The notes beneath the pieces were generated by a model. It ran no database searches and was not told where the DNA came from. It saw only the letters and a program-made list of their open reading frames with translations. Positions 1 to 64,000 of a stretch of DNA of 64,000 nt are shown here, piece after piece. Origin of the DNA: Lepidurus packardi (lineage: Eukaryota > Arthropoda > Branchiopoda > Notostraca > Triopsidae). The stretch lies in NCBI GenBank assembly GCA_023053545.1, contig JAKZAN010000135.1, positions 25,010-89,009 of the forward strand, read 5' to 3'. The position numbers were made by a program, and so were the translations under genes. Positions within the stretch are counted from its first letter, which is position 1; each line of letters starts with the position of its first letter.

Positions 1-1051
1 AGTCTTCATGGATTTGTTGGAAGGCAAGGTTGGGGATTTGAGAAGCCGGTATGAAGTCCCTTCGTTCTCCCTGTCATTCTATATCCTAATTTTGGGCAAA
101 TTGTCTGTGGAGCCAACATTGCTGGTGGGATTGGATGCACAATCCGAGCTTAGGACCCGGAACATTATGGTGTTTTTCTTAGTTCTTCTGCGGAAAGGAC
201 TACGTTGCACAATAAGGGCTTGGGCTTCGCAAAGCTGATGGTGCTGCAGCACGGCCTAGCTAATTTTGGTGCAGTACTCCATGGCTGTTCTCAGTTCCTG
301 CTCCTTAGGCGTAATAGGGTCAATCGAGGTATAGAAGGTTTTGGGGATAAACCTGTCTCCTTTACTCCTTTTCTTCATGCTGCGTCTGAGGAAAACATTT
401 TCTTCTTCGCGGCCTACTTTGAGATGAGGAGGGTTGTTCTGCAGGTCGATCTGTTCGGATTACTCTTGACAGTCGGCATTGTAGCTCTTGAAGAGGGCGA
501 TAATCAGGAGTTTCTTTAGAGCCGATGACTAAAATCGATAAACAGACAGAGTAAATTGTATAGTTTAACTACAGTGTCCAAAATCTAATCGCGACGAGCA
601 AAATGAGTAGTAAGACAAGTCTTGAATAATGCTGCAACAACGAGGATAGGAAGGGGGGTACTCGGAAAGGGGTGAGTCTGTAGGGCTCAAGGTCGATTTA
701 TTTTTTAGATGAGAGGAATCCGCGAGACTAAATCCTGGCAATGGACCTGAGGTTGTGTGGTTCTTCAGGTATCTCTTTAATAGTGGAGCAGCGTTCGGGA
801 GGAGCTTCTGTCGGAACAGCCAACATGGGAGGGGCAGGAGGGTATTGAGAGACTTTTGGAATGGCTTTAGAGGAAGACTGGTATTTTGTAATAAGTGTTT
901 TATGGAATGGAGAGAAATGGACTTTCTATGGAGGCAACAAAATATATGTATGTATAGGATAAATAGTTCTTCGTTCATTCTATATATTCTGTTCTTCTTC
1001 GGCCAATTTAATCAGGGTCAAAAGAGGAGATCCGATATCTAGGCACTTCAT
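1..1051 (-). CDS. Membrane protein of unknown function, 3' end cut by window edge
   Basis: The start ATG is at 1051 (MKCLDIGSPLLTLIK) and the frame runs off the left edge, so the C-terminus is missing. TAA/TAG are read as Glu throughout. A strongly hydrophobic stretch (LVLLLILLVAI, then TIYSVCLSILVI) near residues 150-185 gives one or two membrane segments. It is preceded by a Pro/Glu-rich region and followed by a basic tail containing RRRTKK. The frame changes after position 464. A 25-nt GT..AG intron at 439-463 joins the two coding frames at a codon boundary; without it the upstream frame stops at a TGA at 320-322. I do not recognise the family. The N-terminal half has biased composition, but codons and length support a real gene. 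The start is the first ATG of the open frame. Confidence 0.68.
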
Positions 1052-1289
1052 TATATACAGGGGGACTACTCACACTGCTTATAATTTATGCTGCACATTA
1101 TTCGTACTTCCATACCTAATTCTTTCTTCCCATCCCTCTAGTCCCCCTCCTTCAAAGTTATATCCTCAACTCCTTCCTCTCTCTTCCTATCTACCACTTT
1201 TAATCACCGACATCTCCATAATTTCCACAATACTTCAAGAAAAAGACAGAGACGCACCACAGAGAGTCATGCACTCCAACCCCCAACCT

Positions 1290-3845
1290 TCACATTCTTC
1301 TAGATTCCAACACCTCCAGAGCACCCCTAATGCTCATGCGCCCACTTTATTATGCCTCCAATAGACCTCGAAGCACTCTTTCGTACTACTTCGCCACTCT
1401 CCTCGATTCAAGTAATTCACGTTTCTTCTGCAGCTGTTTATCGATGTAAGTGCTCGGATCATTCTTTTCGATCAGAGGTACCTCTCCTAATATCATCTCG
1501 AACCCAATCATTCCCAGACACCAAGCATCAGCCATGGCACCATGTCTACTCAAATTACGCACTTATGGTGACATATACTATTTGGGGATACTCTAGGTTG
1601 CCCAAAGCTATGCTAGGTCTATCGCCATCCCGAGGTCTTCGATTTTGCAATGGAGACCACCTCCCACAACAGCAATATTCTGTGGGCGTAGGTCCCGAAG
1701 AACAATCTTTTTAGTATGTAGATGCTCGACTGCTTAAAGCAACTCTCTCAACAATATGATCGCAAAATTAGGGTCGATGCAACCATGAGTTTGTAGCAAC
1801 TTATGAAGAGTCGTTTAATGAGGCTCCAGAATTAGGTAGTACCTTTCGGAGTCTGAGGAAAAAACGTACGGGGTGCTGATATTGGGGTGCTAGATCGAAG
1901 AGTGTATTTGAACCTCTCTACGCAGCTGATGGAGGCTGGCTGGGTCCAGCTACGACTTCGTATACTCCTTCACGCAGAATAGGGTATTTGACACTGTGTC
2001 TTGGGCTAAATATTTTTTCACAGACTTCTTGCCTTCATACACCCTACCTCTTCGCACCTTCGTCCAGAACAGTTAACTCTGTCCTTCTCTGTCTTGGTTT
2101 CTCGAAGTGCTTTTCTTAGCTTCCAGATGGCGTTCGGGCTTCTCAAACTCCTCGGGTAGTTATTGGCCTTACTATGTTTTCGAACGAAATTCGGTATTGT
2201 TATAGGTCCGATGACTGAAGAACCCGTTGGACGAAGGTTTATTTGACTCGCCCATAGCAAAAATGTCGTGGTTCTAAATGTAAGTTTGCCTTGCCGTAGA
2301 GTTTGGGTATTTTAGGAAATCTGTTCCATTATGTATTGATGTCTGGTTCTGGTTGGTATTTGACAGACCGGCACTCTGGAGATCGAAACAACTGCCTTCA
2401 TCGTAGGAGTCCTCGAGCTTCTTGCGGTGGTGGCGGAGCGAAGATAGATAAGGCATTGTGCCACAGTTTTTGTAAAGCACCACCGATTGTTCAGATTCTG
2501 GGGCCTGCGAGTTCTAGTCATTGTGCGATACGATTGTTGTAACTTCACGCAGATTTCTTATGACTCCTTGAAATCTGGCGGGGCTATGATACGAGCTCTG
2601 AAGACTTGTTGTCTCAAATTGACTCTCGTGCATTAAGGTTGTCGGGCTGTTTTAGGCAGAATTCGGTGGAGACGGTTAGAGGTCTATCCTCTATATTACA
2701 GACTCTCTAGATTTAGGATACTGGGAATGCATAGGGGAAGCCTCAGGGCTTGAGGCGAACGACAAAAGCGCTTGGTTGTTATTGAAGGTGTTGAATGTCA
2801 GGGGTTCGCAGCGGATCAAAGGGTACTAACTATACGATGGTGAGAATATTGGGTGACGAATAGGTAGTCGCCCTGGCTCTCTTAAAAGAGGGTCGAAGAA
2901 ATTGCGTGTCGAAGGCAGCGACAGACTGGGTTGTTTGGTTGGTTGGATTTGTGCCTAATTGATAGAGTTTTCCATCGTCTTGGTAGATGTTGTGTCTCGT
3001 AGAAGTTTATTCGGGGTGCCAGCGTGCGTAACCGCCGAAACCGTAGCTGGCGTGTGCTAACCGTCAATCAACAAAATGGGGCTGTCCTCATCTAAGCATG
3101 AGCGAAGATGTCTTTTCTGCTGATCCTGGAGGGAGGTAAAGGGTGAGAGTTGTTCGTTTGAAGATCGAGAAAGAGAGGCAGCGTTAGTGAAACTGATATG
3201 AATTGGTCTCGGATTTTGTTGGCTGGCGATTATTTTATTTTTGATGGACTGCCCTGTAGGGAGTCCTGCTGGTCTGTACAATTTGAAGTTTTCCACGGGT
3301 GCTTGAGTATGTCTGGGCAGCAAACTCTGTTTTGGGAAGCAGATTGTAGTTTCGGAACAAGGTGTCCGTAGAGATGGAGACTGCGGTTGCGAAAACGTTT
3401 AGAACTGACTATTCTTGCTAGAGTAGACGATTGGCAGCGTTTGCGTCTTCCCTAAAGGTGCATAATTCCTAGGCAGAAACACATCAGTCTTTTCTTGAAG
3501 TTCGCTTTCCATCTTCGTTGTAGTTGTATTGATAGTGACGAAACTTGGGGCTCTGAGGGTCATAGATTTTTTATTAGTCGGGACTTCATGCTTGGTTTGG
3601 TAGCTGAATGACTTTTAGGATGAATAAGACTGGAGGGTTTGGTTGCAGCCGCTCGTGCGGATCCGTTAGTCACTAGACATGTTCTTGGTAATCTGTATTT
3701 TCTGCTGATTTCTATGATGAGAGAGCTTTGTAGCTTTGGAGAAACGCCTGGGCGGAGCTTAGGTAGCAGGCAGGCAGTTGTGGCATTGGGAAAGGGCGGC
3801 TTAGGTGGGCGAAGACACTTTTTTGGCAGAGGTTACTGTTAACAT
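1290..3845 (-). CDS. Protein kinase with long N-terminal extension
   Basis: The ORF is 851 aa with no intron. Residues 1-590 are Ser/Thr/Pro/Asn-rich and probably disordered. The kinase domain is about 595-845. Visible landmarks are a poor glycine loop (RRGRVYEG), the VAIK lysine in FCVKEY (K626), an alpha-C helix with a conserved Glu (LHQLRREVQIH), a catalytic loop read as VLRDLRPQN (D718), DLG in place of DFG (D737), an APE-like SPE, and the closing motif near GRMSIRGALEVL. The HRD His is Leu and the catalytic-loop Lys is Arg. The mandatory Lys and both Asp remain, so activity is possible but not assured. Several Glu in the domain, including those in WATESIPKEY, come from TAG or TAA. The start is the first ATG after an in-frame TGA. 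The kinase group is not resolved. Confidence 0.87.
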
Positions 3846-4116
3846 CTTTTATTCTAAGAAAGCAGCGACAACTTTATTCGTAAAAGACAGAGGACAATTC
3901 ACTATTTTTTGTGTTCAGTTGAATACCTCCCTGAAACCAACTCCGCCTCTCTTTCTCAATTCTGACGCTCAGCATCGTGAAACCAGCCCAGTCGATCCTA
4001 TATCAAATCGGTAACACCGTTATCCTTTGCGATTCAAAATGGCACTAAGTCACAAGTTTTCTCCACGAATACAAAAATTAATTCATCACTAAAAAGATGC
4101 CGTTCCTGTTCTCCTA

Positions 4117-4753
4117 TCATCTTCTAACTTCCTCAGCATAGTCATAGTTCTCGATTTCCGTGCTGTCTACGCTACGGTCATACCCATGCGAGTCTCCAAA
4201 CTCGTGGCTCTCCCCCATCATGCCTGCGCCGCTATTAGTTTTCCCTCTTTCCAAGTACTCCTCCTCGATTGACTCGTCATTTTCACTCTTATTCTTCTTT
4301 GAGGCTGCTGCAGCAGGTACGCATCCACCCGATCGGAATTTCTATTCATGGGCAATATAAGGGTTATAGTAAGGAAGTTACTTCGATAATGTAGACGAGG
4401 ATGGGTTTTCCAGCTTCGACTTTGCCAGTTAGTCCGAGTTTCTCGATGAGTTGATCTCGTTTGACTTCTGTCCTGGCATTGGCCTCAGAGCCGAAGACAC
4501 AATTAGTATAGTCCATGTTGTAGAATTGGAAAAACTCTTTGATGACCAAGAGCAAATCGGCACCATGCTCCTCATCATGGAGTTTTTGGCATTTGACATT
4601 CTCCCAGTGGAAAGGGGAGACCTTTTTCTGGGTGTTAGGCTCATCAATGACTTTGAAGACAGAAGAGCGAATCTGCGCACGAATGTTGCTGAGACTGCCA
4701 TTAGCTTCGAGAGTCTGGATGACAAGGTTCTTGAGTTCGTTGAGTTCTTCCAT
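4117..4753 (-). CDS. FOR20/FOPNL (CEP20) family basal-body protein
   Basis: Two exons (4382-4753 and 4117-4341) are separated by a 40-nt intron at 4342-4381 and give 198 aa. The N-terminal 100 residues match the FOR20/FOP dimerisation and LisH-type architecture: MEELNELKNLVIQTLE, then IRAQIRSSVFKVIDE, then EFFQFYNMDYT. In animals and Paramecium this family is needed for docking basal bodies and for ciliogenesis. The exon-2 tail is acidic and disordered (SIEEEYLERGK) and ends in TGA. If the intron is ignored, the protein would stop six codons after the splice site. The acidic tail is longer than in human CEP20 (174 aa). The gene lies close to its neighbours with no shared promoter evident. Confidence 0.9.
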
Positions 4754-4992
4754 GGTTGAAGATGATTATGGTTAGTGAGGTTCTGGTAGGGTATTTAAAA
4801 ATATGTGAGTATTGGGAAGTTAACTGGTTATAAAAAGCATATTTAAATTTCCCTAGACGAGAGTGGCACCAGCAGCCACCACGGCATGTCTCACTCTTTT
4901 AATCTCCCCTCAAACAAACATATTTCCTTCATATAAAGGTACTCTTTTACAATCCTGCCAAAGTATTCTGCAATATCTCAACACAATTCCCT

Positions 4993-6153
4993 TCACCCAC
5001 TAGGATTTTTCTTCTGCTTCTTCCCCTTTCCCTTTTTCTCTGCCTCTCCTTGTCCTTCGTCTTCCTCTCCTTTCTTCTCTCCACTCTCCACATTCCCTTC
5101 ACTTCCTAAAGCAGTTACAGTCTCTTTCGTTCTCCATTGTTCTTCCAAGGCCATGGCGAACTTGAAGCTTTGGCCTCCCACCTTTTCCAATCCCACTTGC
5201 TCAAGGGCTGCCTGTTCAGATACGGACTGTGTCTGGGGTTATGTTGGCTTCTCTGCATTCTCGGCTAAAGCCTTATCCTTCTTGGATTTCTTTTTGGATG
5301 CCTCTTTAACTTGTTGAGCGGGTTTGACCTCCTCGAAGTGCTTGGACGAAGCATACATGATCATAGGCTCCTTGGGTTGGAAGAACTGCTTGTCTTCAAC
5401 CCTATTGTAAGAGTAGGCCTTACCGAACTTCTGGTCGATGAGCTCATCGTAGCTTATCTGTGTCTTACGCTTCTCGATCTCTGCCTCTAGCCACTTCTTG
5501 AACTTGTGATGCTCTGCATAAGAAGTGCCGTTGAGCTTAAAAGGGAAAGGCTCCTCGGAATTCCAGAATTATTCAGGTGTAAGTCTAAAAACCTTACGTT
5601 TTCGAGGTTGAATATTTGATTGATTTTAATAGTCCCAGTTTGGATCATTAGGTTTATACTGTGTAGTCGCCTTCTCATCATAGACCAAGAACTGGCTCAG
5701 GTTATTATCTTCGAAATAGTACTAGGCAGTACTGCGTTCAAATTGCACAGTAGGCATGTTGCCCTGACCGAACGCATGTCGAAGCCACTTGGGGGCCACG
5801 TTTATATAACTTAACACTTTCAAACCATTTTTGTTGGTCTTCAGCAGACTGATGTTGTGTCCATATACACGCCATGAGGCATAGTCGGCTATATCGGTAT
5901 TGAACTTCGGCCTGTCGTATAGACGGCGCTTTCGACGAGGCAGGACCTCCAGAGCGGAGGCAGCATTTTAAAGAGCCTCTGTAGTCTGTTGGCGCTGCAC
6001 TTTGGTGATATAATCTCTGTGTTGTTATTGGTTGATATTGTATCCGGGGTAGGGGGGATTGGTGCTGCTAGGGGGTTAGTAGCTGAATGCAAAGGTGAGT
6101 GTCCTTAAGAACGAAGGATAGGAGTTCCTGAAGTTTGTGAGGCAACGAAGCAT
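4993..6153 (-). CDS. Conserved-looking protein with possible mitochondrial presequence
   Basis: A single open frame of 386 aa. The N-terminus MLRCLTNFRNSYPSFLRTL is Arg/Ser/Leu-rich without acidic residues, like a mitochondrial targeting peptide. The central part is rich in aromatic residues (ASWRVYGHNISLLKTN, VLSYINVAPKWLRHAFGQ, PEEFWNSEEPFPFKLNG) and looks globular. The last 80 residues are Lys/Glu/Ala-rich (KKSKKDKALAENAEKP, KKGKGKKQKKNPSG). I do not recognise a family. A ciliate-specific mitochondrial respiratory or ribosomal subunit would fit, but that is inference from the presequence alone. Four or more Glu are encoded by TAA or TAG. The stop is TGA at 4993-4995. Confidence 0.78.
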
Positions 6154-6285
6154 GTTTGCGTTGGGTACTTAGTAATAATTTATGTGATTAAATAGGAGTA
6201 GTTGTTACGCACATCCTAACTTCATCATATGCATAGAATAATAGACCCATCTAAATGAATTATCAGAAACAGGAAGCCTAGGCGA

Positions 6286-7370
6286 TCAGTTCTTCCATCC
6301 CACGAAGATCTAGATAGCCTGTTTTGTTAGCTCAAACTTTATTGGGGCTCCGCTCCGCACCAGATCCTGATTGATACTATTGATCAGCTTTCTTAATTCC
6401 CGTTCAAACTGGTCTAGCGTACGCATGGGGTTGTCCTTGAAGTAGATCAGCAGCAGTGGGAAGCAAAGGGATGCCGTGCATATCAGCATTGGAAGGGTGC
6501 TAAAACCATGGAAAGACTCCAGCCAGAAGTCCAGAAACGTCAGCACGATTAGACTCACATAGAGAATCATACATATTAGGAGGGGTGCTTCGTACATCTT
6601 CATCATGGATGGAATAGGTAAAGAGTTGTGGGCAGTGTGCAGTGTAAATAGTAGCCGATTTAGTTTTGAGGCGTAGAACTTGAGCTGGGGCTCGACCTCG
6701 CGTTTGATTTTTTAATCGAATTCGAAGAGGCCAGTTTGAGAACTAAAATTCATAATATAGTATTTCCCCTTGCCAGTGTCGCGGGCATGGGCTTTGGTGT
6801 CAAGTTTTAGAGGTTCATAGTCTTTGATCCCTATTGTTAGATTGAGTCAGAAAAGCAAGAAGTCAGCACAGTATGATTTTAGGATGGTAAAAAGAAGAGG
6901 TGCCTGAAGAAGAAAAAGAAGAAAAATAGAGAGCAATCGAAAAACCATCTGCCCAGAAACTACGTATTCACAGTCTATCGCTGTAAAAGTAACTCAAAAG
7001 GATTACTTGCACGAATTGTGGCCATGTACTTGTAGCAGGCTCGCAGTAGATCCCGCTTCTCCATAGACTCGATGTCCGTGGCCTGGTGGATTAGCATCAC
7101 TGCTTGCGTCAAGTGTTCCTTGGCTTTATCGTAAAGCTATTTGTTCATTTCGACGCTTGCATGCACCAGATGCTCGTTAATCTTGTTTTTGCAGGAGTCA
7201 TAAGTTGCTGCGTTGGTGTTCTGGACTTGGTTGCTATGGCGTTGACCATAGCCATTACCATTCTTCTGGAGTCCAGTAAGTTGCTGAGCTGCTTTGTGGG
7301 CTGGGTCGGAGTTTCCTGACGATAAAGAGCTATGATCATCTGTGTTTAGTATGAAATTGGAGGGGCGCAT
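6286..7370 (-). CDS. Multi-pass membrane protein with helical N-terminal domain
   Basis: Three exons with introns at 6981-7006 (26 nt) and 6831-6869 (39 nt) give 339 aa. The frame closes exactly after splicing. Residues 1-75 are polar and low-complexity. Residues 80-130 are helical and charged (LYDKAKEHLTQAVMLIHQ). A strong hydrophobic segment begins near residue 134 (FRLLSIFLLFLLQAPLLF), and two more lie near 240-262 (LLICMILYVSLIVLTFLDFW) and 268-285 (LICTASLCFPLLLIYF). The C-terminus is charged. An alternative reading would start at the internal ATG at 6948, making the first hydrophobic stretch a signal peptide. The longer model is preferred because the upstream exon is clearly coding and splices in frame. 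The family is not recognised. Confidence 0.77.
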
Positions 7371-7726
7371 TTAGTGAGGGTAGCTGTGGCCTTTCATATG
7401 CTTGAGATTGTAGAGTTATTATACGGGGAAGTGCCGAAGTTAGATTCCAGAAACTCTTAGAATATAGGTTCTGACTGTTTTATAAGTACAGGAAAGACTA
7501 ATAGTCGGTCAGAACCATCGCGAAGGGAGGGCAGGAAGAAGGCCAAAGCAGATCCACATGGGAGTTGGCTGTTGTCTAGGCTTCAGGCACGTATAACTAT
7601 AATAAAGTTATGACAGAACAACAGCCTGCAGGATAGGCGTGTCACCAAGTACCTACTTAATGCAATCGTATTATCATATAATCATAAGCCACGCGCAAAT
7701 CAAAATCCTATCCCATCATAACAAGA
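7371..7726. promoter_or_regulatory. Divergent intergenic region, 356 nt
   Basis: This gap separates a minus-strand gene starting at 7370 from a plus-strand gene starting at 7727, so it must hold both promoters. No ORF here looks coding. It contains a 9-bp perfect inverted repeat, GGTTCTGAC at 7467-7475 and GTCAGAACC at 7508-7516. The loop can form two further short stems. I cannot identify a TATA box or other promoter element with confidence. Confidence 0.5.
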
Positions 7727-8210
7727 ATGTTCACCTTCCTTGGAAAACTCCTCCTTGCTGGCGCCCTCACCTTCGAAGCCTACACTCTCTTCGAGTCTGG
7801 TGAAACTGCCTCTCGTTTCCACAACAACCTTCCTACTGCTTTGAAAAACGCCCAAGTTCCTTCCCACCTCATTGCTCAGGCCACTGCCCACACCCTTTAT
7901 ATCCGCTATGCCGTCGCAGCACTCATGGCTTTGTCCCTCCTCGCAGTATGGGTCCGAAGCACCTTCCTCAGATTGCTGGTCGTTCTCGGTATGCCTACTC
8001 CCATAATTTTTCCTTATCGAATGTCATCCAGGTTTCGTATTGCACACCGCGGTGCTGACCAACCCCATGCTGGACAAGTCTGAGACTACCAGGAACTTGT
8101 TCATCCAAAACGTGGCAATCCTGGGCGGTCTTCTGTTCCTGATAGGTATTAATGACAACAAACCCCAAGGCAACAGACCCGAACTGACTGCTGATAAAAA
8201 GAAGAAGTGA
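7727..8210 (+). CDS. Small four-helix membrane protein, DoxX/SURF4-like
   Basis: Two exons with a 43-nt intron at 7989-8031 give 146 aa. The N-terminus MFTFLGKLLLAGALTFEAY is followed by a soluble loop (FHNNLPTALKNAQVPSH). Hydrophobic helices follow around residues 61-75, 78-100 and 115-130 (IQNVAILGGLLFLIG), and the tail is lysine-rich (DKKKK) and resembles an ER-retrieval dilysine signal. This arrangement resembles DoxX/SURF4-related proteins, including plant HR-like lesion inducers that also start with FxGRxLFA. The match is by architecture and a few residues, so the family call is tentative. The intron is needed: without it the frame closes early in an unrelated sequence. Confidence 0.72.
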
Positions 8211-8443
8211 TTTTGTTCAAGAAGGTCATAGAGGAAACGACCATCTATATGTCCATCCTGAAATATGTTTGAATGGTAAGAGTGACAAGGTATAGGCGAT
8301 AAATCGCAACAAAATAATTCTCCTGATTTAACAGGGATCAAATGAACGTGGGGACTTAGGATGACTAGGTTGTGGCAAAGAGGCAGGTGCTTTGCCAGCT
8401 TCCTGCCTCAGCCAGTCTCTGAGCCCCATGTCAAAAATGATTA

Positions 8444-9111
8444 ATGGCGTTGTTTTACCCGTAAGATGCAGACTTTAAAGGATCGCGCTCTTTCTCCACG
8501 CCTTCTTATTGCAAAGCAGTAACCCTCGCGCAACGCCTAATCCCAAATATTTATCAAACGCTCCTACAAAAACCCTAGAGCATTCTAACCGTGCCACCCA
8601 CCTGCTCGCTCAAAAATGGGATGTCTTCCCTGTGGCTAATCCAAGAAAACATACTCTCCACATACAAACCCTAACCCTTCAAAACAGTAGAAAAGGATTT
8701 TAACAGACCTCCCGATGATGGTGGACTCGATAGAATCGAACAAGTTTCAGAACACGAGGGCAATGACCCCGCAAACGCGACTCGTCAACACACATATAAA
8801 ATAGAAGAGATAATATTTGCGTGGAAAACTACAAGAGTAGCTGATCACGGTCCCCGATCTGGAGTCAAACGTCAATATTTATCTATTTTGATGATGGGCG
8901 AGAGATAGACTAGATTCATAAAAGCCAGCTGTAATCCGGCATAGGCAGTTTCAGTGACTATTTATCTGCAGCCAGTAACCGCGTTACCATGGCTTTTGAC
9001 GTGTTAAAATCTGAGATAAAACGATTTCCAATTTCCGATTTTACAATTGGGAATCACAATAATTTCCTCGTCGAGCAACGCTTCAATGTCTAAAGTTGCA
9101 TGCTTTCCTGA
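8444..9111 (+). CDS. Hypothetical protein, 207 aa
   Basis: Two exons with a 44-nt intron at 8821-8864. The spliced length is 624 nt. It starts MALFYPEDADFKGSRSF, just after an in-frame TGA. The sequence alternates acidic and hydrophobic segments (LAQRLIPNIYQTLLQKPES, FIYFDDGREIDEIH, FDVLKSEIKRFPISDFTIG) and looks globular and soluble, with no signal peptide or membrane helix. Several Glu are TAA or TAG. No family is recognised. An opposite-strand open frame over 8890-9240 was considered and dropped because the plus-strand model is longer, has a start, and splices in frame. The gene sits 232 nt upstream of ALG5 on the same strand. Confidence 0.74.
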
Positions 9112-9343
9112 TTCTGGGCTAGCAATTCAGGGTATCATCTTGCTATTTAGTTCCAAATCTATCCTTCCGTACAATAGTTTAAAGATATCGTTTATTTCCT
9201 ACTCTCCACGGGACTACTATCAACCCCTGTTCTATATAATATAATAACACCAAAGTATCACATACTCGGAAAAGGCACAGACTCCCTTTTTGAACCTACT
9301 TAGCCATTCTAATCGCCAAACACCAGACTCTCTCTGCCTACAT

Positions 9344-10545
9344 ATGCTAGCTATTTTAGCAATGTCCCTCATCGCCCTCTGCCTATTCAAAGTTGTCCGC
9401 TGGCTGATCGAACCTTACCTTGTCTGGAAGAAAACCTATGCGGCCCGTCAACAGCAGTACCAACATTTTGAGCCTGCTATAATATATTAACCCTCTCTTC
9501 GTTGCTCCCTGATTTTCTTCCCCACCATCATAACTGTATAATATCTTGATTCTGCCTACCAGAAATATTAAGGTTCTTAATGGCGAGGGCAAAACCATGA
9601 CCATGGAATAGTACCGTCAAGCCTCCAGACCTGGTCAAGATTTGGCTCTCAGTCTTGTGATTCCTGCCTACAACGAATAGAACAGATTATCTGTCATGCT
9701 TGACGATGCTATTGCAGTAATACCTTTTCCAAAAATGGTTCACGATAAATTCAACGGCCCTATAGTATCTCAGCAAAGCCAAAATTTCATACTAAGTCAT
9801 CGTCGTGAATGATGGCTCCAAAGACAAAACGTATAATCCACACTCCAATCTAATACCCCGCCTTCAGATCTCAAGTGGCACTTGACTACGCCCATAAAAA
9901 ACACCTACCCTTGGTGGTTGTCGAATACCCCACCAATAGAGGTAAAGGAGGGGCGATCCGAGCAGGCATGCAACTAGCCAGGGGCAGACTCCATCTCATG
10001 GTAGATGCTGATGGGGCGACCGAGTTCGCAGAGCTCTCAAAGGTTAAGAGTCTGCTTGAAAAACATCTAGATGAAAAGAAAAATCCTTTAGTGCTAGTGG
10101 CAGGATCCCGACACCATCTGACAGCAGACGAAGAGGTGAACCTGAAAAGAAAATGGTACCGAAAGCTGTTCGCCTTCCTCCTACATGTTATTCTAACTTA
10201 TGGATGTGGAATTAGAATGAGGGTACAACTCTTTGCCATTCGAACTGCGTTGCATAATGTTTTTAGGATACTCAATGTGGTTTTAAGCTGATGACCAGAG
10301 AAACTTCGAAAATTCTGTTCTAAACAATGCATGTCGAGAGGTGGTCTTTCGATATTGAGTTGTTCGTGATGGCCAACCATTTCGGCATCAGTTGCTACGA
10401 AGTTGCAGTCAATTGGCAAGACGTTGAAGGCTCCAAATTGAACCTTATCGAGGCTTCTCTGTCAATGTTCCGGGATATCGTGTTAGTGCGCACTTTGTAT
10501 CTGTTAGGACTGTGGAAGTACACTGATAAATCCATAGTGACTTGA
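9344..10545 (+). CDS. ALG5: Dolichyl-phosphate beta-glucosyltransferase (ALG5)
   Basis: Five exons give 344 aa. Introns are at 9536-9572, 9717-9765, 9831-9867 and 10223-10266. The enzyme transfers glucose from UDP-glucose to dolichyl phosphate at the ER membrane and supplies Dol-P-Glc for N-glycan precursor assembly. An N-terminal membrane anchor (MLAILAMSLIALCLF) is followed by the GT2 core: LVIPAYNEENRL, SYEVIVVNDGSKDKT, NRGKGGAIRAGM, the DADGAT metal-binding site, GSRHH, RDTQCGFKLMTRE, HVERWSFDIELF and VAVNWQDVEGSKL. TAG gives the second Glu of YNEE and TAA gives the Glu of SYEVIV, both conserved in ALG5. Length and motif order match human ALG5 (324 aa). The start choice among nearby upstream in-frame codons rests on the anchor. 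Confidence 0.95.
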
Positions 10546-10908
10546 GAACCCTCGTTACAAAAGCAAGGCAATGATGTTAAGAAAGTTGTGCAAGATATGG
10601 ATTTCTTTAGTATGTTATGGTGTTAATACGCAGGTCCAAAGGTTAGTGATCGGCTAGTTGAATGGATTGAATGGATTGAAGTATCCTAAGGGATGTAAAA
10701 ATAGACTAATTAATTATAACTGCAGCTTCTTCGGCCAAGCTTCTTTATTCCGATACGCCTGTCCGTTCGTTATAACAAATTATCAGATTTATCTCTATCC
10801 TCATTACAATATTGGTTATAGATAGTCATCTCCAGGTTCTTCAACAATTTTTTAACCCAATCAATAAGTACTCCGAAAAGATAGACATATCAATGCTTTA
10901 AAATCATC
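10546..10908. other. Convergent intergenic region, 363 nt
   Basis: AT-rich sequence between the ends of ALG5 (plus) and the first secreted repeat protein (minus). It must contain both 3' UTRs and termination signals. I see no coding frame, RNA gene or repeat other than a short direct duplication of GAATGGATT near 10660. Confidence 0.5.
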
Positions 10909-12054
10909 TCAGGGATCTTCTCGTAAATACCTTGACAGTTCCGGCATCATCTAAACACTCTTTCCCATATCTTACCACCATTTCATCTTTTTCATATTTC
11001 CAAAGTTCTCCATCTTAATATCTACCTCCTTCACCTCCACTTTACCCTTCAGCTTTTATCTCATCTCTTTCTCGTACATTGAAGAACCTTTCTCAACACT
11101 TTCGATCTCCATCGATTTAGGAACAGTCTTTTTCATTTCAGGTTTCTTAACCTATGGGGGCTACACAATATCCTCAGGTTTTTTTTCAGGCTTTGCCTCA
11201 GTATTAGGCTTAGCTTCAGTCTTTGCTTACGGCTTGTTTTCAGGTTTCCTTTCCATTTTATTTTACTATTTCGCCAAGGGCTGAACTTCCGTATTTACTG
11301 GAGTGCTAGGTTTAGTCTCTTGTGCTGGCTCAGGGACTTTCTCAGTCTTAGTTTCGGTCTTGACTGTATTTTCCTCCTTAGCTTCGCCTTTACCCTAGAC
11401 TTTAGCATCTGATTTTTGCTACCTAATTTCTCCTTTACCCTAGACATTGGTCGATATCTTCACCGTGTCCGAAGGCTGACCCTCCGCCTTGGGCTCAATC
11501 TTGCCCTCTGCCTTGGGCTCAATCTTACCCTCTGCCTTGGGCTCAATCTTACCCTCTGCCTTAGGCTCAATCTTGCCCTCTGCCTTAGGCTCGGGCTTGC
11601 CCTCTGCCTTGGGCTCAATCTTACCCTCTGCCTTGGGCTCGGGCTTGACAGCCTCAGTCTTCTTGATGAGAGTCATGGTCACCATCACCGTGCCCTCAGC
11701 ATTCTTGGCCGTGACTTTGCCCTTGTCGTCCATGGCCCAGTCCGTGATGCTGGAGAAGGACCTCATGCACTCGAGTTCGGTAGGCTTCTTGTCGGAGAGC
11801 CAGTCGCACACCCCACTGGAAGAGATAGAAGTGCCGACGAACTTGACGGCAGTACCTGTCTCCTGCTGGAAGGTGAGGAGGTAGCGACTACAGTAGGTGA
11901 AGTCGAGACGGCCTTAGCTGATGACGGCGGTGGTCTCGCGGAGAAGGGGGAGTTGGTTGACGGTGTCGATGCGGTAGTGGGCGTCGGGGATGGCAGAGAG
12001 TGCGGCAGCGAAGAGGCAGGCCGCGCACAAGAAAGACTTGAAAGTGAGAGACAT
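10909..12054 (-). CDS. Secreted repeat protein, paralogue A
   Basis: A single open frame of 381 aa. It has a signal peptide (MSLTFKSFLCAACLFAAALS, cleavage probably near residue 20), then a compact domain of about 110 residues with several Cys (FTYCSRY, GVCDWL, LECMRSF). Seven 8-residue EPKAEGK-type repeats follow. The rest is a long Lys/Glu/Pro-rich tail (KPEAKTEAKPNTEAKPEKK) ending ELSRYLREDP. Many Glu are TAA or TAG. The ectodomain is of unknown family. The first 238 codons are nearly identical to paralogue B at 12911-14323, which has one repeat fewer, and the two then diverge completely. Secretion and a highly charged tail suggest an extracellular, pellicle, lorica/stalk or secretory-granule role; that is inference. 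Confidence 0.86.
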
Positions 12055-12055
12055 T
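11340..12055 (-). repeat. Duplicated segment, copy A (paralogue A 5' half)
   Basis: This 716-nt block matches 13633-14324 almost base for base. The only length difference noticed is one 24-nt repeat unit. Identity begins one base before the start codon and ends in the middle of the coding sequence, at the Lys-Thr-Glu codons after the repeats. Confidence 0.85.
11481..11647 (-). repeat. 24-nt tandem repeat, about 7 units
   Basis: Seven in-frame 24-nt units encode KxEPKAEG, with the second residue alternating Ile and Pro. The units differ only at synonymous or Ile/Pro positions. The paralogous array at 13774-13916 has six units, so the array has changed by a whole unit since duplication. Confidence 0.92.
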
Positions 12056-12192
12056 GTATTTTGTGGTTTAGTTTTATGAGTATTATTGGCAAGATCGGTC
12101 AGGATATTTAAAATGAATATTTGGAGGGATCTGGTGGTTATACCCAAATAACTGTCCTTTCGCAAAGATGGTTACTTGTATAGTGATAGGAT

Positions 12193-12570
12193 TCAGGTAA
12201 AATTAATAGCAATAGAAGAGTGGGTGCCTATATTTGTCATATAAGAATGTGCTTGATATGTTTTACAGGTATATGTAGTCTTGAGAAATAGAGCTGGAAT
12301 TATGGTCTAATTCAATTTTAATTATGTGAATAACTAAAACTACTAAATTTTGTAAGCTGAAAATGCTCGCAAAATAACTGCCATCCAAAAATCACACAAC
12401 CCACTCTAGCTCGGTCCAACTTGTAGGGGTGTCTTAGTGGTGTACCGTTACAAGAGTTACAGGTGGGAGTCGGGCTAGGGGCAAGGAGACAGTTTAGTAT
12501 GGCACGGTTCGGCGACAGCAAAAGGACATATTCTTTTAGAAAATTCTAGAAAGTTCAGAGGGACGATCAT
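12193..12570 (-). CDS. Possible small Cys-containing protein, 125 aa
   Basis: An open frame from ATG 12570 to TGA 12193-12195 lies between the two secreted paralogues on the same strand. The first 75 residues look coding: MIVPLNFLEFSKRICPF, then AEPCHTKLSPCPEPDSH, then LLERYTTKTPLQVG and SGLCDFWMAVILR. The rest is AT-rich and less convincing, and an intron or a different 3' end is possible. No signal peptide is obvious, and no family is recognised. It could also be spacer sequence that happens to be open, since only TGA terminates in this genome. Confidence 0.4.
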
Positions 12571-12910
12571 AAGACTATTGATAATATTAGCACTGATTCT
12601 TTGATCTGTCTTTTGTTCGTGTTATCGTGTGTTCGCCTTTTAATATGAGACTGACTTTTTATTCAGAACAATAACTACCCCTTTCACTCTTCTCTGAGGG
12701 ACGCTGCCATCGATCCCAAAAATCAATTATACTTCAGAATAAACATCTCATATGTGCGCGCATCTCCAACATCGATCGATCCCTGTTCAGCCCATTGAGT
12801 GCGTTCACTCTCATATTCTATTGCCAGTAAAACACATTAAATGTATATATTCGCATACATGCTGAAGTATCCATCATTCATTTCAGACTCTCAGTTATAT
12901 CCGGCATCTA
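12571..12910. other. Intergenic region, 340 nt
   Basis: Sequence upstream of the possible small gene and downstream of paralogue B. I see no coding frame with biased codon use, RNA gene or repeat. Confidence 0.45.
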
Positions 12911-14323
12911 TCACTACTCGCCAGTCTACCCACTCTCATTATCTCCCATTCCCAAGCCTTGACTTGTCATCAGTCCGAATTTCCTGTACTCCTCTGTCGG
13001 TTTCCAAAAAGATCCAACCTCTTCTGTTGCCTTTTCTGTCGGCTTTTCTCTCACTGGTCCACTTCGTTCCATATTTATTTTCCCCAGAAACTCTTCGGTC
13101 TTCTTGCTGTTCTTGATGAAATCATCGACTTTAAGTCCTTTGAAGTCAATCGACCGGGTTCTAGTGTCAGATTTTTTGGCGGGATCTTAGATATAGGTCT
13201 TAGGGGAAGCAGCAGATTGTTGGGTAGGAGATGAGGTCGCACCTACATTGGTTACCACAGTCACAGTCTAATCCATTTTTTCTATTGGCTGAACTTTGAT
13301 TGCTTGTGGTTATGTTTTTTTGGGCTCCACTGTATTCGGTATGGTTCTTACGGGAATTTTGCTGATTGTACCTGCTATATTGGTACTCGTAACTTAGGTC
13401 GGTTTGGTAGGAGTTTGTTTTGATGGGGGCTTAGGAGTCCATTTTTTATTTGGGGTGACTGGAGCTTTATTCTGTGTCTCTGGCTTAATTGAGGGAGTAG
13501 TCTTTTTAGGGGGGTCCAGAACCGTCGCAACTGACTTTACCGGGACAGATTTTTAATTATTCAGTTCAGTAACAGATATAGAGTTAGAAATTTTAGATTT
13601 ATTTTCATTCACTTACTTCGGAACAACATTACTCTCAGTCTTAGTTTCGGTCTTGACTGTATTTTCCTCCTTAGCTTCGCCTTTACCCTAGACTTTAGCA
13701 TCTGATTTTTGCTACCTAATTTCTCCTTTACCCTAGACATTGGTCGATATCTTCACCGTGTCCGAAGGCTGACCCTCCGCCTTGGGCTCAATCTTGCCCT
13801 CTGCCTTGGGCTCAATCTTACCCTCTGCCTTAGGCTCAATCTTGCCCTCTGCCTTAGGCTCGGGCTTGCCCTCTGCCTTGGGCTCAATCTTACCCTCTGC
13901 CTTGGGCTCGGGCTTGACAGCCTCAGTCTTCTTGATGAGAGTCATGGTCACCATCACCGTGCCCTCAGCATTCTTGGCCGTGACTTTGCCCTTGTCGTCC
14001 ATGGCCCAGTCCGTGATGCTGGAGAAGGACCTCATGCACTCGAGTTCGGTAGGCTTCTTGTCGGAGAGCCAGTCGCACACCCCACTGGAAGAGATAGAAG
14101 TGCCGACGAACTTGACGGCAGTACCTGTCTCCTGCTGGAAGGTGAGGAGGTAGCGACTACAGTAGGTGAAGTCGAGACGGCCTTAGCTGATGACGGCGGT
14201 GGTCTCGCGGAGAAGGGGGAGTTGGTTGACGGTGTCGATGCGGTAGTGGGCGTCGGGGATGGCAGAGAGTGCGGCAGCGAAGAGGCAGGCCGCGCACAAG
14301 AAAGACTTGAAAGTGAGAGACAT
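12911..14323 (-). CDS. Secreted repeat protein, paralogue B
   Basis: A single open frame of 470 aa. The signal peptide, Cys-containing domain and EPKAEGK repeats (six units) are the same as in paralogue A. The C-terminal 270 residues are unrelated to those of A. They are a Thr/Pro/Lys-rich linker (KAPVTPNKKWTPKPPSK, SSPTQQSAASPKTY), then a more ordered end (SIDFKGLKVDDFIKNSKK, EEFLGKINMERSGPVR, SFWKPTEEYRKFGLMTS), closing ETGEE. The upstream sequences of A and B also differ. The pair therefore looks like two genes sharing a homogenised N-terminal cassette with different tails and different promoters. Family and function are unknown. Confidence 0.86.
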
Positions 14324-14324
14324 T
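13633..14324 (-). repeat. Duplicated segment, copy B (paralogue B 5' half)
   Basis: This 692-nt block is the partner of 11340-12055. The 24-nt length difference equals one unit of the tandem array at 13774-13916. Outside this block the two genes and their flanks show no visible similarity. Confidence 0.85.
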
Positions 14325-14638
14325 AGAGTGAGGAAAATGTCTAAATTCTGATTTATGTGGGAGATGCGAAGAGATACATTTAATAAACATATGTTTCAAA
14401 AGATATATCGGATACACTTCTATATAGACTAATTTTTGCAGACTTGCCACATCAATTAAGAACTTAGACCTATTGACACTAATCATCCATAATAGCTGCC
14501 GAACCAATCAGAGAAGACGATACGCATTGGCCAGCATCATGGAACTAGTCCTTTGCCGGTAACTTCTGATGCGCATTGAAAATTATGGGACCACGTATTT
14601 ATCTAGCCTATATAAGAGATGGCTGCCATCCTGTGTTA
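14324..14638. other. Intergenic region, 315 nt
   Basis: The promoter side of paralogue B and the 3' side of the channel gene. No convincing ORF, RNA gene or repeat is visible. Confidence 0.45.
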
Positions 14639-17600
14639 TCACAACCCATGAGCTACTCTGTTCTTGACTTTCTGTTGAGTCTCAGTGATCCTAAGCTATT
14701 CCCAATTCTGTTCCACCACCAAGCCTTCCTCCTTTTTTGGTTCTAAAGTATTTTCGATTAGCGACTAGCCCTACTGGTTTATGTTCTCATTTTGGAAGAA
14801 GCTATTTCTTTTTGGCCTCCTACCCTCATGCACTCTGAGCTTTCCTGTTAAATTCCATTCGGAAATATCATTTGCACGGGAATGATTGCGCCATCTCCTG
14901 AGTAGTTTCTGCAGCTCACTCAGGTTCTTCAAGTCCCCCGACCTGAACCAACCTTCAGTTTCATCGCTGCTTGCCTTGTTTTTCTCCATGGTCTATTCTT
15001 TCAACAAATGAACCACAGATATTTTGTATTTCTTCTCGTAGGACAGCCGTGCAATGCTCAGAACAACATCGTGGAATTTGAAACAGAGGCCGTTGTCACG
15101 GATGTACCCACGGATATCGATTTCCTTCATCAGTTTTCTCCGCATATCCGCCAGTTGGTTGGTTTCGGAACCGATGTTCAAAAGATTTGTTGCCTGCGAT
15201 GCAAAAGTCCAAAATTTACGATATGTTATGAAGCCTTAGCCCTCAAAGTCGATGTCTTGCCAAAGTTTCAAGACTTGGCCCAGCTGGTACTAGTTGATGA
15301 ATATCTCGTCTGCAGCATATACCTCGGTGTAGGTGTCTATGATCACAGTGAAGAGAGTCGAAATGATCAGGATGTACACGAAAAAGTAGCAGGACAGAAA
15401 GTAAAGGAGGGAGAGTGTGACGTTGCCACATTTCTGGTTCCCATATCGCTTGAAGTCTTCGGGGGTGTAAAGATCGAAGCAAACGAAGTTAGGGGCCAGC
15501 GTCGCAGAGGTATCATATATCTGACCTAATGAGTTCTCGAGAGTGACGAAGCGCAACAGAGCATTGAGAGCATTTCCGAACGAATTGTAGTTGAGGTTGG
15601 AGTATATCTATTAACCGAACTTGAGATAGGCGAACAGCTCCACTCCTAGAACCGCATAGATGAAGAACACCACTACCAACAGCATGACAATCGACTTCAC
15701 CTTGGGCAACACTTCGGCTAGTGATCTGAGCAGTCTCTTCGTCGTAGCGATCTTGTTCAACTCTGCACTACTTAAAATGTGTGATTTTTGCTAGATTACC
15801 TTTAAAGAGTCGAGTTGAGTGTAAGATGATGGCGATTCCTTCAACGGCTCGTACTTCTCCCGAGCTGTAGACTCTGTTTCTCCACAAAAAATAGTAAATG
15901 CATTGGTAGACTAAATTAAGAACTCCTAAAAGCCACCATTTGTCAGACAGACACTTCCGCCCAACACTCATCGTGTGGATCAGCACGTCGAAGAATAAGA
16001 CCACAGTCAGCATATGATGCATGTAACCTATAGAATCCAAACCTAAAGGAAGAAAGGGTTTCAAAGATAATACTGACCTAACAAGCCTGATTAGAACCGG
16101 TCGATAGAAGCGACTGCGAAATAGCCAGTGAGTAAGATAATCATGACTACTCCATATATGCGAGATCTATCGATCAGATAGCAAACTATGCGGAGCCAAT
16201 GATTTGGAAGTTTTTCTTTAGCTGCAGCTTTGAGGTCGAGAATCCTTTCGCGGAGTTTTAACCATTATTTTTGCTGCCGGGTCACATGCCTACCATACTT
16301 TTCTACCTGCCGAATTCTCATGAATGTCTCGGTAGTGACTGCGACGATGACATTGTATATGCATACACTCGAGAAGAAGTAGAAACATACGAAGAATATC
16401 TTGATCACGGAGTTGTAGTTGTTCACTGGTTGTAAATCTGCTCCTCTCTGTGAAGAAAGATTTAACATATAGCCCGACCAGCCTCCTGAGGTTGATATAA
16501 GGATTAGAGAGAGTAAAGCTTCGCCTACGTGACGTTGTCTGTATCTGCCAAGGACCCAATCTCCTCCCCAGTCCAGACACTCCTTCTTATTGTCTACTTC
16601 AAGTGGGGTACTAGCGCAGGTGTACCCTGTGTCCTTGTAGAAAATGACCAGAATATTTCCGAAAAAGACGCATATCAAGCACAGGAGAAGGAGTAACTTG
16701 AGCATTTTGATGATGAGCAGATTGAATGTCTTGAGGACTGATCGCATCTCCGCAGAATAAATCGCAACGAGCTAGATAAAACTCAGAAGAGTGAACGCAC
16801 TGATCTTATAGAGATTGTAATGGGGTATGACTTGGGGGAAATGAAGGACTTAGGCTAGGATGACCAAAACGTAGAGGGACTTCAGATACCCGTTCTTGGT
16901 CAGGTATTGTGTCCACCCTTCTGCCAAACCTCCAATGACGATGTCAGCAGCGAGTATAAAAGTCAGCACCACGTCATTGACTGTGCCAATGATATCGAGG
17001 GAGTAATTATAATCGACCAGGATGATCCGCACTATGTTGGTCGCGATGGCGAGTAAGTACATGCAATTGTAGGAAATATGTCGATGAATCGTTTAACAGA
17101 ACGTCGATAAAGCGCTAGAACTTGCCACTTGGGTTGGGGAATGCATATTTCTATCAATATGCTCAAATTCTGGTAGGTGATTCAGGATTTGGAGTGCGAA
17201 ATCATTAGCTTCCGACACCGTGCTCGTTTTCTGAACGAAGACAAACTCGAAGACGCACATAAATGTCTTCACGAAGACCATCTGACCAACAAAACAAATG
17301 GAGAGGTGCCAGGCAATAGACACAGACCCGGTGGCAAGGTACTGTTGCTGCATCAGGACATCCCATTCTTCCGAGAAGAAAAGCATAAAAGTGTAGATTA
17401 TGCTGTCGAATGGCGTATCATAGTTGACATCGGGTGATGAGCCATTAACCATGTCTAGTTTGTCGCCCAGCAGCTTGACTTTGTTGTTGAAAAGCATGTA
17501 GCCCATAGCTGCGAACATGATGACGACGATCAATTGCAAGATGGTGAAGGGGAACAGTTCCGAAAGAGTGGACCCGATCTACTTGACGATAGAACTGATT

Positions 17601-19895
17601 TCGATATTACGGGCACGGAGAGTTTCACTCAGAAGTCGGAGATACTTGAGTTGTCTGATAGCTAGAGCATACGAATCGAGATTGTAGAGCCTGAATCCTG
17701 TTGACACTTCATATAATAGGCCTATGGAACAAGCGGCGAGTATAATGAGATCGAACCTTTTGGCTGTAGAATCGAAGAACTATTTCCGGTCAAAAAAGAG
17801 TAGGACAAGCACCTCGATGAAAAATCCGGCAAAACAGATCGTATCTACAATGGTCTGGACTGTTTGGAAGGTAGCTGAAGATCCAGAGTGATGGAGTGTC
17901 ATATTGACTGCGCAGACGACAATAATGACCCGCCGAAAGGGCTTGCCTACACTCCGAATCAAATCGCCACAGTATTGACGGCACGTGTTCTTTTTTTCCT
18001 CAGGAAGTTCTTCTGTTTCCATGACTTCGAACCTTCTGTTTGTTGATGAATTCTGATCCTGTCTGGTGGATTGGTCAACCATGTTAAGGAATACTACAGG
18101 CTAAGAAGACGAAGATGACTACCGCATCTTCCGCATGTAGCTTGTGAAGAAAGACATGCCAATGATCCCAGGCAGGATATAGCCTAGCAGTGCAAGAAGA
18201 AGCAGACCGAGCAGATTTACAAAGAGAGGGTGGATGTTGGCGCTGTTGTAGATGAGAGTAGTGCTCATCCACCCGTTGCCGAACAGGATCTTAAATGTGT
18301 TGACGTATGAGTACATGAAGTTTTCGTAAGAAAGCAGCCCATATCCGAACATTTGAGTAGCCTTCTATTGAGGGTCAGGAAACACCCCATAGTCCAACGG
18401 ATTTAGGCAGAGCTAAGAAGAAGGACAGGCGAGTTGACCGCAAAGCGTGTAGACACTGGGGCTGTAAGTCCAGTTTGCTGTAAGAGCGAGTACACTCGGA
18501 GATCTGCATCTGCTATACTAGAGATCTATGGGTTGAGAACTAAATGGACATGAGTGCATGATTGTGGATTGAGATTTACCTTTAAACATATGAAATCCAG
18601 AAATGGCGAAGATTGTGGTGATGAGCAGAAGAGGCAAAATAGTGTCTTTCAGACTTCCCATAGATTTCAGCACGGCCACTGTGGTCCGACTCAGTGCTTC
18701 CGAAACTCTCACCACAGTCATGATTCGTAAACACTTCAGCCAAACCACTGCATCTTTTTGTTCGAAATCCACGAATTTAGAGACAAAGGTAATTAGCACC
18801 AAAAAGCATTCAAGCCAGAACCAACCATCGTTTTTGAGCCTGGACAAAAGATCATGGCAGGAGGCAAGGATTTCGAGTGCGATGTAGAAGCAAAAGAAGA
18901 GATTAGCAGCTAGCTCGAGCAATTGGAAGGGAGTGGTATTGGAGGTTTAATCTTGGGGAGGCGATAAGAAGCAGGAAAGAGTGACGGCGAGCCAGGAGAA
19001 CACATATGCTATTTTGAGGCATCTACAAGATATGATGACAAATGGGTATTAATTAAAGAACTGAAGAAGACAATAATGGGGAAATTTATATCTGCTGCCC
19101 AAAAGTAGGAAGATGATATCTGCCTCTAGAATAGAAAATAGTGTCCAGTAACTGGATGTAATGCGAAGATGTTATAGAAACAATATTCCATTAAAGCCTG
19201 GCTGTTTTCAGGAAGAATGCATGGTTGGCTCATCTTCGGCACCTGCAAGCCACGCCATCCACTCTGCGACAAACCAGCCAACCATCCATTCTTTCCTTTC
19301 TCCTTACAAACTATCCAACCTTCATTATTATTTTACTTCCATCCTATGATTACTCTAAATACCGAGCTCAGTCTCCGCCATCCTGAAATCTATTCTTCTT
19401 CATCTTATCTTGTCCTGGCTTCCTACCCGGTCTTGCAGTTCTTGTGATGGTCCAGATAGTGCGAGCGTAGAGGCTAGGCACTTTACTACTCCCTGTCGCG
19501 GGTGGATTTTCGAGCCATCATGGAAGCTGAGGATTCCTAGCTGTGTGGGGCGTCGGGGTCGATCTTGGCAGGGAGGCGGATGATCTGCAAGATGTAGGGA
19601 TTAGGCTGAGGCTCATGTTTAGGAAGAGACATAGGAATTCTTTAAATATCAGCTTTCGGTATTGTGAATTATTTGTTTAGGAAGTGCAGATGGGTGCAAT
19701 TTTGTATTGATTAGGTTTCTGTTTGTAGGTCTAGACTTCGGCAACACCTATTAGGCTGATATTCGGGTATCCTTCTAAATGGGGAAACTAAAAGGGTTAC
19801 GCAAGATCTCGGAAACACTAAAATTATCTGAATCCCGGAATAGAGATGGATGCCACAGAACCTGATCTTGGCCCTAGAGGAGTGGTGCTGAACAT
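14639..19895 (-). CDS. Four-domain voltage-gated-type cation channel
   Basis: The model is 1704 aa, with introns at 19719-19747 (29 nt), 19202-19242 (41), 16043-16077 (35) and 15763-15799 (37). Removing them leaves an exact multiple of three. After a cytoplasmic N-terminus, four S1-S6 repeats can be followed. S4-like segments are KCLRIMTVVRVSEALSR (domain I, near residue 368), AIRQLKYLRLLSETLR (II), a weak RSVLKTFNLLIIKMLK (III) and RAVEGIAIILHSTRLFKELN (IV). Pore turns are ILFGNGWM (~516), FFSEEWDVLM (~818), ISTSGGWSGY (~1112) and RFVTLENSLG (~1406). The topology is that of Cav/Nav/NALCN channels. The filter does not match the usual EEEE, DEKA or EEKE sets, so the ion preference is unclear. 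The exact N-terminus (19320-19895) is the least certain part. The C-terminus is charged and ends VAHGL. Confidence 0.87.
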
Positions 19896-20114
19896 ATGAC
19901 AGCTGGAGTGAGGATAGGTGGGACTCTGCTGACTATCAACCCAAGCTGCTAACAAATAACCTAACTTCAGCTACCAGAAAAGTATTATATGTCCCACCCT
20001 GACCAGTAGTTCCCATTTATTGAGTCTCTCTCCATTTGAATTCTAATCGACCCACCTTCATAATGATTACTTGCACAAACTTAGACTATTGTCTTGAGTC
20101 TAATTCGCTTTACG

Positions 20115-21262
20115 ATGCTCGAAACTACAGACTACTCATCCCTCCTCCACCTCGACTCTCATAACCTGGATCGCATCTAGCTCATTAGACTCTAGGTAAA
20201 TTTTCAATACTCTCCTCAAGGCTTTGGAATTTTCTTTTTCTATTAGTTCCTTTTATCGTTGCTGAACTACGTTTTCTCTGTAGATTTCCCAAAAATATGC
20301 ATCCTCCTCCTTCCCCTAGACCCTCCAGCTCCTCTAACAAGGCCTCACTCTGCTTGACACCCTCCATCTTCGACACTCTTTTGCTACCCTTGAAATCTAA
20401 ATGAGATCCCTCCTCGCACTCACGCTTTTCAAATCAAAAATGCATACAGCTGATCGCTGTCTTCCGCTCCTCGAAAAGTGTCTGCATATCGACCCTCAAA
20501 ATTCCCTCACACAACGCAGAAAAGCATATATACTTTGGAAGGTACTCCTTTACCATACCTCAATATTGTTGATTACTCTCCTAGACAGATAAACTTTAGG
20601 AAGCCTTGAACCTTTATCTCAGATGCGCTGTTCACGAGCCAGACAACCTAGAAGTGCAGACCAGCATCCGAGATATCAGAAAGTAGCTAACTAACAAATC
20701 GTCGAAGTGTACGAGCCGGTATTCAGGGCCAGGGGACTCCACAGGGGTGAGGTTTGGGAGCTTCTAAGTCATCGAAATCGACGCATAGTAATAGACAACG
20801 GATGAGAGATTTGCTAAAATCCATAAGGCAGTTTCAGATCTCTCGAAAAAACGAACTAACAAGTCTATCCTGAAGGACAATTTGTCATCCTCAGCCAGTC
20901 AGAGCCAGCACAGCACCAAATAGCTCTCCTAATCGGACTCTCCCCCTTATTCAAAGCTCAAATCCATTGAAAAAGTGTCTGCCAAAAAAGAAGCGAAGCA
21001 CAAAGATACAGTCAATCATGCACAAGCTACGAGTTTAGTGTAATCATCAAAGGAAGTGTCATTTAGCATAGGTAACGAGCCAATCATATGGAGCAAGAAA
21101 ACGATGTCTGTGAAGGGTGGAGTGAGTGGTAAGTGGGAATAGCCGGAAGAGATACCCGAGACTGAAGATATGCCCAATACGGAGAGCAAGAAGCATAAGA
21201 AGAGTAGTCTGAAGAAATCAAAAAGCGTGGCTTTCAGAAACACTGAGGAAAATGATGTATGA
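20115..21262 (+). CDS. TPR-like protein with disordered tail
   Basis: Three exons with introns at about 20203-20290 (88 nt, the least certain) and 20542-20599 (58 nt) give 333 aa, and the frame closes exactly. Residues 30-130 form TPR-like helices: TLQLLEQGLTLLDTLHLR, LPLLEKCLHIDPQNSLTQR, then EALNLYLRCAVHEPDN. The remaining 200 residues are Ser/Lys/Glu-rich and disordered (KSIEKVSAKKEAKHKD, ESKKHKKSSLKKSKS). The start MLETTDYSSLLHLD was chosen because it joins the TPR frame across the intron; an alternative ATG at about 20062 is in another frame. It probably acts as an adaptor, with partners unknown. The opposite strand carries a misleading open frame at 20185-20376. Confidence 0.74.
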
Positions 21263-21440
21263 CATGATTTCTGCATATTCGTATGGCCGTTGGAATTATA
21301 AATTATGAGTTAGTCAGGGTATAAATGGAGTGAAGATCGTTCGGAATCACATCTCAGAACAGACCCTGAGACCATGAGAATATCTTTTATTTTTGATACA
21401 ATAGAATACAAACCCAATGGGAAGGAAAAGGTCTGGTTAC

Positions 21441-24400
21441 TCAATAGTCCACTCTGAGTTAATTCACTGAAAAAGAGTTCTTCAGTCGATTGTTCTCCAG
21501 TTTCAGGGCGTTAATCTTCTCCTGAATCTCCAGTTCAGACAACTCCCAAGCCCGTGAACCCTTCATGTCCACCGTCGGCATGAAGATCGGAATCTATTTC
21601 ACTGATACTTTCCCAGTCTGGCCGACTCTCGCCCGGGAATCCACTGTACTAGTACTTCCGAACGTGTTATTGTGATTCCGATTGCGCCTCTCCTCATGCC
21701 TAGTCATCGAAGCCATCCTTAGTATTTCTACAGGCTGGTCTATTTGTTTGTTTTTCTCAGACGTGGTTCGATGTAACTGCTGCAGGAGAGTGTATTCTTC
21801 TCGAATATCCACGAGAGTTGCATTGGTCGCTCTTATGATTTTGTCTTTCTCCTCGTTTTATTTGATAAGTTGACTATTTCTGTCCTCGAGTATGCTGCTT
21901 TTCTTGTCCAGCTCTTGTGCTAACTCTTCCACTTGCATGACTTACTGAATCCGGCCTTCAAGTTTCTTGATATATGCCTTCTGCTGCTGCTGTAACTCGC
22001 TCACATGTTCCGAGTCTTTCTTTAGGTGGCTAAGCTGTGTACTAGACTCTAGGGTTTGGGTATGAAGATTGCTGATCTAATTGGCTTTTGTTTGCAGATG
22101 CTTTTCGAGTTGCTATTTCGCTGCTCTGGACTAGATTAGTTGCTCGTAGTATTGTGCCTTTTCTCTGGTCCTTGCGACTAGCTCCTCACTGGCTCTGGCT
22201 TCCTTTTCCTTGAGTCTACAAACTTCGGTCTCATGTTTTCGGGTCAAGATACTGAGTTTTTGGTATGCCTAGTCTTTTAATCGAGAATACTTTGCCTCAT
22301 ATTCCTTTCTGTCTTCGATAAGGTTATTCTGTGCATTCTAAAGATAGTCCCGTAGGCGATTGATTTAAACATCACTATTTTTTTTCAGTGTTTAGTACTG
22401 TGCCGAGAGTTTTTCGTAGTTGATCCGAGCGGTGTCATCTTTTTCCTTCTTGCTATTTAATGTAAGTGCTAATCCTTTGGCCTTAGCCTCTGATTCGATC
22501 AACCTTTTCTCAGCTCCCGTTAGCTTGCTTTCCATCTAAATGATCTTATTTTCCATGTTTTCTGCTCTTTCCTTCCAACTACTTAGCTCTTTAGTTGATG
22601 TTCCTGCTATTTGGTGCATGATACTTAACTTTTCTTGTTGCTACAAGTGATCCTGTGCTAGACATGCAGATCTCTTGTTTGCCGAGTTCTTGAAACTGTC
22701 ATAGTCTAACTGTAGTGCTCCCTTTTCTCTCCTAATCGACTCGTTTTCTCTACTCAGTGTCTCCAGAGTTTTGCGATAGGTCTCAGCTTCTTCCCTAAGA
22801 CTTAAGAACTGTACTTTAGTTCTATCTGCTTCTTTTTTAAGCCTACTGTTCTCTTCCTTTAAGACGTTCAGCTCTTTAGATAGATCCTGTATTTTTGAAG
22901 AGAGGAAAGTAACCTCTTCGCTCAGCTTTTCCTTCGAGTTCCGGATTTTGACGTTCTCAGTCTGTTTTTCCTTTTGCATAGACATTCTACTTTCGAGCTA
23001 TAACAGGATAGCCTTCAGGCGATGAATCTCCTCCTCATACTCACGCACCTTTGAGTTTTTGTCCTCATGTGCTTTTTCCAATCGCCCCTGTTGTAATTTC
23101 AATTGTTCCTGTTTCTCTTTGCAGAGATACTCAAGTTAGCGCATCTTGCCTTCGAACTCGATTTCTAACTGCTTGTTCCTGCGCTTCAAGCTGTCTAGCT
23201 CAATTACATGTCGTCGTTTTCCCTATTCCGCTGTGCCTTTGTTCTGGACAAGCATGTTGTCTTTTTCCAACAGGGTCAATTTCAGTCTTTCACACTCAGC
23301 AGTGAGTTCCGACAATCTTTTACTCAGAGCTTCGATCTCTTCTCGATAACGCAATTCTTATTTCGAGTACTATTCTCTTTGGCATTAAGAGTTCTCGCTG
23401 CTACAACGAATCTGTACTTCTAGTTTTTATAGTTTTTGTGCGCAAGATCGCATTTCATATTAATTGTCCCTGCGTAACTCCTACAGCTTGATCTACACAA
23501 ACTTTTTCTAATTACTGAGGTTGGCAACCTGTAGCTTCCAGTGCGACACCTCATTCCTATCGTCGCTGGATTACTTTTATAACACCCGTAGTTTAGACTC
23601 AAGCGATTCTATCTTGGTTTGCGCGAGTTATTATTTCTCTGTTGCAGCCAGGGTGAGTTCTTCGATCTGTGCTACATACCCCTTTGTTTCACCGTTGAGT
23701 TGCCTGTTGAGTCGCGAGATGGACTCGATCAGTTACTTGTATTCAGTTACTTTCTCGCTTGACGCTCTGTCTCTCATCAATATCTGGATCTTCTTCTGAG
23801 CATATTAATACTGCTCCTTGAGCGCTACTTCCTTGAGCTGGCACTCTTAATAAAGATATGAGAACCGCAGACAGTCGTTATGCAGCCTGGCCTTCACACT
23901 TTCTAGCTCCCTAAATTATTTTTCCATTGTTTGACTCCTTTCTTTACTGTCTGCTAGCTGCTTCTATAATTGCCTGATGAGCTATTAATGCTATCGTTCG
24001 ATCTCCTTCTGACTTTGTAGTTTTTCCCTTAGCCTATTCATTTCCTGATTTGCTTCTACCAGTTCCTCGACGCGATCACTCAGAGTTCTGTTTTGATCTT
24101 GCAGTAGGTCTATGGCCTGCTGTAACTCAGCATTCTGATCATGCTTCTCTTTGATTTCTAGTCTACTACGGTCTTCTCTCCGTTGTAGTTCAGCTAATTT
24201 TTCCTTTAGCGCTCTATCTTCATTAGTTTTACGAGTTAATTCTTCCTGATAACTTTCCCACTATTAATTCTTCTGCCCCAGTAAATCCATATTGTCTCTG
24301 TACAACGTTTCTAATTCTGCTAGTCGATCTTCTGAAGCCTTAAGGTTCCGATGCGCACTTTATAGATGTGCCTCAGTCTCTGAGTAGGATCTAGATAGCC

Positions 24401-25872
24401 TTTAGTGTTCGTTAGTCTTTCTGGTCAGAGCCTCCTTGTACTCAGCTGCTTGGCGCCTCAATTAGTTGGCATCTGAAGTTAAGTAGCCCACTGTGGTTGT
24501 AAGAGAAGCTAGTACCCCATTTTGTTCCATCTGAATTCGTCGATTATCCTCCTGTAATGAAAATATAATCCCAGGCAGCCTCTGGACTTCTGCCTACTTA
24601 TCCAGTCTATATGTCTCAAAGTCAGTCTTGAGCGTTTACAGCTACTGTAGACTCTTAGAGAGTGTTTCTCTGCACTCCGTCAGTTATCGTTCCCGCTCTT
24701 TGTATTTTTGTTTGAGAGTTCCCAACTGATAGGTGAGCTACTCAATTTGGCTGTTAATTTCGTTGGTCTGCCTTGATTGCTCGCTCCTCATTATTTAAAG
24801 GTGTTGGGTCTTCTCACTCTACTGAGTACGAAGTTTGCTTGATAACTGTTTGAGTTCTGCTGATAACTAGTCTTTCGCCTTCTGCTCAACTTCTAACTTC
24901 CTCCTACAGGACTAGTACTCCCGGTGCAACTGTTTTTCTCTGGCATCCCTGAGTTCGATCTCATAGACATATTATTGAACACGTGCATCAACTCCGTCAA
25001 GAAGTTGCTGGTGCACATTTTTGGTGAATTACTGCTCGATAGCAGTTAACTAATTCTCATAATGAGTTTTCAGATCGTCAATCTCTGAATAGATCCGCTA
25101 TTTCTCCTGCTTATGGGCAGCTTTGAGTTTCTGGACCGTCTCGAGATACTCAGTTTTGAGCTGGTTAATCTGGGACCTGAGTTCGAACTCATGGTTTTGT
25201 GCTTCGAAATGCGAGTGGTCTGTTTTGGTTCGCAGTTATTCGATTTGTGCCTACAGTTTGAGTTTGTCTTTGGAAAGGACCTGGTGCTGGGTTTGGAGGC
25301 AGAGGAGGGACTGCAGGAGTTATTATTTTGTTTTTGGGTTGAAGAGGGAGCGGGGTTGCCGAGATTATACTGGGAACTCGTGCATCTTCACAAGAGAGTA
25401 GGACTCGTAATTTATATTTATATCCTCAAATGCACACATTGAGTGATTAGCGGGTAGGATGGCACGAACAAAAGTGTTGAGATAGTCAGGCAGCAGAAAG
25501 AAGGACCCATCAAAACGCTATCACGCATCCAACCGGGCACAAGAATTCTAGACAAAATATGGGTAGAGGTTTGGTTAAGTTATCTAAAAGCGGGCAGATT
25601 TCGATAAGCTCGTTCGCAAAACAAGAGGGAAACGGGGAAGAAGTGGGATGAGCACCTACGGCCTCAAGGAGGAATTTCCTAACCTCATATTATAGGTGAT
25701 CATCGATGTGCAATGCCTACGATAAAATTTGAAAGTATACTCTAACAACCTGCGCGCTACTGTCTCTTTCTGGCACGTATTCTATATACTTTTATCCAGT
25801 TTTAAATCCATAATAGTTTTGGTTAGATTCAGACAATTTTCTGAAACTGGTTTATCTGGCTGGCCACATCAT
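21441..25872 (-). CDS. Long coiled-coil protein, centrosome/cilium-type architecture
   Basis: 1471 aa. From 25439 to the stop the frame is open for 4 kb. The first 115 codons (25534-25872) are joined by a 16-nt GT..AG intron at 25518-25533, which restores the frame. Residues 1-170 look globular: FRKLSESNQNYYGFKTGEKY, VRVYFQILSEALHIDD, then DGSFFLLPDYLNTFVRAI. Residues 190-1440 are almost continuous heptad coiled coil (KLKLEAQIEELRTKT, DLSKELNVLKEENSRLKK, EKYEKLSAQYETLKK). The end is NRLKNSFSVNELRVDY. Dozens of coiled-coil Glu are TAA or TAG, which strongly fits the code. A centrosomal, basal-body or filament-scaffold role is inferred from architecture only. The start lies just 33 nt from the stop of the next gene. 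Confidence 0.85.
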
Positions 25873-25905
25873 ACTATCCTTTGCCAACTATGTATCGGTA
25901 CGTCC

Positions 25906-28900
25906 TCAGGCATGGTAATGATACGGGTTCGAGTACTGCTTCAACTGTCTCCACAGTGCCACACTCTCTTATTCGTCGTCCAGCAGCTAGGCTTTCCCCC
26001 GCGAGTCTAGCATCAATTTCGCCCACCCTTTCACTTTCTATTTCTCCTTGAAGTTTAAAATGAATTCCACCTCGGACTTATAAGCTTTGAGATTCTTGGG
26101 TTCTGAAAGGATAAGAGCCTGTAGGAGTACAAACTTATTCCTCTCATTTTGACCTGCTAATTCTTCAATAGTTTTCAGGTCAAACTTCCTATAGTAGAAA
26201 AGTCCCGAAATTGTCATCATGGCTTCGCGATGCAGTTGAGGGTTTTCCAAAAGACTAAGCAATAGATTGATAACCTTCTTGTAGTTATCGGCAGTCTGGA
26301 ACATGAAGTTGTAGGGGTACTTATGAACACCCAAGTAGTGAGAGGTTTCTGCAACTGGCCTCAAAAGAGGAACTATTGCCCCCAAAACCCCCTCGAATTC
26401 TGCAGGTGAATATATCTGGCTAAGAATGGACTGGAGAGACGCCGTGAAGAGAGTCACTTCTGTCTTAACTTCCTCTCTATTGCTGATTATCCACTAAATA
26501 GCTATTTTCAAGAACCTGATGAGGATGAGGTTGTTGTAATGAGTCTTCCTGAGTCCTGCGTATGCTTTTAGAGAGTCGAATAGGATGTTGGCTCCAACTT
26601 TTCTATCAGTGATGAAGTCGCTCTTGAGGAGCTTTTAGATAAGGTTTTGAAGCTTATTCTAGAACTCGAACTCTCGAACACAGACATAGTATTTGCCAAG
26701 TTCCTCGGTGAGTCTGCCGTCTGCTTTTAATTTTTCGATATTGAGCACACCACATTCTTGGGCAGTCTCCGTATCAATAACATGCTGCTCAGGGAATCTG
26801 ATTAAAGCTTTAAGAAGTTTGATAAATGTGGGGTTCTAAAGGTTGACCTAGGCAAGAGCATTGTTGCTGCTGCAGGCTTCAGCTACCCTCAAGAAAAGTT
26901 TGAAGAGACCAGGATAATAATTGGAGTTGATGATCGAGAGCAACTCGACTGCGCGGAAGTAAGTCGACTGAGTAGGTTGGTAGGATGATAAAAACTTCTC
27001 CAAGAACGAATCGCGGTATGCCCCCACGAGCAACCCTCTGCCCCTAATCAACTTTTCGAAGACAAGGAAGAAATGTCCTGCTGAATTCTCGATCACTTTC
27101 CTGATGACCTGGATGATGAACTATTCCAGCTCCTTTTCACCATCTGGGAGAGTGCTTCGGAGCTCACTGTACTTGATAAATAGAGCATCGAAGTAATTCA
27201 TGACAACAATCTGGCTATCCATCATCTGTAGTTTGTTGAGGGCTTCTAGTACGAACGATCTGGTAGCCCTGAAGAAACGCATACCTGAGCCCAAGTCAGA
27301 ATTAAATATCTACTTAAAGTATCTCTCCCCAACGAATCGCTCATAGATGGTATACTCATGATTGGAAAGAACTACTCTGTCATTGAAAAGCAAGAAAATA
27401 CTATTGAATAAGTCTGTGAGCTCAGTTATCTCCTTGAAGCTGATTCTTTTGGAAGCTATAAGGTCTTCTTCAGAACTGATCTGATCAGTCTGGTAGGTTT
27501 TCATCAAGCCGAGACACTTCTCAGGTTCATCGAAGAATGGGAAATAGCTTTGCATGCTGACTCGTTCCAGTTTTGTACACTCTTTGTAAGGTCTATAGTC
27601 CCTCAGCAATCTTCTCTTCTCGATGATAAGTTTCTGGTGCTCAGATCGGATGTAGCCTGTTTCCAAAAAGTCCCAAAGGTCCTTTTCGACGTAATCCGTC
27701 AGGCATGTAAGCTTCTATCTCTTGTCTATGGCTTTGTGATGAGTATACATCAGTCCAGCAACCACATACATCCCGAATCTTCTGCAGATGTAGTGCTAAG
27801 AAAAAATAAGAGGCTCGAAGATCTTGTAAAAATCGGAGTACTGCAAAGGCTCGTGATGGTTTTTGGCGCACAAGCAGAGCACCAGTCCCCACACTAGCTG
27901 CTGTTTGGGATCCTTATTCTTTTTACATTCTTCCCTGACGATCTCCTGCAACTTCGATATGTCTCCCCGGTCATCACAGATCTTGATGATCAGGTTTTTA
28001 AGAGCCGGCAAATAAGCTTGTCGAATACCTCTCTCTGGCGAGTCGACATGCTTTACACAGGCTCGGAACAGCTCTAGAAGCTCAACAAAAGGGATCTAGA
28101 TTTTTGTCTTATTGACAAAAGCCCGTACGACATTGGCTACTTTACTATGGAATTTCTTGACCTTTTCGATAACTATTGTGAATGGGGCTTCGTAATTAAT
28201 GAGCTGCAGGAGCAGGGGAGTCAGGGAAGCCTGGAACCTACGGCCGGATAAAAATCCTTCGCCTTCATCGGGATGCATAATAAACATGAGGAGATGTTTT
28301 TCGAGTATCTTATGTTTTTCCTAATTCTATTGGAAAACCATCGAGTGGTTTAGTTCCGAGAGCTTGCACTCGACTTCGTAAATCGACATGATGTAGTCGA
28401 TGAAGCCTTCAGGCTCACCAGATTTCTGCACTTTGTGGACTTCCTTGATATGTCCCTTTTGCGAATGGAAATAGTATTCTTCGTGATCGATGATATTCAG
28501 GACGTTGTTAGAAAGGTTTTCTAGCAGCCGATGGTCCTGGCAATACTTCGTGAAGGCCAGTCCGAACATCTTGTCCAGAAGTACAATGAACTTATCACGC
28601 ATTCCCGTGATCTCCTCGTAACTATCAAAATGAAGCTCCTTGAGTTTTGGCTGTCGCGAGACCACACGCTTGTGGAAAGGGATCTCTCTCAGAATGGTCT
28701 CCAGGATTTCGAGCTTCCAAAGACACCTCTTTCGGAAAACAAAATCAATGGGATAGGTTTCGAAATTTATGTTGCAGATGATTGTGATGGGGTCTGAAAC
28801 TGGAGGCACGCCTTCTGATCTGGCACTTACTTCAGCTAACAGCTAGTCGTAGTAGTGGTTCCAGAGGGATGTCAGCTACTTTATGGTCTCGCGATTTCTC

Positions 28901-31124
28901 TGCTCTTCATAGTTGATTAGCTGGATCTCAATCTTCCCCTACCCGTACAGGTACTCCAGGCTCGAAGGCAATGGCTCGTATCTACAGCTGGTCTCAAGTC
29001 GTCGATTACAGAATCGGTGAATTGCAGTGTGTATGCTTCCTACAGCATATTGAGTGTCGACTTCTCCGATAGCTTGCAAATATTGTTTGAACTGTTCGAA
29101 GGTAGCTGAAGCACACACAAGGACGAGCTCGTTGATACGACGTTCTTGCTGCTCTCCTTTGTAACTAGCCAGGTCCAAAGTAATGAAATCCTAGATGTCA
29201 GTAGCTGGGATTTCCGTATGATACAGAAAACTGAGGATGTGGGAACTGTGCCATTCGAGGTATTTCTCACAAGCATGATTGACGCAACGCTTTAAGAAGT
29301 GTTTGTGACTGTTGAACGCGATGGATAGGAATGGGTTGTCGAGGAAGCTATAGCTAACTTGCTCTTTCGTCTAAGTTTCCTTTATGAGCCTCTCAAAAGC
29401 CGAGAACACGCACTCCGAATACCTCTCATAGAAGGCATCGTGAACGATACCAAAACGGGTTGCAAATTTTTGTTTGATAATTTCATCAACGGCAAGGTAG
29501 TCTTTTTCGTCTAGAACAGGAAGCTTAGACGTAATGTAATAGACCACAGACCAGCCATGCTTAATATAACGAATTTTAAGGATTCCTTAAAGAATCCTGA
29601 GAATATTCTGCAGTAATGTCTCTCGCTTCCCATAGGCAATTAGGAATTGTACGACTTTCTTAGTGTTCTTCATCAGAATAGGGACGTTGAGTTCAGGGAC
29701 AAGCACGCCTTTCAGGATGTAAGGAATCGCTTCTTCAGCCAGTTCAGGGAACAATGTGAAGGTTACTTTCAGGATCCTCGACGCTTATTTCAGTTGCATA
29801 AAGAAGAAGTCGTGCAGTCTGGCTTTAAGTTGGTTCCTCAGTTCGTCCAAGACTTCTTGCGGAAGTTCATCCTCCAATAAATGCTGCAACCTCTTGATCT
29901 TAGCCTCCATGTCTTTCTGGCTGGGCTTTTCGGCTTCTCCTTCATCACCTTACTCTTATTCTGACTCATCATCATCTTCAGAAGCTCCTATAACGATGAA
30001 TTGGCGGACAAGTCCGATCTGCTCTTCTTTCTCCTACTCCTTTTCGTCGTCTGAGTCTTCGCCTTTATCCTTTTCGTCTTCATCAAGTTCCTCCTACTTC
30101 TCGGGCTGTTGAAGCTTAGCGAGTTTCTTCTTATTTTTGAGTTCCGTCTGCCTTCTTTTAGAGAGATAGGAAAGAAAGACAGCGAGTAGCTTTGTTGGAT
30201 TTTTGATTTAGTGGAGTGCCACTAGAGCATTTTTAAAGATCTCAAAAAACAATCTGATGAGCTCGACTGAACGTGTGTTGTTCTTGCCAATGATGTACGC
30301 CAGATGCTATCCAATAATTCTTGTACTAAGAATCTCTCCTGTGCCTTTCTCTCTATTCTGGATCAGGATGATTTTGCGGACTAGCGAGTCATTCAGAGAT
30401 GGCAACAGTTCCGCAACGGCAAACCCAGGTACCCTCTTCTTGATCTTGATAATCCATCTCCAAAGATACATGTCCCGCGTGCCTTCGACTTCCATGAGTT
30501 CATAGACTTCGCGCAGGAATTTGGTGACTACCGAGAGGTCTGACTCTCGAGTGATATTCACAAACTGCTCCAGGTACATCCAGACCATATCAGACCCGAA
30601 GTCGTAGCGCCCTTTGAAGTGATGAAGCACGTCCAGGGCATTGTCTTTGTTATAATATCTACGTAGGATGGCGCCGAAGGAGTAGAAGCCATTGAGTTTG
30701 CTGGCCTCTACTTTGGAGTCCTCGAGTTGCGCGATAATTTGGCGCCAATCGAGGGTGAAGTCCTCGAGCTTAACATTGGCAGCTTTCAGAATTTTCAGGG
30801 AGTACTTATCCCGTATGTGAATATTTCTCAGATCATTTAGGTCACGTTATAAAAAATCTGGCAGCCAAAATTACAATGAAGCAGAACTTGTTTACATTTG
30901 AAGATCTAGGTTTTCAGGGGCTTCGGCATCGACCCCAGGGCTTTGCGAGAAGTGATGTAGTTGTGCAGTCTCTCCAGCTTCACATTGGTATCGTAGTCGG
31001 TCGCGGAGGGAGCTTCGCGGAGGGATTGGAATGTGGTGGAGATGAGGGTGTCGAGGTTGTCTTTGATGGGTTTTTTTGCATCTTTGAAAGCATGCCTGTG
31101 GTTGGGAATATACTATCTCTTCAT
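25906..31124 (-). CDS. Very large alpha-helical protein of unknown function
   Basis: 1726 aa with one 38-nt intron at 30858-30895. The remaining 4.95 kb is a single open frame. The protein is mostly amphipathic helices in HEAT/ARM-like style (VTKFLREVYELMEVEG, KVINLLLSLLENPQLHRE, SLTPLLLQLINYEAPFT). It contains an acidic low-complexity insert near residues 330-400 (KEEELDEDEKDKGEDSDDEK, SEEEEGDEGEAEK). There is no signal peptide, membrane helix or catalytic motif that I recognise. The C-terminus ends NPYHYHA. The frame and codon use are uniform along the gene, so it is a real protein. A scaffold or transport-type role is inference from helical-repeat texture only. The N-terminal exon (MKREYIPNHRHAFKDAKK) depends on the single intron. 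Confidence 0.82.
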
Positions 31125-31934
31125 AAGAGTTGGATGTAGGTGGGTCTGAAAGTACAGGAAGAGGTGTGGAGTGTGGGAGTTTAAAGAGTATGATTGATAT
31201 TTAAGAAAATGTGTATAAACAGGCAGGTGGGTAGATATGGGAGAATCCAGAATAATAGACATGCATATAAATTAAGATGTGCTGCTGCTACGATTGTAAT
31301 TTCTCAAAAACTCCCCAAATATTAAAAGAGCCAAAGGAGCACAAACTCCAGGCCGCACTTTTTACACTTCCAATCATTAAGCAATATCACGCCCCCTCCT
31401 CAGCATATATACCATCAGTCCACGCCCTCTCACGTCCCATCTCTATCACGATCTCCTCCCCAGTCCACTTCTGCACACACTTCCCACTCGCCAGCACCCA
31501 TCTTTCACCAACCATCACACTCTTCCTGAACTTCTACACTGTACGTGGCCATAATCAGAAATGATTGGAATTCGATAATGCAAATGACAGTTTCAAGAAG
31601 GACATCCATATGTTAGGGGCGATATTCTGGAGCGATAAAAAGTCATTAGAATAACTTAAGGATGAGAAGTTATGTCTGCATTTCTGGAAACTTGGGTATC
31701 AGAATGTAAAGTTGGAGTGAGTATTTAGAGAAGGTGGGGAAAAGTGATAAGGAGGAGTTCTGAATGGATGAGGGAAATAGCGAGAAGCAGAGACGAGGAT
31801 ATGAGTTTATTTTATTGATAGCTGATTGAGAGTGTGTACCTGCCTGGCCGCAGTTCTTTAGTAGAGTCTTAAGTTTATTTTAAACCGAAGTTAAAAAGAC
31901 CAACATACAACACAACCGCAACCAAAAAATTATC
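31125..31934. other. 810-nt region with conflicting coding signals on both strands
   Basis: No single gene model is satisfactory here. On the plus strand 31564-31720 reads FDNANDSFKKDIHMLGAIFW, then SLEELKDEKLCLHFWKLGYQ, and stops at TGA 31718-31720. It lies in the same frame as an upstream open stretch (31277-31563) from which it is separated by one TGA. On the minus strand 31390-31550 reads VGERWVLASGKCVQKWTGEE, and 31310-31370 reads NDWKCKKCGLEF. One of these is probably a short spliced gene. Positions 31721-31934 hold the Myb promoter. Confidence 0.4.
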
Positions 31935-33487
31935 ATGGGAGAGAGGAAGGTTTGGAGCGAAAAAGTAAACCATCACCATAGCAACCATCATACTCTCTTG
32001 TCAATCTCCAGGAAGACCATGCACTCACTGATATCATACTTAATAAAAAGGTCACCAAGTGGAGCGCCATTTCCAAAATCATGGACAAAGACTACGGCAT
32101 ACCCGGAAGGACCGGCAAGCAGTGTAGATAGAGGTAACACCCGCTCCAAACTATTCCTCAGGTGGCACAACCAACTCGACTCCAATATCAACAAGGCAGA
32201 CTGGACCGAACAGGAGGAAGAGATCCTTTTCCGCCAGCACGATGTCTATGGCAACAGATGGGCCAAAATTGCCACTGATCTCCCGGGAAGGTAAAATCTT
32301 CTGCGATTCGTCCAATAACCCCCTTTTCTATCCTACATATCAACTCCTTGTCTAGAACTGATAATGCCATCAAAAATCATTTTTACTCATCACTGAGAAA
32401 ATCAGTGCGCCGCCTCAACCGATATGTCGCAGAAACAAAGGCCAAGGGCTAAATGAAGGAGATCAAGCCCATTATGCTTTCTAAAGTGATCAGTGTGGCT
32501 GAGGATAAGTTTGAAAAGAGGCTGGGTGTAACTTAGGAACTGATCTAGGATTGTGTCGACATCAAGCACAGACTTATCCTGTACGCCAAAGACTTCATGC
32601 TGACCGCCGAGAAGGAAGAGGAAATACGCAGACTGGTGACTGACATCATGAACTTCAATAAAAACTATAAACGCAACCGCAACAAAACTATAGACTCCGC
32701 TCATGAGGAAGAGGAGGACTCCCACTCCCGATAGGTCTCAGAAGAAGTAGATCCTTCAGACTCCTCCAAGGATAAAAAAAAGAAAATGAAGCAGTCTCTC
32801 AAAAGCTCTCGTAAATCTAATCAAGCAGCAATAGCAACCTCTGTTCCTCTAAATCTAACTGTGAGCACCCTGCCCATCAGAGGATCTCATCTTAACGAGC
32901 CAAGAATCCCTGCGTAGAATGAAAGTCCGACTCTCAAGAAATCCATTATACTCACTGCTCCTTCAGTACGCTAATAGGATAAACCCAAACAGTCACAAAC
33001 ACCCATAAATCAACCAAATCTTACTCCTCTAGTACAACACAATAATGGAGAAACTGCATTCAGAAGACACCCTTCTTACAATAGAAGTACAGTTTCAGGT
33101 GATTTCCAGGATGAGATGTACAGGAAATTCGCAACGCAGAGCCAGGAGAGTCTGTGTCTGGGGGCTCAGTTTCTAGTACGTGGGAGGAGCGAGTCCGAGT
33201 TCGACCCTATCTACCCTTATGGCTCAAATCTAATCCAAACCCCTTCTCAGGGAAACTTTGATGCGGTTTTTTTAGCAGGTTTTTCTCAGGATTTCGGATC
33301 GAAGACTATTCCCGAACACCTGCTGGAACCCCTGGATGGGAAGGATGTTGGTAACGGCGTAGGGTTCCAGAGAACAGGGAGCTTCAATCCGATTCAACAA
33401 GCATTAAACCAGAACAGCCTTGCGAGCCAAGGATCGAATCAAAATCTGTTGGGCAACGGCATCCATTACACTAATTCGCTTAAATGA
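31935..33487 (+). CDS. R2R3-type Myb transcription factor
   Basis: Four exons give 470 aa. Introns are at 31965-32011 (47 nt), 32134-32161 (28) and 32291-32355 (65). Residues 1-115 form two Myb repeats. R2 is GERKVWSEKEDHALTDIIL, KWSAISKIM, then GKQCRERWHNQLD. R3 is ADWTEQEEEILFRQHDVYG, RWAKIATDLPGRTDNAIKNH, then FYSSLRK. The Trp spacing and the CRERW and GRTDNAIKNHF signatures are canonical. The Glu of CRERW is encoded by TAG, one of the best proofs of the code. The introns interrupt the Myb domain, and a standard annotation would miss it. The remaining 350 residues are disordered and Ser/Gln/Asn-rich. It is a nuclear DNA-binding regulator with targets unknown. Confidence 0.95.
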
Positions 33488-33621
33488 TAGATAATAATAT
33501 TCACAACCATAAACCCTCTAAACAACTGACTACATTAATGCTTGATTTGTGTCGCTTAGCAACATTATAAGTTTTCGGAAGATCAGTAAGAGTTATTCAG
33601 CCTGTTTTACTATGATATGTC

Positions 33622-34404
33622 TCACAACCTTATTACAAACAAGTTATCCAGCTCAACCAGATCGAAGCTATCGATTAGTTCGGTCTGAATTTTCATCGAG
33701 TCGAACTGCACGCAGAATGATGAAGGCTCTCCGAAACTCAACACCTTATTTTAGAAGCTTACAATGTTGCCTTGTACTGTACTGTACTCCGTGTTGAAGG
33801 ATTGCCCTTGCCTGAATAACATGAATAGACCACATTAGGTATCTTGAATTTTGGGTTTTCGGACTGTCAGGTCTTCTTTGACGTATGCGCCGATAAGGCG
33901 ATCTGGAAGAAGTGAGGCAACCAGTAGGGGTGATTTGCCCTCAACCTTGTCCACAAAGGTTTTCCAACTGATTTTATCGGTCTCTTTAGCGATGTAGTGA
34001 AGACGAGCTTTCTTCTTGAGGGATATGAGGTAGGCTTCATTAGTAGGAACTGTTTTATAGTCTTTTACCATCTCTTCAATCTTCTTTGTGAGTTTGGTTT
34101 CGGTGTTTCTGGCAGTCCTATAGCTGAGGATGGAGCTACTGAGACTGATTTTGGTGAGGCTGCGGCTGATGATGGAGTCGGATCTATCTTTGACATTGGG
34201 ACTCTTCTTAGGCGACTTGCTTCGGAGTTTGAAATAGCAAGGCTGACAGCAGGGTCTGCCGAGGTAGAGTAGTTCACTATCAGCCTTATCACAGTAGATA
34301 CAGCAAGGCTCAGGGATGATTGGGTGTTCAATGAGGCTACTGAGATACTTGATGCAGTCATCACATACTGTGGATTTAGGTTCGGTCAAGGGCAGGTTGA
34401 TCAT
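33622..34404 (-). CDS. Protein with N-terminal Cys-rich (zinc-binding?) region
   Basis: A single frame of 260 aa. The N-terminus carries paired cysteines: VCDDCIKYL, then CCIYCDKADSEL, then RPCCQPCYFKL. At least four CxxC pairs within 50 residues suggest a treble-clef or B-box-like zinc site, though the spacing matches no family that I can name with confidence. A basic Ser/Thr-rich linker (LRSKSPKKSPNVKDRSD), a Lys-rich helix and a C-terminal part (VLSFGEPSSFCVQFDSMK, SFDLVELDNLFVIRL) that looks beta-rich follow. It is convergent with the Myb gene (134 nt between stops). Confidence 0.8.
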
Positions 34405-34598
34405 GATGGAGAATAGGTATATGTATTTGTGAAGATAATAGTGATAAATCTGTCAGAATGAGTAGATATATCGGAGTTACTTTGTTTGTACATTGGTATC
34501 GAGTCTGGAACAGAGTCACTATTATTTTATTAGCAAACCATCAATCACCATGTAACTAGAAAAGAGTTTCCCGTCTTTCCCTAATATAAATTATGTCT

Positions 34599-36095
34599 TC
34601 ATATGCAGAGTAACTCTTGCAGACGTCTGCTCAGCTGGTTGCTCTCCCAGTGTTCTCCATACATTTCTAGAGCCTATTTGTTGTGTTGTCTAGCCTTCAC
34701 TAAATTCCCATTCTTCAGATACCACACTGATAAATTGTAAGTCGCCTAGAATCCTCCTGCTTCCCGGTAACTCCTTTCCCCCAGGCTGATGGCTGCCTGA
34801 ATATCGCCCCTTCTCGCCTAGATAACTGCGAGGTTACATAGACATTATGCATGCGTGTCCATAGTCGCTACACCATTCCTAAAACACGATTCAGCCATGT
34901 CCATGTTACCAAGGTTGATATACACGATACCCAAGTTATACCAAATATCGGCGTGAACTTCAGGCTCATCGGTTGTATCCTGGAGAGCACGTTGGAAGCA
35001 AGTAGCAAAAAGGTCGTACTTTCCACTATAGAAGCAACAGAGACCTAGATTATTCCATACATCGCCGGAGCTTATGCCGAGCTGTATCAATCTTTGGAAG
35101 AGCTTGCTTGCGACTTCGGGTTGGTCTTAGTAGAAATAGTAGGCAGCGATATTGGCTACTGCTTCGATATTACAGTTTTATAGCTCGAGCACTGCTTTGT
35201 AGCTATCCACAGACCTTGGGATGTTGTTCGCTTCTTCGTAGATGCGACCCAGGTACAGATTGAGAGTGACTTCATTCGAGTGATCTTTCAGCCCTTGGTT
35301 GAGCACTTCGATTGCTTTCTGCACTTGGTCTTCTTTCTGGTAGATGCGGGAGAGGTATAGGTAGGGTTCAATGCTATGCTTGTGTTTAGTAGAGGAGAAA
35401 AGCTGCTTCTCGGCATCTTTGAGGAACCCCAGATGGTAGTAACACTTTCCGAGAGCCAGTTTCCACCAGCCATCACGAAACCCTGCATTCTCCGTAGCTT
35501 CTGCGGCAAGCTCCACAGCCTTCTTGAGGTTGTGTTCGACGTGGAATAGGTACTTAAAGACCAGTCTGCAAAGATGTTTCTTTTTTTTCGCAAAGTGTTT
35601 ATAGTCCACTTTATCGGAGTCGAAGAATTTGTCTCCTGCTTGCGCCAATGATGCTGTAGCGATTCGCAGTTGTCGTCCATTAGAAGTCATAGCCCCTGAA
35701 CGAGTGTTCAGAAGCTTGTCGCGATCACGTACATTAGCATTGCTGCCATGGCCGGTTCGCGATTGTTGTCTACTGGTGCCCGGTCGCATATATCCAGAAG
35801 TGACTCTGCCTGTTTTAGAAGTGGGGCGCATCACAGGATTAGCCCCTCCCTTGGATTGGAAAGATGTTCCGATGCGTGCTATGGTGTTTTGAGTTTTATC
35901 GCTCATGAGTGTATCAGTAATGGCTTCCTCCTCGATTTCAAGTTCGTCGATTTCACACTGTTTGAGGAGGGCAGTGCATTTGAGTATCCACGCAGCCTCG
36001 TCCTGAGGATTGGCTTGGAGCAGCTTATCGCAAGATGCGATGGTCTGTGAGTATTGGTGTCGATGGAGGCGGGAATGAGCGAGGATGAGTTCCAT
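34599..36095 (-). CDS. BBS8: BBS8/TTC8, BBSome subunit
   Basis: A single frame of 498 aa. The order of features is that of TTC8. It has an N-terminal TPR (ANPQDEAAWILKCTALLKQC) and a linker with RPTSKTGRVTSGYMRPGTSR. Then come SLAQAGDKFFDSDKV, DGWWKLALGKCYYHLGFLKD and LNLYLGRIYEEANN. Finally DVWNNLGLCCFYSGKYDL and DIWYNLGIVYINLGNMDMA precede the last TPRs. Human TTC8 has the matching WWWKVQIGKCYYRLGMYREA, ARIYEEMNNM and NNLGLCCFYAQQYD. BBS8 is part of the BBSome coat that moves membrane proteins in cilia. Several Glu are TAA or TAG. Length is close to human TTC8 (541 aa). Confidence 0.96.
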
Positions 36096-36311
36096 GAGCT
36101 CGGGAGATTTTGTGAAAAAAGTAATGTTTTATTTTAAATGAATCCTTTAAAACCCGACCTTCGGCAGTGATGCTAGTTTCTGGCATTACAAATGAACTTC
36201 AAAAATCCAGGATTTTATTCGAGCGGGTGAGCCATTTTCGTGTCTGCATAGCTTGGCGCCCCACCCAGGGGTAGCTATAAGTCTTGGCTTCTAGATTTGT
36301 TGGGCTGGGAC

Positions 36312-36915
36312 TCAAATGGTCTCCGTGAAACTCTCAGTACTAAGAGGTGGTGAAAAGGGATAGGCTTACAGGACGCGGATGTTGGTTCTATCAGGCTCGT
36401 AGTCGTACTCGCTGATGACTGTTTATGTGTCATCGAGGTCGAAGTTGTTGAACTCTTCCGCTGCATACTACACGAGTCACACATAGACGACTTGCAAAAA
36501 TGCTTGGACAAAAAAGGAAAGCAGACGCAATCTCTGCTGTAAAGAACAGAAAAGGGAGTTGTTAAAATTATTGCGCCTGTTGGGAGCGTTGAAAATGCAT
36601 CACGAATTCGTTCTGCCCAAAAAACAATGATTGGATATCATCTGATATTTTGTTCAGTGTGATTACATGCACTCCTTCGGGTGCTGAAGACTCGGAGATG
36701 CCCTTCAACCCACGATTCTGCCTGCTGTACGCGATTTGATACACTATTGAACTCATCTTGAGTCTATTATGATTGGCGTGGTGCCGGATTCTGTCATGCT
36801 CCAGTTTCTTGTTGAGCTCGTCCTAAGTCTGGAAGAACACGAGCCGCGAGAACACCTTGAAGCCAGCAGGTCGGACTTTGACCAGCCGTGCGAAGAACCG
36901 ACGAATATACTCCAT
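36312..36915 (-). CDS. Small protein of unknown family, 180 aa
   Basis: Three exons with introns at 36461-36491 (31 nt) and 36340-36369 (30 nt). The frame closes exactly. It starts MEYIRRFFARLVKVRPAGFK and continues with a helical basic stretch (ELNKKLEHDRIRHHANHNR). The middle includes GVHVITLNKISDDIQSLFFG and a hydrophobic segment near 115-140 (LPFLFFTAEIASAFLFCP) that may be a membrane helix. The C-terminus is acidic (EFNNFDLDDTETVISEYDY), ending LTESFTETI. The exon-3 tail is only eight codons. No family is recognised. The basic, aromatic N-terminus could be a mitochondrial presequence; that is inference. Confidence 0.7.
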
Positions 36916-36973
36916 GAATCTTTAGTGTTTTGCGTTATTACAATATTGTATTATCACTTTTTTTAGAATTCTC

Positions 36974-37105
36974 ATGTCTTTTCAGGCTGTGCCTGCTTTC
37001 CCAATATATTCGATAGCCAGCACAAGCTTGCTGCTTGCTACTGTGCTTGCTACTGTGCTTGCTATCCTTCACAGGAAGATAGTGCTAGCTCTTTTGCTGA
37101 CATGA
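36974..37105 (+). CDS. Possible 43-aa hydrophobic peptide
   Basis: ATG 36974 to TGA 37103 encodes a short, very hydrophobic peptide with a repeated LLATVLATVLA core and an HRK turn. At DNA level a 12-nt motif (GCTTGCTACTGT) is repeated. This could be a single-pass micro-protein or a simple repeat that happens to be open. The rest of 36916-37267 shows no other feature and must contain the promoters of both flanking genes. Confidence 0.27.
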   Translation: MSFQAVPAFPIYSIASTSLLLATVLATVLAILHRKIVLALLLT

Positions 37106-37267
37106 GGTTGACTAGAGTCTTGTTTCTGGATCCTTTTGCTGCAGTTAATTGGCTAATGACACTGATCCTTGATAATATACTGTTAGAAACCGACCTATCT
37201 AGATACCATTTAAACTCTGTGATATATAAAGTTTAATCTGATTAAATACCGAGGCAAATCGTAAGAA

Positions 37268-38005
37268 ATGGAACTTAACACTGTTCAGGACACTACTCCA
37301 ATCTAGACTGGCAAGCTCTGCGACAAGGCTGAAGATTAGATTGTCTACAAGATAGTAAACAAGAAGGTTCATGACTACAAATCCTAGATTTCTAAATCTC
37401 TCTGGCCCCAAGTCGAAATTTCCAGAAGGTCAGTCCTCATGAAGGTATCTGCGACTTTCGGCACAGCCGTCTGTATTTCGGCTCAAGGCTACATCCTTAC
37501 GTGCAATCATTGTGTGAAGGATAGAAAATCGCTGCAGGTGATCACGATTGAAGGCAAGATTTATGAAGCAAAACTAGTCTATAAAAATAAAGCATATGAT
37601 CTGGCATTGCTCAAAATTGATACCAAAGATAAGCTTGATTTCAGCCCCGTTGCATCCAAAGCCGAACCAAAAGGAGCTCAACTTTTTTGTATTGGAAACC
37701 CATCGAGAAGAGATCGATAGAGTTCGCAACCTAATGCCATAACAGGCTATGACCCTTTTTATGTTTCCGAAGGAAGCGTCAAGGGGTATGCTACAGAACA
37801 AGTGTATCTGCGTCCGAACAGCATTCTGGGCCCTCTGAAGCACGACTGTTGGACATATTGGGGTCATTCGGGGTCTCCTATCTTCAACAGGGAGGGAGAG
37901 ATTGTGGGCATCCACAATAGCTGGGACTCCAAGACAGGAACGAGGAGAGGTCTGACTTGTCTGAGTATCCGACAACTCGTGAAGGATGCAAAGGTGTAAC
38001 TATGA
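37268..38005 (+). CDS. Trypsin-like serine protease (DegP/HtrA-like fold)
   Basis: A single frame of 245 aa. The catalytic triad is visible: H81 in LTCNHCVKD, D111 in YDLALLKID, and S203 in GHSGSPIFN, with GEIVGIHNSWD following as in HtrA-type proteases. The first strand carries GTAVCISAQGYILT. There is no PDZ domain and no signal peptide. The N-terminus (MELNTVQDTTPIETGKLC) is polar, so a cytosolic or nuclear location is likely. An oxyanion-type GHSGSP replaces the common GNSGGP. The enzyme is short compared with full DegP (about 450 aa) because PDZ modules are absent. The substrate is unknown. The final Glu-Leu come after a TAA codon, before TGA at 38003-38005. Confidence 0.87.
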
Positions 38006-38158
38006 TTGATGGTGGTGCTTTTGTATTTTTGAAATCCTTGCTATTACTTTTTGGTTTCACATCATTCAATTTGAGACCTGTTAATATATGAAATAATCAA
38101 AAGGCAAGAAGAAGATTCCGACCAAGGATTGTTATCTAGTCTTGGTCTATCAACGATG

Positions 38159-41100
38159 TCAAGATTCCGCTTTCCGCATAATTAGTTTTGCCGTGGTGGA
38201 TAGGTAGCTGCTCACGATATGCGCATGCTGAGTCCTTATCACAATAGTTTTGAAGTCTTCTTTGGACTTTTCCTTGCACACACAAAGCATCAGAGTCTCC
38301 TCATCCACAGACCACTTCAATATCCTTCTGATCGGTATCTCCTCGTGTATGTTCATTCGATCTGCCAACAAAATCTTTTTCGGCCTCAGATAAACCTTGA
38401 CTTGTTGCTCGGTGGGGATCGCCATAGCCATGCACAGCTTTGAGGACTCACAACTCTTAATGAAGCTGAATTTCAGGTAGGATGGGTTTGTAATGCCCTG
38501 ACTCACCGTCTTTTAACGTTTTATTGACATAGCGACCAAATCACGATCTTTGAATTGCTAATGAGCCCATCCAGGAACCAAAGCCTGCGGATCTATGTCA
38601 GGACGCTAGCGATTTAGAAGTTTGAGGCAAGCAACAGCATCGACCGTATGATCTAAGTCTAACCGAATTCTGCCAATAAAGAGGTCGAAGTAGCATTGGG
38701 CATAGCATAACTAGATAGATTCAGCGTCCGAAGCCTCAATCTCGAATGCGTACTTCAGTTTCATCATCATGATGAAGAGAGGAGGTTTGATCTTGCCTTC
38801 TTCGTATTTCTCCTTTGCCCGTTCCCAGTATGTCAGTAGGTCCCATACGTTTCTGCTATCGTCAATGGGACATTACTGCAGCTCCTCGTTTTCGAAGTTC
38901 ATGATTTCGAAGAAACCGAAGAGATCTTTGCTAAGTCTGCGACTATTGATGCCTACTTCGGCTAGCACGCTCTCCTTGATGTCATCGAAAGTCTGGTAGG
39001 ATTAGACCCTTACAATGATCGAATTACCAACCGAAAAAAACACAGGAAGCGAGATTTGTCTCTTACACATCAAGGCCATGAGCTGGTACTGGGCAGGTAG
39101 GTATAACACGTTATTGGCGCTATCGCCTTACTCTTCCTGGTAGACTTTAAGGATACGCGGGAACAGGTACCTGAGATACTCTTTATCTTTGGAGGCTTTC
39201 TTATCAGTGAGTTTGCTATAGAAGAGATTGAGAGCCGCAAGAATGTAGGGTTTTTCAGGTCTAAAAATGTGTAAAAAGATGGTGACCATCTGATAGACCC
39301 TGATGATCCAAAGTTCTTCCTTGGCATTTTGCTGCTTCAGGAGTTGGATGAATATCTCGTTTTTGAGAGCCTGGGAACAACTTTGCAGGATGTCGATGAG
39401 TTTCTCAATTACTCTGAACACCTTCTCGATGACCTCTTCATTGGATAGCTCCAGCAAATGCTTGAAAGCAGTGATAGCTTTTGCCTCCTCCTCGGCGGAT
39501 AGAAGTGTGAGGGATTTTGTGATGGGCGAGTCCTTTGCAACTAGTGTTTCTGAGGATGATTTCTTTCTGCCAAAAACAGTCTTCCTAGTCCTTAAGACGG
39601 AGTCGAAGTAGTCGATATAGTTTGCATTCACGATCGTATTCAAAAGAGTCTGGTCCATTGATTCCACTTCGAAGTTACAGTCTCTGCTCGGAGGTGAGTA
39701 AAACTCTTCCTCATTATTTACTTCGCTTTGGTACTCTTCGTTGATGATCGATTTGAGCTTGGCCAGGCCTGGGGAACCCACAAACTTAGGCACCTTCAAT
39801 TAGCCTCGCAGTGCTACCGTAGGGTTGCCCACGGGATCAATAATAACCGATTGTTAGTTTAGGAAGCTATCATTAAAGTTCATCTCTTTTTTTGTCTCGG
39901 GTTTTGATGCAGCGGGTTTAGCCTGAGGTGTTTGCTGTGCAGGCATGACGGAGTCGTAAGAGACTGTTTCGTCTAGGAGTGCCGTTTGATCCATCATGTG
40001 CTCGTTGCTGAAAAACTTGATCTTCATGAAGAACAGGAATTTCTGATATTTCTGGAGCCGAAGAGTGACTGACTTGGACCAAAGCTCCTGCAAGCGATCA
40101 TTGCGAAGTTAGGTTTTATGCTTTTCATTGTCGTTCTTCTTCCTCTTCATCTCTTCCTCTTCCTGCTGCTTTTTTGCTACGTCTTGCTGTTTCTTTGTTT
40201 CCTCCTGCTGCTTTTTGGTTTCCTCTTGCTGTTTCTTAGCCTGCTTCTCGCGTTCCTCCTTCAGCTGTTTGGCCTTGAGATGCTGGGTCGCCAACTTCGT
40301 CATCTACTGATAGCGTTTGAAGACATCCGTCCAGTCCCTCTTACTCTTCTTGTTGACCAGCTGCTTGAATTTTCTAATCTTTACCACTAGCTCTCTGAGT
40401 CTCTTGTTTATCTTAATCCTGAAAAAAGTCTTTCGCACCATCTTCTGGATCTTATTAGCACATTAATGCTGCTTTTTGAATCTTGACAACATTTCCTGAT
40501 TCAGCTTCAACTCGTACTCATCGCTCAGATATACTCGCTCCCTTCCCATCAGGAACTGCGACGAGGGCAAGTCACCAAATAGCCCTTTTAAAATGGCCAT
40601 CACTTTAGCCTGTTCGGACAGTCCCTCGTGGGAAGTTTTCAATAGCGGAAGATAGACTTAGTTGAACTGGCTGAATGATTTTCTGAAAGGGAAAGTGCTT
40701 TTTCTGATTTTGATTGTCTCAAGCACACCGAGATATCTGATCTGCTGGATAGTATAAGTTTCGTTTAAATACCCTGCCCTTTTTTCTTCGTTGGGCTTGA
40801 TACATCTAATAAAGTGTACTTCGGACCTTTCGAGCTCACCGATTAGTTCTTTTACCTGAGAGTCGAATTTGCCTACTAGACTCTTAGCGTTGCTCGGTGG
40901 GGCAGGGGGCATCGGGAATACTTTATTGAGAATCGCTTCGATTCCCGCTGTCACCTTGTCACTGTTCTTCATCCGAAAACCATCCACAGTATATGTCACT
41001 GAACTCTGGGTGTGTTTAATCGTGAAAAAAAGCTTGTTGGCATTGTTTCGGTCAATCTCAAGGGCATCATGCTTCATCTTCTTGATTTATCCGACAATAT

Positions 41101-42670
41101 TTTCGTCGGTAGCTTGGGCGAGAGTAGTTTTCTCATCAATGAACGAGAAGATACTGGGTCCGTTACGCTTTTAGATCAGCTCGATGATGGCTCTATTGTC
41201 TGGAGGAGAAATTCCGCCGACTCTATCTTCGAGTCCATCTTTGCGAATCTCCTCCAGCTCAGTCTCGAACACATAGCGGGTATACAGCTTCTGTAGTTTC
41301 TCGTTGGTGAAGTTGATACAAAGTTGCTAGAAGCTGTTCACCTGGAACTTTTCGAATCCAAAGATATCCAGAAGTCCGATGCTAGTTGTAATGTTCTGAG
41401 GGGGAGACAACACCAAATTCATCTTTTCGATGATATAATCGAACATGCGACTATAAAGTGCTTTGGCCACAGTGTTTCGGTTTGAGACACACTTCACCAG
41501 ATCGAAGTTAGACCTGATGCCCTTAATCCTCTCTTCGCTGAGGAGGATGGAGTCCATATCGACTCCGAAGGACTTACCGAGACGAGCCACGATATCTTTG
41601 TTGGAATATGTACAAGGCTTGTTCACATCTTCTTTATGCTCTGTATCTTTATACTCGACGTTTCCGAGCATCAAGATACTTGCTACCGTCTTCCAAATGG
41701 TATCGATTTCATCCTTGAATCCAATCTGCTAGAAAGCCTTATTGACCTGTTCGAAGTCATCTTTATCGTTAATGCCTTCGGCTTCTTGGCATCCGCTCAT
41801 TTCAAGAAGTTTGTATTTCTCGCCCTGTGGCAGCCCATACTTAGGTCCGTTACCTGACTTGATCAGGCAATAGAAGACGTGGAAGTTTCTTTCATTAGGT
41901 GCAACAGAAGTTACTCTTGATTTTTACAGCAGGTAACTTTGGATCTTGGCGCCTCTGATATGCTGAGTAGAGTCGATGAAAAGCCGCACGTATTTACCAA
42001 ATCGACTGGAATTGCTGTTCCTGACTGTCTTGCTGTTTCCGAAGGCCTCGAGAATAGGGTTACAATCAACGATTTTGTCCTCAATAGCTGCCTTAGGTTC
42101 TGATGCATGGTGCTCATGGCTGAGTGAAGCCAAAAAAGTCATACAGTATTTTGCGTTCTCCGTCTTGCCAGCGCCACTTTCTCCACTAATGACTATAGCC
42201 TGGTTTTGCCGAGCAAGCTTCAGTCTATTGTAGGCAGCTCCGGAGATGAGATAAACGTGGGGGGAAAGTTTTTCGAGGACTTCACCTTTTTTGACTTTGG
42301 CGCCCAGATCGTGGAGGAGCTGGTGATTGAAGAGTTTGTTGATTTGCTTGTAGGGGTTCATGACGATAAGAGTGGGACCTATTTTTGTAAAGATGTCATC
42401 CTGCGTATATCTCTTCCGGAGATTGGACAGAATTTCAGGCTCATTGAGAACATCCATACTACACATGTCGTCGTAGATCTTGTCACTGAGATTACGTTCG
42501 AAAATATTCTTGAAAGGCACCTGGGCATAGGTGTCTGTGCTTGACTGGCAGTCAGCAGAGTTATCGAGTCGGGCCTTGATGACTCCCGAGAGGAAGGTGC
42601 CGGGGAGCTGAGGGGGCTCAAACCAGACAGGCTTATTGGGGATGATCCAGTCGGCCTGAGACTTTTGCAT
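38159..42670 (-). CDS. MyTH4-FERM myosin
   Basis: A single frame of 1503 aa. The motor domain (about 60-760) has the P-loop GESGAGKTENAKYC, switch I NSNSSRFGKYV, the relay-side IQSYLLEKSRV, switch II DIFGFEKF, and actin-interface motifs (HFIRCIKPNE). The neck has few or weak IQ sites (CANKIQKMVRKTFFR). A highly charged segment (about 800-840) is rich in KKQQEETKKQQEE. Next is a MyTH4 domain (NTIVNANYIDYFDSVL; LQSCSQALKNEIFIQLLKQQ), then a FERM-like region to the end (VNDIKESVLAEVG-type start; ILKWSVDEETLMLCVCKE). This matches ciliate MyTH4-FERM myosins related to Tetrahymena Myo1. The Glu of the invariant LLEKSRV is TAA. It is an actin motor probably linking membrane or phagosome and cytoskeleton. 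Confidence 0.96.
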
Positions 42671-42966
42671 GTGTATGTTTGGGAAGATAGACGAGAGTGT
42701 GTGGTGAGATAAAATCCTACTGTGGGCTATTATAGAGTATGTTCGGAGGCTGTTGTATTAAGTGCAATCCCAGCAAACTCTGTGTAATACAGAAGAGTAT
42801 TTATGATCATGTAGGTACATAAGGAATTATGATTCTTGTTGTCCCACAGTACTTGGAATGGCATGCCTGACGCTTATAATTTCGTGTCGGAAACCCTTCG
42901 TGCATCTTCCTCCCATAATTCCCTATAAAGTCTTCCATTCTCAATCTGCTTCAACAAAAATCAATA

Positions 42967-45774
42967 TCACATCGTGATCGACTCTGACATTCGGATGCCA
43001 CCTGAGACGTCTTCCTCCTTGTTCATTCTATTTGGTGTAAGAGTCTCTTGTGCACGCTCTAGCAAGTGTTTGTATAATTTTACAAGAGCATCGCATTCTT
43101 TTTCTTCGGCATCAGATAAGAATACAGACTCTAGGACCCGCGTCTCAGACTCTGACTGCACTTTCGACTAGATCTATTCGTATCTGCCTGCCAACTGCTC
43201 CGACAGCCCGAAGCATTCTTTGTTTTTTGCCTCAAGGCTCTTTCGCATAAACTCCAGTTCAGCTTCGGATTGCTCGAGCTGTCGGAGTAGTTCCGCGATC
43301 CTCTGGTTTAGCTTTTGGTTCTGAACTTTAGACAAGCCTGCATTGGACTGGAACTCTAGATTAGTCATTTGGAGGGAATGATTTTCAGCCCTTAGCCTGG
43401 TAATGTTAGCAAGAATTCTATGTAAAGTATCTTCAAGAGGAAAACCTTGCATTTCTGAAAGAAGTTCATCTAATCCCTAGAGTCGCCGATTGTTCGAACG
43501 AACTTCGTTCAGCTCCACAGCCAACTGCTATACCGATTGGTTCTTCTGCGCCAACTAGTCTTTCAGAGCATCATTTGACTCTATAGACTCTCTTAAATCT
43601 TACTTAGCCCTCAGAACTTCTGACTCTAAAATCTCCTTCTCGGCTCTAGCAATCTAGTTCGCATTATTTATTTGTTGGATGTCTCTTGCGTATTGTTGAC
43701 TTAGGTTTTCTAAAGTCATAACATGCTTTTCAAGCTCTGATACCCGAACTTGGGACTGGGTCGCACGGAGCAAAGCCTCGTCTCTGGCAGTTTCTGCGTC
43801 ATGTTTGCCCTGCTTCGCTGTCTCGGCCACCTATAGAACCTATTCGCGGATAGTTTAAATTTGTCTATTGCTCTCCATAAGTAATTTTTCTAGTTCTTCG
43901 TTTCTTCGGCCCACGTTTTATTTTTGCTAATTTGTGCTCTTGATAGTTTACTCGTATTGTTGGAGCGTTGAACCCATATTCGACCTTTCGGCCTCAAGGG
44001 ATTCCTTCACTGCCTAGATTTCCTGTTCTTTCTAACGGATGTTCTTGCACAGGACTGAAATTTACTGTTCATAACTCTCTACCACTTTGGATATTTGTTC
44101 CTCCGTCAGGGTTCGCAGCTAGTTGTGTTCCTTTTCGTACTGGGTGACCACCTCATCCATTTTTATCTTGCACTCGTCCTGCATATGCACCAACTCATCC
44201 TCTAGCCTCTGCCTCACTGGAGATGACATTCTTTCGGACTCAGCCTATAGTGCATGCAGCTGTCTCTTAAGACTCTCGATCTCGTCTCTGTGTCTGCTCT
44301 TCTCGAGTATCAACGTAGCAATCTCACTCATCTTCTGGGTTTCAGCGGTCTTCACATCATTGTATTTCGCGACTAACTGATTATATTTTTCCGAAGCCTC
44401 TGTTCTCATGGACATTTCCTTTTGTAGCTCTGCTTCATATGATTATCTAAGTTCTTTGAGTTCGTGTTCGTACTGCTGCTTTACTCGAACCAGAGTCTCC
44501 TCATCTTTTTTGGTCACTTATGATAGCCTAGATTTCCGGGGCTCTTCGGATGGCCTTGTTCTCCTCGTATTTTCAAGTTTATCGATATGGCTTTCGATTC
44601 CTCCCAGTCGAGGTTCCATGTTGTCTAAGTGTTCGGCGATATCTCTCAAGGTGTCCTCATAACGCTCGAGCTATTTGTTGATGTCCTGGGAAACGTTCTG
44701 CTTAAATACTCGCAAAGACTCATTGTATTGCTCCTTGATCTTTGCGATAACAAGTTTCTCTCCCGTGCCACTCGTGCTAGTAAATTTTGTGGGAGTCGTC
44801 GGGAAAGCTGTGACAGCATGGGATGCAGGCTTAATGGATTCGGTTTGCCACTTCTCCACTTCTCTCTCCAGCTGAGTTTGGGTGTCTTTAGATTCCTTGA
44901 TGATTCGCAGAAGCCTGTTGTTTTCATTTTCTAGAGTCTTTATCTTGTCTTCGAAAATTGAATGGTTCTTGAGCTGTTGAGTGAGGGAATTGTTGGCTCT
45001 GATGAGGTCATTGATTTCCTGGCTTTCCCCTCGGCGCATGCGTGCAATCTTGTCCTGCAGGTCTTTGTTTTCTGCTGCTAGCAAATCAATCTTGGCTGTC
45101 AATGCCTTGTTGTCTGCTATTATTTTGTCGATATTCTCTTTCTTGTTCAGTTTGCGCACCATCTCGCTTAGCCTTGCGTTTTCTACGTCCAAACATCGTA
45201 TTTTCTCCCGAAGTTCTTGTGGGTCATTACGGCTTTGGGTCACATCTTACGACATGCTAGCCACTACCTTCTTCAACTAGACAATTACCCTGTCTTTCTC
45301 GGCTAGCTTAGCCCGCAGATCTTCCCCAGCTTCTTTCTGAAGCGAGGAATTGAGTCTACCAACTTGCTAGTTCTAGTAGCGAAATTTGGAGATGAGTCGT
45401 TCTTGCTAGTTAACTTTTTCCTTCAACCTGCTAAAATCAGTTTCGAAAGACGTGGACATATGATATTGGTTGTTCTTGGGAGTATCCGCCATAGGGGTGG
45501 TGTTGGCCTGACGTTATATCTGCTGCAGTTGTCGCCGGAGTACGTAGTTTTAATCGCGCAATAAATTGAGCTACTCTGCAGAGGAAGTGTGTTTTTGGGG
45601 GGTATAAGGACTGGTCTGGAAGTGGGTCTGGGGTCTTCGGATATTATTAAGGCTGGGCGTGACGGTGCGGGAAAGGACATTGGAACTCTTGAGGTCAGGA
45701 CTGGGCGAGCGTATGGGCTGAGGAGAAGGATAGTGCCTAGGAGCTGTGTCATAGGAAGGCTGTTCGGCTGACAT
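42967..45774 (-). CDS. Coiled-coil protein with Ser/Pro-rich N-terminus
   Basis: 935 aa from ATG 45774. The first 70 residues are disordered (DTAPRHYPSPQPIRSPSPD, TSPYTPQKHTSSAE). Almost all the rest is coiled coil (RCLDVENARLSEMVRKLNKK, NNSLTQQLKNHSIFEDKIKT, RIAELLRQLEQSEAELEF), with a short Pro/Thr break (FPTTPTKFTSTSGTGE). It ends MSESITM at TGA 42967. Glu from TAA or TAG are frequent in heptad positions. The open frame continues upstream to 46143 without a TGA, so an additional 5' exon is possible. A role as a cytoskeletal or basal-body scaffold is inference from architecture. Confidence 0.85.
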
Positions 45775-45930
45775 GTAGTAAAATGTGTGGATGGCGTATT
45801 AAATATAAAAATGATATTAGTGTGGATAAAATGACGGGAATAAAATAAAGAACTTGGCTAACGACATCATCGAACAACAGAACTATATTTTTAGTTTGAA
45901 ACAACCCAAATAGGTTATTTTTTAAGTCTA

Positions 45931-46143
45931 AAATTTATGTAGCCAGTCCCTCAAATAAACGCTATCCACCTCGTCTATCTCTGTGCTACTAACACTATTC
46001 ATACCCATACACCTAAAGCTCCTTTCCCTACCAAATATCACTATCCTAGCCATGCCATCTTTTCTTCTCCAGTCTAATCCCCATCCCTATTTCTATGACA
46101 CTCCAGCATCGGCTCTTTTCTAATACTCGCTGAATCCACACAT
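45931..46143 (-). CDS. Possible upstream exon or short gene
   Basis: From ATG 46143 the frame reads MCGFSEYEKRADAGVSEKEG, then RIVIFGRERSFRCMG, then SSTEIDEVDSVYLRDWLHKF. Glu at TAG positions and amino-acid balance look coding. After about 71 codons the sequence becomes AT-rich (45775-45930), although no TGA occurs before the coiled-coil gene that begins at 45774 in the same frame. It may be a 5' exon of that gene, joined by an intron I cannot place, or a short separate gene. Confidence 0.35.
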
Positions 46144-46232
46144 TATATGAATGATACCATAATTTTCCAAGTTGCCAACCACCACAATACAAACACCCAT
46201 ATCCCTAAAACAACCTTCCCTTTTCTACTCAA

Positions 46233-47030
46233 ATGATGTGCAGCCACCAGAACGTTACCTATGAGGGCCAGCAAGGCTCCATCAACATCATGGGCAGCTC
46301 CAACACCCTCAAGTTCAAAAGATGCACTCTCTCCCTCAATGTCATGGGTTCATCCAACTATATCAGCCTCGAAAACTGCACTCTCAGCGAACTCAGAATC
46401 GCTGGCACCGCTAACAACATCAAATGCACCGATTCCACAGTCGGTTCCTATGTCGAACAAGGCTATAGCAACTCTATCTAAAATATTCGCAGCAATATGC
46501 CCGCAAACTCGAACAACTACCCTCTTCACTCTTCCTACAACTACTATCCTGCTCCTTCGCAACCGAGTAACCCAAGCTGGAACTCTCCATTCCATCAGGG
46601 CATGCAATCCTTCCAATACAATTATTTTCCCTCTTCCTCGAACCATATGTACCCTAACCCCTCTTCTTCGGACAACTCCCATTTCATGGGCATGTCAGGA
46701 GTGCCGATTAACCCTTACATGCCTCATCAAGTCCCGCCGCATAACAATAGGAGTATCCGTGGTCTCACTCTATAATAAATAAAATTGCTACCCTGTACAG
46801 TGAAGAGCCCGAGTCTACACAGCTAAAAACATACTTGTTCGGTCTGCATTGAAGATATTATGGTCGGAGAAAAAGAGACTTTTCTGTTCTGCCTGCACAG
46901 TTTCCATACCGAATGTATTGGGGAGTGGCTGCAGAAGGAGAGTTTGTGTCCTCAGTGTCAGTTGGATGTGAAGGCAATGCTACTCTAACAGATGAATGAA
47001 GGGTCACAGAGCCAACTTGCCCGATCTTGA
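46233..47030 (+). CDS. RING-finger protein with N-terminal beta-helix-like repeats
   Basis: A single frame of 265 aa. Residues 1-85 contain repeated GSSN-type turns (SINIMGSSNTLKFKRC, LNVMGSSNYISLENC, LRIAGTANNIKCTDS), like the short right-handed beta-helix repeats of DUF3060-type proteins. A Ser/Asn/Pro/Tyr-rich linker (QPSNPSWNSPFHQGMQ) follows. The C-terminal RING-H2 (about 202-245) reads CSVCIEDIMVGEKE, CLHSFHTECI, then LCPQCQLDV, with the eight expected Cys/His ligands. RING domains recruit E2 enzymes, so it is probably an E3 ubiquitin ligase with the beta-helix as a recognition or localisation module. The combination is unusual. The linker crosses three in-frame TAA/TAG codons, so standard translation separates the two domains. 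Confidence 0.88.
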
Positions 47031-47216
47031 GCAATCGAACACAAGGCCTTGTTTATTCGGCAGAGTGGATATCACTTCTTGATTGACAAAGGTAGCGATC
47101 AGTGCATGGATAGAACTAGAAACTTGTGCGATGGATTTGTGAATTCTTTTCATGAAGCACATTAAAGATAGCAAAAACCTAACTATACATTATTTAAGCT
47201 ATACTATCATTCAGCC

Positions 47217-47918
47217 TCAACCGGGTATGTTGGTTGCTGTACTCTCTTTTGGAGTCTCTTCATCCACTAGGTATTCCCCCACAATCCAAAGAGGTCCTTT
47301 TCTTGATCCAGAGCTCTGGATGGCTTACAGGTTATATTCTAGTTCGATACTCTTGCTCAGCTCCTACTCTCGCGTGTAAGCATATTGATATGCTGGCTGT
47401 TCTGTGCTCTAAAGTGACTTCACTGTTTCCAACTGATTATTCTACAGATGCTGACAAGAAGTATTCCTGCTCTGAGAATAGTCTAAAGAGGCTGCAGTCC
47501 TGAAAGCATTGGAGGTCTGGATGCCGCTGTTGTTCTGGCTCAGGGTGACGTGAAAGCTGGGACACAGGCTATCAGTGCTTCGTATGGCCTGGCTTTGATT
47601 ATCGATGTGGGTGTTGAAGTAGTAAGAGGGACCAGTGCTGTTTCGACGATGCGTATCGGCAATCATGGCTGCTGCTTCCTGAAGAGGAGTGGCCGGAGTC
47701 TGGTGCAAACGTATAACCTCCTGTTCGTAGAATCTCCTTGTTTCGGACCTATAGAGTGCATCAATACGGAACTCGAGATTGCTGATGAGGTTATCCTTTT
47801 TGGTGTTCTGGTCGACGAGGAGTGTGTTTTGTGTTTCTAGTTGGTGTATTCTGGATTTGTATGTGTCGAGGATAGCTTTGAGGGTGGCTATTTTGTGGTG
47901 CTTGAACGGCGCATCCAT
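47217..47918 (-). CDS. Short coiled-coil protein, 233 aa
   Basis: A single frame. The N-terminus is coiled coil (KAILDTYKSRIHQLETQN, LVDQNTKKDNLISNLEFRID, FYEQEVIRLHQT). A Ser/Asn-rich middle (NSTGPSYYFNTHIDNQS) and an acidic C-terminal part (EEELSKSIELEYNLEA, GPLWIVGEYLVDEETPKE) follow. No known domain is recognised. About a third of the protein lies beyond the first in-frame TAG and would be lost with the standard code. It is divergent from the gene at 48180, sharing a 261-nt promoter region with no evident motif. Confidence 0.8.
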
Positions 47919-48179
47919 TTCCGGTGGCTCAGTAATTTATCATAATGAATAGCAAATCAAAATAGAAAGGCAGAGCGAGTGACCACGACTATTTAATGCC
48001 AGGGTCATCCTAGAACCGTGAGAAACAAGGAGCCGTCCACAGGCAGACCTCATTATCCGCTTGTGCATATTTCAATCTTGTCGCCCTTTCCGAAAATAAA
48101 CGCAATCCCTACTTTGACTCTATAAATTTAAATTCACTTTCCCACTCATCAACGGTCAAACCGACCACTACTAAACATC

Positions 48180-50378
48180 ATGAAGAAATCCCTCATGTAC
48201 CAGAAGCCACCCTCTCAAAGACCTCCCACCCCTACCCAGTCCAAGCCCCCCAAGCCTAGGCCTGAGTTCTCTACTGATTTCACCGACAATAGCAAATACA
48301 AACTCACGCAATAGTAACTCAACCAAAAGAAAGCATCGCTCGAGTCCAAGAACCGAGAAGTGGCTCGTCAACAACTTGCGGAAAGACGCAAGAAACTTGA
48401 AATGGGTATTATAGATGATGACACCAAAAAAGTCTACGAAGAGGCTCTAAAATCAAAAGGAGTGGATCTGAATCCTTCTCTGCGAAGGAACCTGAGCCAG
48501 ATGATCGGATATGAGAAGGAAATGCGTGAGTCAGCCATTGCGAGATCGTCGAGCAGATAAAGACCTGGCAATACCAGTAGGGATAAGTCGAGTCAAAATA
48601 ATAACCAGAGCTCCAGTAACTTCTACATCGACTCGGGAAGAAACTCGGTGGAGAAGGAACTGCAGCACACGCGATAGTTCATCAAGAAGGTTGAGAGGGC
48701 CAGCAAGGTCAAGGATATCAATCGGGCAGTCAATATTCTTGAGTCGTAGTCCACATACATGCCCTATGCGCAGGCCTCGGGAAGAAATGACAAGTTCAGA
48801 GCTAGCAATGAACAGGCAAAAGAGTCTCTCACTCCCTTATAGGGACTCAGAGATACCCTGAACTTCATGGAACAGAAACTTTTCAAGAAAAAACCTTCTC
48901 AAATGGAAGAGACTTCCAAAACAGAAGAGAATTCTCCATTTTTAGAAAGCGATGATTTTAAGACTCAGCAGTCCAATGAAGACAATAATGCAGTCTCCTT
49001 CAGTCGCGATGTATTTACTTGTATTGCTAGCCCTTGCCAGTAACAGCAGTTTTAGTACAACTGCTATCATCCTGCATACGCATCTCGCACTAATACACAG
49101 CCTCGCGAGGACTCTGAGCCTCCTCTGGGGGTACTCAGGCTCCTTGAATACAAACACTAAACACGGCTCCCCAAAGTCCCAGACTCAAATCCTCCATCCA
49201 CTCTAACTCCAGAGATGACTGAGAGGGACTAATCGCCTTCAGTCAGCAGAAACCTATTTATAGGGAAATCTAATATAGATTAACATAGCAAGGGTGCAAG
49301 CACAAATGTTGAAGGATCGGACTGGCTGGAGACGATCCAACGGATGAATGATCTGCTGGAGAAAAAAGAGAGGGAGTTGAATATAGGAAACAAATAGCGG
49401 AGGGACGAGTAGCTTTCGCAGATGCGTAGTCCTGTCACTAAGCAATCCCAACCACTCCAGTAACTACTCCAGACTAAAACTCTCTATTCTGACTAAAACT
49501 ATGATATTAGTAATCTGCCCACACGAAACCAGAACAATAGCAAAACAACACCAACTCCCATGCTCCGCTAGCAAGTTCCACCCAGAACAGCAACTTAAAA
49601 CGACCAACTTACCCCCGCTTCTTCCAGAAGAAATTTTGAGGAAGAAATTGATTTCAGTCTCACCATCAATAACGATGATGACCAAGACTCCAGCCTCAGG
49701 ATTGACACAGACAACTTCTTCTTCCAGCACAACCAGCTCAAAACACACGCTAAGCCTTCCCTGTTGGCCCAAACCTACATTGACAACACCACTTCTATTA
49801 AAAAGCAAAATACTGTTGTTGGGCTCTCTCATGCAACTGAAACAAGCCCTCATCGACTTCCTGTTGCGCTAAAAGGGCTTGTACAGTAATCTGACCCTGA
49901 TGATGAGGAATCTAGCGTCCCTTTGTCCAATCTACATTTGAAGAAGGCGTTTAGTTTCGGTAAGCAGCCTCACGATCATGTCTTCGAGAAAGGTAATGCC
50001 CCAGGCCAAAACGTAGAAGTAGATAGACACTATGAATACATGAAGATTGCGGAGTTACAAAAATAGACAGTTAAAACCACAACGTCTTAGAGCAATGACT
50101 CAGTGGGCAAACATTTGGGACAAAATCTTATACCAGCCGTAGTGGCTGTGAACTACAACAGACAGATTGTTGGGAGCAAAACCAATCTGAAACAAAAAAT
50201 GGGCGAGTAGTAGGCAGGCAAGAATGGCAACTCAGAGATCATGAAGATAAAGAAACTACTAGAAGACACGAAGAGAGGACTGGAGAGTATAGAAATCCCT
50301 GATTTTCAGGTGCCGTTAGTGGCAGGCAAAAGTGAGTCAGGCAGATAGTGCATCAGTCTGAAAAGAATTATTCGCTGA
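48180..50378 (+). CDS. Disordered basic protein, 732 aa
   Basis: A single frame with about 25 in-frame TAA/TAG codons, all read as Glu. The N-terminal 130 residues are basic and helical (MKKSLMYQKPPSQRPPT, LESKNREVARQQLAERRKKL, VYEEALKSKGVDLNPSLRR). The rest is Ser/Asn/Gln/Pro-rich and disordered, with short helical patches (EGSDWLETIQRMNDLLEKKE, SEIMKIKKLLEDTKRGLESI). There is no membrane helix or recognised domain. Such proteins are often microtubule- or basal-body-associated in ciliates, but nothing here proves it. The start follows an AT-rich leader, and the stop TGA is at 50376-50378. Confidence 0.84.
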
Positions 50379-50572
50379 TATACGATGATGCATTATGTTC
50401 TAGTGTTTTAATTCCAACCTACTGCATAACAAACGACTGTGAGCGCAAATAATGGACTTCTGCTCGACAGCTTGGCTGTCTATTTCTTGATTAATACTAT
50501 TATAAAATACCAAACTTGAACTTCAGCTTCTCATAAACACCATCACACCACAACCACTCTAACCACATAACC

Positions 50573-51376
50573 ATGCAACGCGATATCAAGAAGTCGGGAG
50601 TCGCCCAGTGCCAGAGGTGTCTCAAGCACGGCCATTACACTTACGAATGCACAAATTAAGTAGCATATCGCTATAGGCCCAGTCGTACAGTCATGTACAA
50701 ACAGAATATCAAATTGGCCCTCAACATCGAAAAGGCGCCTTAGGTCAGAACCTTCGATGGCGACCAAAAAAGAGCAGTGGTGCCTGATGTGCCAAGTAGT
50801 GACGAAGAGATGCCAACGGTGCCTAAAACAGAAGAAGAATTAAGGAGGGAGAGGCTGGCTAGAGAAAGAGCAAAACAAATCGAACTGGCGTAGCTGCAGG
50901 AGGCGGGATTTGCAGCTGTTGAAGAAAATCATAACAAAAGTGAAGAGCTCCGTAAAAAGTATGCTGCGCAAGAAGACATCGAACTACCGATGTAGGAAAT
51001 GGAGGCTCCCCGTGTTCAGCAAGACAGTGGCTCTGTTTTGGCATCTCTAAAGCCCGGCAAACTTGAAAAGGTCAAGAAGAACAAACGAGTCTCCGATGAT
51101 TCGAGCAGCTCTTCCTCTTCCTCGGATTCTAGTGACGAGTCATCGTAATCAGATAACGATGAATCTGCAGACTCGGACAGTTCGGGCTCATCTTCTGGAT
51201 CGGGAGACGAGTCATCATCTTCTTCCTCTTCAGGAGTGAGTTCGGAGGAGGAAGGATAGGCGAGGGGAAGGAAGTCAAAAAAAGAGGAAGGACGAAGAGG
51301 ATTACGAAAAGAAGACCCAAAGAGGAAGGAGAGATCGAGATCGAGAGACAGGAAGAGGGCTTCAAAAAAACACTGA
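50573..51376 (+). CDS. ZCCHC10-type zinc-knuckle protein with SR-rich tail
   Basis: A single frame of 267 aa. A CCHC zinc knuckle at residues 13-26 (CQRCLKHGHYTYEC) is followed by EVAYRYRPSRT. This arrangement matches ZCCHC10, where CxxC..GHWTYEC is followed by YLHRPSRT. The middle is Lys/Glu-rich helical (TEEELRRERLARERAKQIE). The C-terminal third is a Ser/Asp/Glu run, then a basic RS-type tail (KERSRSRDRKRASKKH), as in splicing-associated proteins. The ligands are C13, C16, H21 and C26. The likely role is RNA-binding or mRNA processing in the nucleus, inferred from family. Serines are coded by mixed TCN/AGY codons, so the run is not a simple DNA repeat. Confidence 0.9.
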
Positions 51377-51546
51377 TATAAGTGGGATATAAAGAGCAGT
51401 CGAAAAGAAATAGATGTGAGGTGACTGCCCAAAGTAGCAGTTTGGCATTATTATGATAGCTTAGTCTGGGGATTCAAATTTGTAGGACGGATATGCTTCA
51501 TTGTTGACTGCGATTCAAAATATAGAGATACAGACATATCGTTATT

Positions 51547-52647
51547 ATGATACCCGATCCCAAATACAAACCTTTTGCCTCTACTTTGCTTCCCCTTCCC
51601 TTGCTCAGTTCTGCTCTCAAGGCTAAGACTCATCCCATAGCCTGTCCACCTCTTCTCCCATCCAAATTGTACTTGTCTCTTCCTTCTCCCTCCTCCACGA
51701 GTTTCGCGTCTCCAACCCAACTCTCAACTAAGCATTACAACAGAAGCGTGTGCAAAAAAGTGTCATTCGCGAAGTAGGAGTAGTTACCCGTGGAAACACA
51801 ACAGTCTGACAAAGTTTCCTAGTGCTCTGTCGCATAAAAAGCCTAGAAGCTAAATAAGTACTAGTCAATTGAGGGTTTAGCTGGAGAATAATGTCTACGA
51901 GTAATGGATCCACACGAGCCACTCGGGAAACTCGCAAATAACTATCAGCAAATTAAAATCTGCTATGATGAACTATACAATAACTTCAGAAGACTCCACT
52001 TCTCGCACTCCAGTGTCCTGGCGGAACTCCGAACTGTCAAGAACAGGAATCGCGCCCTTGAGGAAAGACAGCTGCAGTTTGATTCGTTGGAGAATAGTAT
52101 GAGAACCACTATCAGGCACCATTAAAACCGGATCCGAGCATTATAAACCAAAATTGGGATTTTATAAAACATTCGAAATACATCTACTTTCCTCGAATGC
52201 AGTGACTGCCCACAAGAGCTATAACGAAAAAAAGATAATCAACTTCAAAGGAAACCAAGTTAAGGCTAAGACTCCTTTTTATTGAAGAGTGGCACATCCA
52301 AGACGCGGCGCCTCGAGAAACCCAGACATCAAAATAGACAGCTTCTGCCAAAGAAAAAAGGACACTCGAAGGAAAGAAGCAGGTCATATATCAAAATCTA
52401 GCACATTCAGACCCTACCAAACCCCCAATTTCCTGAAAGCATTCTGAAGACTCGGATTGAACCTCGCACCGAAGGACTTTATGACCATACGGAAAATTAG
52501 AGCCATTTAAAGTTACTCAACCGCGCTGACGGGATAGTGAAAGCGAAGATGCGTGACTGCCAGCCTTCCACAACACACAATAGATGCAAAAGCCCAAGCT
52601 TGGCCATTAAGACTGTACGCAGATACCAAAGTCATATAAATTTATGA
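51547..52647 (+). CDS. Basic protein with central coiled coil, 366 aa
   Basis: A single frame with many in-frame TAA/TAG codons. Residues 1-75 are Pro/Leu/Ser-rich and disordered (YKPFASTLLPLPLLSS). Residues 120-215 form a helical, probably coiled-coil region (LGKLANNYQQIKICYDELYN, VLAELRTVKNRNRALEERQL, SLENSMRTTIRHHE). The C-terminal half is Lys/Arg-rich (SKTRRLEKPRHQNRQLLPKK). The central part is the best evidence that this frame is coding; the flanks are less certain, and an internal intron cannot be excluded. No family is recognised. Confidence 0.74.
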
Positions 52648-52717
52648 AAGGTTGGAACCTAACAAACTCAAATCTATTTTTTAAGATCCGGTCGAAGGGT
52701 GGGATACGTGGCTGAAT

Positions 52718-54833
52718 TCAGTTTTTGAGTTCGCTTGCACCTAGGAGTTCTATCTTTGCCTTGATAGACGCCAGATACTCGTCTTCCAGGGACTTAGCTT
52801 CCTCCAACTGGCTAACTGAATCTCGAGCGTATCTTAACCTTTTCTATCGTCGATCTGCTCTCACATCGATTAACCCTGCCTTCAACTTGCCTCTTTAAAA
52901 TTCATCGATACCCAATGCCTTTCCGCTTGAACCACTGTGGTCAACCACATGTCGAGCAAAGCTTATGTTATTTTATTCCCTGTTGATGGTCATACTCTAG
53001 TGAATCTCACGCTTCTCTCTTAACTATTTCAGGTAGTTGGGTTTTGGTTCCAAAGTAGTACTGATACGGTTGGACTCAGGACTTGGCTTCTTGATTTTGC
53101 CTTACTTTTTAAGTGCTTCCATCATGCGATGAAGGGATTGCAGATTTTTAAGGCCATCAAGCTTAGGATTGGGGTCGAAATTACCTTCAGCCGTGCTCTT
53201 ATTGAGAAGAGACCGGAAGATGGAACCATTTTCGCCAAGAAACTCTTTGCGGTTCATGGAGGAGGCTCTGGCTCTGCGTGAGATACTGGGATGTTTGTCC
53301 TTTTCTATTTTGTCCTCGACTTCCCTCCTCTTCTCAGAATCGATTCGGGGCATGTACTTGTTTTTGACATAATCTGCATAGACAAGTTGTTTAACCTTCT
53401 TCATGCGCTCTAGCTCCTTGGGGTCTTCTTGGTCTTTTTCTGTATTGATGTCCTAAAGCACCTGGTATCGATGCTTCCCTTTAAAGTACTTTGTCGTCTC
53501 TTTCTCGCGCTCCTTCAGCATTCTTATTTCTTCCTACTTTCTGGCGTTGTTGTCAGATTTGAAGTCCATGTATCGACGTTCATGCTCGTTGATCGAGTCC
53601 ATATCGATTGGCCGATACTTCTCCCTGATCTATCCGAGTTTGGCCTTATACGCTTCAAACTCCTTCATGACTACCTGTTCCTCGAAGTATTCTTCCTTTT
53701 CTTTATACAATGGCTTCTTTTGTCTATATTCCTTCAGAAACTTTCTAAACTCCTCAAGTCTGCGTGTCTTTTCCTCCTCTTCCTGCTGCTTCAGCTCCTT
53801 CTTCTTCTAGTAGCGTTATTTAATCTTCGTGTGCCTTTAAGACATGTATGATATTTTTTCTAACTCCCTTTGTTCTTATCGCTTGGCTTTCTCCTGTTCT
53901 ACCTTCTTCAGACGCTCTTATACTTGCTTTTTTCTTTATTAACGCTGCTTGCTGAGCTCCTTGAGCCAATCCTCCACCTCTTTGGTCTTGGGGTGACTAG
54001 GGTTGTAATAATTATCGCTGAAGATCTCGTTTGGCGCGAGGAGTTCCTCGATTCTTTTCTCTTTCTCTTGGAAGAGACTCTCCTACATGTGATGTTTGAG
54101 ATCAGTAATCTTTCCCTTGAGTTCGCCCTCCTTGAGCCGGACTAACCTGATCTGGTTGAGCTTGTCGAGTTCCGCCAAATCCTCTTTGCCATAGCTTCGC
54201 TAAACTTATCATAAAAATATCCGGTCCCAACACAAGTTATGTCTATTTGTCAGTTACCTTTTTATAGACTTCGATATTCGAATCCAGGATATCCTGCTCC
54301 ACATTTCCGATCCTTTCATCCATCATTTCTTGTAATCCCCTCCTGAGAAACCGATTCAGATCCACTTCACGATCAAATACGAATCTTAGATAATCGCTCT
54401 CTTATGCTGTCAACCTCTAGTACACTCGATCCTCGATCAGTCTCTTCTTGTTGTAAACAGCTTTGACCAAGACATTGGACAGTTCGGCCCGTGCTTCGAA
54501 CAGCATAGCCGAAAGTATATCCTTGGTATGTTTTGACAAATCTTTTATAGGCGCCTCATTATATGTCTGATTCTTCTGATGATGCTTTTTGGGAGAAGGA
54601 GAATAGTGATCGTAGATTAATTGGTTGGAAGAGTCAGCGAGCGAATGGTTCTGGGTAGCATGGGACTCAAGGTGATTAGGGTTACGAGGCTGAGAGGAAG
54701 AGACGATATGCTGGGAGACCAGACTATTGGTGGCACCCGACACAGCCGAGTCAGCTAGAGAAGATGGCTGGCTGGCGAAAGAGACCAAGTTATTTTGTTT
54801 GGGGTGTTTATGATCGCTGACGATTTCGATCAT
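52718..54833 (-). CDS. Highly charged coiled-coil protein, 685 aa
   Basis: Two exons with a 58-nt intron at 54200-54257; the frame closes exactly. The N-terminal 90 residues are Ser/His/Asn-rich (NSLVSQHIVSSSQPRNPN). From residue about 95 the protein is long charged helix (LSKHTKDILSAMLFEARAEL, YGKEDLAELDKLNQIRLVRL, KELKQQEEEEKTRRLEEFRK, YVKNKYMPRIDSEKRREVED). It ends KIELLGASELKN. The Lys/Glu/Arg composition resembles microtubule-associated or ciliary single-helix proteins. No catalytic or ligand-binding motif is seen. The intron is required, since both flanking frames end in TGA if read through. Confidence 0.85.
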
Positions 54834-55152
54834 CGTGATTATATCGTATTGCGGAGATTAATAAATAAAAGTTGTAATCATTATATCAAAACTATAGCCA
54901 GGCAGGACAAGAGAGCCTTGATTTAGTGTCAGGACCACTCTGAGTAGTCCATGCGAGACTCACAACCTGACACTCGGACCCATATTTGGTAGCCATTTAC
55001 TTAGCCTTGAAGTTGCCAATAAATAGGTTATCGATTCTGGGACTCGCCTCGACCTATTCCCTTTACAATTAAAAACTTAAACTCCCCCTCTATCCCAATA
55101 ATATTAAACATAAAAGTCCTAACGACTCGAAACTTAAGACAGACATCATTCT
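54834..55152. promoter_or_regulatory. Divergent intergenic region with nested inverted repeats
   Basis: A 319-nt region between two outward-facing genes. It contains a perfect 9-bp inverted repeat, AGTGTCAGG at 54925-54933 and CCTGACACT at 54966-54974. Inside it is a second near-perfect hairpin (GGACCACT / AGTAGTCC, one mismatch). The element could be a structured RNA or a regulatory cruciform, but a 9-bp repeat at this spacing is also expected by chance several times in 64 kb. Confidence 0.4.
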
Positions 55153-56022
55153 ATGGCCGAATAAATCAGAAGAGTACGTGGTCAGAGCAGATCCCCCATC
55201 CGTAGACCTGCACCCAACCCCAATCCTACTCTCCGCGAATCTCCTCCCAGACCTTCCCTCAAAAAACCACTCGTGCATCTCGCTCAGTTGGAGACCGACC
55301 AACTACTTCGTACTCTAGCGGAAAATCGATAAAATCTATGCACGTGCTTCGACATATTCTAGCTAGTGCTACAGAACGGGGTGCCCCAGCGATGCATCAC
55401 CCACAACAACTTCGTGACCCTTTATTGTGAGTTCGACCGTCGACTACTCTGTGTAAACTGTATCTACGGGAACCTGAACCATAAGACCCATCGAGTAGTA
55501 CCTATAAAGAATGCCTTTGATCAAATCTCTGACGATAACCGTCAAATGAGCGAAGAGTTAGGAGAGGCTATCTAGAAGCTCAAAGCTATTGAAAAAACAG
55601 CCTTGTAGTCGAACACCGGCAGCGAGCAGAGTATCAACAAGCTGCTCAGAAACATGGACGAGGAGTTCGAAAACGTCAAAGCACTCCTCACAGAAAAGTA
55701 TACCCTGACCAGAGCGAGTGTTGTTGAGATTTATACACAGTCGCGTTCCAGAAACGACACTCTCCTCGATTAAATCGCATGGCTCAAGAAAACATATATG
55801 GATCGCTACAAAACACTGCCTCCTCCTTCCGGAGAGGAGCAAACCGAGCTGTACACGCATATGCTGCTGTCTGCGCTGAAGGACTCGTAGAAGGTTGAGC
55901 TAAAGATGATCAAATAGCTGAATTTTGAAGAGATCAGAAGTGAAGTTCTGGGGGAGCTTGGTCGGATTCGTGAGGCCATCGAAAGTAGTCGAGGGGCTAA
56001 AGCCAAGAGCAAGGTATTCTGA
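55153..56022 (+). CDS. B-box zinc-finger protein with coiled coil (TRIM-like, no RING)
   Basis: A single frame of 289 aa. A basic Pro-rich N-terminus (RSPIRRPAPNPNPTLRESPP) is followed by a type-2 B-box near residues 80-112: CITHNNFVTLYC, LLCVNC, then NHKTH. Ligand spacing is C-x2-H-x7-C-x7-C-x2-C-x6-H-x2-H. A BBC-like coiled coil follows (SIEEKLKAIEK-type helices; NKLLRNMDEEFENVKALL; DEIAWLKKTYMDRYKTLP). No RING precedes the B-box, so ubiquitin-ligase activity is not predicted. B-box/coiled-coil proteins oligomerise and act as scaffolds. The Glu of several heptads are TAA or TAG. Confidence 0.87.
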
Positions 56023-56191
56023 AGGAAAAGGCGGAGAAGATGCCTAATCGATGAATAGGGCAGACTCAGTTAGTTGAACTACGACTTGTTGTGGTTATGG
56101 ATTAAATAATGATCATTGTGATGACTGCATTATGATTTTTAAGATTTCCAGAGATAAGACCCATTGAATACAAACTAAGAAATGGTGCTGA

Positions 56192-58520
56192 TCATCCCAG
56201 TTTGATTTAGTAGATATTAACCTACTTTCGGGATTCGCTCTGGTTCACGATGCCCAGCACCGGGTAGTTGTTGAACCCGCTAAAGAACAGCTTCGGCCCC
56301 ACCCCGCATCCGAAATCCACGCATAAGGGTTCTGTGCCTGTCAAAACTGTAGAGACTTCTTTCTCCGTACTCACCAGATATTCTTCTTTACTGCTTATAC
56401 TCAACATTATTGGGCTGTCTATCACGTGTATATGATTAAAAACCAAGGGATGGATGATTATAGGTAGACGTTTTACTTGGGTTGCTTTCGCGTTCCAGGA
56501 GGCAGATATCCATGATGGATTTATTCCTGACACCCATGCTTCTCTAGATGATACCTTTATTACAGTTAATCTAGTAGATCTTGCCATCCCGATTGCCAGC
56601 GTAGACGAGGTCTGATCTCAGCAGACTTGCTGTCAGGCAGCACGTAATACAGTTATTAGAGATGCTGTACTCCTTCTTGATTGTTTCGACTTCTCGGGTA
56701 TTAGGGTTGCGACTGACTGACCAGACATAGAAGTTGCTGTCCAGCCCACAGGTCACAAGTCTACTTTGGTCTGAAGTTAGAACCATCGAGGTGAGTGGGC
56801 AGTCTTCGTGTGGTATCGAAAACAGCACAGTTGTGCGTCGAATGTTGTACACCTTGATATTCTTATCATAACTCCCAGAACAGAAATGTACGCCATCTCC
56901 TAAATCGATTATTGCGGAGACTGCTGCATCGTGGGTGCGGAACTTCGTCTTTTTTGTCCAATTACTGGTATCCCACAGAATGACTGACCCACAGCCGTGA
57001 TCGCTCCCTGAGGCTAGATGCGTTCTCTCGCCATCTCTGATCAAGGCCAAAGTACATATGCTGGCTTCATGCCCTTCAAGCTTAGTCACCATCCTGCCAT
57101 CCAGAGTATAAATATAAATCCTTTTATCTCTGGATCCGACTGCCAGAAATCTTTGGTCTATAAAAACTGCACATAGAATACTTTCTGCTGCTTCAGGTTT
57201 TATGGTCGCAATAGGGAAAAGCCCAAAGGTGCGGAAGTCAGGAAGACGGATATTCTGATGGCTCGTTCCTATACTGAAACTAAAAGACGCAGAAGTCATC
57301 AAGCCTCCGCGACTACTCGTTTGGGTATTAGCACTGGGAATTAAGACTTGGGTATTGTAGAATGATCTTTGTGATTCGTTATGGCTAAGTTTAATCTGGG
57401 GATTAGGGATGTTGTCTGTGGGATAGATGTATTCACTCTGGACGTGCTTCCTGGAGATATCTGGTACGCCAGATTTGAAAGCTCCAGAGGTTAGAGGATT
57501 CAGGGATAAAAATTGTTTTCGGTCTTCAGGTTTTGCTTTATGAAACTTATCCTCCATTTTTTGGAGGACTTTGGCTGGGGAGTAGACATAATTGCTTGCG
57601 AAACCGAACATATGGTCTGTGAACTTGGCTATGGAGTCTTTGAGTTGGTAGAGTTCAGACATCGTCGCATCCGAGTTATAGTATGATTTGTTGACCTTTC
57701 CCATTATTATGATGTCTTGACAGATTTCCTGGAGGGGCAGGAACTTGGCATTCTGTAATTAGGAGACCTACGTGAGGATTTCAAGGTTTCGGAAGTTCTC
57801 GACGTCCTGCCTCATTTCCTCTACGATGTCAGAGTTGCATGTTCTTCTAGACTGTCCGCTTGAAGAAATAGACTGTTTTTCGCTTCTTTTGGCACCTGCT
57901 TCTATCTCCTTGCGCATTCTCCTGATTTCCTGCACCTCAGACTTGAGCACTGAGTATTTTTCAATATAGGTTCTGTACACAATGTCCAGTTCTGCACTCA
58001 GAGAAGTCCGGAGATCATCAAGTACGTGAAGAAGCTGCTTGGAAAACAGTTAGAAATCCACTGTCAGTCTGTGTTTTTCTTCTTCAATTTTGGCCTTAAA
58101 CTCTTTGATGTTCTTTTGTTCTTCCTCGAGCAGCATCAATAAGTCCTATGAGAAGAATGCACGTGCTTCCGCAGCGAAGGGTTTGAAATAGTTGAATTCC
58201 ACATCATGTTATTTCTTCGAGTTCTTCTGCTTTTGGGCAGCATAGTTCCTTTTACTATAGTAGGCCATCTCGACCTCAGATTTCTAGGAGTCTGATAGTA
58301 CAGATGGAATCGTCTTTTTACTGACAAAGCCTTGATCCCTGGAAGTAGGTCTGGATGATCGATGGGGTTGGGATGTTGGTCGAAGAGGGTTTTTGGTGCT
58401 ATATACTAAGAACTCTGGATTTTGGTATTGGGAGTTGTATTTGATGGTGGAGATGGGAGGGTTGATAGCACGAGTCGAAGGATGGCGGAATGAATAGGCA
58501 GAAGGATATTCGGAGTGCAT
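56192..58520 (-). CDS. Coiled-coil plus WD40-repeat protein
   Basis: Two exons with a 28-nt intron at 56527-56554 give 766 aa. Residues 1-80 are Ser/Pro/Tyr-rich. Residues 85-260 are coiled coil (LLMLLEEEQKNIKEFKAKIE, YSVLKSEVQEIRRMRKEIE). A beta-propeller follows from about residue 410: AVFIDQRFLAVGSRDKRIYI, KLEGHEASICTLALI, HLASGSDHGCGSVILWD, THDAAVSAII, VHFCSGSYDKNIKVYN, LVTCGLDSNFYVWSV, then DLVYAGNRDGKIYEINC. About six or seven blades are visible, with GH and WD-type dipeptides. The coiled-coil-then-propeller order resembles B-box/TRIM-derived or ciliary scaffold proteins. The last blade depends on the intron. It is a protein-interaction scaffold with partners unknown. Confidence 0.87.
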
Positions 58521-58698
58521 GAGAGGTGTTCTATTTAGTTTTTATTTATGAGTCAGGGATAATATCGAGGGACAAAGTATTGAAAATTTTAGAGTGTACA
58601 GGAGGGCTAAACTTATATCGATGACTTTTAATAAGAAAAACCTAGAATTGGTGATACAGAATATCTTTCAACCCAGAGACGCACGTTGTCTATTCACT

Positions 58699-61164
58699 TC
58701 AACGAAAGTGCACCCGAATTCTCCTGATCTTTCCACTCTTGCTCTGGGTTAAAACCACACTGTCCAAATTTCGATTCAAGTCAACTTGATATCCTTTTCT
58801 TTCTCCCTTCTTCAAGCTTTTATGAGTATGGTTCGTAGTCAGCAGTCGAACCTTATGAGTGAAGCCGTCCCCCATTCTATGTATTAAATTGCTACTCTGG
58901 TTTTGAGGGCTCCCGAATCTCACTTTCAGTATGCACTGCTTATAGTCCAGAGTTGTTTTGGAGAGTTCGTTAATTAATCCAGTATCAACAGTGTTCAAAG
59001 GGTTATACTGTGCACTGTCAGAGGCTATTTTTCTGTTGTCTCGCACGGGGGTAGATGTTGGTGAAGATGACCGCAGGAGATCTAGACGTCTTGATAAATT
59101 TTGGGACTTCGAGGATATGATGTGTGAGGCCACATTATCTTGTTAGAAACTCCATCTCGCTTGTTCTGGAGTATCCTTAACAATACTGGGCTATCTTTGC
59201 TTGTGGTGATTCTGGTAGCATTGTTCATGAGGGGATATTGAAATTGATAGCTTTTATTTATCTTTGGCTGCACCGGCCTAGTCTATTTTCTCTCGGAGTA
59301 GCTACCTGGGCTACACGAGCCCTGAGTTTGTAAGAGTAGTCTGCTGGATATTTGAAGCAGGATTGTCCTGGGTGTTTATACGGTTTTCTCCTTCGTGTTT
59401 GGAGACAGCCCTTTCATGAAACAAAGTTGGCTTCAAGTGTATCTGAAGATTCTGGTCGTTGACTCCATATACTCTCGTATTGATCAGCTTCTTGACCATG
59501 ATTTTACTGAGTCTTTCTTAGAGTTTCAACCTCTTCTGCTCAGCCTTGAAGTTATTTGAATAGGCGCTATTGAAGCTGTAGTTAGGGTGTTTGATGTTTT
59601 CAGAACCGCACTTTTTAACTGGAGCCGTGACTATTGTATTATTTCTGTGCCTGCTGGAGCCATGAGAGTTCGTGTTGAGGTTGTGGTCGTCGTTCTGCGG
59701 TTGCTTTTCTTTGGCAATTTGTTGCTACTTCTTAATGCTGTTCTCTTTGTTCCGCTTTGATGCATTTTAATGTAGGGGCTTTAAAATTTTCTCTTAGTTT
59801 TTCACGATCTGTTCGTATTTGATTGGGCCGATAAAGTCTTGACAAAGCGAACTGCTAAGTAATTTAGGCTTTCGAAAACCTGAAGAGGCTCTTTTGAACA
59901 GTGAGCCAATACTGCACTAAATGATTTGGGATGCTGAAGACTGTTCCACCTGGAGGATCAGCTGTTGCTGGCCCTCAAAGGTTCTGTTCACTTGTTTTTA
60001 GCGATTCACCTGCTTCAGCAAAGCGATATCGGCAAGGTACTTGTGTAGACTCGGAATATCCCCATATAGTTTCAGTAAGTCTAACTTGGCTAGAATTAGG
60101 ATTTCGCACTCTGTGATAGCCTCTGCAGAGTAAGCAGCATCTGTAACATCAGAGAGGGCGAAAAATGACTCATCATTTAGGAATTGCCCCTCGGATACAA
60201 TGCCTAGATTAATGGTTCTAGGCTTATACACGAATGCGCTAGAGGTCTAATCAGACTTTTCTGACTTCTCTGAACCATCGTGGCTCGGCATCGTAGAGGT
60301 ATTTTGGGACTGCCTATATAAATGTACGCTTCCCCTTCTGACGATAATAAATGAGTCTTCTTTCATGCCTTCTTCCACAATCTTATGAGTCTTGGCGACG
60401 ACCTTGACTGTGATTTTCTTATTGATTGCCTTGATCAGAGGGATATCCTCATCTCGGATGCTAAAGATATTGCTGACGAAATGTATTTTAGCGTTGTCCT
60501 AGGCCTGATTATCGTTATTGATGAATTTCTGAAGCTTTTCAGAGGAGATAAAAAAGACAACCGATCTCTTTGAGGCAGTGATATTATAGTTCTTCCATAC
60601 TTTTTCCTTCTTGGGGTCGCATTCGGCCAGGGTTTCGAAGGGATTTACGATGTAAGACTCCTCGGAATCCTGTGATTATTCCTCATGATGATGGTTGAGT
60701 TTATTTTCTGGCTGCTATTTCTGCATGTTGCATCCTGAGATGGCCTGAATACTTGGCTCATCGATCATTTTTGAAATTGTCAGCTGCCCCCATGCTAGAA
60801 ACCATGTGTAGGGACTCGTCTGCTTCGAATCCTGGGAAGTCGTACTCAAGTTGGAAGCGTTTTATTGGGTAGAAAAAAGGGTGACGCCTTCTGGTAACTA
60901 TTGGCATTGAAGATCACGGATGAACTATTTAAGCTGACAGAGGGACTTGGATTTTATATTTGCGAGAGACCTAGGAATGAATTAGAAAGGGGGAGAGTAC
61001 TTGTAGGCCTGGAAGTAGTTGAGGATGGCAGTGATATCTGAGTCTTCGAGTTTTTCCTGTTGGATGACGTTGTAGAGGTCAGCAAAGAGAGGGTTCGTGG
61101 AGAAGATGTGGGGAGAGAGAAGAGCACAAAAAGTAAAGAGACTGGATTTCCTGGAGAGAATCAT
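58699..61164 (-). CDS. Cyclic-nucleotide-binding-domain protein
   Basis: A single frame of 821 aa. The start at 61164 (MILSRKSSLFTFCALLS) was chosen; an ATG at 61269 is also in frame. A cyclic-nucleotide-binding fold lies at about 225-365: SNIFSIRDEDIPLIKAIN, EEGMKEDSFIIVRRGSVHLY, LGIVSEGQFLNDESFFAL, then AAYSAEAITECEILIL. The phosphate-binding cassette lacks the usual Arg (normally FGE..L.....RxA), so the domain may not bind cAMP or cGMP. The C-terminal 450 residues are basic and disordered, with coiled-coil patches (EQKRLKLEERLSKIMVKK). It ends in KIRRIRVHFR. Ciliate relatives of this architecture exist, but the function is unknown. The stop TGA is at 58699-58701. Confidence 0.86.
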
Positions 61165-61373
61165 TGAAAGCCGTGTGGTGTGTGAAAAAAGAATAGAAGA
61201 TGTGGTGTAGAAACTTATAACACGGGTATAGATGCTGGGGAAATGTGAAAGAGGGCAATAAACGATCATTTCTCTATATGTGGATATGTGTTAGGGAATG
61301 TACAGGTATTTTTACTTAGTTGTTAGATTGGTTGTCTTGAAGAGAAATATATACAGAGCATACATATTCCACC

Positions 61374-63275
61374 ATGAAACAATTGAAAAACTATTTTCAA
61401 AAGGTCGACGACATCAAAAACCAGCTCAGAAATCTCAGCGGCCCGTAAGGCTCTCCCGACCCTAAGTCCAAGCCATCCTCTTTCGCTCCCCAGAAACAAC
61501 TTAAGACTAGAGATAATCAAATACCTAAAAATGCCTCCAACCTACGCAGTAAATAACGACTACTCGTTCACCCAGCCCCTCACAATCTCGCCTTCCCTTC
61601 GCAGGAGCCTGCTGCAGCCAGGACCAATAAGAGTACTAGCCTCCAGAAAAACAGGTCTGAGTCTTCCAACTCTTCCCGCTACCACTCGAACATCCATAAC
61701 AATAGTCGTCATGATAGTCGTGGGAACAGTGAGTCCAAAGGTTTCCTCAAAAACAATCGGTCGACCAGTTCGTCTTCTCACTACACATCAGTTGACTATG
61801 ACAATCTGAGGATGAGCTACCTGAAGAGCTTAAACCGGAAAAACCCTGATAGAAAGGATCAGAACCACAGTCACTACCGATCACAGCAGGACAGTCTGAG
61901 GGGATCTGCGGAAGTGGCGCGACCAGAGCGTGAACAGATCCGTAAACTGATTGAGTGCATCAAAAATCGATAAAACGCCCCCAACACTGCCAACACACAA
62001 ATCAATCCAACGAGGATGGAAGATCTTCATCCCAAAATCGCTCAAAACTGGGCTAAAAATCCAGATCAGTCACACTCTAAAATTATCCCATCTAATAAAG
62101 CCCCTAGTTCTAACAGTCGGCCTGCCAGCAACAAAAAGGAAGATGAGGTTAGACCCAGTACTGTCTCTCTGCAGAAATCGGCAGCTGCTAAAAAGAACGC
62201 CACTTCAAAAAATACATCGCAGCAGATGCTCTACCAGAGTTTTCAAATAGAGCTAACTGAAAAAAAGGGTTCAACAAATATCTCGAATGCAGTTACCCTG
62301 AACTATTCCTACCGGACTAAGCAAGGGTACTTGTCTACGAACCCGAAGAAAGTCAACCAAGACAGTCTGCTTATCAAAACCAATATGCTGCAGAAAAACA
62401 TGCATCTCTTCGCAGTTGCCGATGGTCATGGCATGTACGGGCACCAAGTCTCCCAACTCGTGGCAAAGAATCTCGCGAAATGCATGTAGGCATATTTAAG
62501 AAACACAAGCCCCGAATAATCATTCCAGTTGGCATTCAGTCGGCTGCAGCAAATGATCTGCGAATCGACCAACATCAACTCGACTTGCAGCGGATCCACC
62601 TTAGTGAGTGTCCTGATTAAGAACGATGAAGTACTCTGTGCCAATGCAGGAGACTCTCGAGCCATATTGGCGCGCCAAAGTAATACCATCTTCATGCTGA
62701 TCCTTTTCTGACTTATACGTCTGATGATTGTAGGTTAAAAGAAGAAGTGGGAAATAGTTGAACTTTCCAATGACCATAAACCTTCAGTGCCTAAGGAGAG
62801 AGAGCGAATCCTAAAAATGGGTGGGAGGATTGATACCTTTCGCGATTAAAACGGCAATCCTCTCGGACCCGAACGGGTCTGGCTTCCGAGCCAAAGTAAC
62901 CAAATATCCTTACATCCATTTATTGTTCCAATAATATGTGGTCTAGGGCTTCAAGGATTGGCCATGTCAAGGTCTATGGGAGATAACATCTCTAAGAACA
63001 TTGGGGTCATCAGCGACCCTGAACTTTTGAAGGTGCGATTGACCGAAAACGACCGGTTCATGGTGATTGCTTCGGATGGGGTGTGGTAGTTTATTAGCAA
63101 CGAAGAAGTGGTGGATCTGTTGGTGCCGTACTACTGCGAAGGCAGAATGGAATAAGGATGCCAAGCTTTGCTCAAGCTCGCATACGAACGATGGACCGTA
63201 TAGGACGACAGCGTAGTCGACGATATTACATTCATTGTGATTTTCCTAAATTGCCCGAACCAATAAAGAGTCTGA
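61374..63275 (+). CDS. PP2C-type protein phosphatase
   Basis: Three exons with introns at 62680-62733 (54 nt) and 62896-62946 (51 nt) give 598 aa. Residues 1-320 are a disordered, Ser/Asn/Lys-rich extension. The PP2C domain follows: KVNQDSLLIKT, FAVADGHGMYGH, SGSTLVSVLIKNDEVLCANA, GDSRAILARQ, HKPSVPKERERI, GLAMSRSMGD, FMVIASDGVWEFISNEEVVD and DSVVDDITFIVIFLN. The metal-binding Asp residues in DGHG, SDGVWEF and DDIT are present. PP2C enzymes are Mg/Mn-dependent Ser/Thr phosphatases. The Glu of GVWEF is TAG. The gene is the last well-supported one before the telomere. Confidence 0.96.
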
Positions 63276-63298
63276 GGATTGGCGAGGGGTAAGAGAGG

Positions 63299-63775
63299 AT
63301 GGTGAAGCACAGAGACCAGGAAGCAGAGTTGCGATTAATTAGTCTAATCTATAAAAGTCAAGAGGGTGGTCTGATGGGATGCGAAACAATTTATGAAAGT
63401 ATACACCCTGTCTCTTTTTATGTCTTTCCAGCAAACCCCGTCAAAACAAAACCTATATTTATATATCACGATGGAGCTCGCGCTTTCAGCCTCTGGGGCT
63501 CTGATAGTGAGGTCTTGTTATCCTTGTCGCAGTTTCCCGACGATAGAGATAGAGATAAAGATAAAGATAGTGTTCCACATGACGGAGGGTATCGCCGGAC
63601 ATACAATTTTGAGAGACCGTTAGATTTCAAAAAAATTATATACCTATATTTATGTATTTATGGACTAGCTCCCTCGCAAGGGGTCCTACCTTATTTCTTT
63701 ATCCTTTTTTCATCTTGCATTAGGAAGTATAAATATATACACAGTATTTCATTAAAACCCTAGACTCTCATCTGA
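63299..63775 (+). CDS. Possible subtelomeric ORF, 158 aa
   Basis: An open frame from ATG 63299 to TGA 63773-63775, also free of TAA/TAG until near its end. The N-terminus (MVKHRDQEAELRLISLIY) is plausible. The middle holds a Asp/Arg/Lys run (DDRDRDKDKD) from a 6-nt simple repeat, and the end is Tyr/Ile/Leu-rich. It starts 24 nt after the PP2C stop on the same strand and ends 64 nt before the telomere. No family is recognised; it may be non-coding subtelomeric sequence that is open by chance. Confidence 0.33.
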
Positions 63776-63839
63776 ATCATCTTAAAACAAAAATGCAAGC
63801 TTTATGTCAGTGGACTTCTCGCGTTAACCTCTCAAGTTC

Positions 63840-64000
63840 TTGGGGTTGGGGTTGGGGTTGGGGTTGGGGTTGGGGTTGGGGTTGGGGTTGGGGTTGGGGT
63901 TGGGGTTGGGGTTGGGGTTGGGGTTGGGGTTGGGGTTGGGGTTGGGGTTGGGGTTGGGGTTGGGGTTGGGGTTGGGGTTGGGGTTGGGGTTGGGGTTGGG
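63840..64000 (+). repeat. Telomere, (TTGGGG)n
   Basis: About 27 perfect tandem TTGGGG units run to the last base of the window, G-rich strand towards the 3' end, as expected for a chromosome end. TTGGGG is the telomere repeat of Tetrahymena-type oligohymenophorean ciliates, which include the peritrichs. No interspersed variant units are seen. Confidence 0.99.

Follow-up and report, generated by a model that had tools for sequence, protein, structure and literature searches.

Two questions are raised by this locus: which genetic code is used in a contig that was deposited as arthropod DNA, and whose chromosome is it? The window, that is, the whole stretch of 64,000 nucleotides analysed here, covers positions 25,010 to 89,009 of contig JAKZAN010000135.1 in the Lepidurus packardi assembly GCA_023053545.1. 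With a probability of about 0.93, we read it as the telomeric end of an 89-kb ciliate macronuclear chromosome in which UAA and UAG encode Glu and UGA is the stop (NCBI table 30), the organism being most likely a peritrich.

Reading frames and TAA/TAG codons in the window

When only TGA was treated as a stop, the window (G+C 0.42-0.45) contained a longest frame of 1825-1826 codons and 20 frames of at least 400 codons (overlapping ones counted), whereas in 20 base-shuffled windows no frame exceeded 720 codons and on average 2.8 frames reached 400 codons. Under the standard code, the longest frame was at most 395 codons. Nine long frames with 10,550 codons, TGA-free by construction, include 130 TAA and 136 TAG. 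No RNA family reached its gathering score within the window. The following features were used.

1293..2111, reverse strand: protein kinase domain with several TAA/TAG codons (Pkinase, Glu 126.3, Gln 123.0 and Lys 122.2 bits)
9678..9680, forward strand: TAG as the codon for the second Glu in ALG5-like YNEE (sequence and PF00535 score)
9717..9765, forward strand: 49-nt GT..AG intron lying between the ALG5-like TAG and TAA (from the sequence)
9793..9795, forward strand: TAA as the Glu codon in ALG5-like SYEVIVVNDGS (this codon alone changed, Gln 34.0 and Lys 33.6 vs Glu 36.5 bits)
25909..31383, reverse strand: longest frame lacking TGA, 1825 codons (11 TAA, 22 TAG), unmatched in Pfam at 1e-5
32129..32131, forward strand: TAG as the Glu codon in Myb CRERW (spliced, PF00249, Glu 61.5, Gln 60.8 and Lys 59.8 bits)
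32134..32161, forward strand: 28-nt GT..AG intron interrupting the Myb motif CRERW (from the sequence)
38162..42937, reverse strand: frame for a myosin heavy chain, in which 14 TAA and 7 TAG occur among 1592 codons (Pfam Myosin_head, 543.4 bits)
41327..41329, reverse strand: TAG as the Glu codon in myosin NSFEQLCIN, absent from the original prediction (both of the distinct solved myosins used for comparison have Glu here)
41924..41926, reverse strand: TAA as the Glu codon in myosin YLLEKSRV (the two distinct solved myosins used for comparison, 1mmg and 7dhw, both have Glu here)
63087..63089, forward strand: TAG in PP2C DGVWEF (exon scores not discriminating)
63840..64000, forward strand: array of TTGGGG telomere repeats forming the end of the chromosome (from the sequence)

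All five codons named in the original prediction were present, with an offset of at most 6 bases; the myosin TAA at 41924-41926 had been placed at about 41,930. Once the introns were spliced out, Pfam matched Myb and Glycos_transf_2 and the ALG5-like frame was restored. This ALG5-like fragment scored 36.5 bits in PF00535 with both codons read as Glu, 32.7 with Gln and 32.2 with Lys.

Using Pfam as an external reference, Glu was the best residue in 10 of 11 proteins, and when both codons were changed to Gln the score in the best-scoring family fell below that of Glu in all 11. Six extra kinases scored in this way form a non-random sample, chosen for many TAA/TAG codons or for TAA/TAG (TAR) at the alpha-C Glu. 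The exception was the PP2C exon, where the residues were not discriminated and Lys was slightly preferred (Glu 79.4, Gln 79.1 and Lys 80.7 bits). The original prediction had claimed that the in-frame codons fall at family-invariant Glu positions. This claim stood for myosin YLLEKSRV and agreed with Myb CRERW and ALG5-like YNEE and YEVIV; however, it was worded too strongly for the PP2C site. Some observations count against Glu: three of the six TAR codons in the myosin head face only Lys or Asp in solved relatives, and kinase L084 scored slightly higher in PF07714 with Gln (109.2 bits) or Lys (108.8) than with Glu (108.7). Changing TAG alone in the window kinase was neutral (Gln 126.6 and Lys 126.2 vs Glu 126.3 bits).

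Column tally of TAA and TAG in kinase domains

A larger tally drew on 62 kinase domains, all on contigs numbered C73 or higher and mostly the higher-scoring of the 127 matches there. Reference residues were the sense codons of the other kinase paralogues, at columns that were at least 50 % conserved. Alignments to solved structures had been abandoned as a column tally, as the top matches were near-identical chains. TAA fell at 34 conserved sites (30 Glu, 1 Gln and 3 other columns) and TAG at 26 (20 Glu, 2 Gln and 4 other), which gives 50 of 60 on Glu columns and 3 of 60 on Gln columns for the pooled codons. The controls gave 273 Glu, 6 Gln and 31 other columns for GAR, 20, 40 and 34 for CAR (n = 94), and 4, 1 and 261 for AAR. 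Thus, the profile of TAA and TAG resembles that of GAA/GAG and differs from those of CAA/CAG (Fisher, Glu vs not-Glu columns, p = 6e-12 for TAA and 3e-7 for TAG) and AAA/AAG (1e-32 and 5e-22, respectively). At the alpha-C Glu column, all 49 sense codons encode Glu, and a further 10 TAA and 2 TAG are found there.

The likelihoods for TAA (94 kinase sites) were +84.3 for Glu, +20.5 for Gln and -43.1 for Lys; those for TAG (100 sites) were +71.7, +21.2 and -3.2. In a bootstrap with a closely similar likelihood model, Glu ranked top in 2000 of 2000 replicates for TAA and 1998 of 2000 for TAG. In an earlier control with whole codons masked, 51 of the 61 sense codons were decoded, and CAA and CAG both came out as Glu; masking of random subsets was substituted for it. 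Glu, Lys, Asp, Asn, Ser, Tyr and Trp were then correct in 200 of 200 trials and Cys in 61 of 200, and calibration between Glu and Gln was imperfect (masked CAR subsets returned Gln in 180 and Glu in 20 of 200 trials). The separate tally of TAA and TAG columns, proposed beforehand as a check, therefore returned Glu for both codons, with Gln and Lys clearly worse, and the observation that UAA and UAG encode Glu in the ciliate contigs is confirmed.

Two other codes were weighed against these data, and both are ruled out. NCBI table 6 (Tetrahymena, Oxytricha) shares sense UAA/UAG and the UGA stop, and in it both codons are Gln rather than the Glu found here. Tetrahymena telomeres carry the same G4T2 repeat as this ciliate, and Gln was the second-best residue for both codons; however, the Glu columns occupied by TAR, in comparison with those of CAR, and the lower Gln scores in all 11 proteins leave this reading very improbable. 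Still less probable is a code in which UAA is Lys and UAG is Glu, known from the uncultured oligohymenophorean PL0344 (Oligohymenophorea sp.) according to PMC10553269, and which shares UAG = Glu and the UGA stop with the present one. UAA faced a Lys column at only 1 of the 34 conserved sites, its likelihood was negative for Lys, and changing TAA alone to Lys lowered the scores of myosin (555.7 to 551.6 bits), the window kinase (126.3 to 122.3) and the ALG5-like fragment (36.5 to 33.6).

UGA as stop and the decoding machinery

The original prediction also held that every full gene ends in TGA. As the frames were defined by TGA, independent evidence for the stop comes from histone H4, a Pelota-like frame and the coding signal. 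The one complete H4 gene on a ciliate contig (C87) ends GFGG-TGA, and a frame on C219 read as Pelota ends in TGA; an animal-type H4 on the large contig C2 ends GFGG-TAG. A GFGG match on C73 was rejected, having proved not to be H4. Mean codon scores were 0.09 upstream of the last TAR, 0.07 downstream of it and -0.19 beyond TGA, with 12 of 59, 15 of 59 and 62 of 75 cases, respectively, below the midpoint. In the 62 kinase matches, TGA occurred four times, all at insert columns with 1-3 sequences and never at conserved columns. The claim thus gained support in general and is unproved gene by gene. Each part of the table 30 assignment in the original prediction was borne out: UAA = Glu and UAG = Glu by the kinase tally, and the UGA stop by the kinase matches, H4, the Pelota-like frame and the coding signal.

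It is improbable that UAA and UAG, while read as Glu in sense positions, also serve as context-dependent stops in some genes. Such termination is described for Condylostoma and Parduczia in PMC4967479, the title of a 2020 paper on three peritrichs reads 'less biased stop codon usage', and the final 20 codons hold slightly more TAR than the rest (26.7 vs 21.5 per 1000). Against this, the coding signal stays near its former level after the last TAR and falls only after TGA, and the sole complete H4 ends in TGA.

Under the Glu/UGA-stop reading, UAA and UAG would be decoded by Glu tRNAs with UUA and CUA anticodons, and chain release by eRF1 would be restricted to UGA. No suppressor tRNA was seen on ciliate contigs among the matches listed for anticodon-loop plus T-arm patterns, narrower ones included, and a D-arm plus anticodon pattern (intronless genes only). 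Neither a tRNA-Glu similarity search nor ARAGORN, run on selected places, gave one with UUA or CUA; the sole tRNA-Glu found on a ciliate contig was an ordinary tRNA-Glu(CUC). The pattern matches inspected on ciliate contigs were rejected as suppressors, being Lys (L041, L045) or Arg (C80, in L015) tRNAs, or as tRNAs altogether (L049-L055, L057 and L058). Of two further pattern matches, one (C173) is identical in its string to C80 and the other (C79) resembles the C4 satellite. PF03463 and PF03464 matched only C219 on ciliate contigs, which was read as Pelota, so that a ciliate eRF1 was not found in a set that looks incomplete. The missing suppressor tRNA is not a refutation, because RF00005 scoring covered 63 of 5192 tRNA candidates, the ciliate set without eRF1 looks incomplete, and intron-bearing genes would be missed.

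The ciliate chromosome and the mixed assembly

The combination of UAA and UAG as Glu with a UGA stop is already known from peritrich ciliates (Vorticella and its kin), and no difference from NCBI table 30 was found. The Blastocrithidia code (NCBI table 31) likewise has UAA/UAG = Glu; there, UGA is Trp and UAA/UAG double as stops, whereas UGA stops here. Inferred from the genetic code, a peritrich is the reading that fits best, since both PMC11687900 and PMC10553269 ascribe UAR = Glu to peritrichs, the latter assigning it to Peritrichia with a single origin. Comparison of H4 and WD40 with solved chains gave no placement for the ciliate. As peritrich status rests on the code, the same code could have evolved independently in a ciliate lineage outside Peritrichia, a hidden companion of the animal; the reported single origin makes this unlikely. 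The window G+C and the 51-143 kb lengths of the ciliate contigs retrieved are also compatible with peritrich assemblies, seven of which have N50 values of 2-57 kb, G+C of 25-46 mol% and largest contigs of 83-199 kb in PMC12411067.

The contig is 89,009 nucleotides long and its opposite end (C124:1) starts with CCCCAA repeats. Capped by C4A2/G4T2 telomeres at both ends, as in macronuclear chromosomes of Ciliophora, it is a whole ciliate chromosome in an assembly made up mainly of what is probably animal sequence. From C73 up, 81 of 84 contigs carry a kinase match with in-frame TAA/TAG among the kinase matches listed. The multi-megabase sequences resemble an animal that ends genes with TAG, and the assembly is a mixture of this probable animal, bacteria-like contigs and the ciliate. 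The ciliate is probably a cobiont (epibiont or commensal) that was co-sequenced with an animal using ordinary stops. Since the two use different stops, two codes matter for annotation, and with a single code one part of the assembly would be wrong. The ciliate chromosomes are unlabelled within the assembly, and at least one of these macronuclear chromosomes, probably from a peritrich, is complete from telomere to telomere.

UAA and UAG codons in the window

The original prediction had read UAA and UAG as glutamate, and the five codons cited for it (one Myb, two ALG5-like, one myosin and one PP2C) were all present where it had placed them. A sixth site, a myosin TAG (NSFEQLCIN, window 41,327-41,329), was stronger than these. 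When the six TAA or TAG codons of the myosin head were compared with two distinct solved myosins, two were opposite Glu in both, one was opposite Asp/Glu, one Asp/Asp and one Lys/Lys, and the last, where only one solved myosin extends, was opposite Lys.

Features of the window (window positions)
9717-9765: very short intron (49 nt) between the two ALG5-like codons
21444-25517: frame with TAA or TAG, no Pfam match at 1e-5 (1358 codons)
25909-31383: frame with TAA or TAG, no Pfam match at 1e-5 (1825 codons)
32134-32161: very short intron (28 nt) within the Myb motif
42970-46278: frame with TAA or TAG, no Pfam match at 1e-5 (1103 codons)
47949-50375: frame with TAA or TAG, no Pfam match at 1e-5 (809 codons)
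63,840-64,000: TTGGGG repeats at the window end

The window represents positions 25,010-89,009 of a contig of 89,009 bases, C124. Since this contig starts with CCCCAA repeats and ends with TTGGGG repeats, it is a whole short chromosome capped by ciliate-type telomeres. The G+C content was 0.42-0.45 across the whole window.

Amino acid assignment

An alignment was made of 62 of the 127 kinase domains on contigs C73 and above, which were taken as ciliate. These domains contained 105 TAA, 108 TAG and 4 TGA codons. A column was considered conserved if 50% or more of its sense codons agreed.

Codons in conserved kinase columns (column residue Glu / Gln / other)
TAA: 30 / 1 / 3
TAG: 20 / 2 / 4
GAA+GAG: 273 / 6 / 31
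CAA+CAG: 20 / 40 / 34
AAA+AAG: 4 / 1 / 261

Thus, tallied separately, TAA (30/34) and TAG (20/26) both support glutamate. In the alpha-C glutamate column all 49 sense codons were Glu, alongside 10 TAA and 2 TAG. Across all usable sites, the likelihood was best for Glu with both codons, Gln being second, and a bootstrap under a closely similar model preferred Glu in 2000/2000 and 1998/2000 replicates. The Glu/Gln control is imperfect, as in 180 of 200 trials masked CAA and CAG sites were assigned to Gln, but in the remaining trials to Glu; the contrast of TAA and TAG with CAA and CAG in conserved columns is independent of the likelihood model.

Pfam scores in the best family (bits; TAA and TAG both translated as Glu / Gln / Lys)
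Myosin: 555.7 / 547.3 / 548.3
Window kinase: 126.3 / 123.0 / 122.2
Other kinase 1: 247.7 / 239.6 / 237.9
Other kinase 2: 236.8 / 231.2 / 231.7
Other kinase 3: 224.8 / 223.8 / 222.7
Other kinase 4: 239.5 / 233.8 / 232.5
Other kinase 5: 227.5 / 223.9 / 221.8
Other kinase 6: 251.1 / 245.0 / 244.1
Myb: 61.5 / 60.8 / 59.8
ALG5-like: 36.5 / 32.7 / 32.2
PP2C: 79.4 / 79.1 / 80.7

Glu scored highest in 10 of the 11 proteins (Lys in PP2C) and exceeded Gln in all 11. Altering TAG alone in the window kinase was neutral (126.6 bits as Gln), and one ciliate kinase (L084) marginally favored Gln in a second family, PF07714 (109.2 vs 108.7 bits).

This code is already known: PMC10553269 and PMC11687900 give both codons as Glu in peritrichs, and PMC4967479 predicts codes for two peritrichs. 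The oligohymenophorean ciliate PL0344, as presented in PMC10553269, reads UAG as Glu and UAA as Lys, whereas UAA is Glu in the present ciliate; its code was rejected here because the UAA tally excludes Lys.

UGA as stop and the decoding machinery

The four TGA codons in the kinase matches all fell within insert columns occupied by 1-3 sequences and are probably intronic. Among 75 long frames, 59 had their last TAA or TAG at least 10 codons upstream of TGA; for this group, codons scored 0.09 on average before that codon and 0.07 after it, and -0.19 past TGA. UAA and UAG could, with low probability, double as context-dependent stops in a minority of genes. The histone H4 gene on C87 ends in GFGG-TGA. 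Overall, the original observation was confirmed and its interpretation supported. The C87 H4 (G000:C87:44560-44960) has 110 residues, seven more than the 103-residue H4 of C2, and another in-frame TGA follows two codons beyond its TGA.

Among the matches listed by pattern and similarity searches of the assembly contigs, neither UUA nor CUA occurred as a tRNA anticodon; one tRNA-Glu(CUC) was found on C206, and no ciliate eRF1 was found in the contigs. We read these absences as gaps in the contigs or searches and not as evidence against the code; the decoding mechanism for UAA and UAG is one that we infer.

A mixed assembly

The assembly (108.6 Mb, 344 contigs) is a mixture of a probable animal and ciliate chromosomes that require a different code. 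C2 and C5 are 12-14 Mb long, and C1, C3, C4 and C6 had pattern matches past 10 Mb. The H4-end pattern had 54 matches (C2, C3, C4, C9, C25 and C41), spaced about 5 kb apart in places as histone repeats; the next codon was TAG in 49, TGA in four and TGG in one. The one match retrieved, on C2, was an animal-type H4 with TAG as stop. On C5, a Pelota-like gene is broken across several frames in an intron-like pattern, and a frame near it, as we read it, resembles a LINE element in its RNase H part. We take the host to be an animal because of the animal-type H4 and this LINE-like frame.

On recount, 120 of 127 kinase matches on C73 and above contained at least one TAA or TAG. Of nine on C1-C6, four contained no stop codon and five did, possibly within introns. 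For the ciliate, the most likely identity is a peritrich that lives on an animal or in company with one. In G+C and contig size its assembly is compatible with the seven peritrich assemblies described in PMC12411067 (25-46 mol% G+C, largest contigs 83-199 kb).

C42 and C55 (395 and 205 kb) carry bacterial-looking tRNAs (Arg TCT and Glu TTC; regions L056 and L060) and, from the look of these, are probably co-sequenced bacteria. One tRNA pattern search was dominated by a tandem satellite of TTTAAACCGGTCTAAACC-like units (G000:C4:405125-452063).
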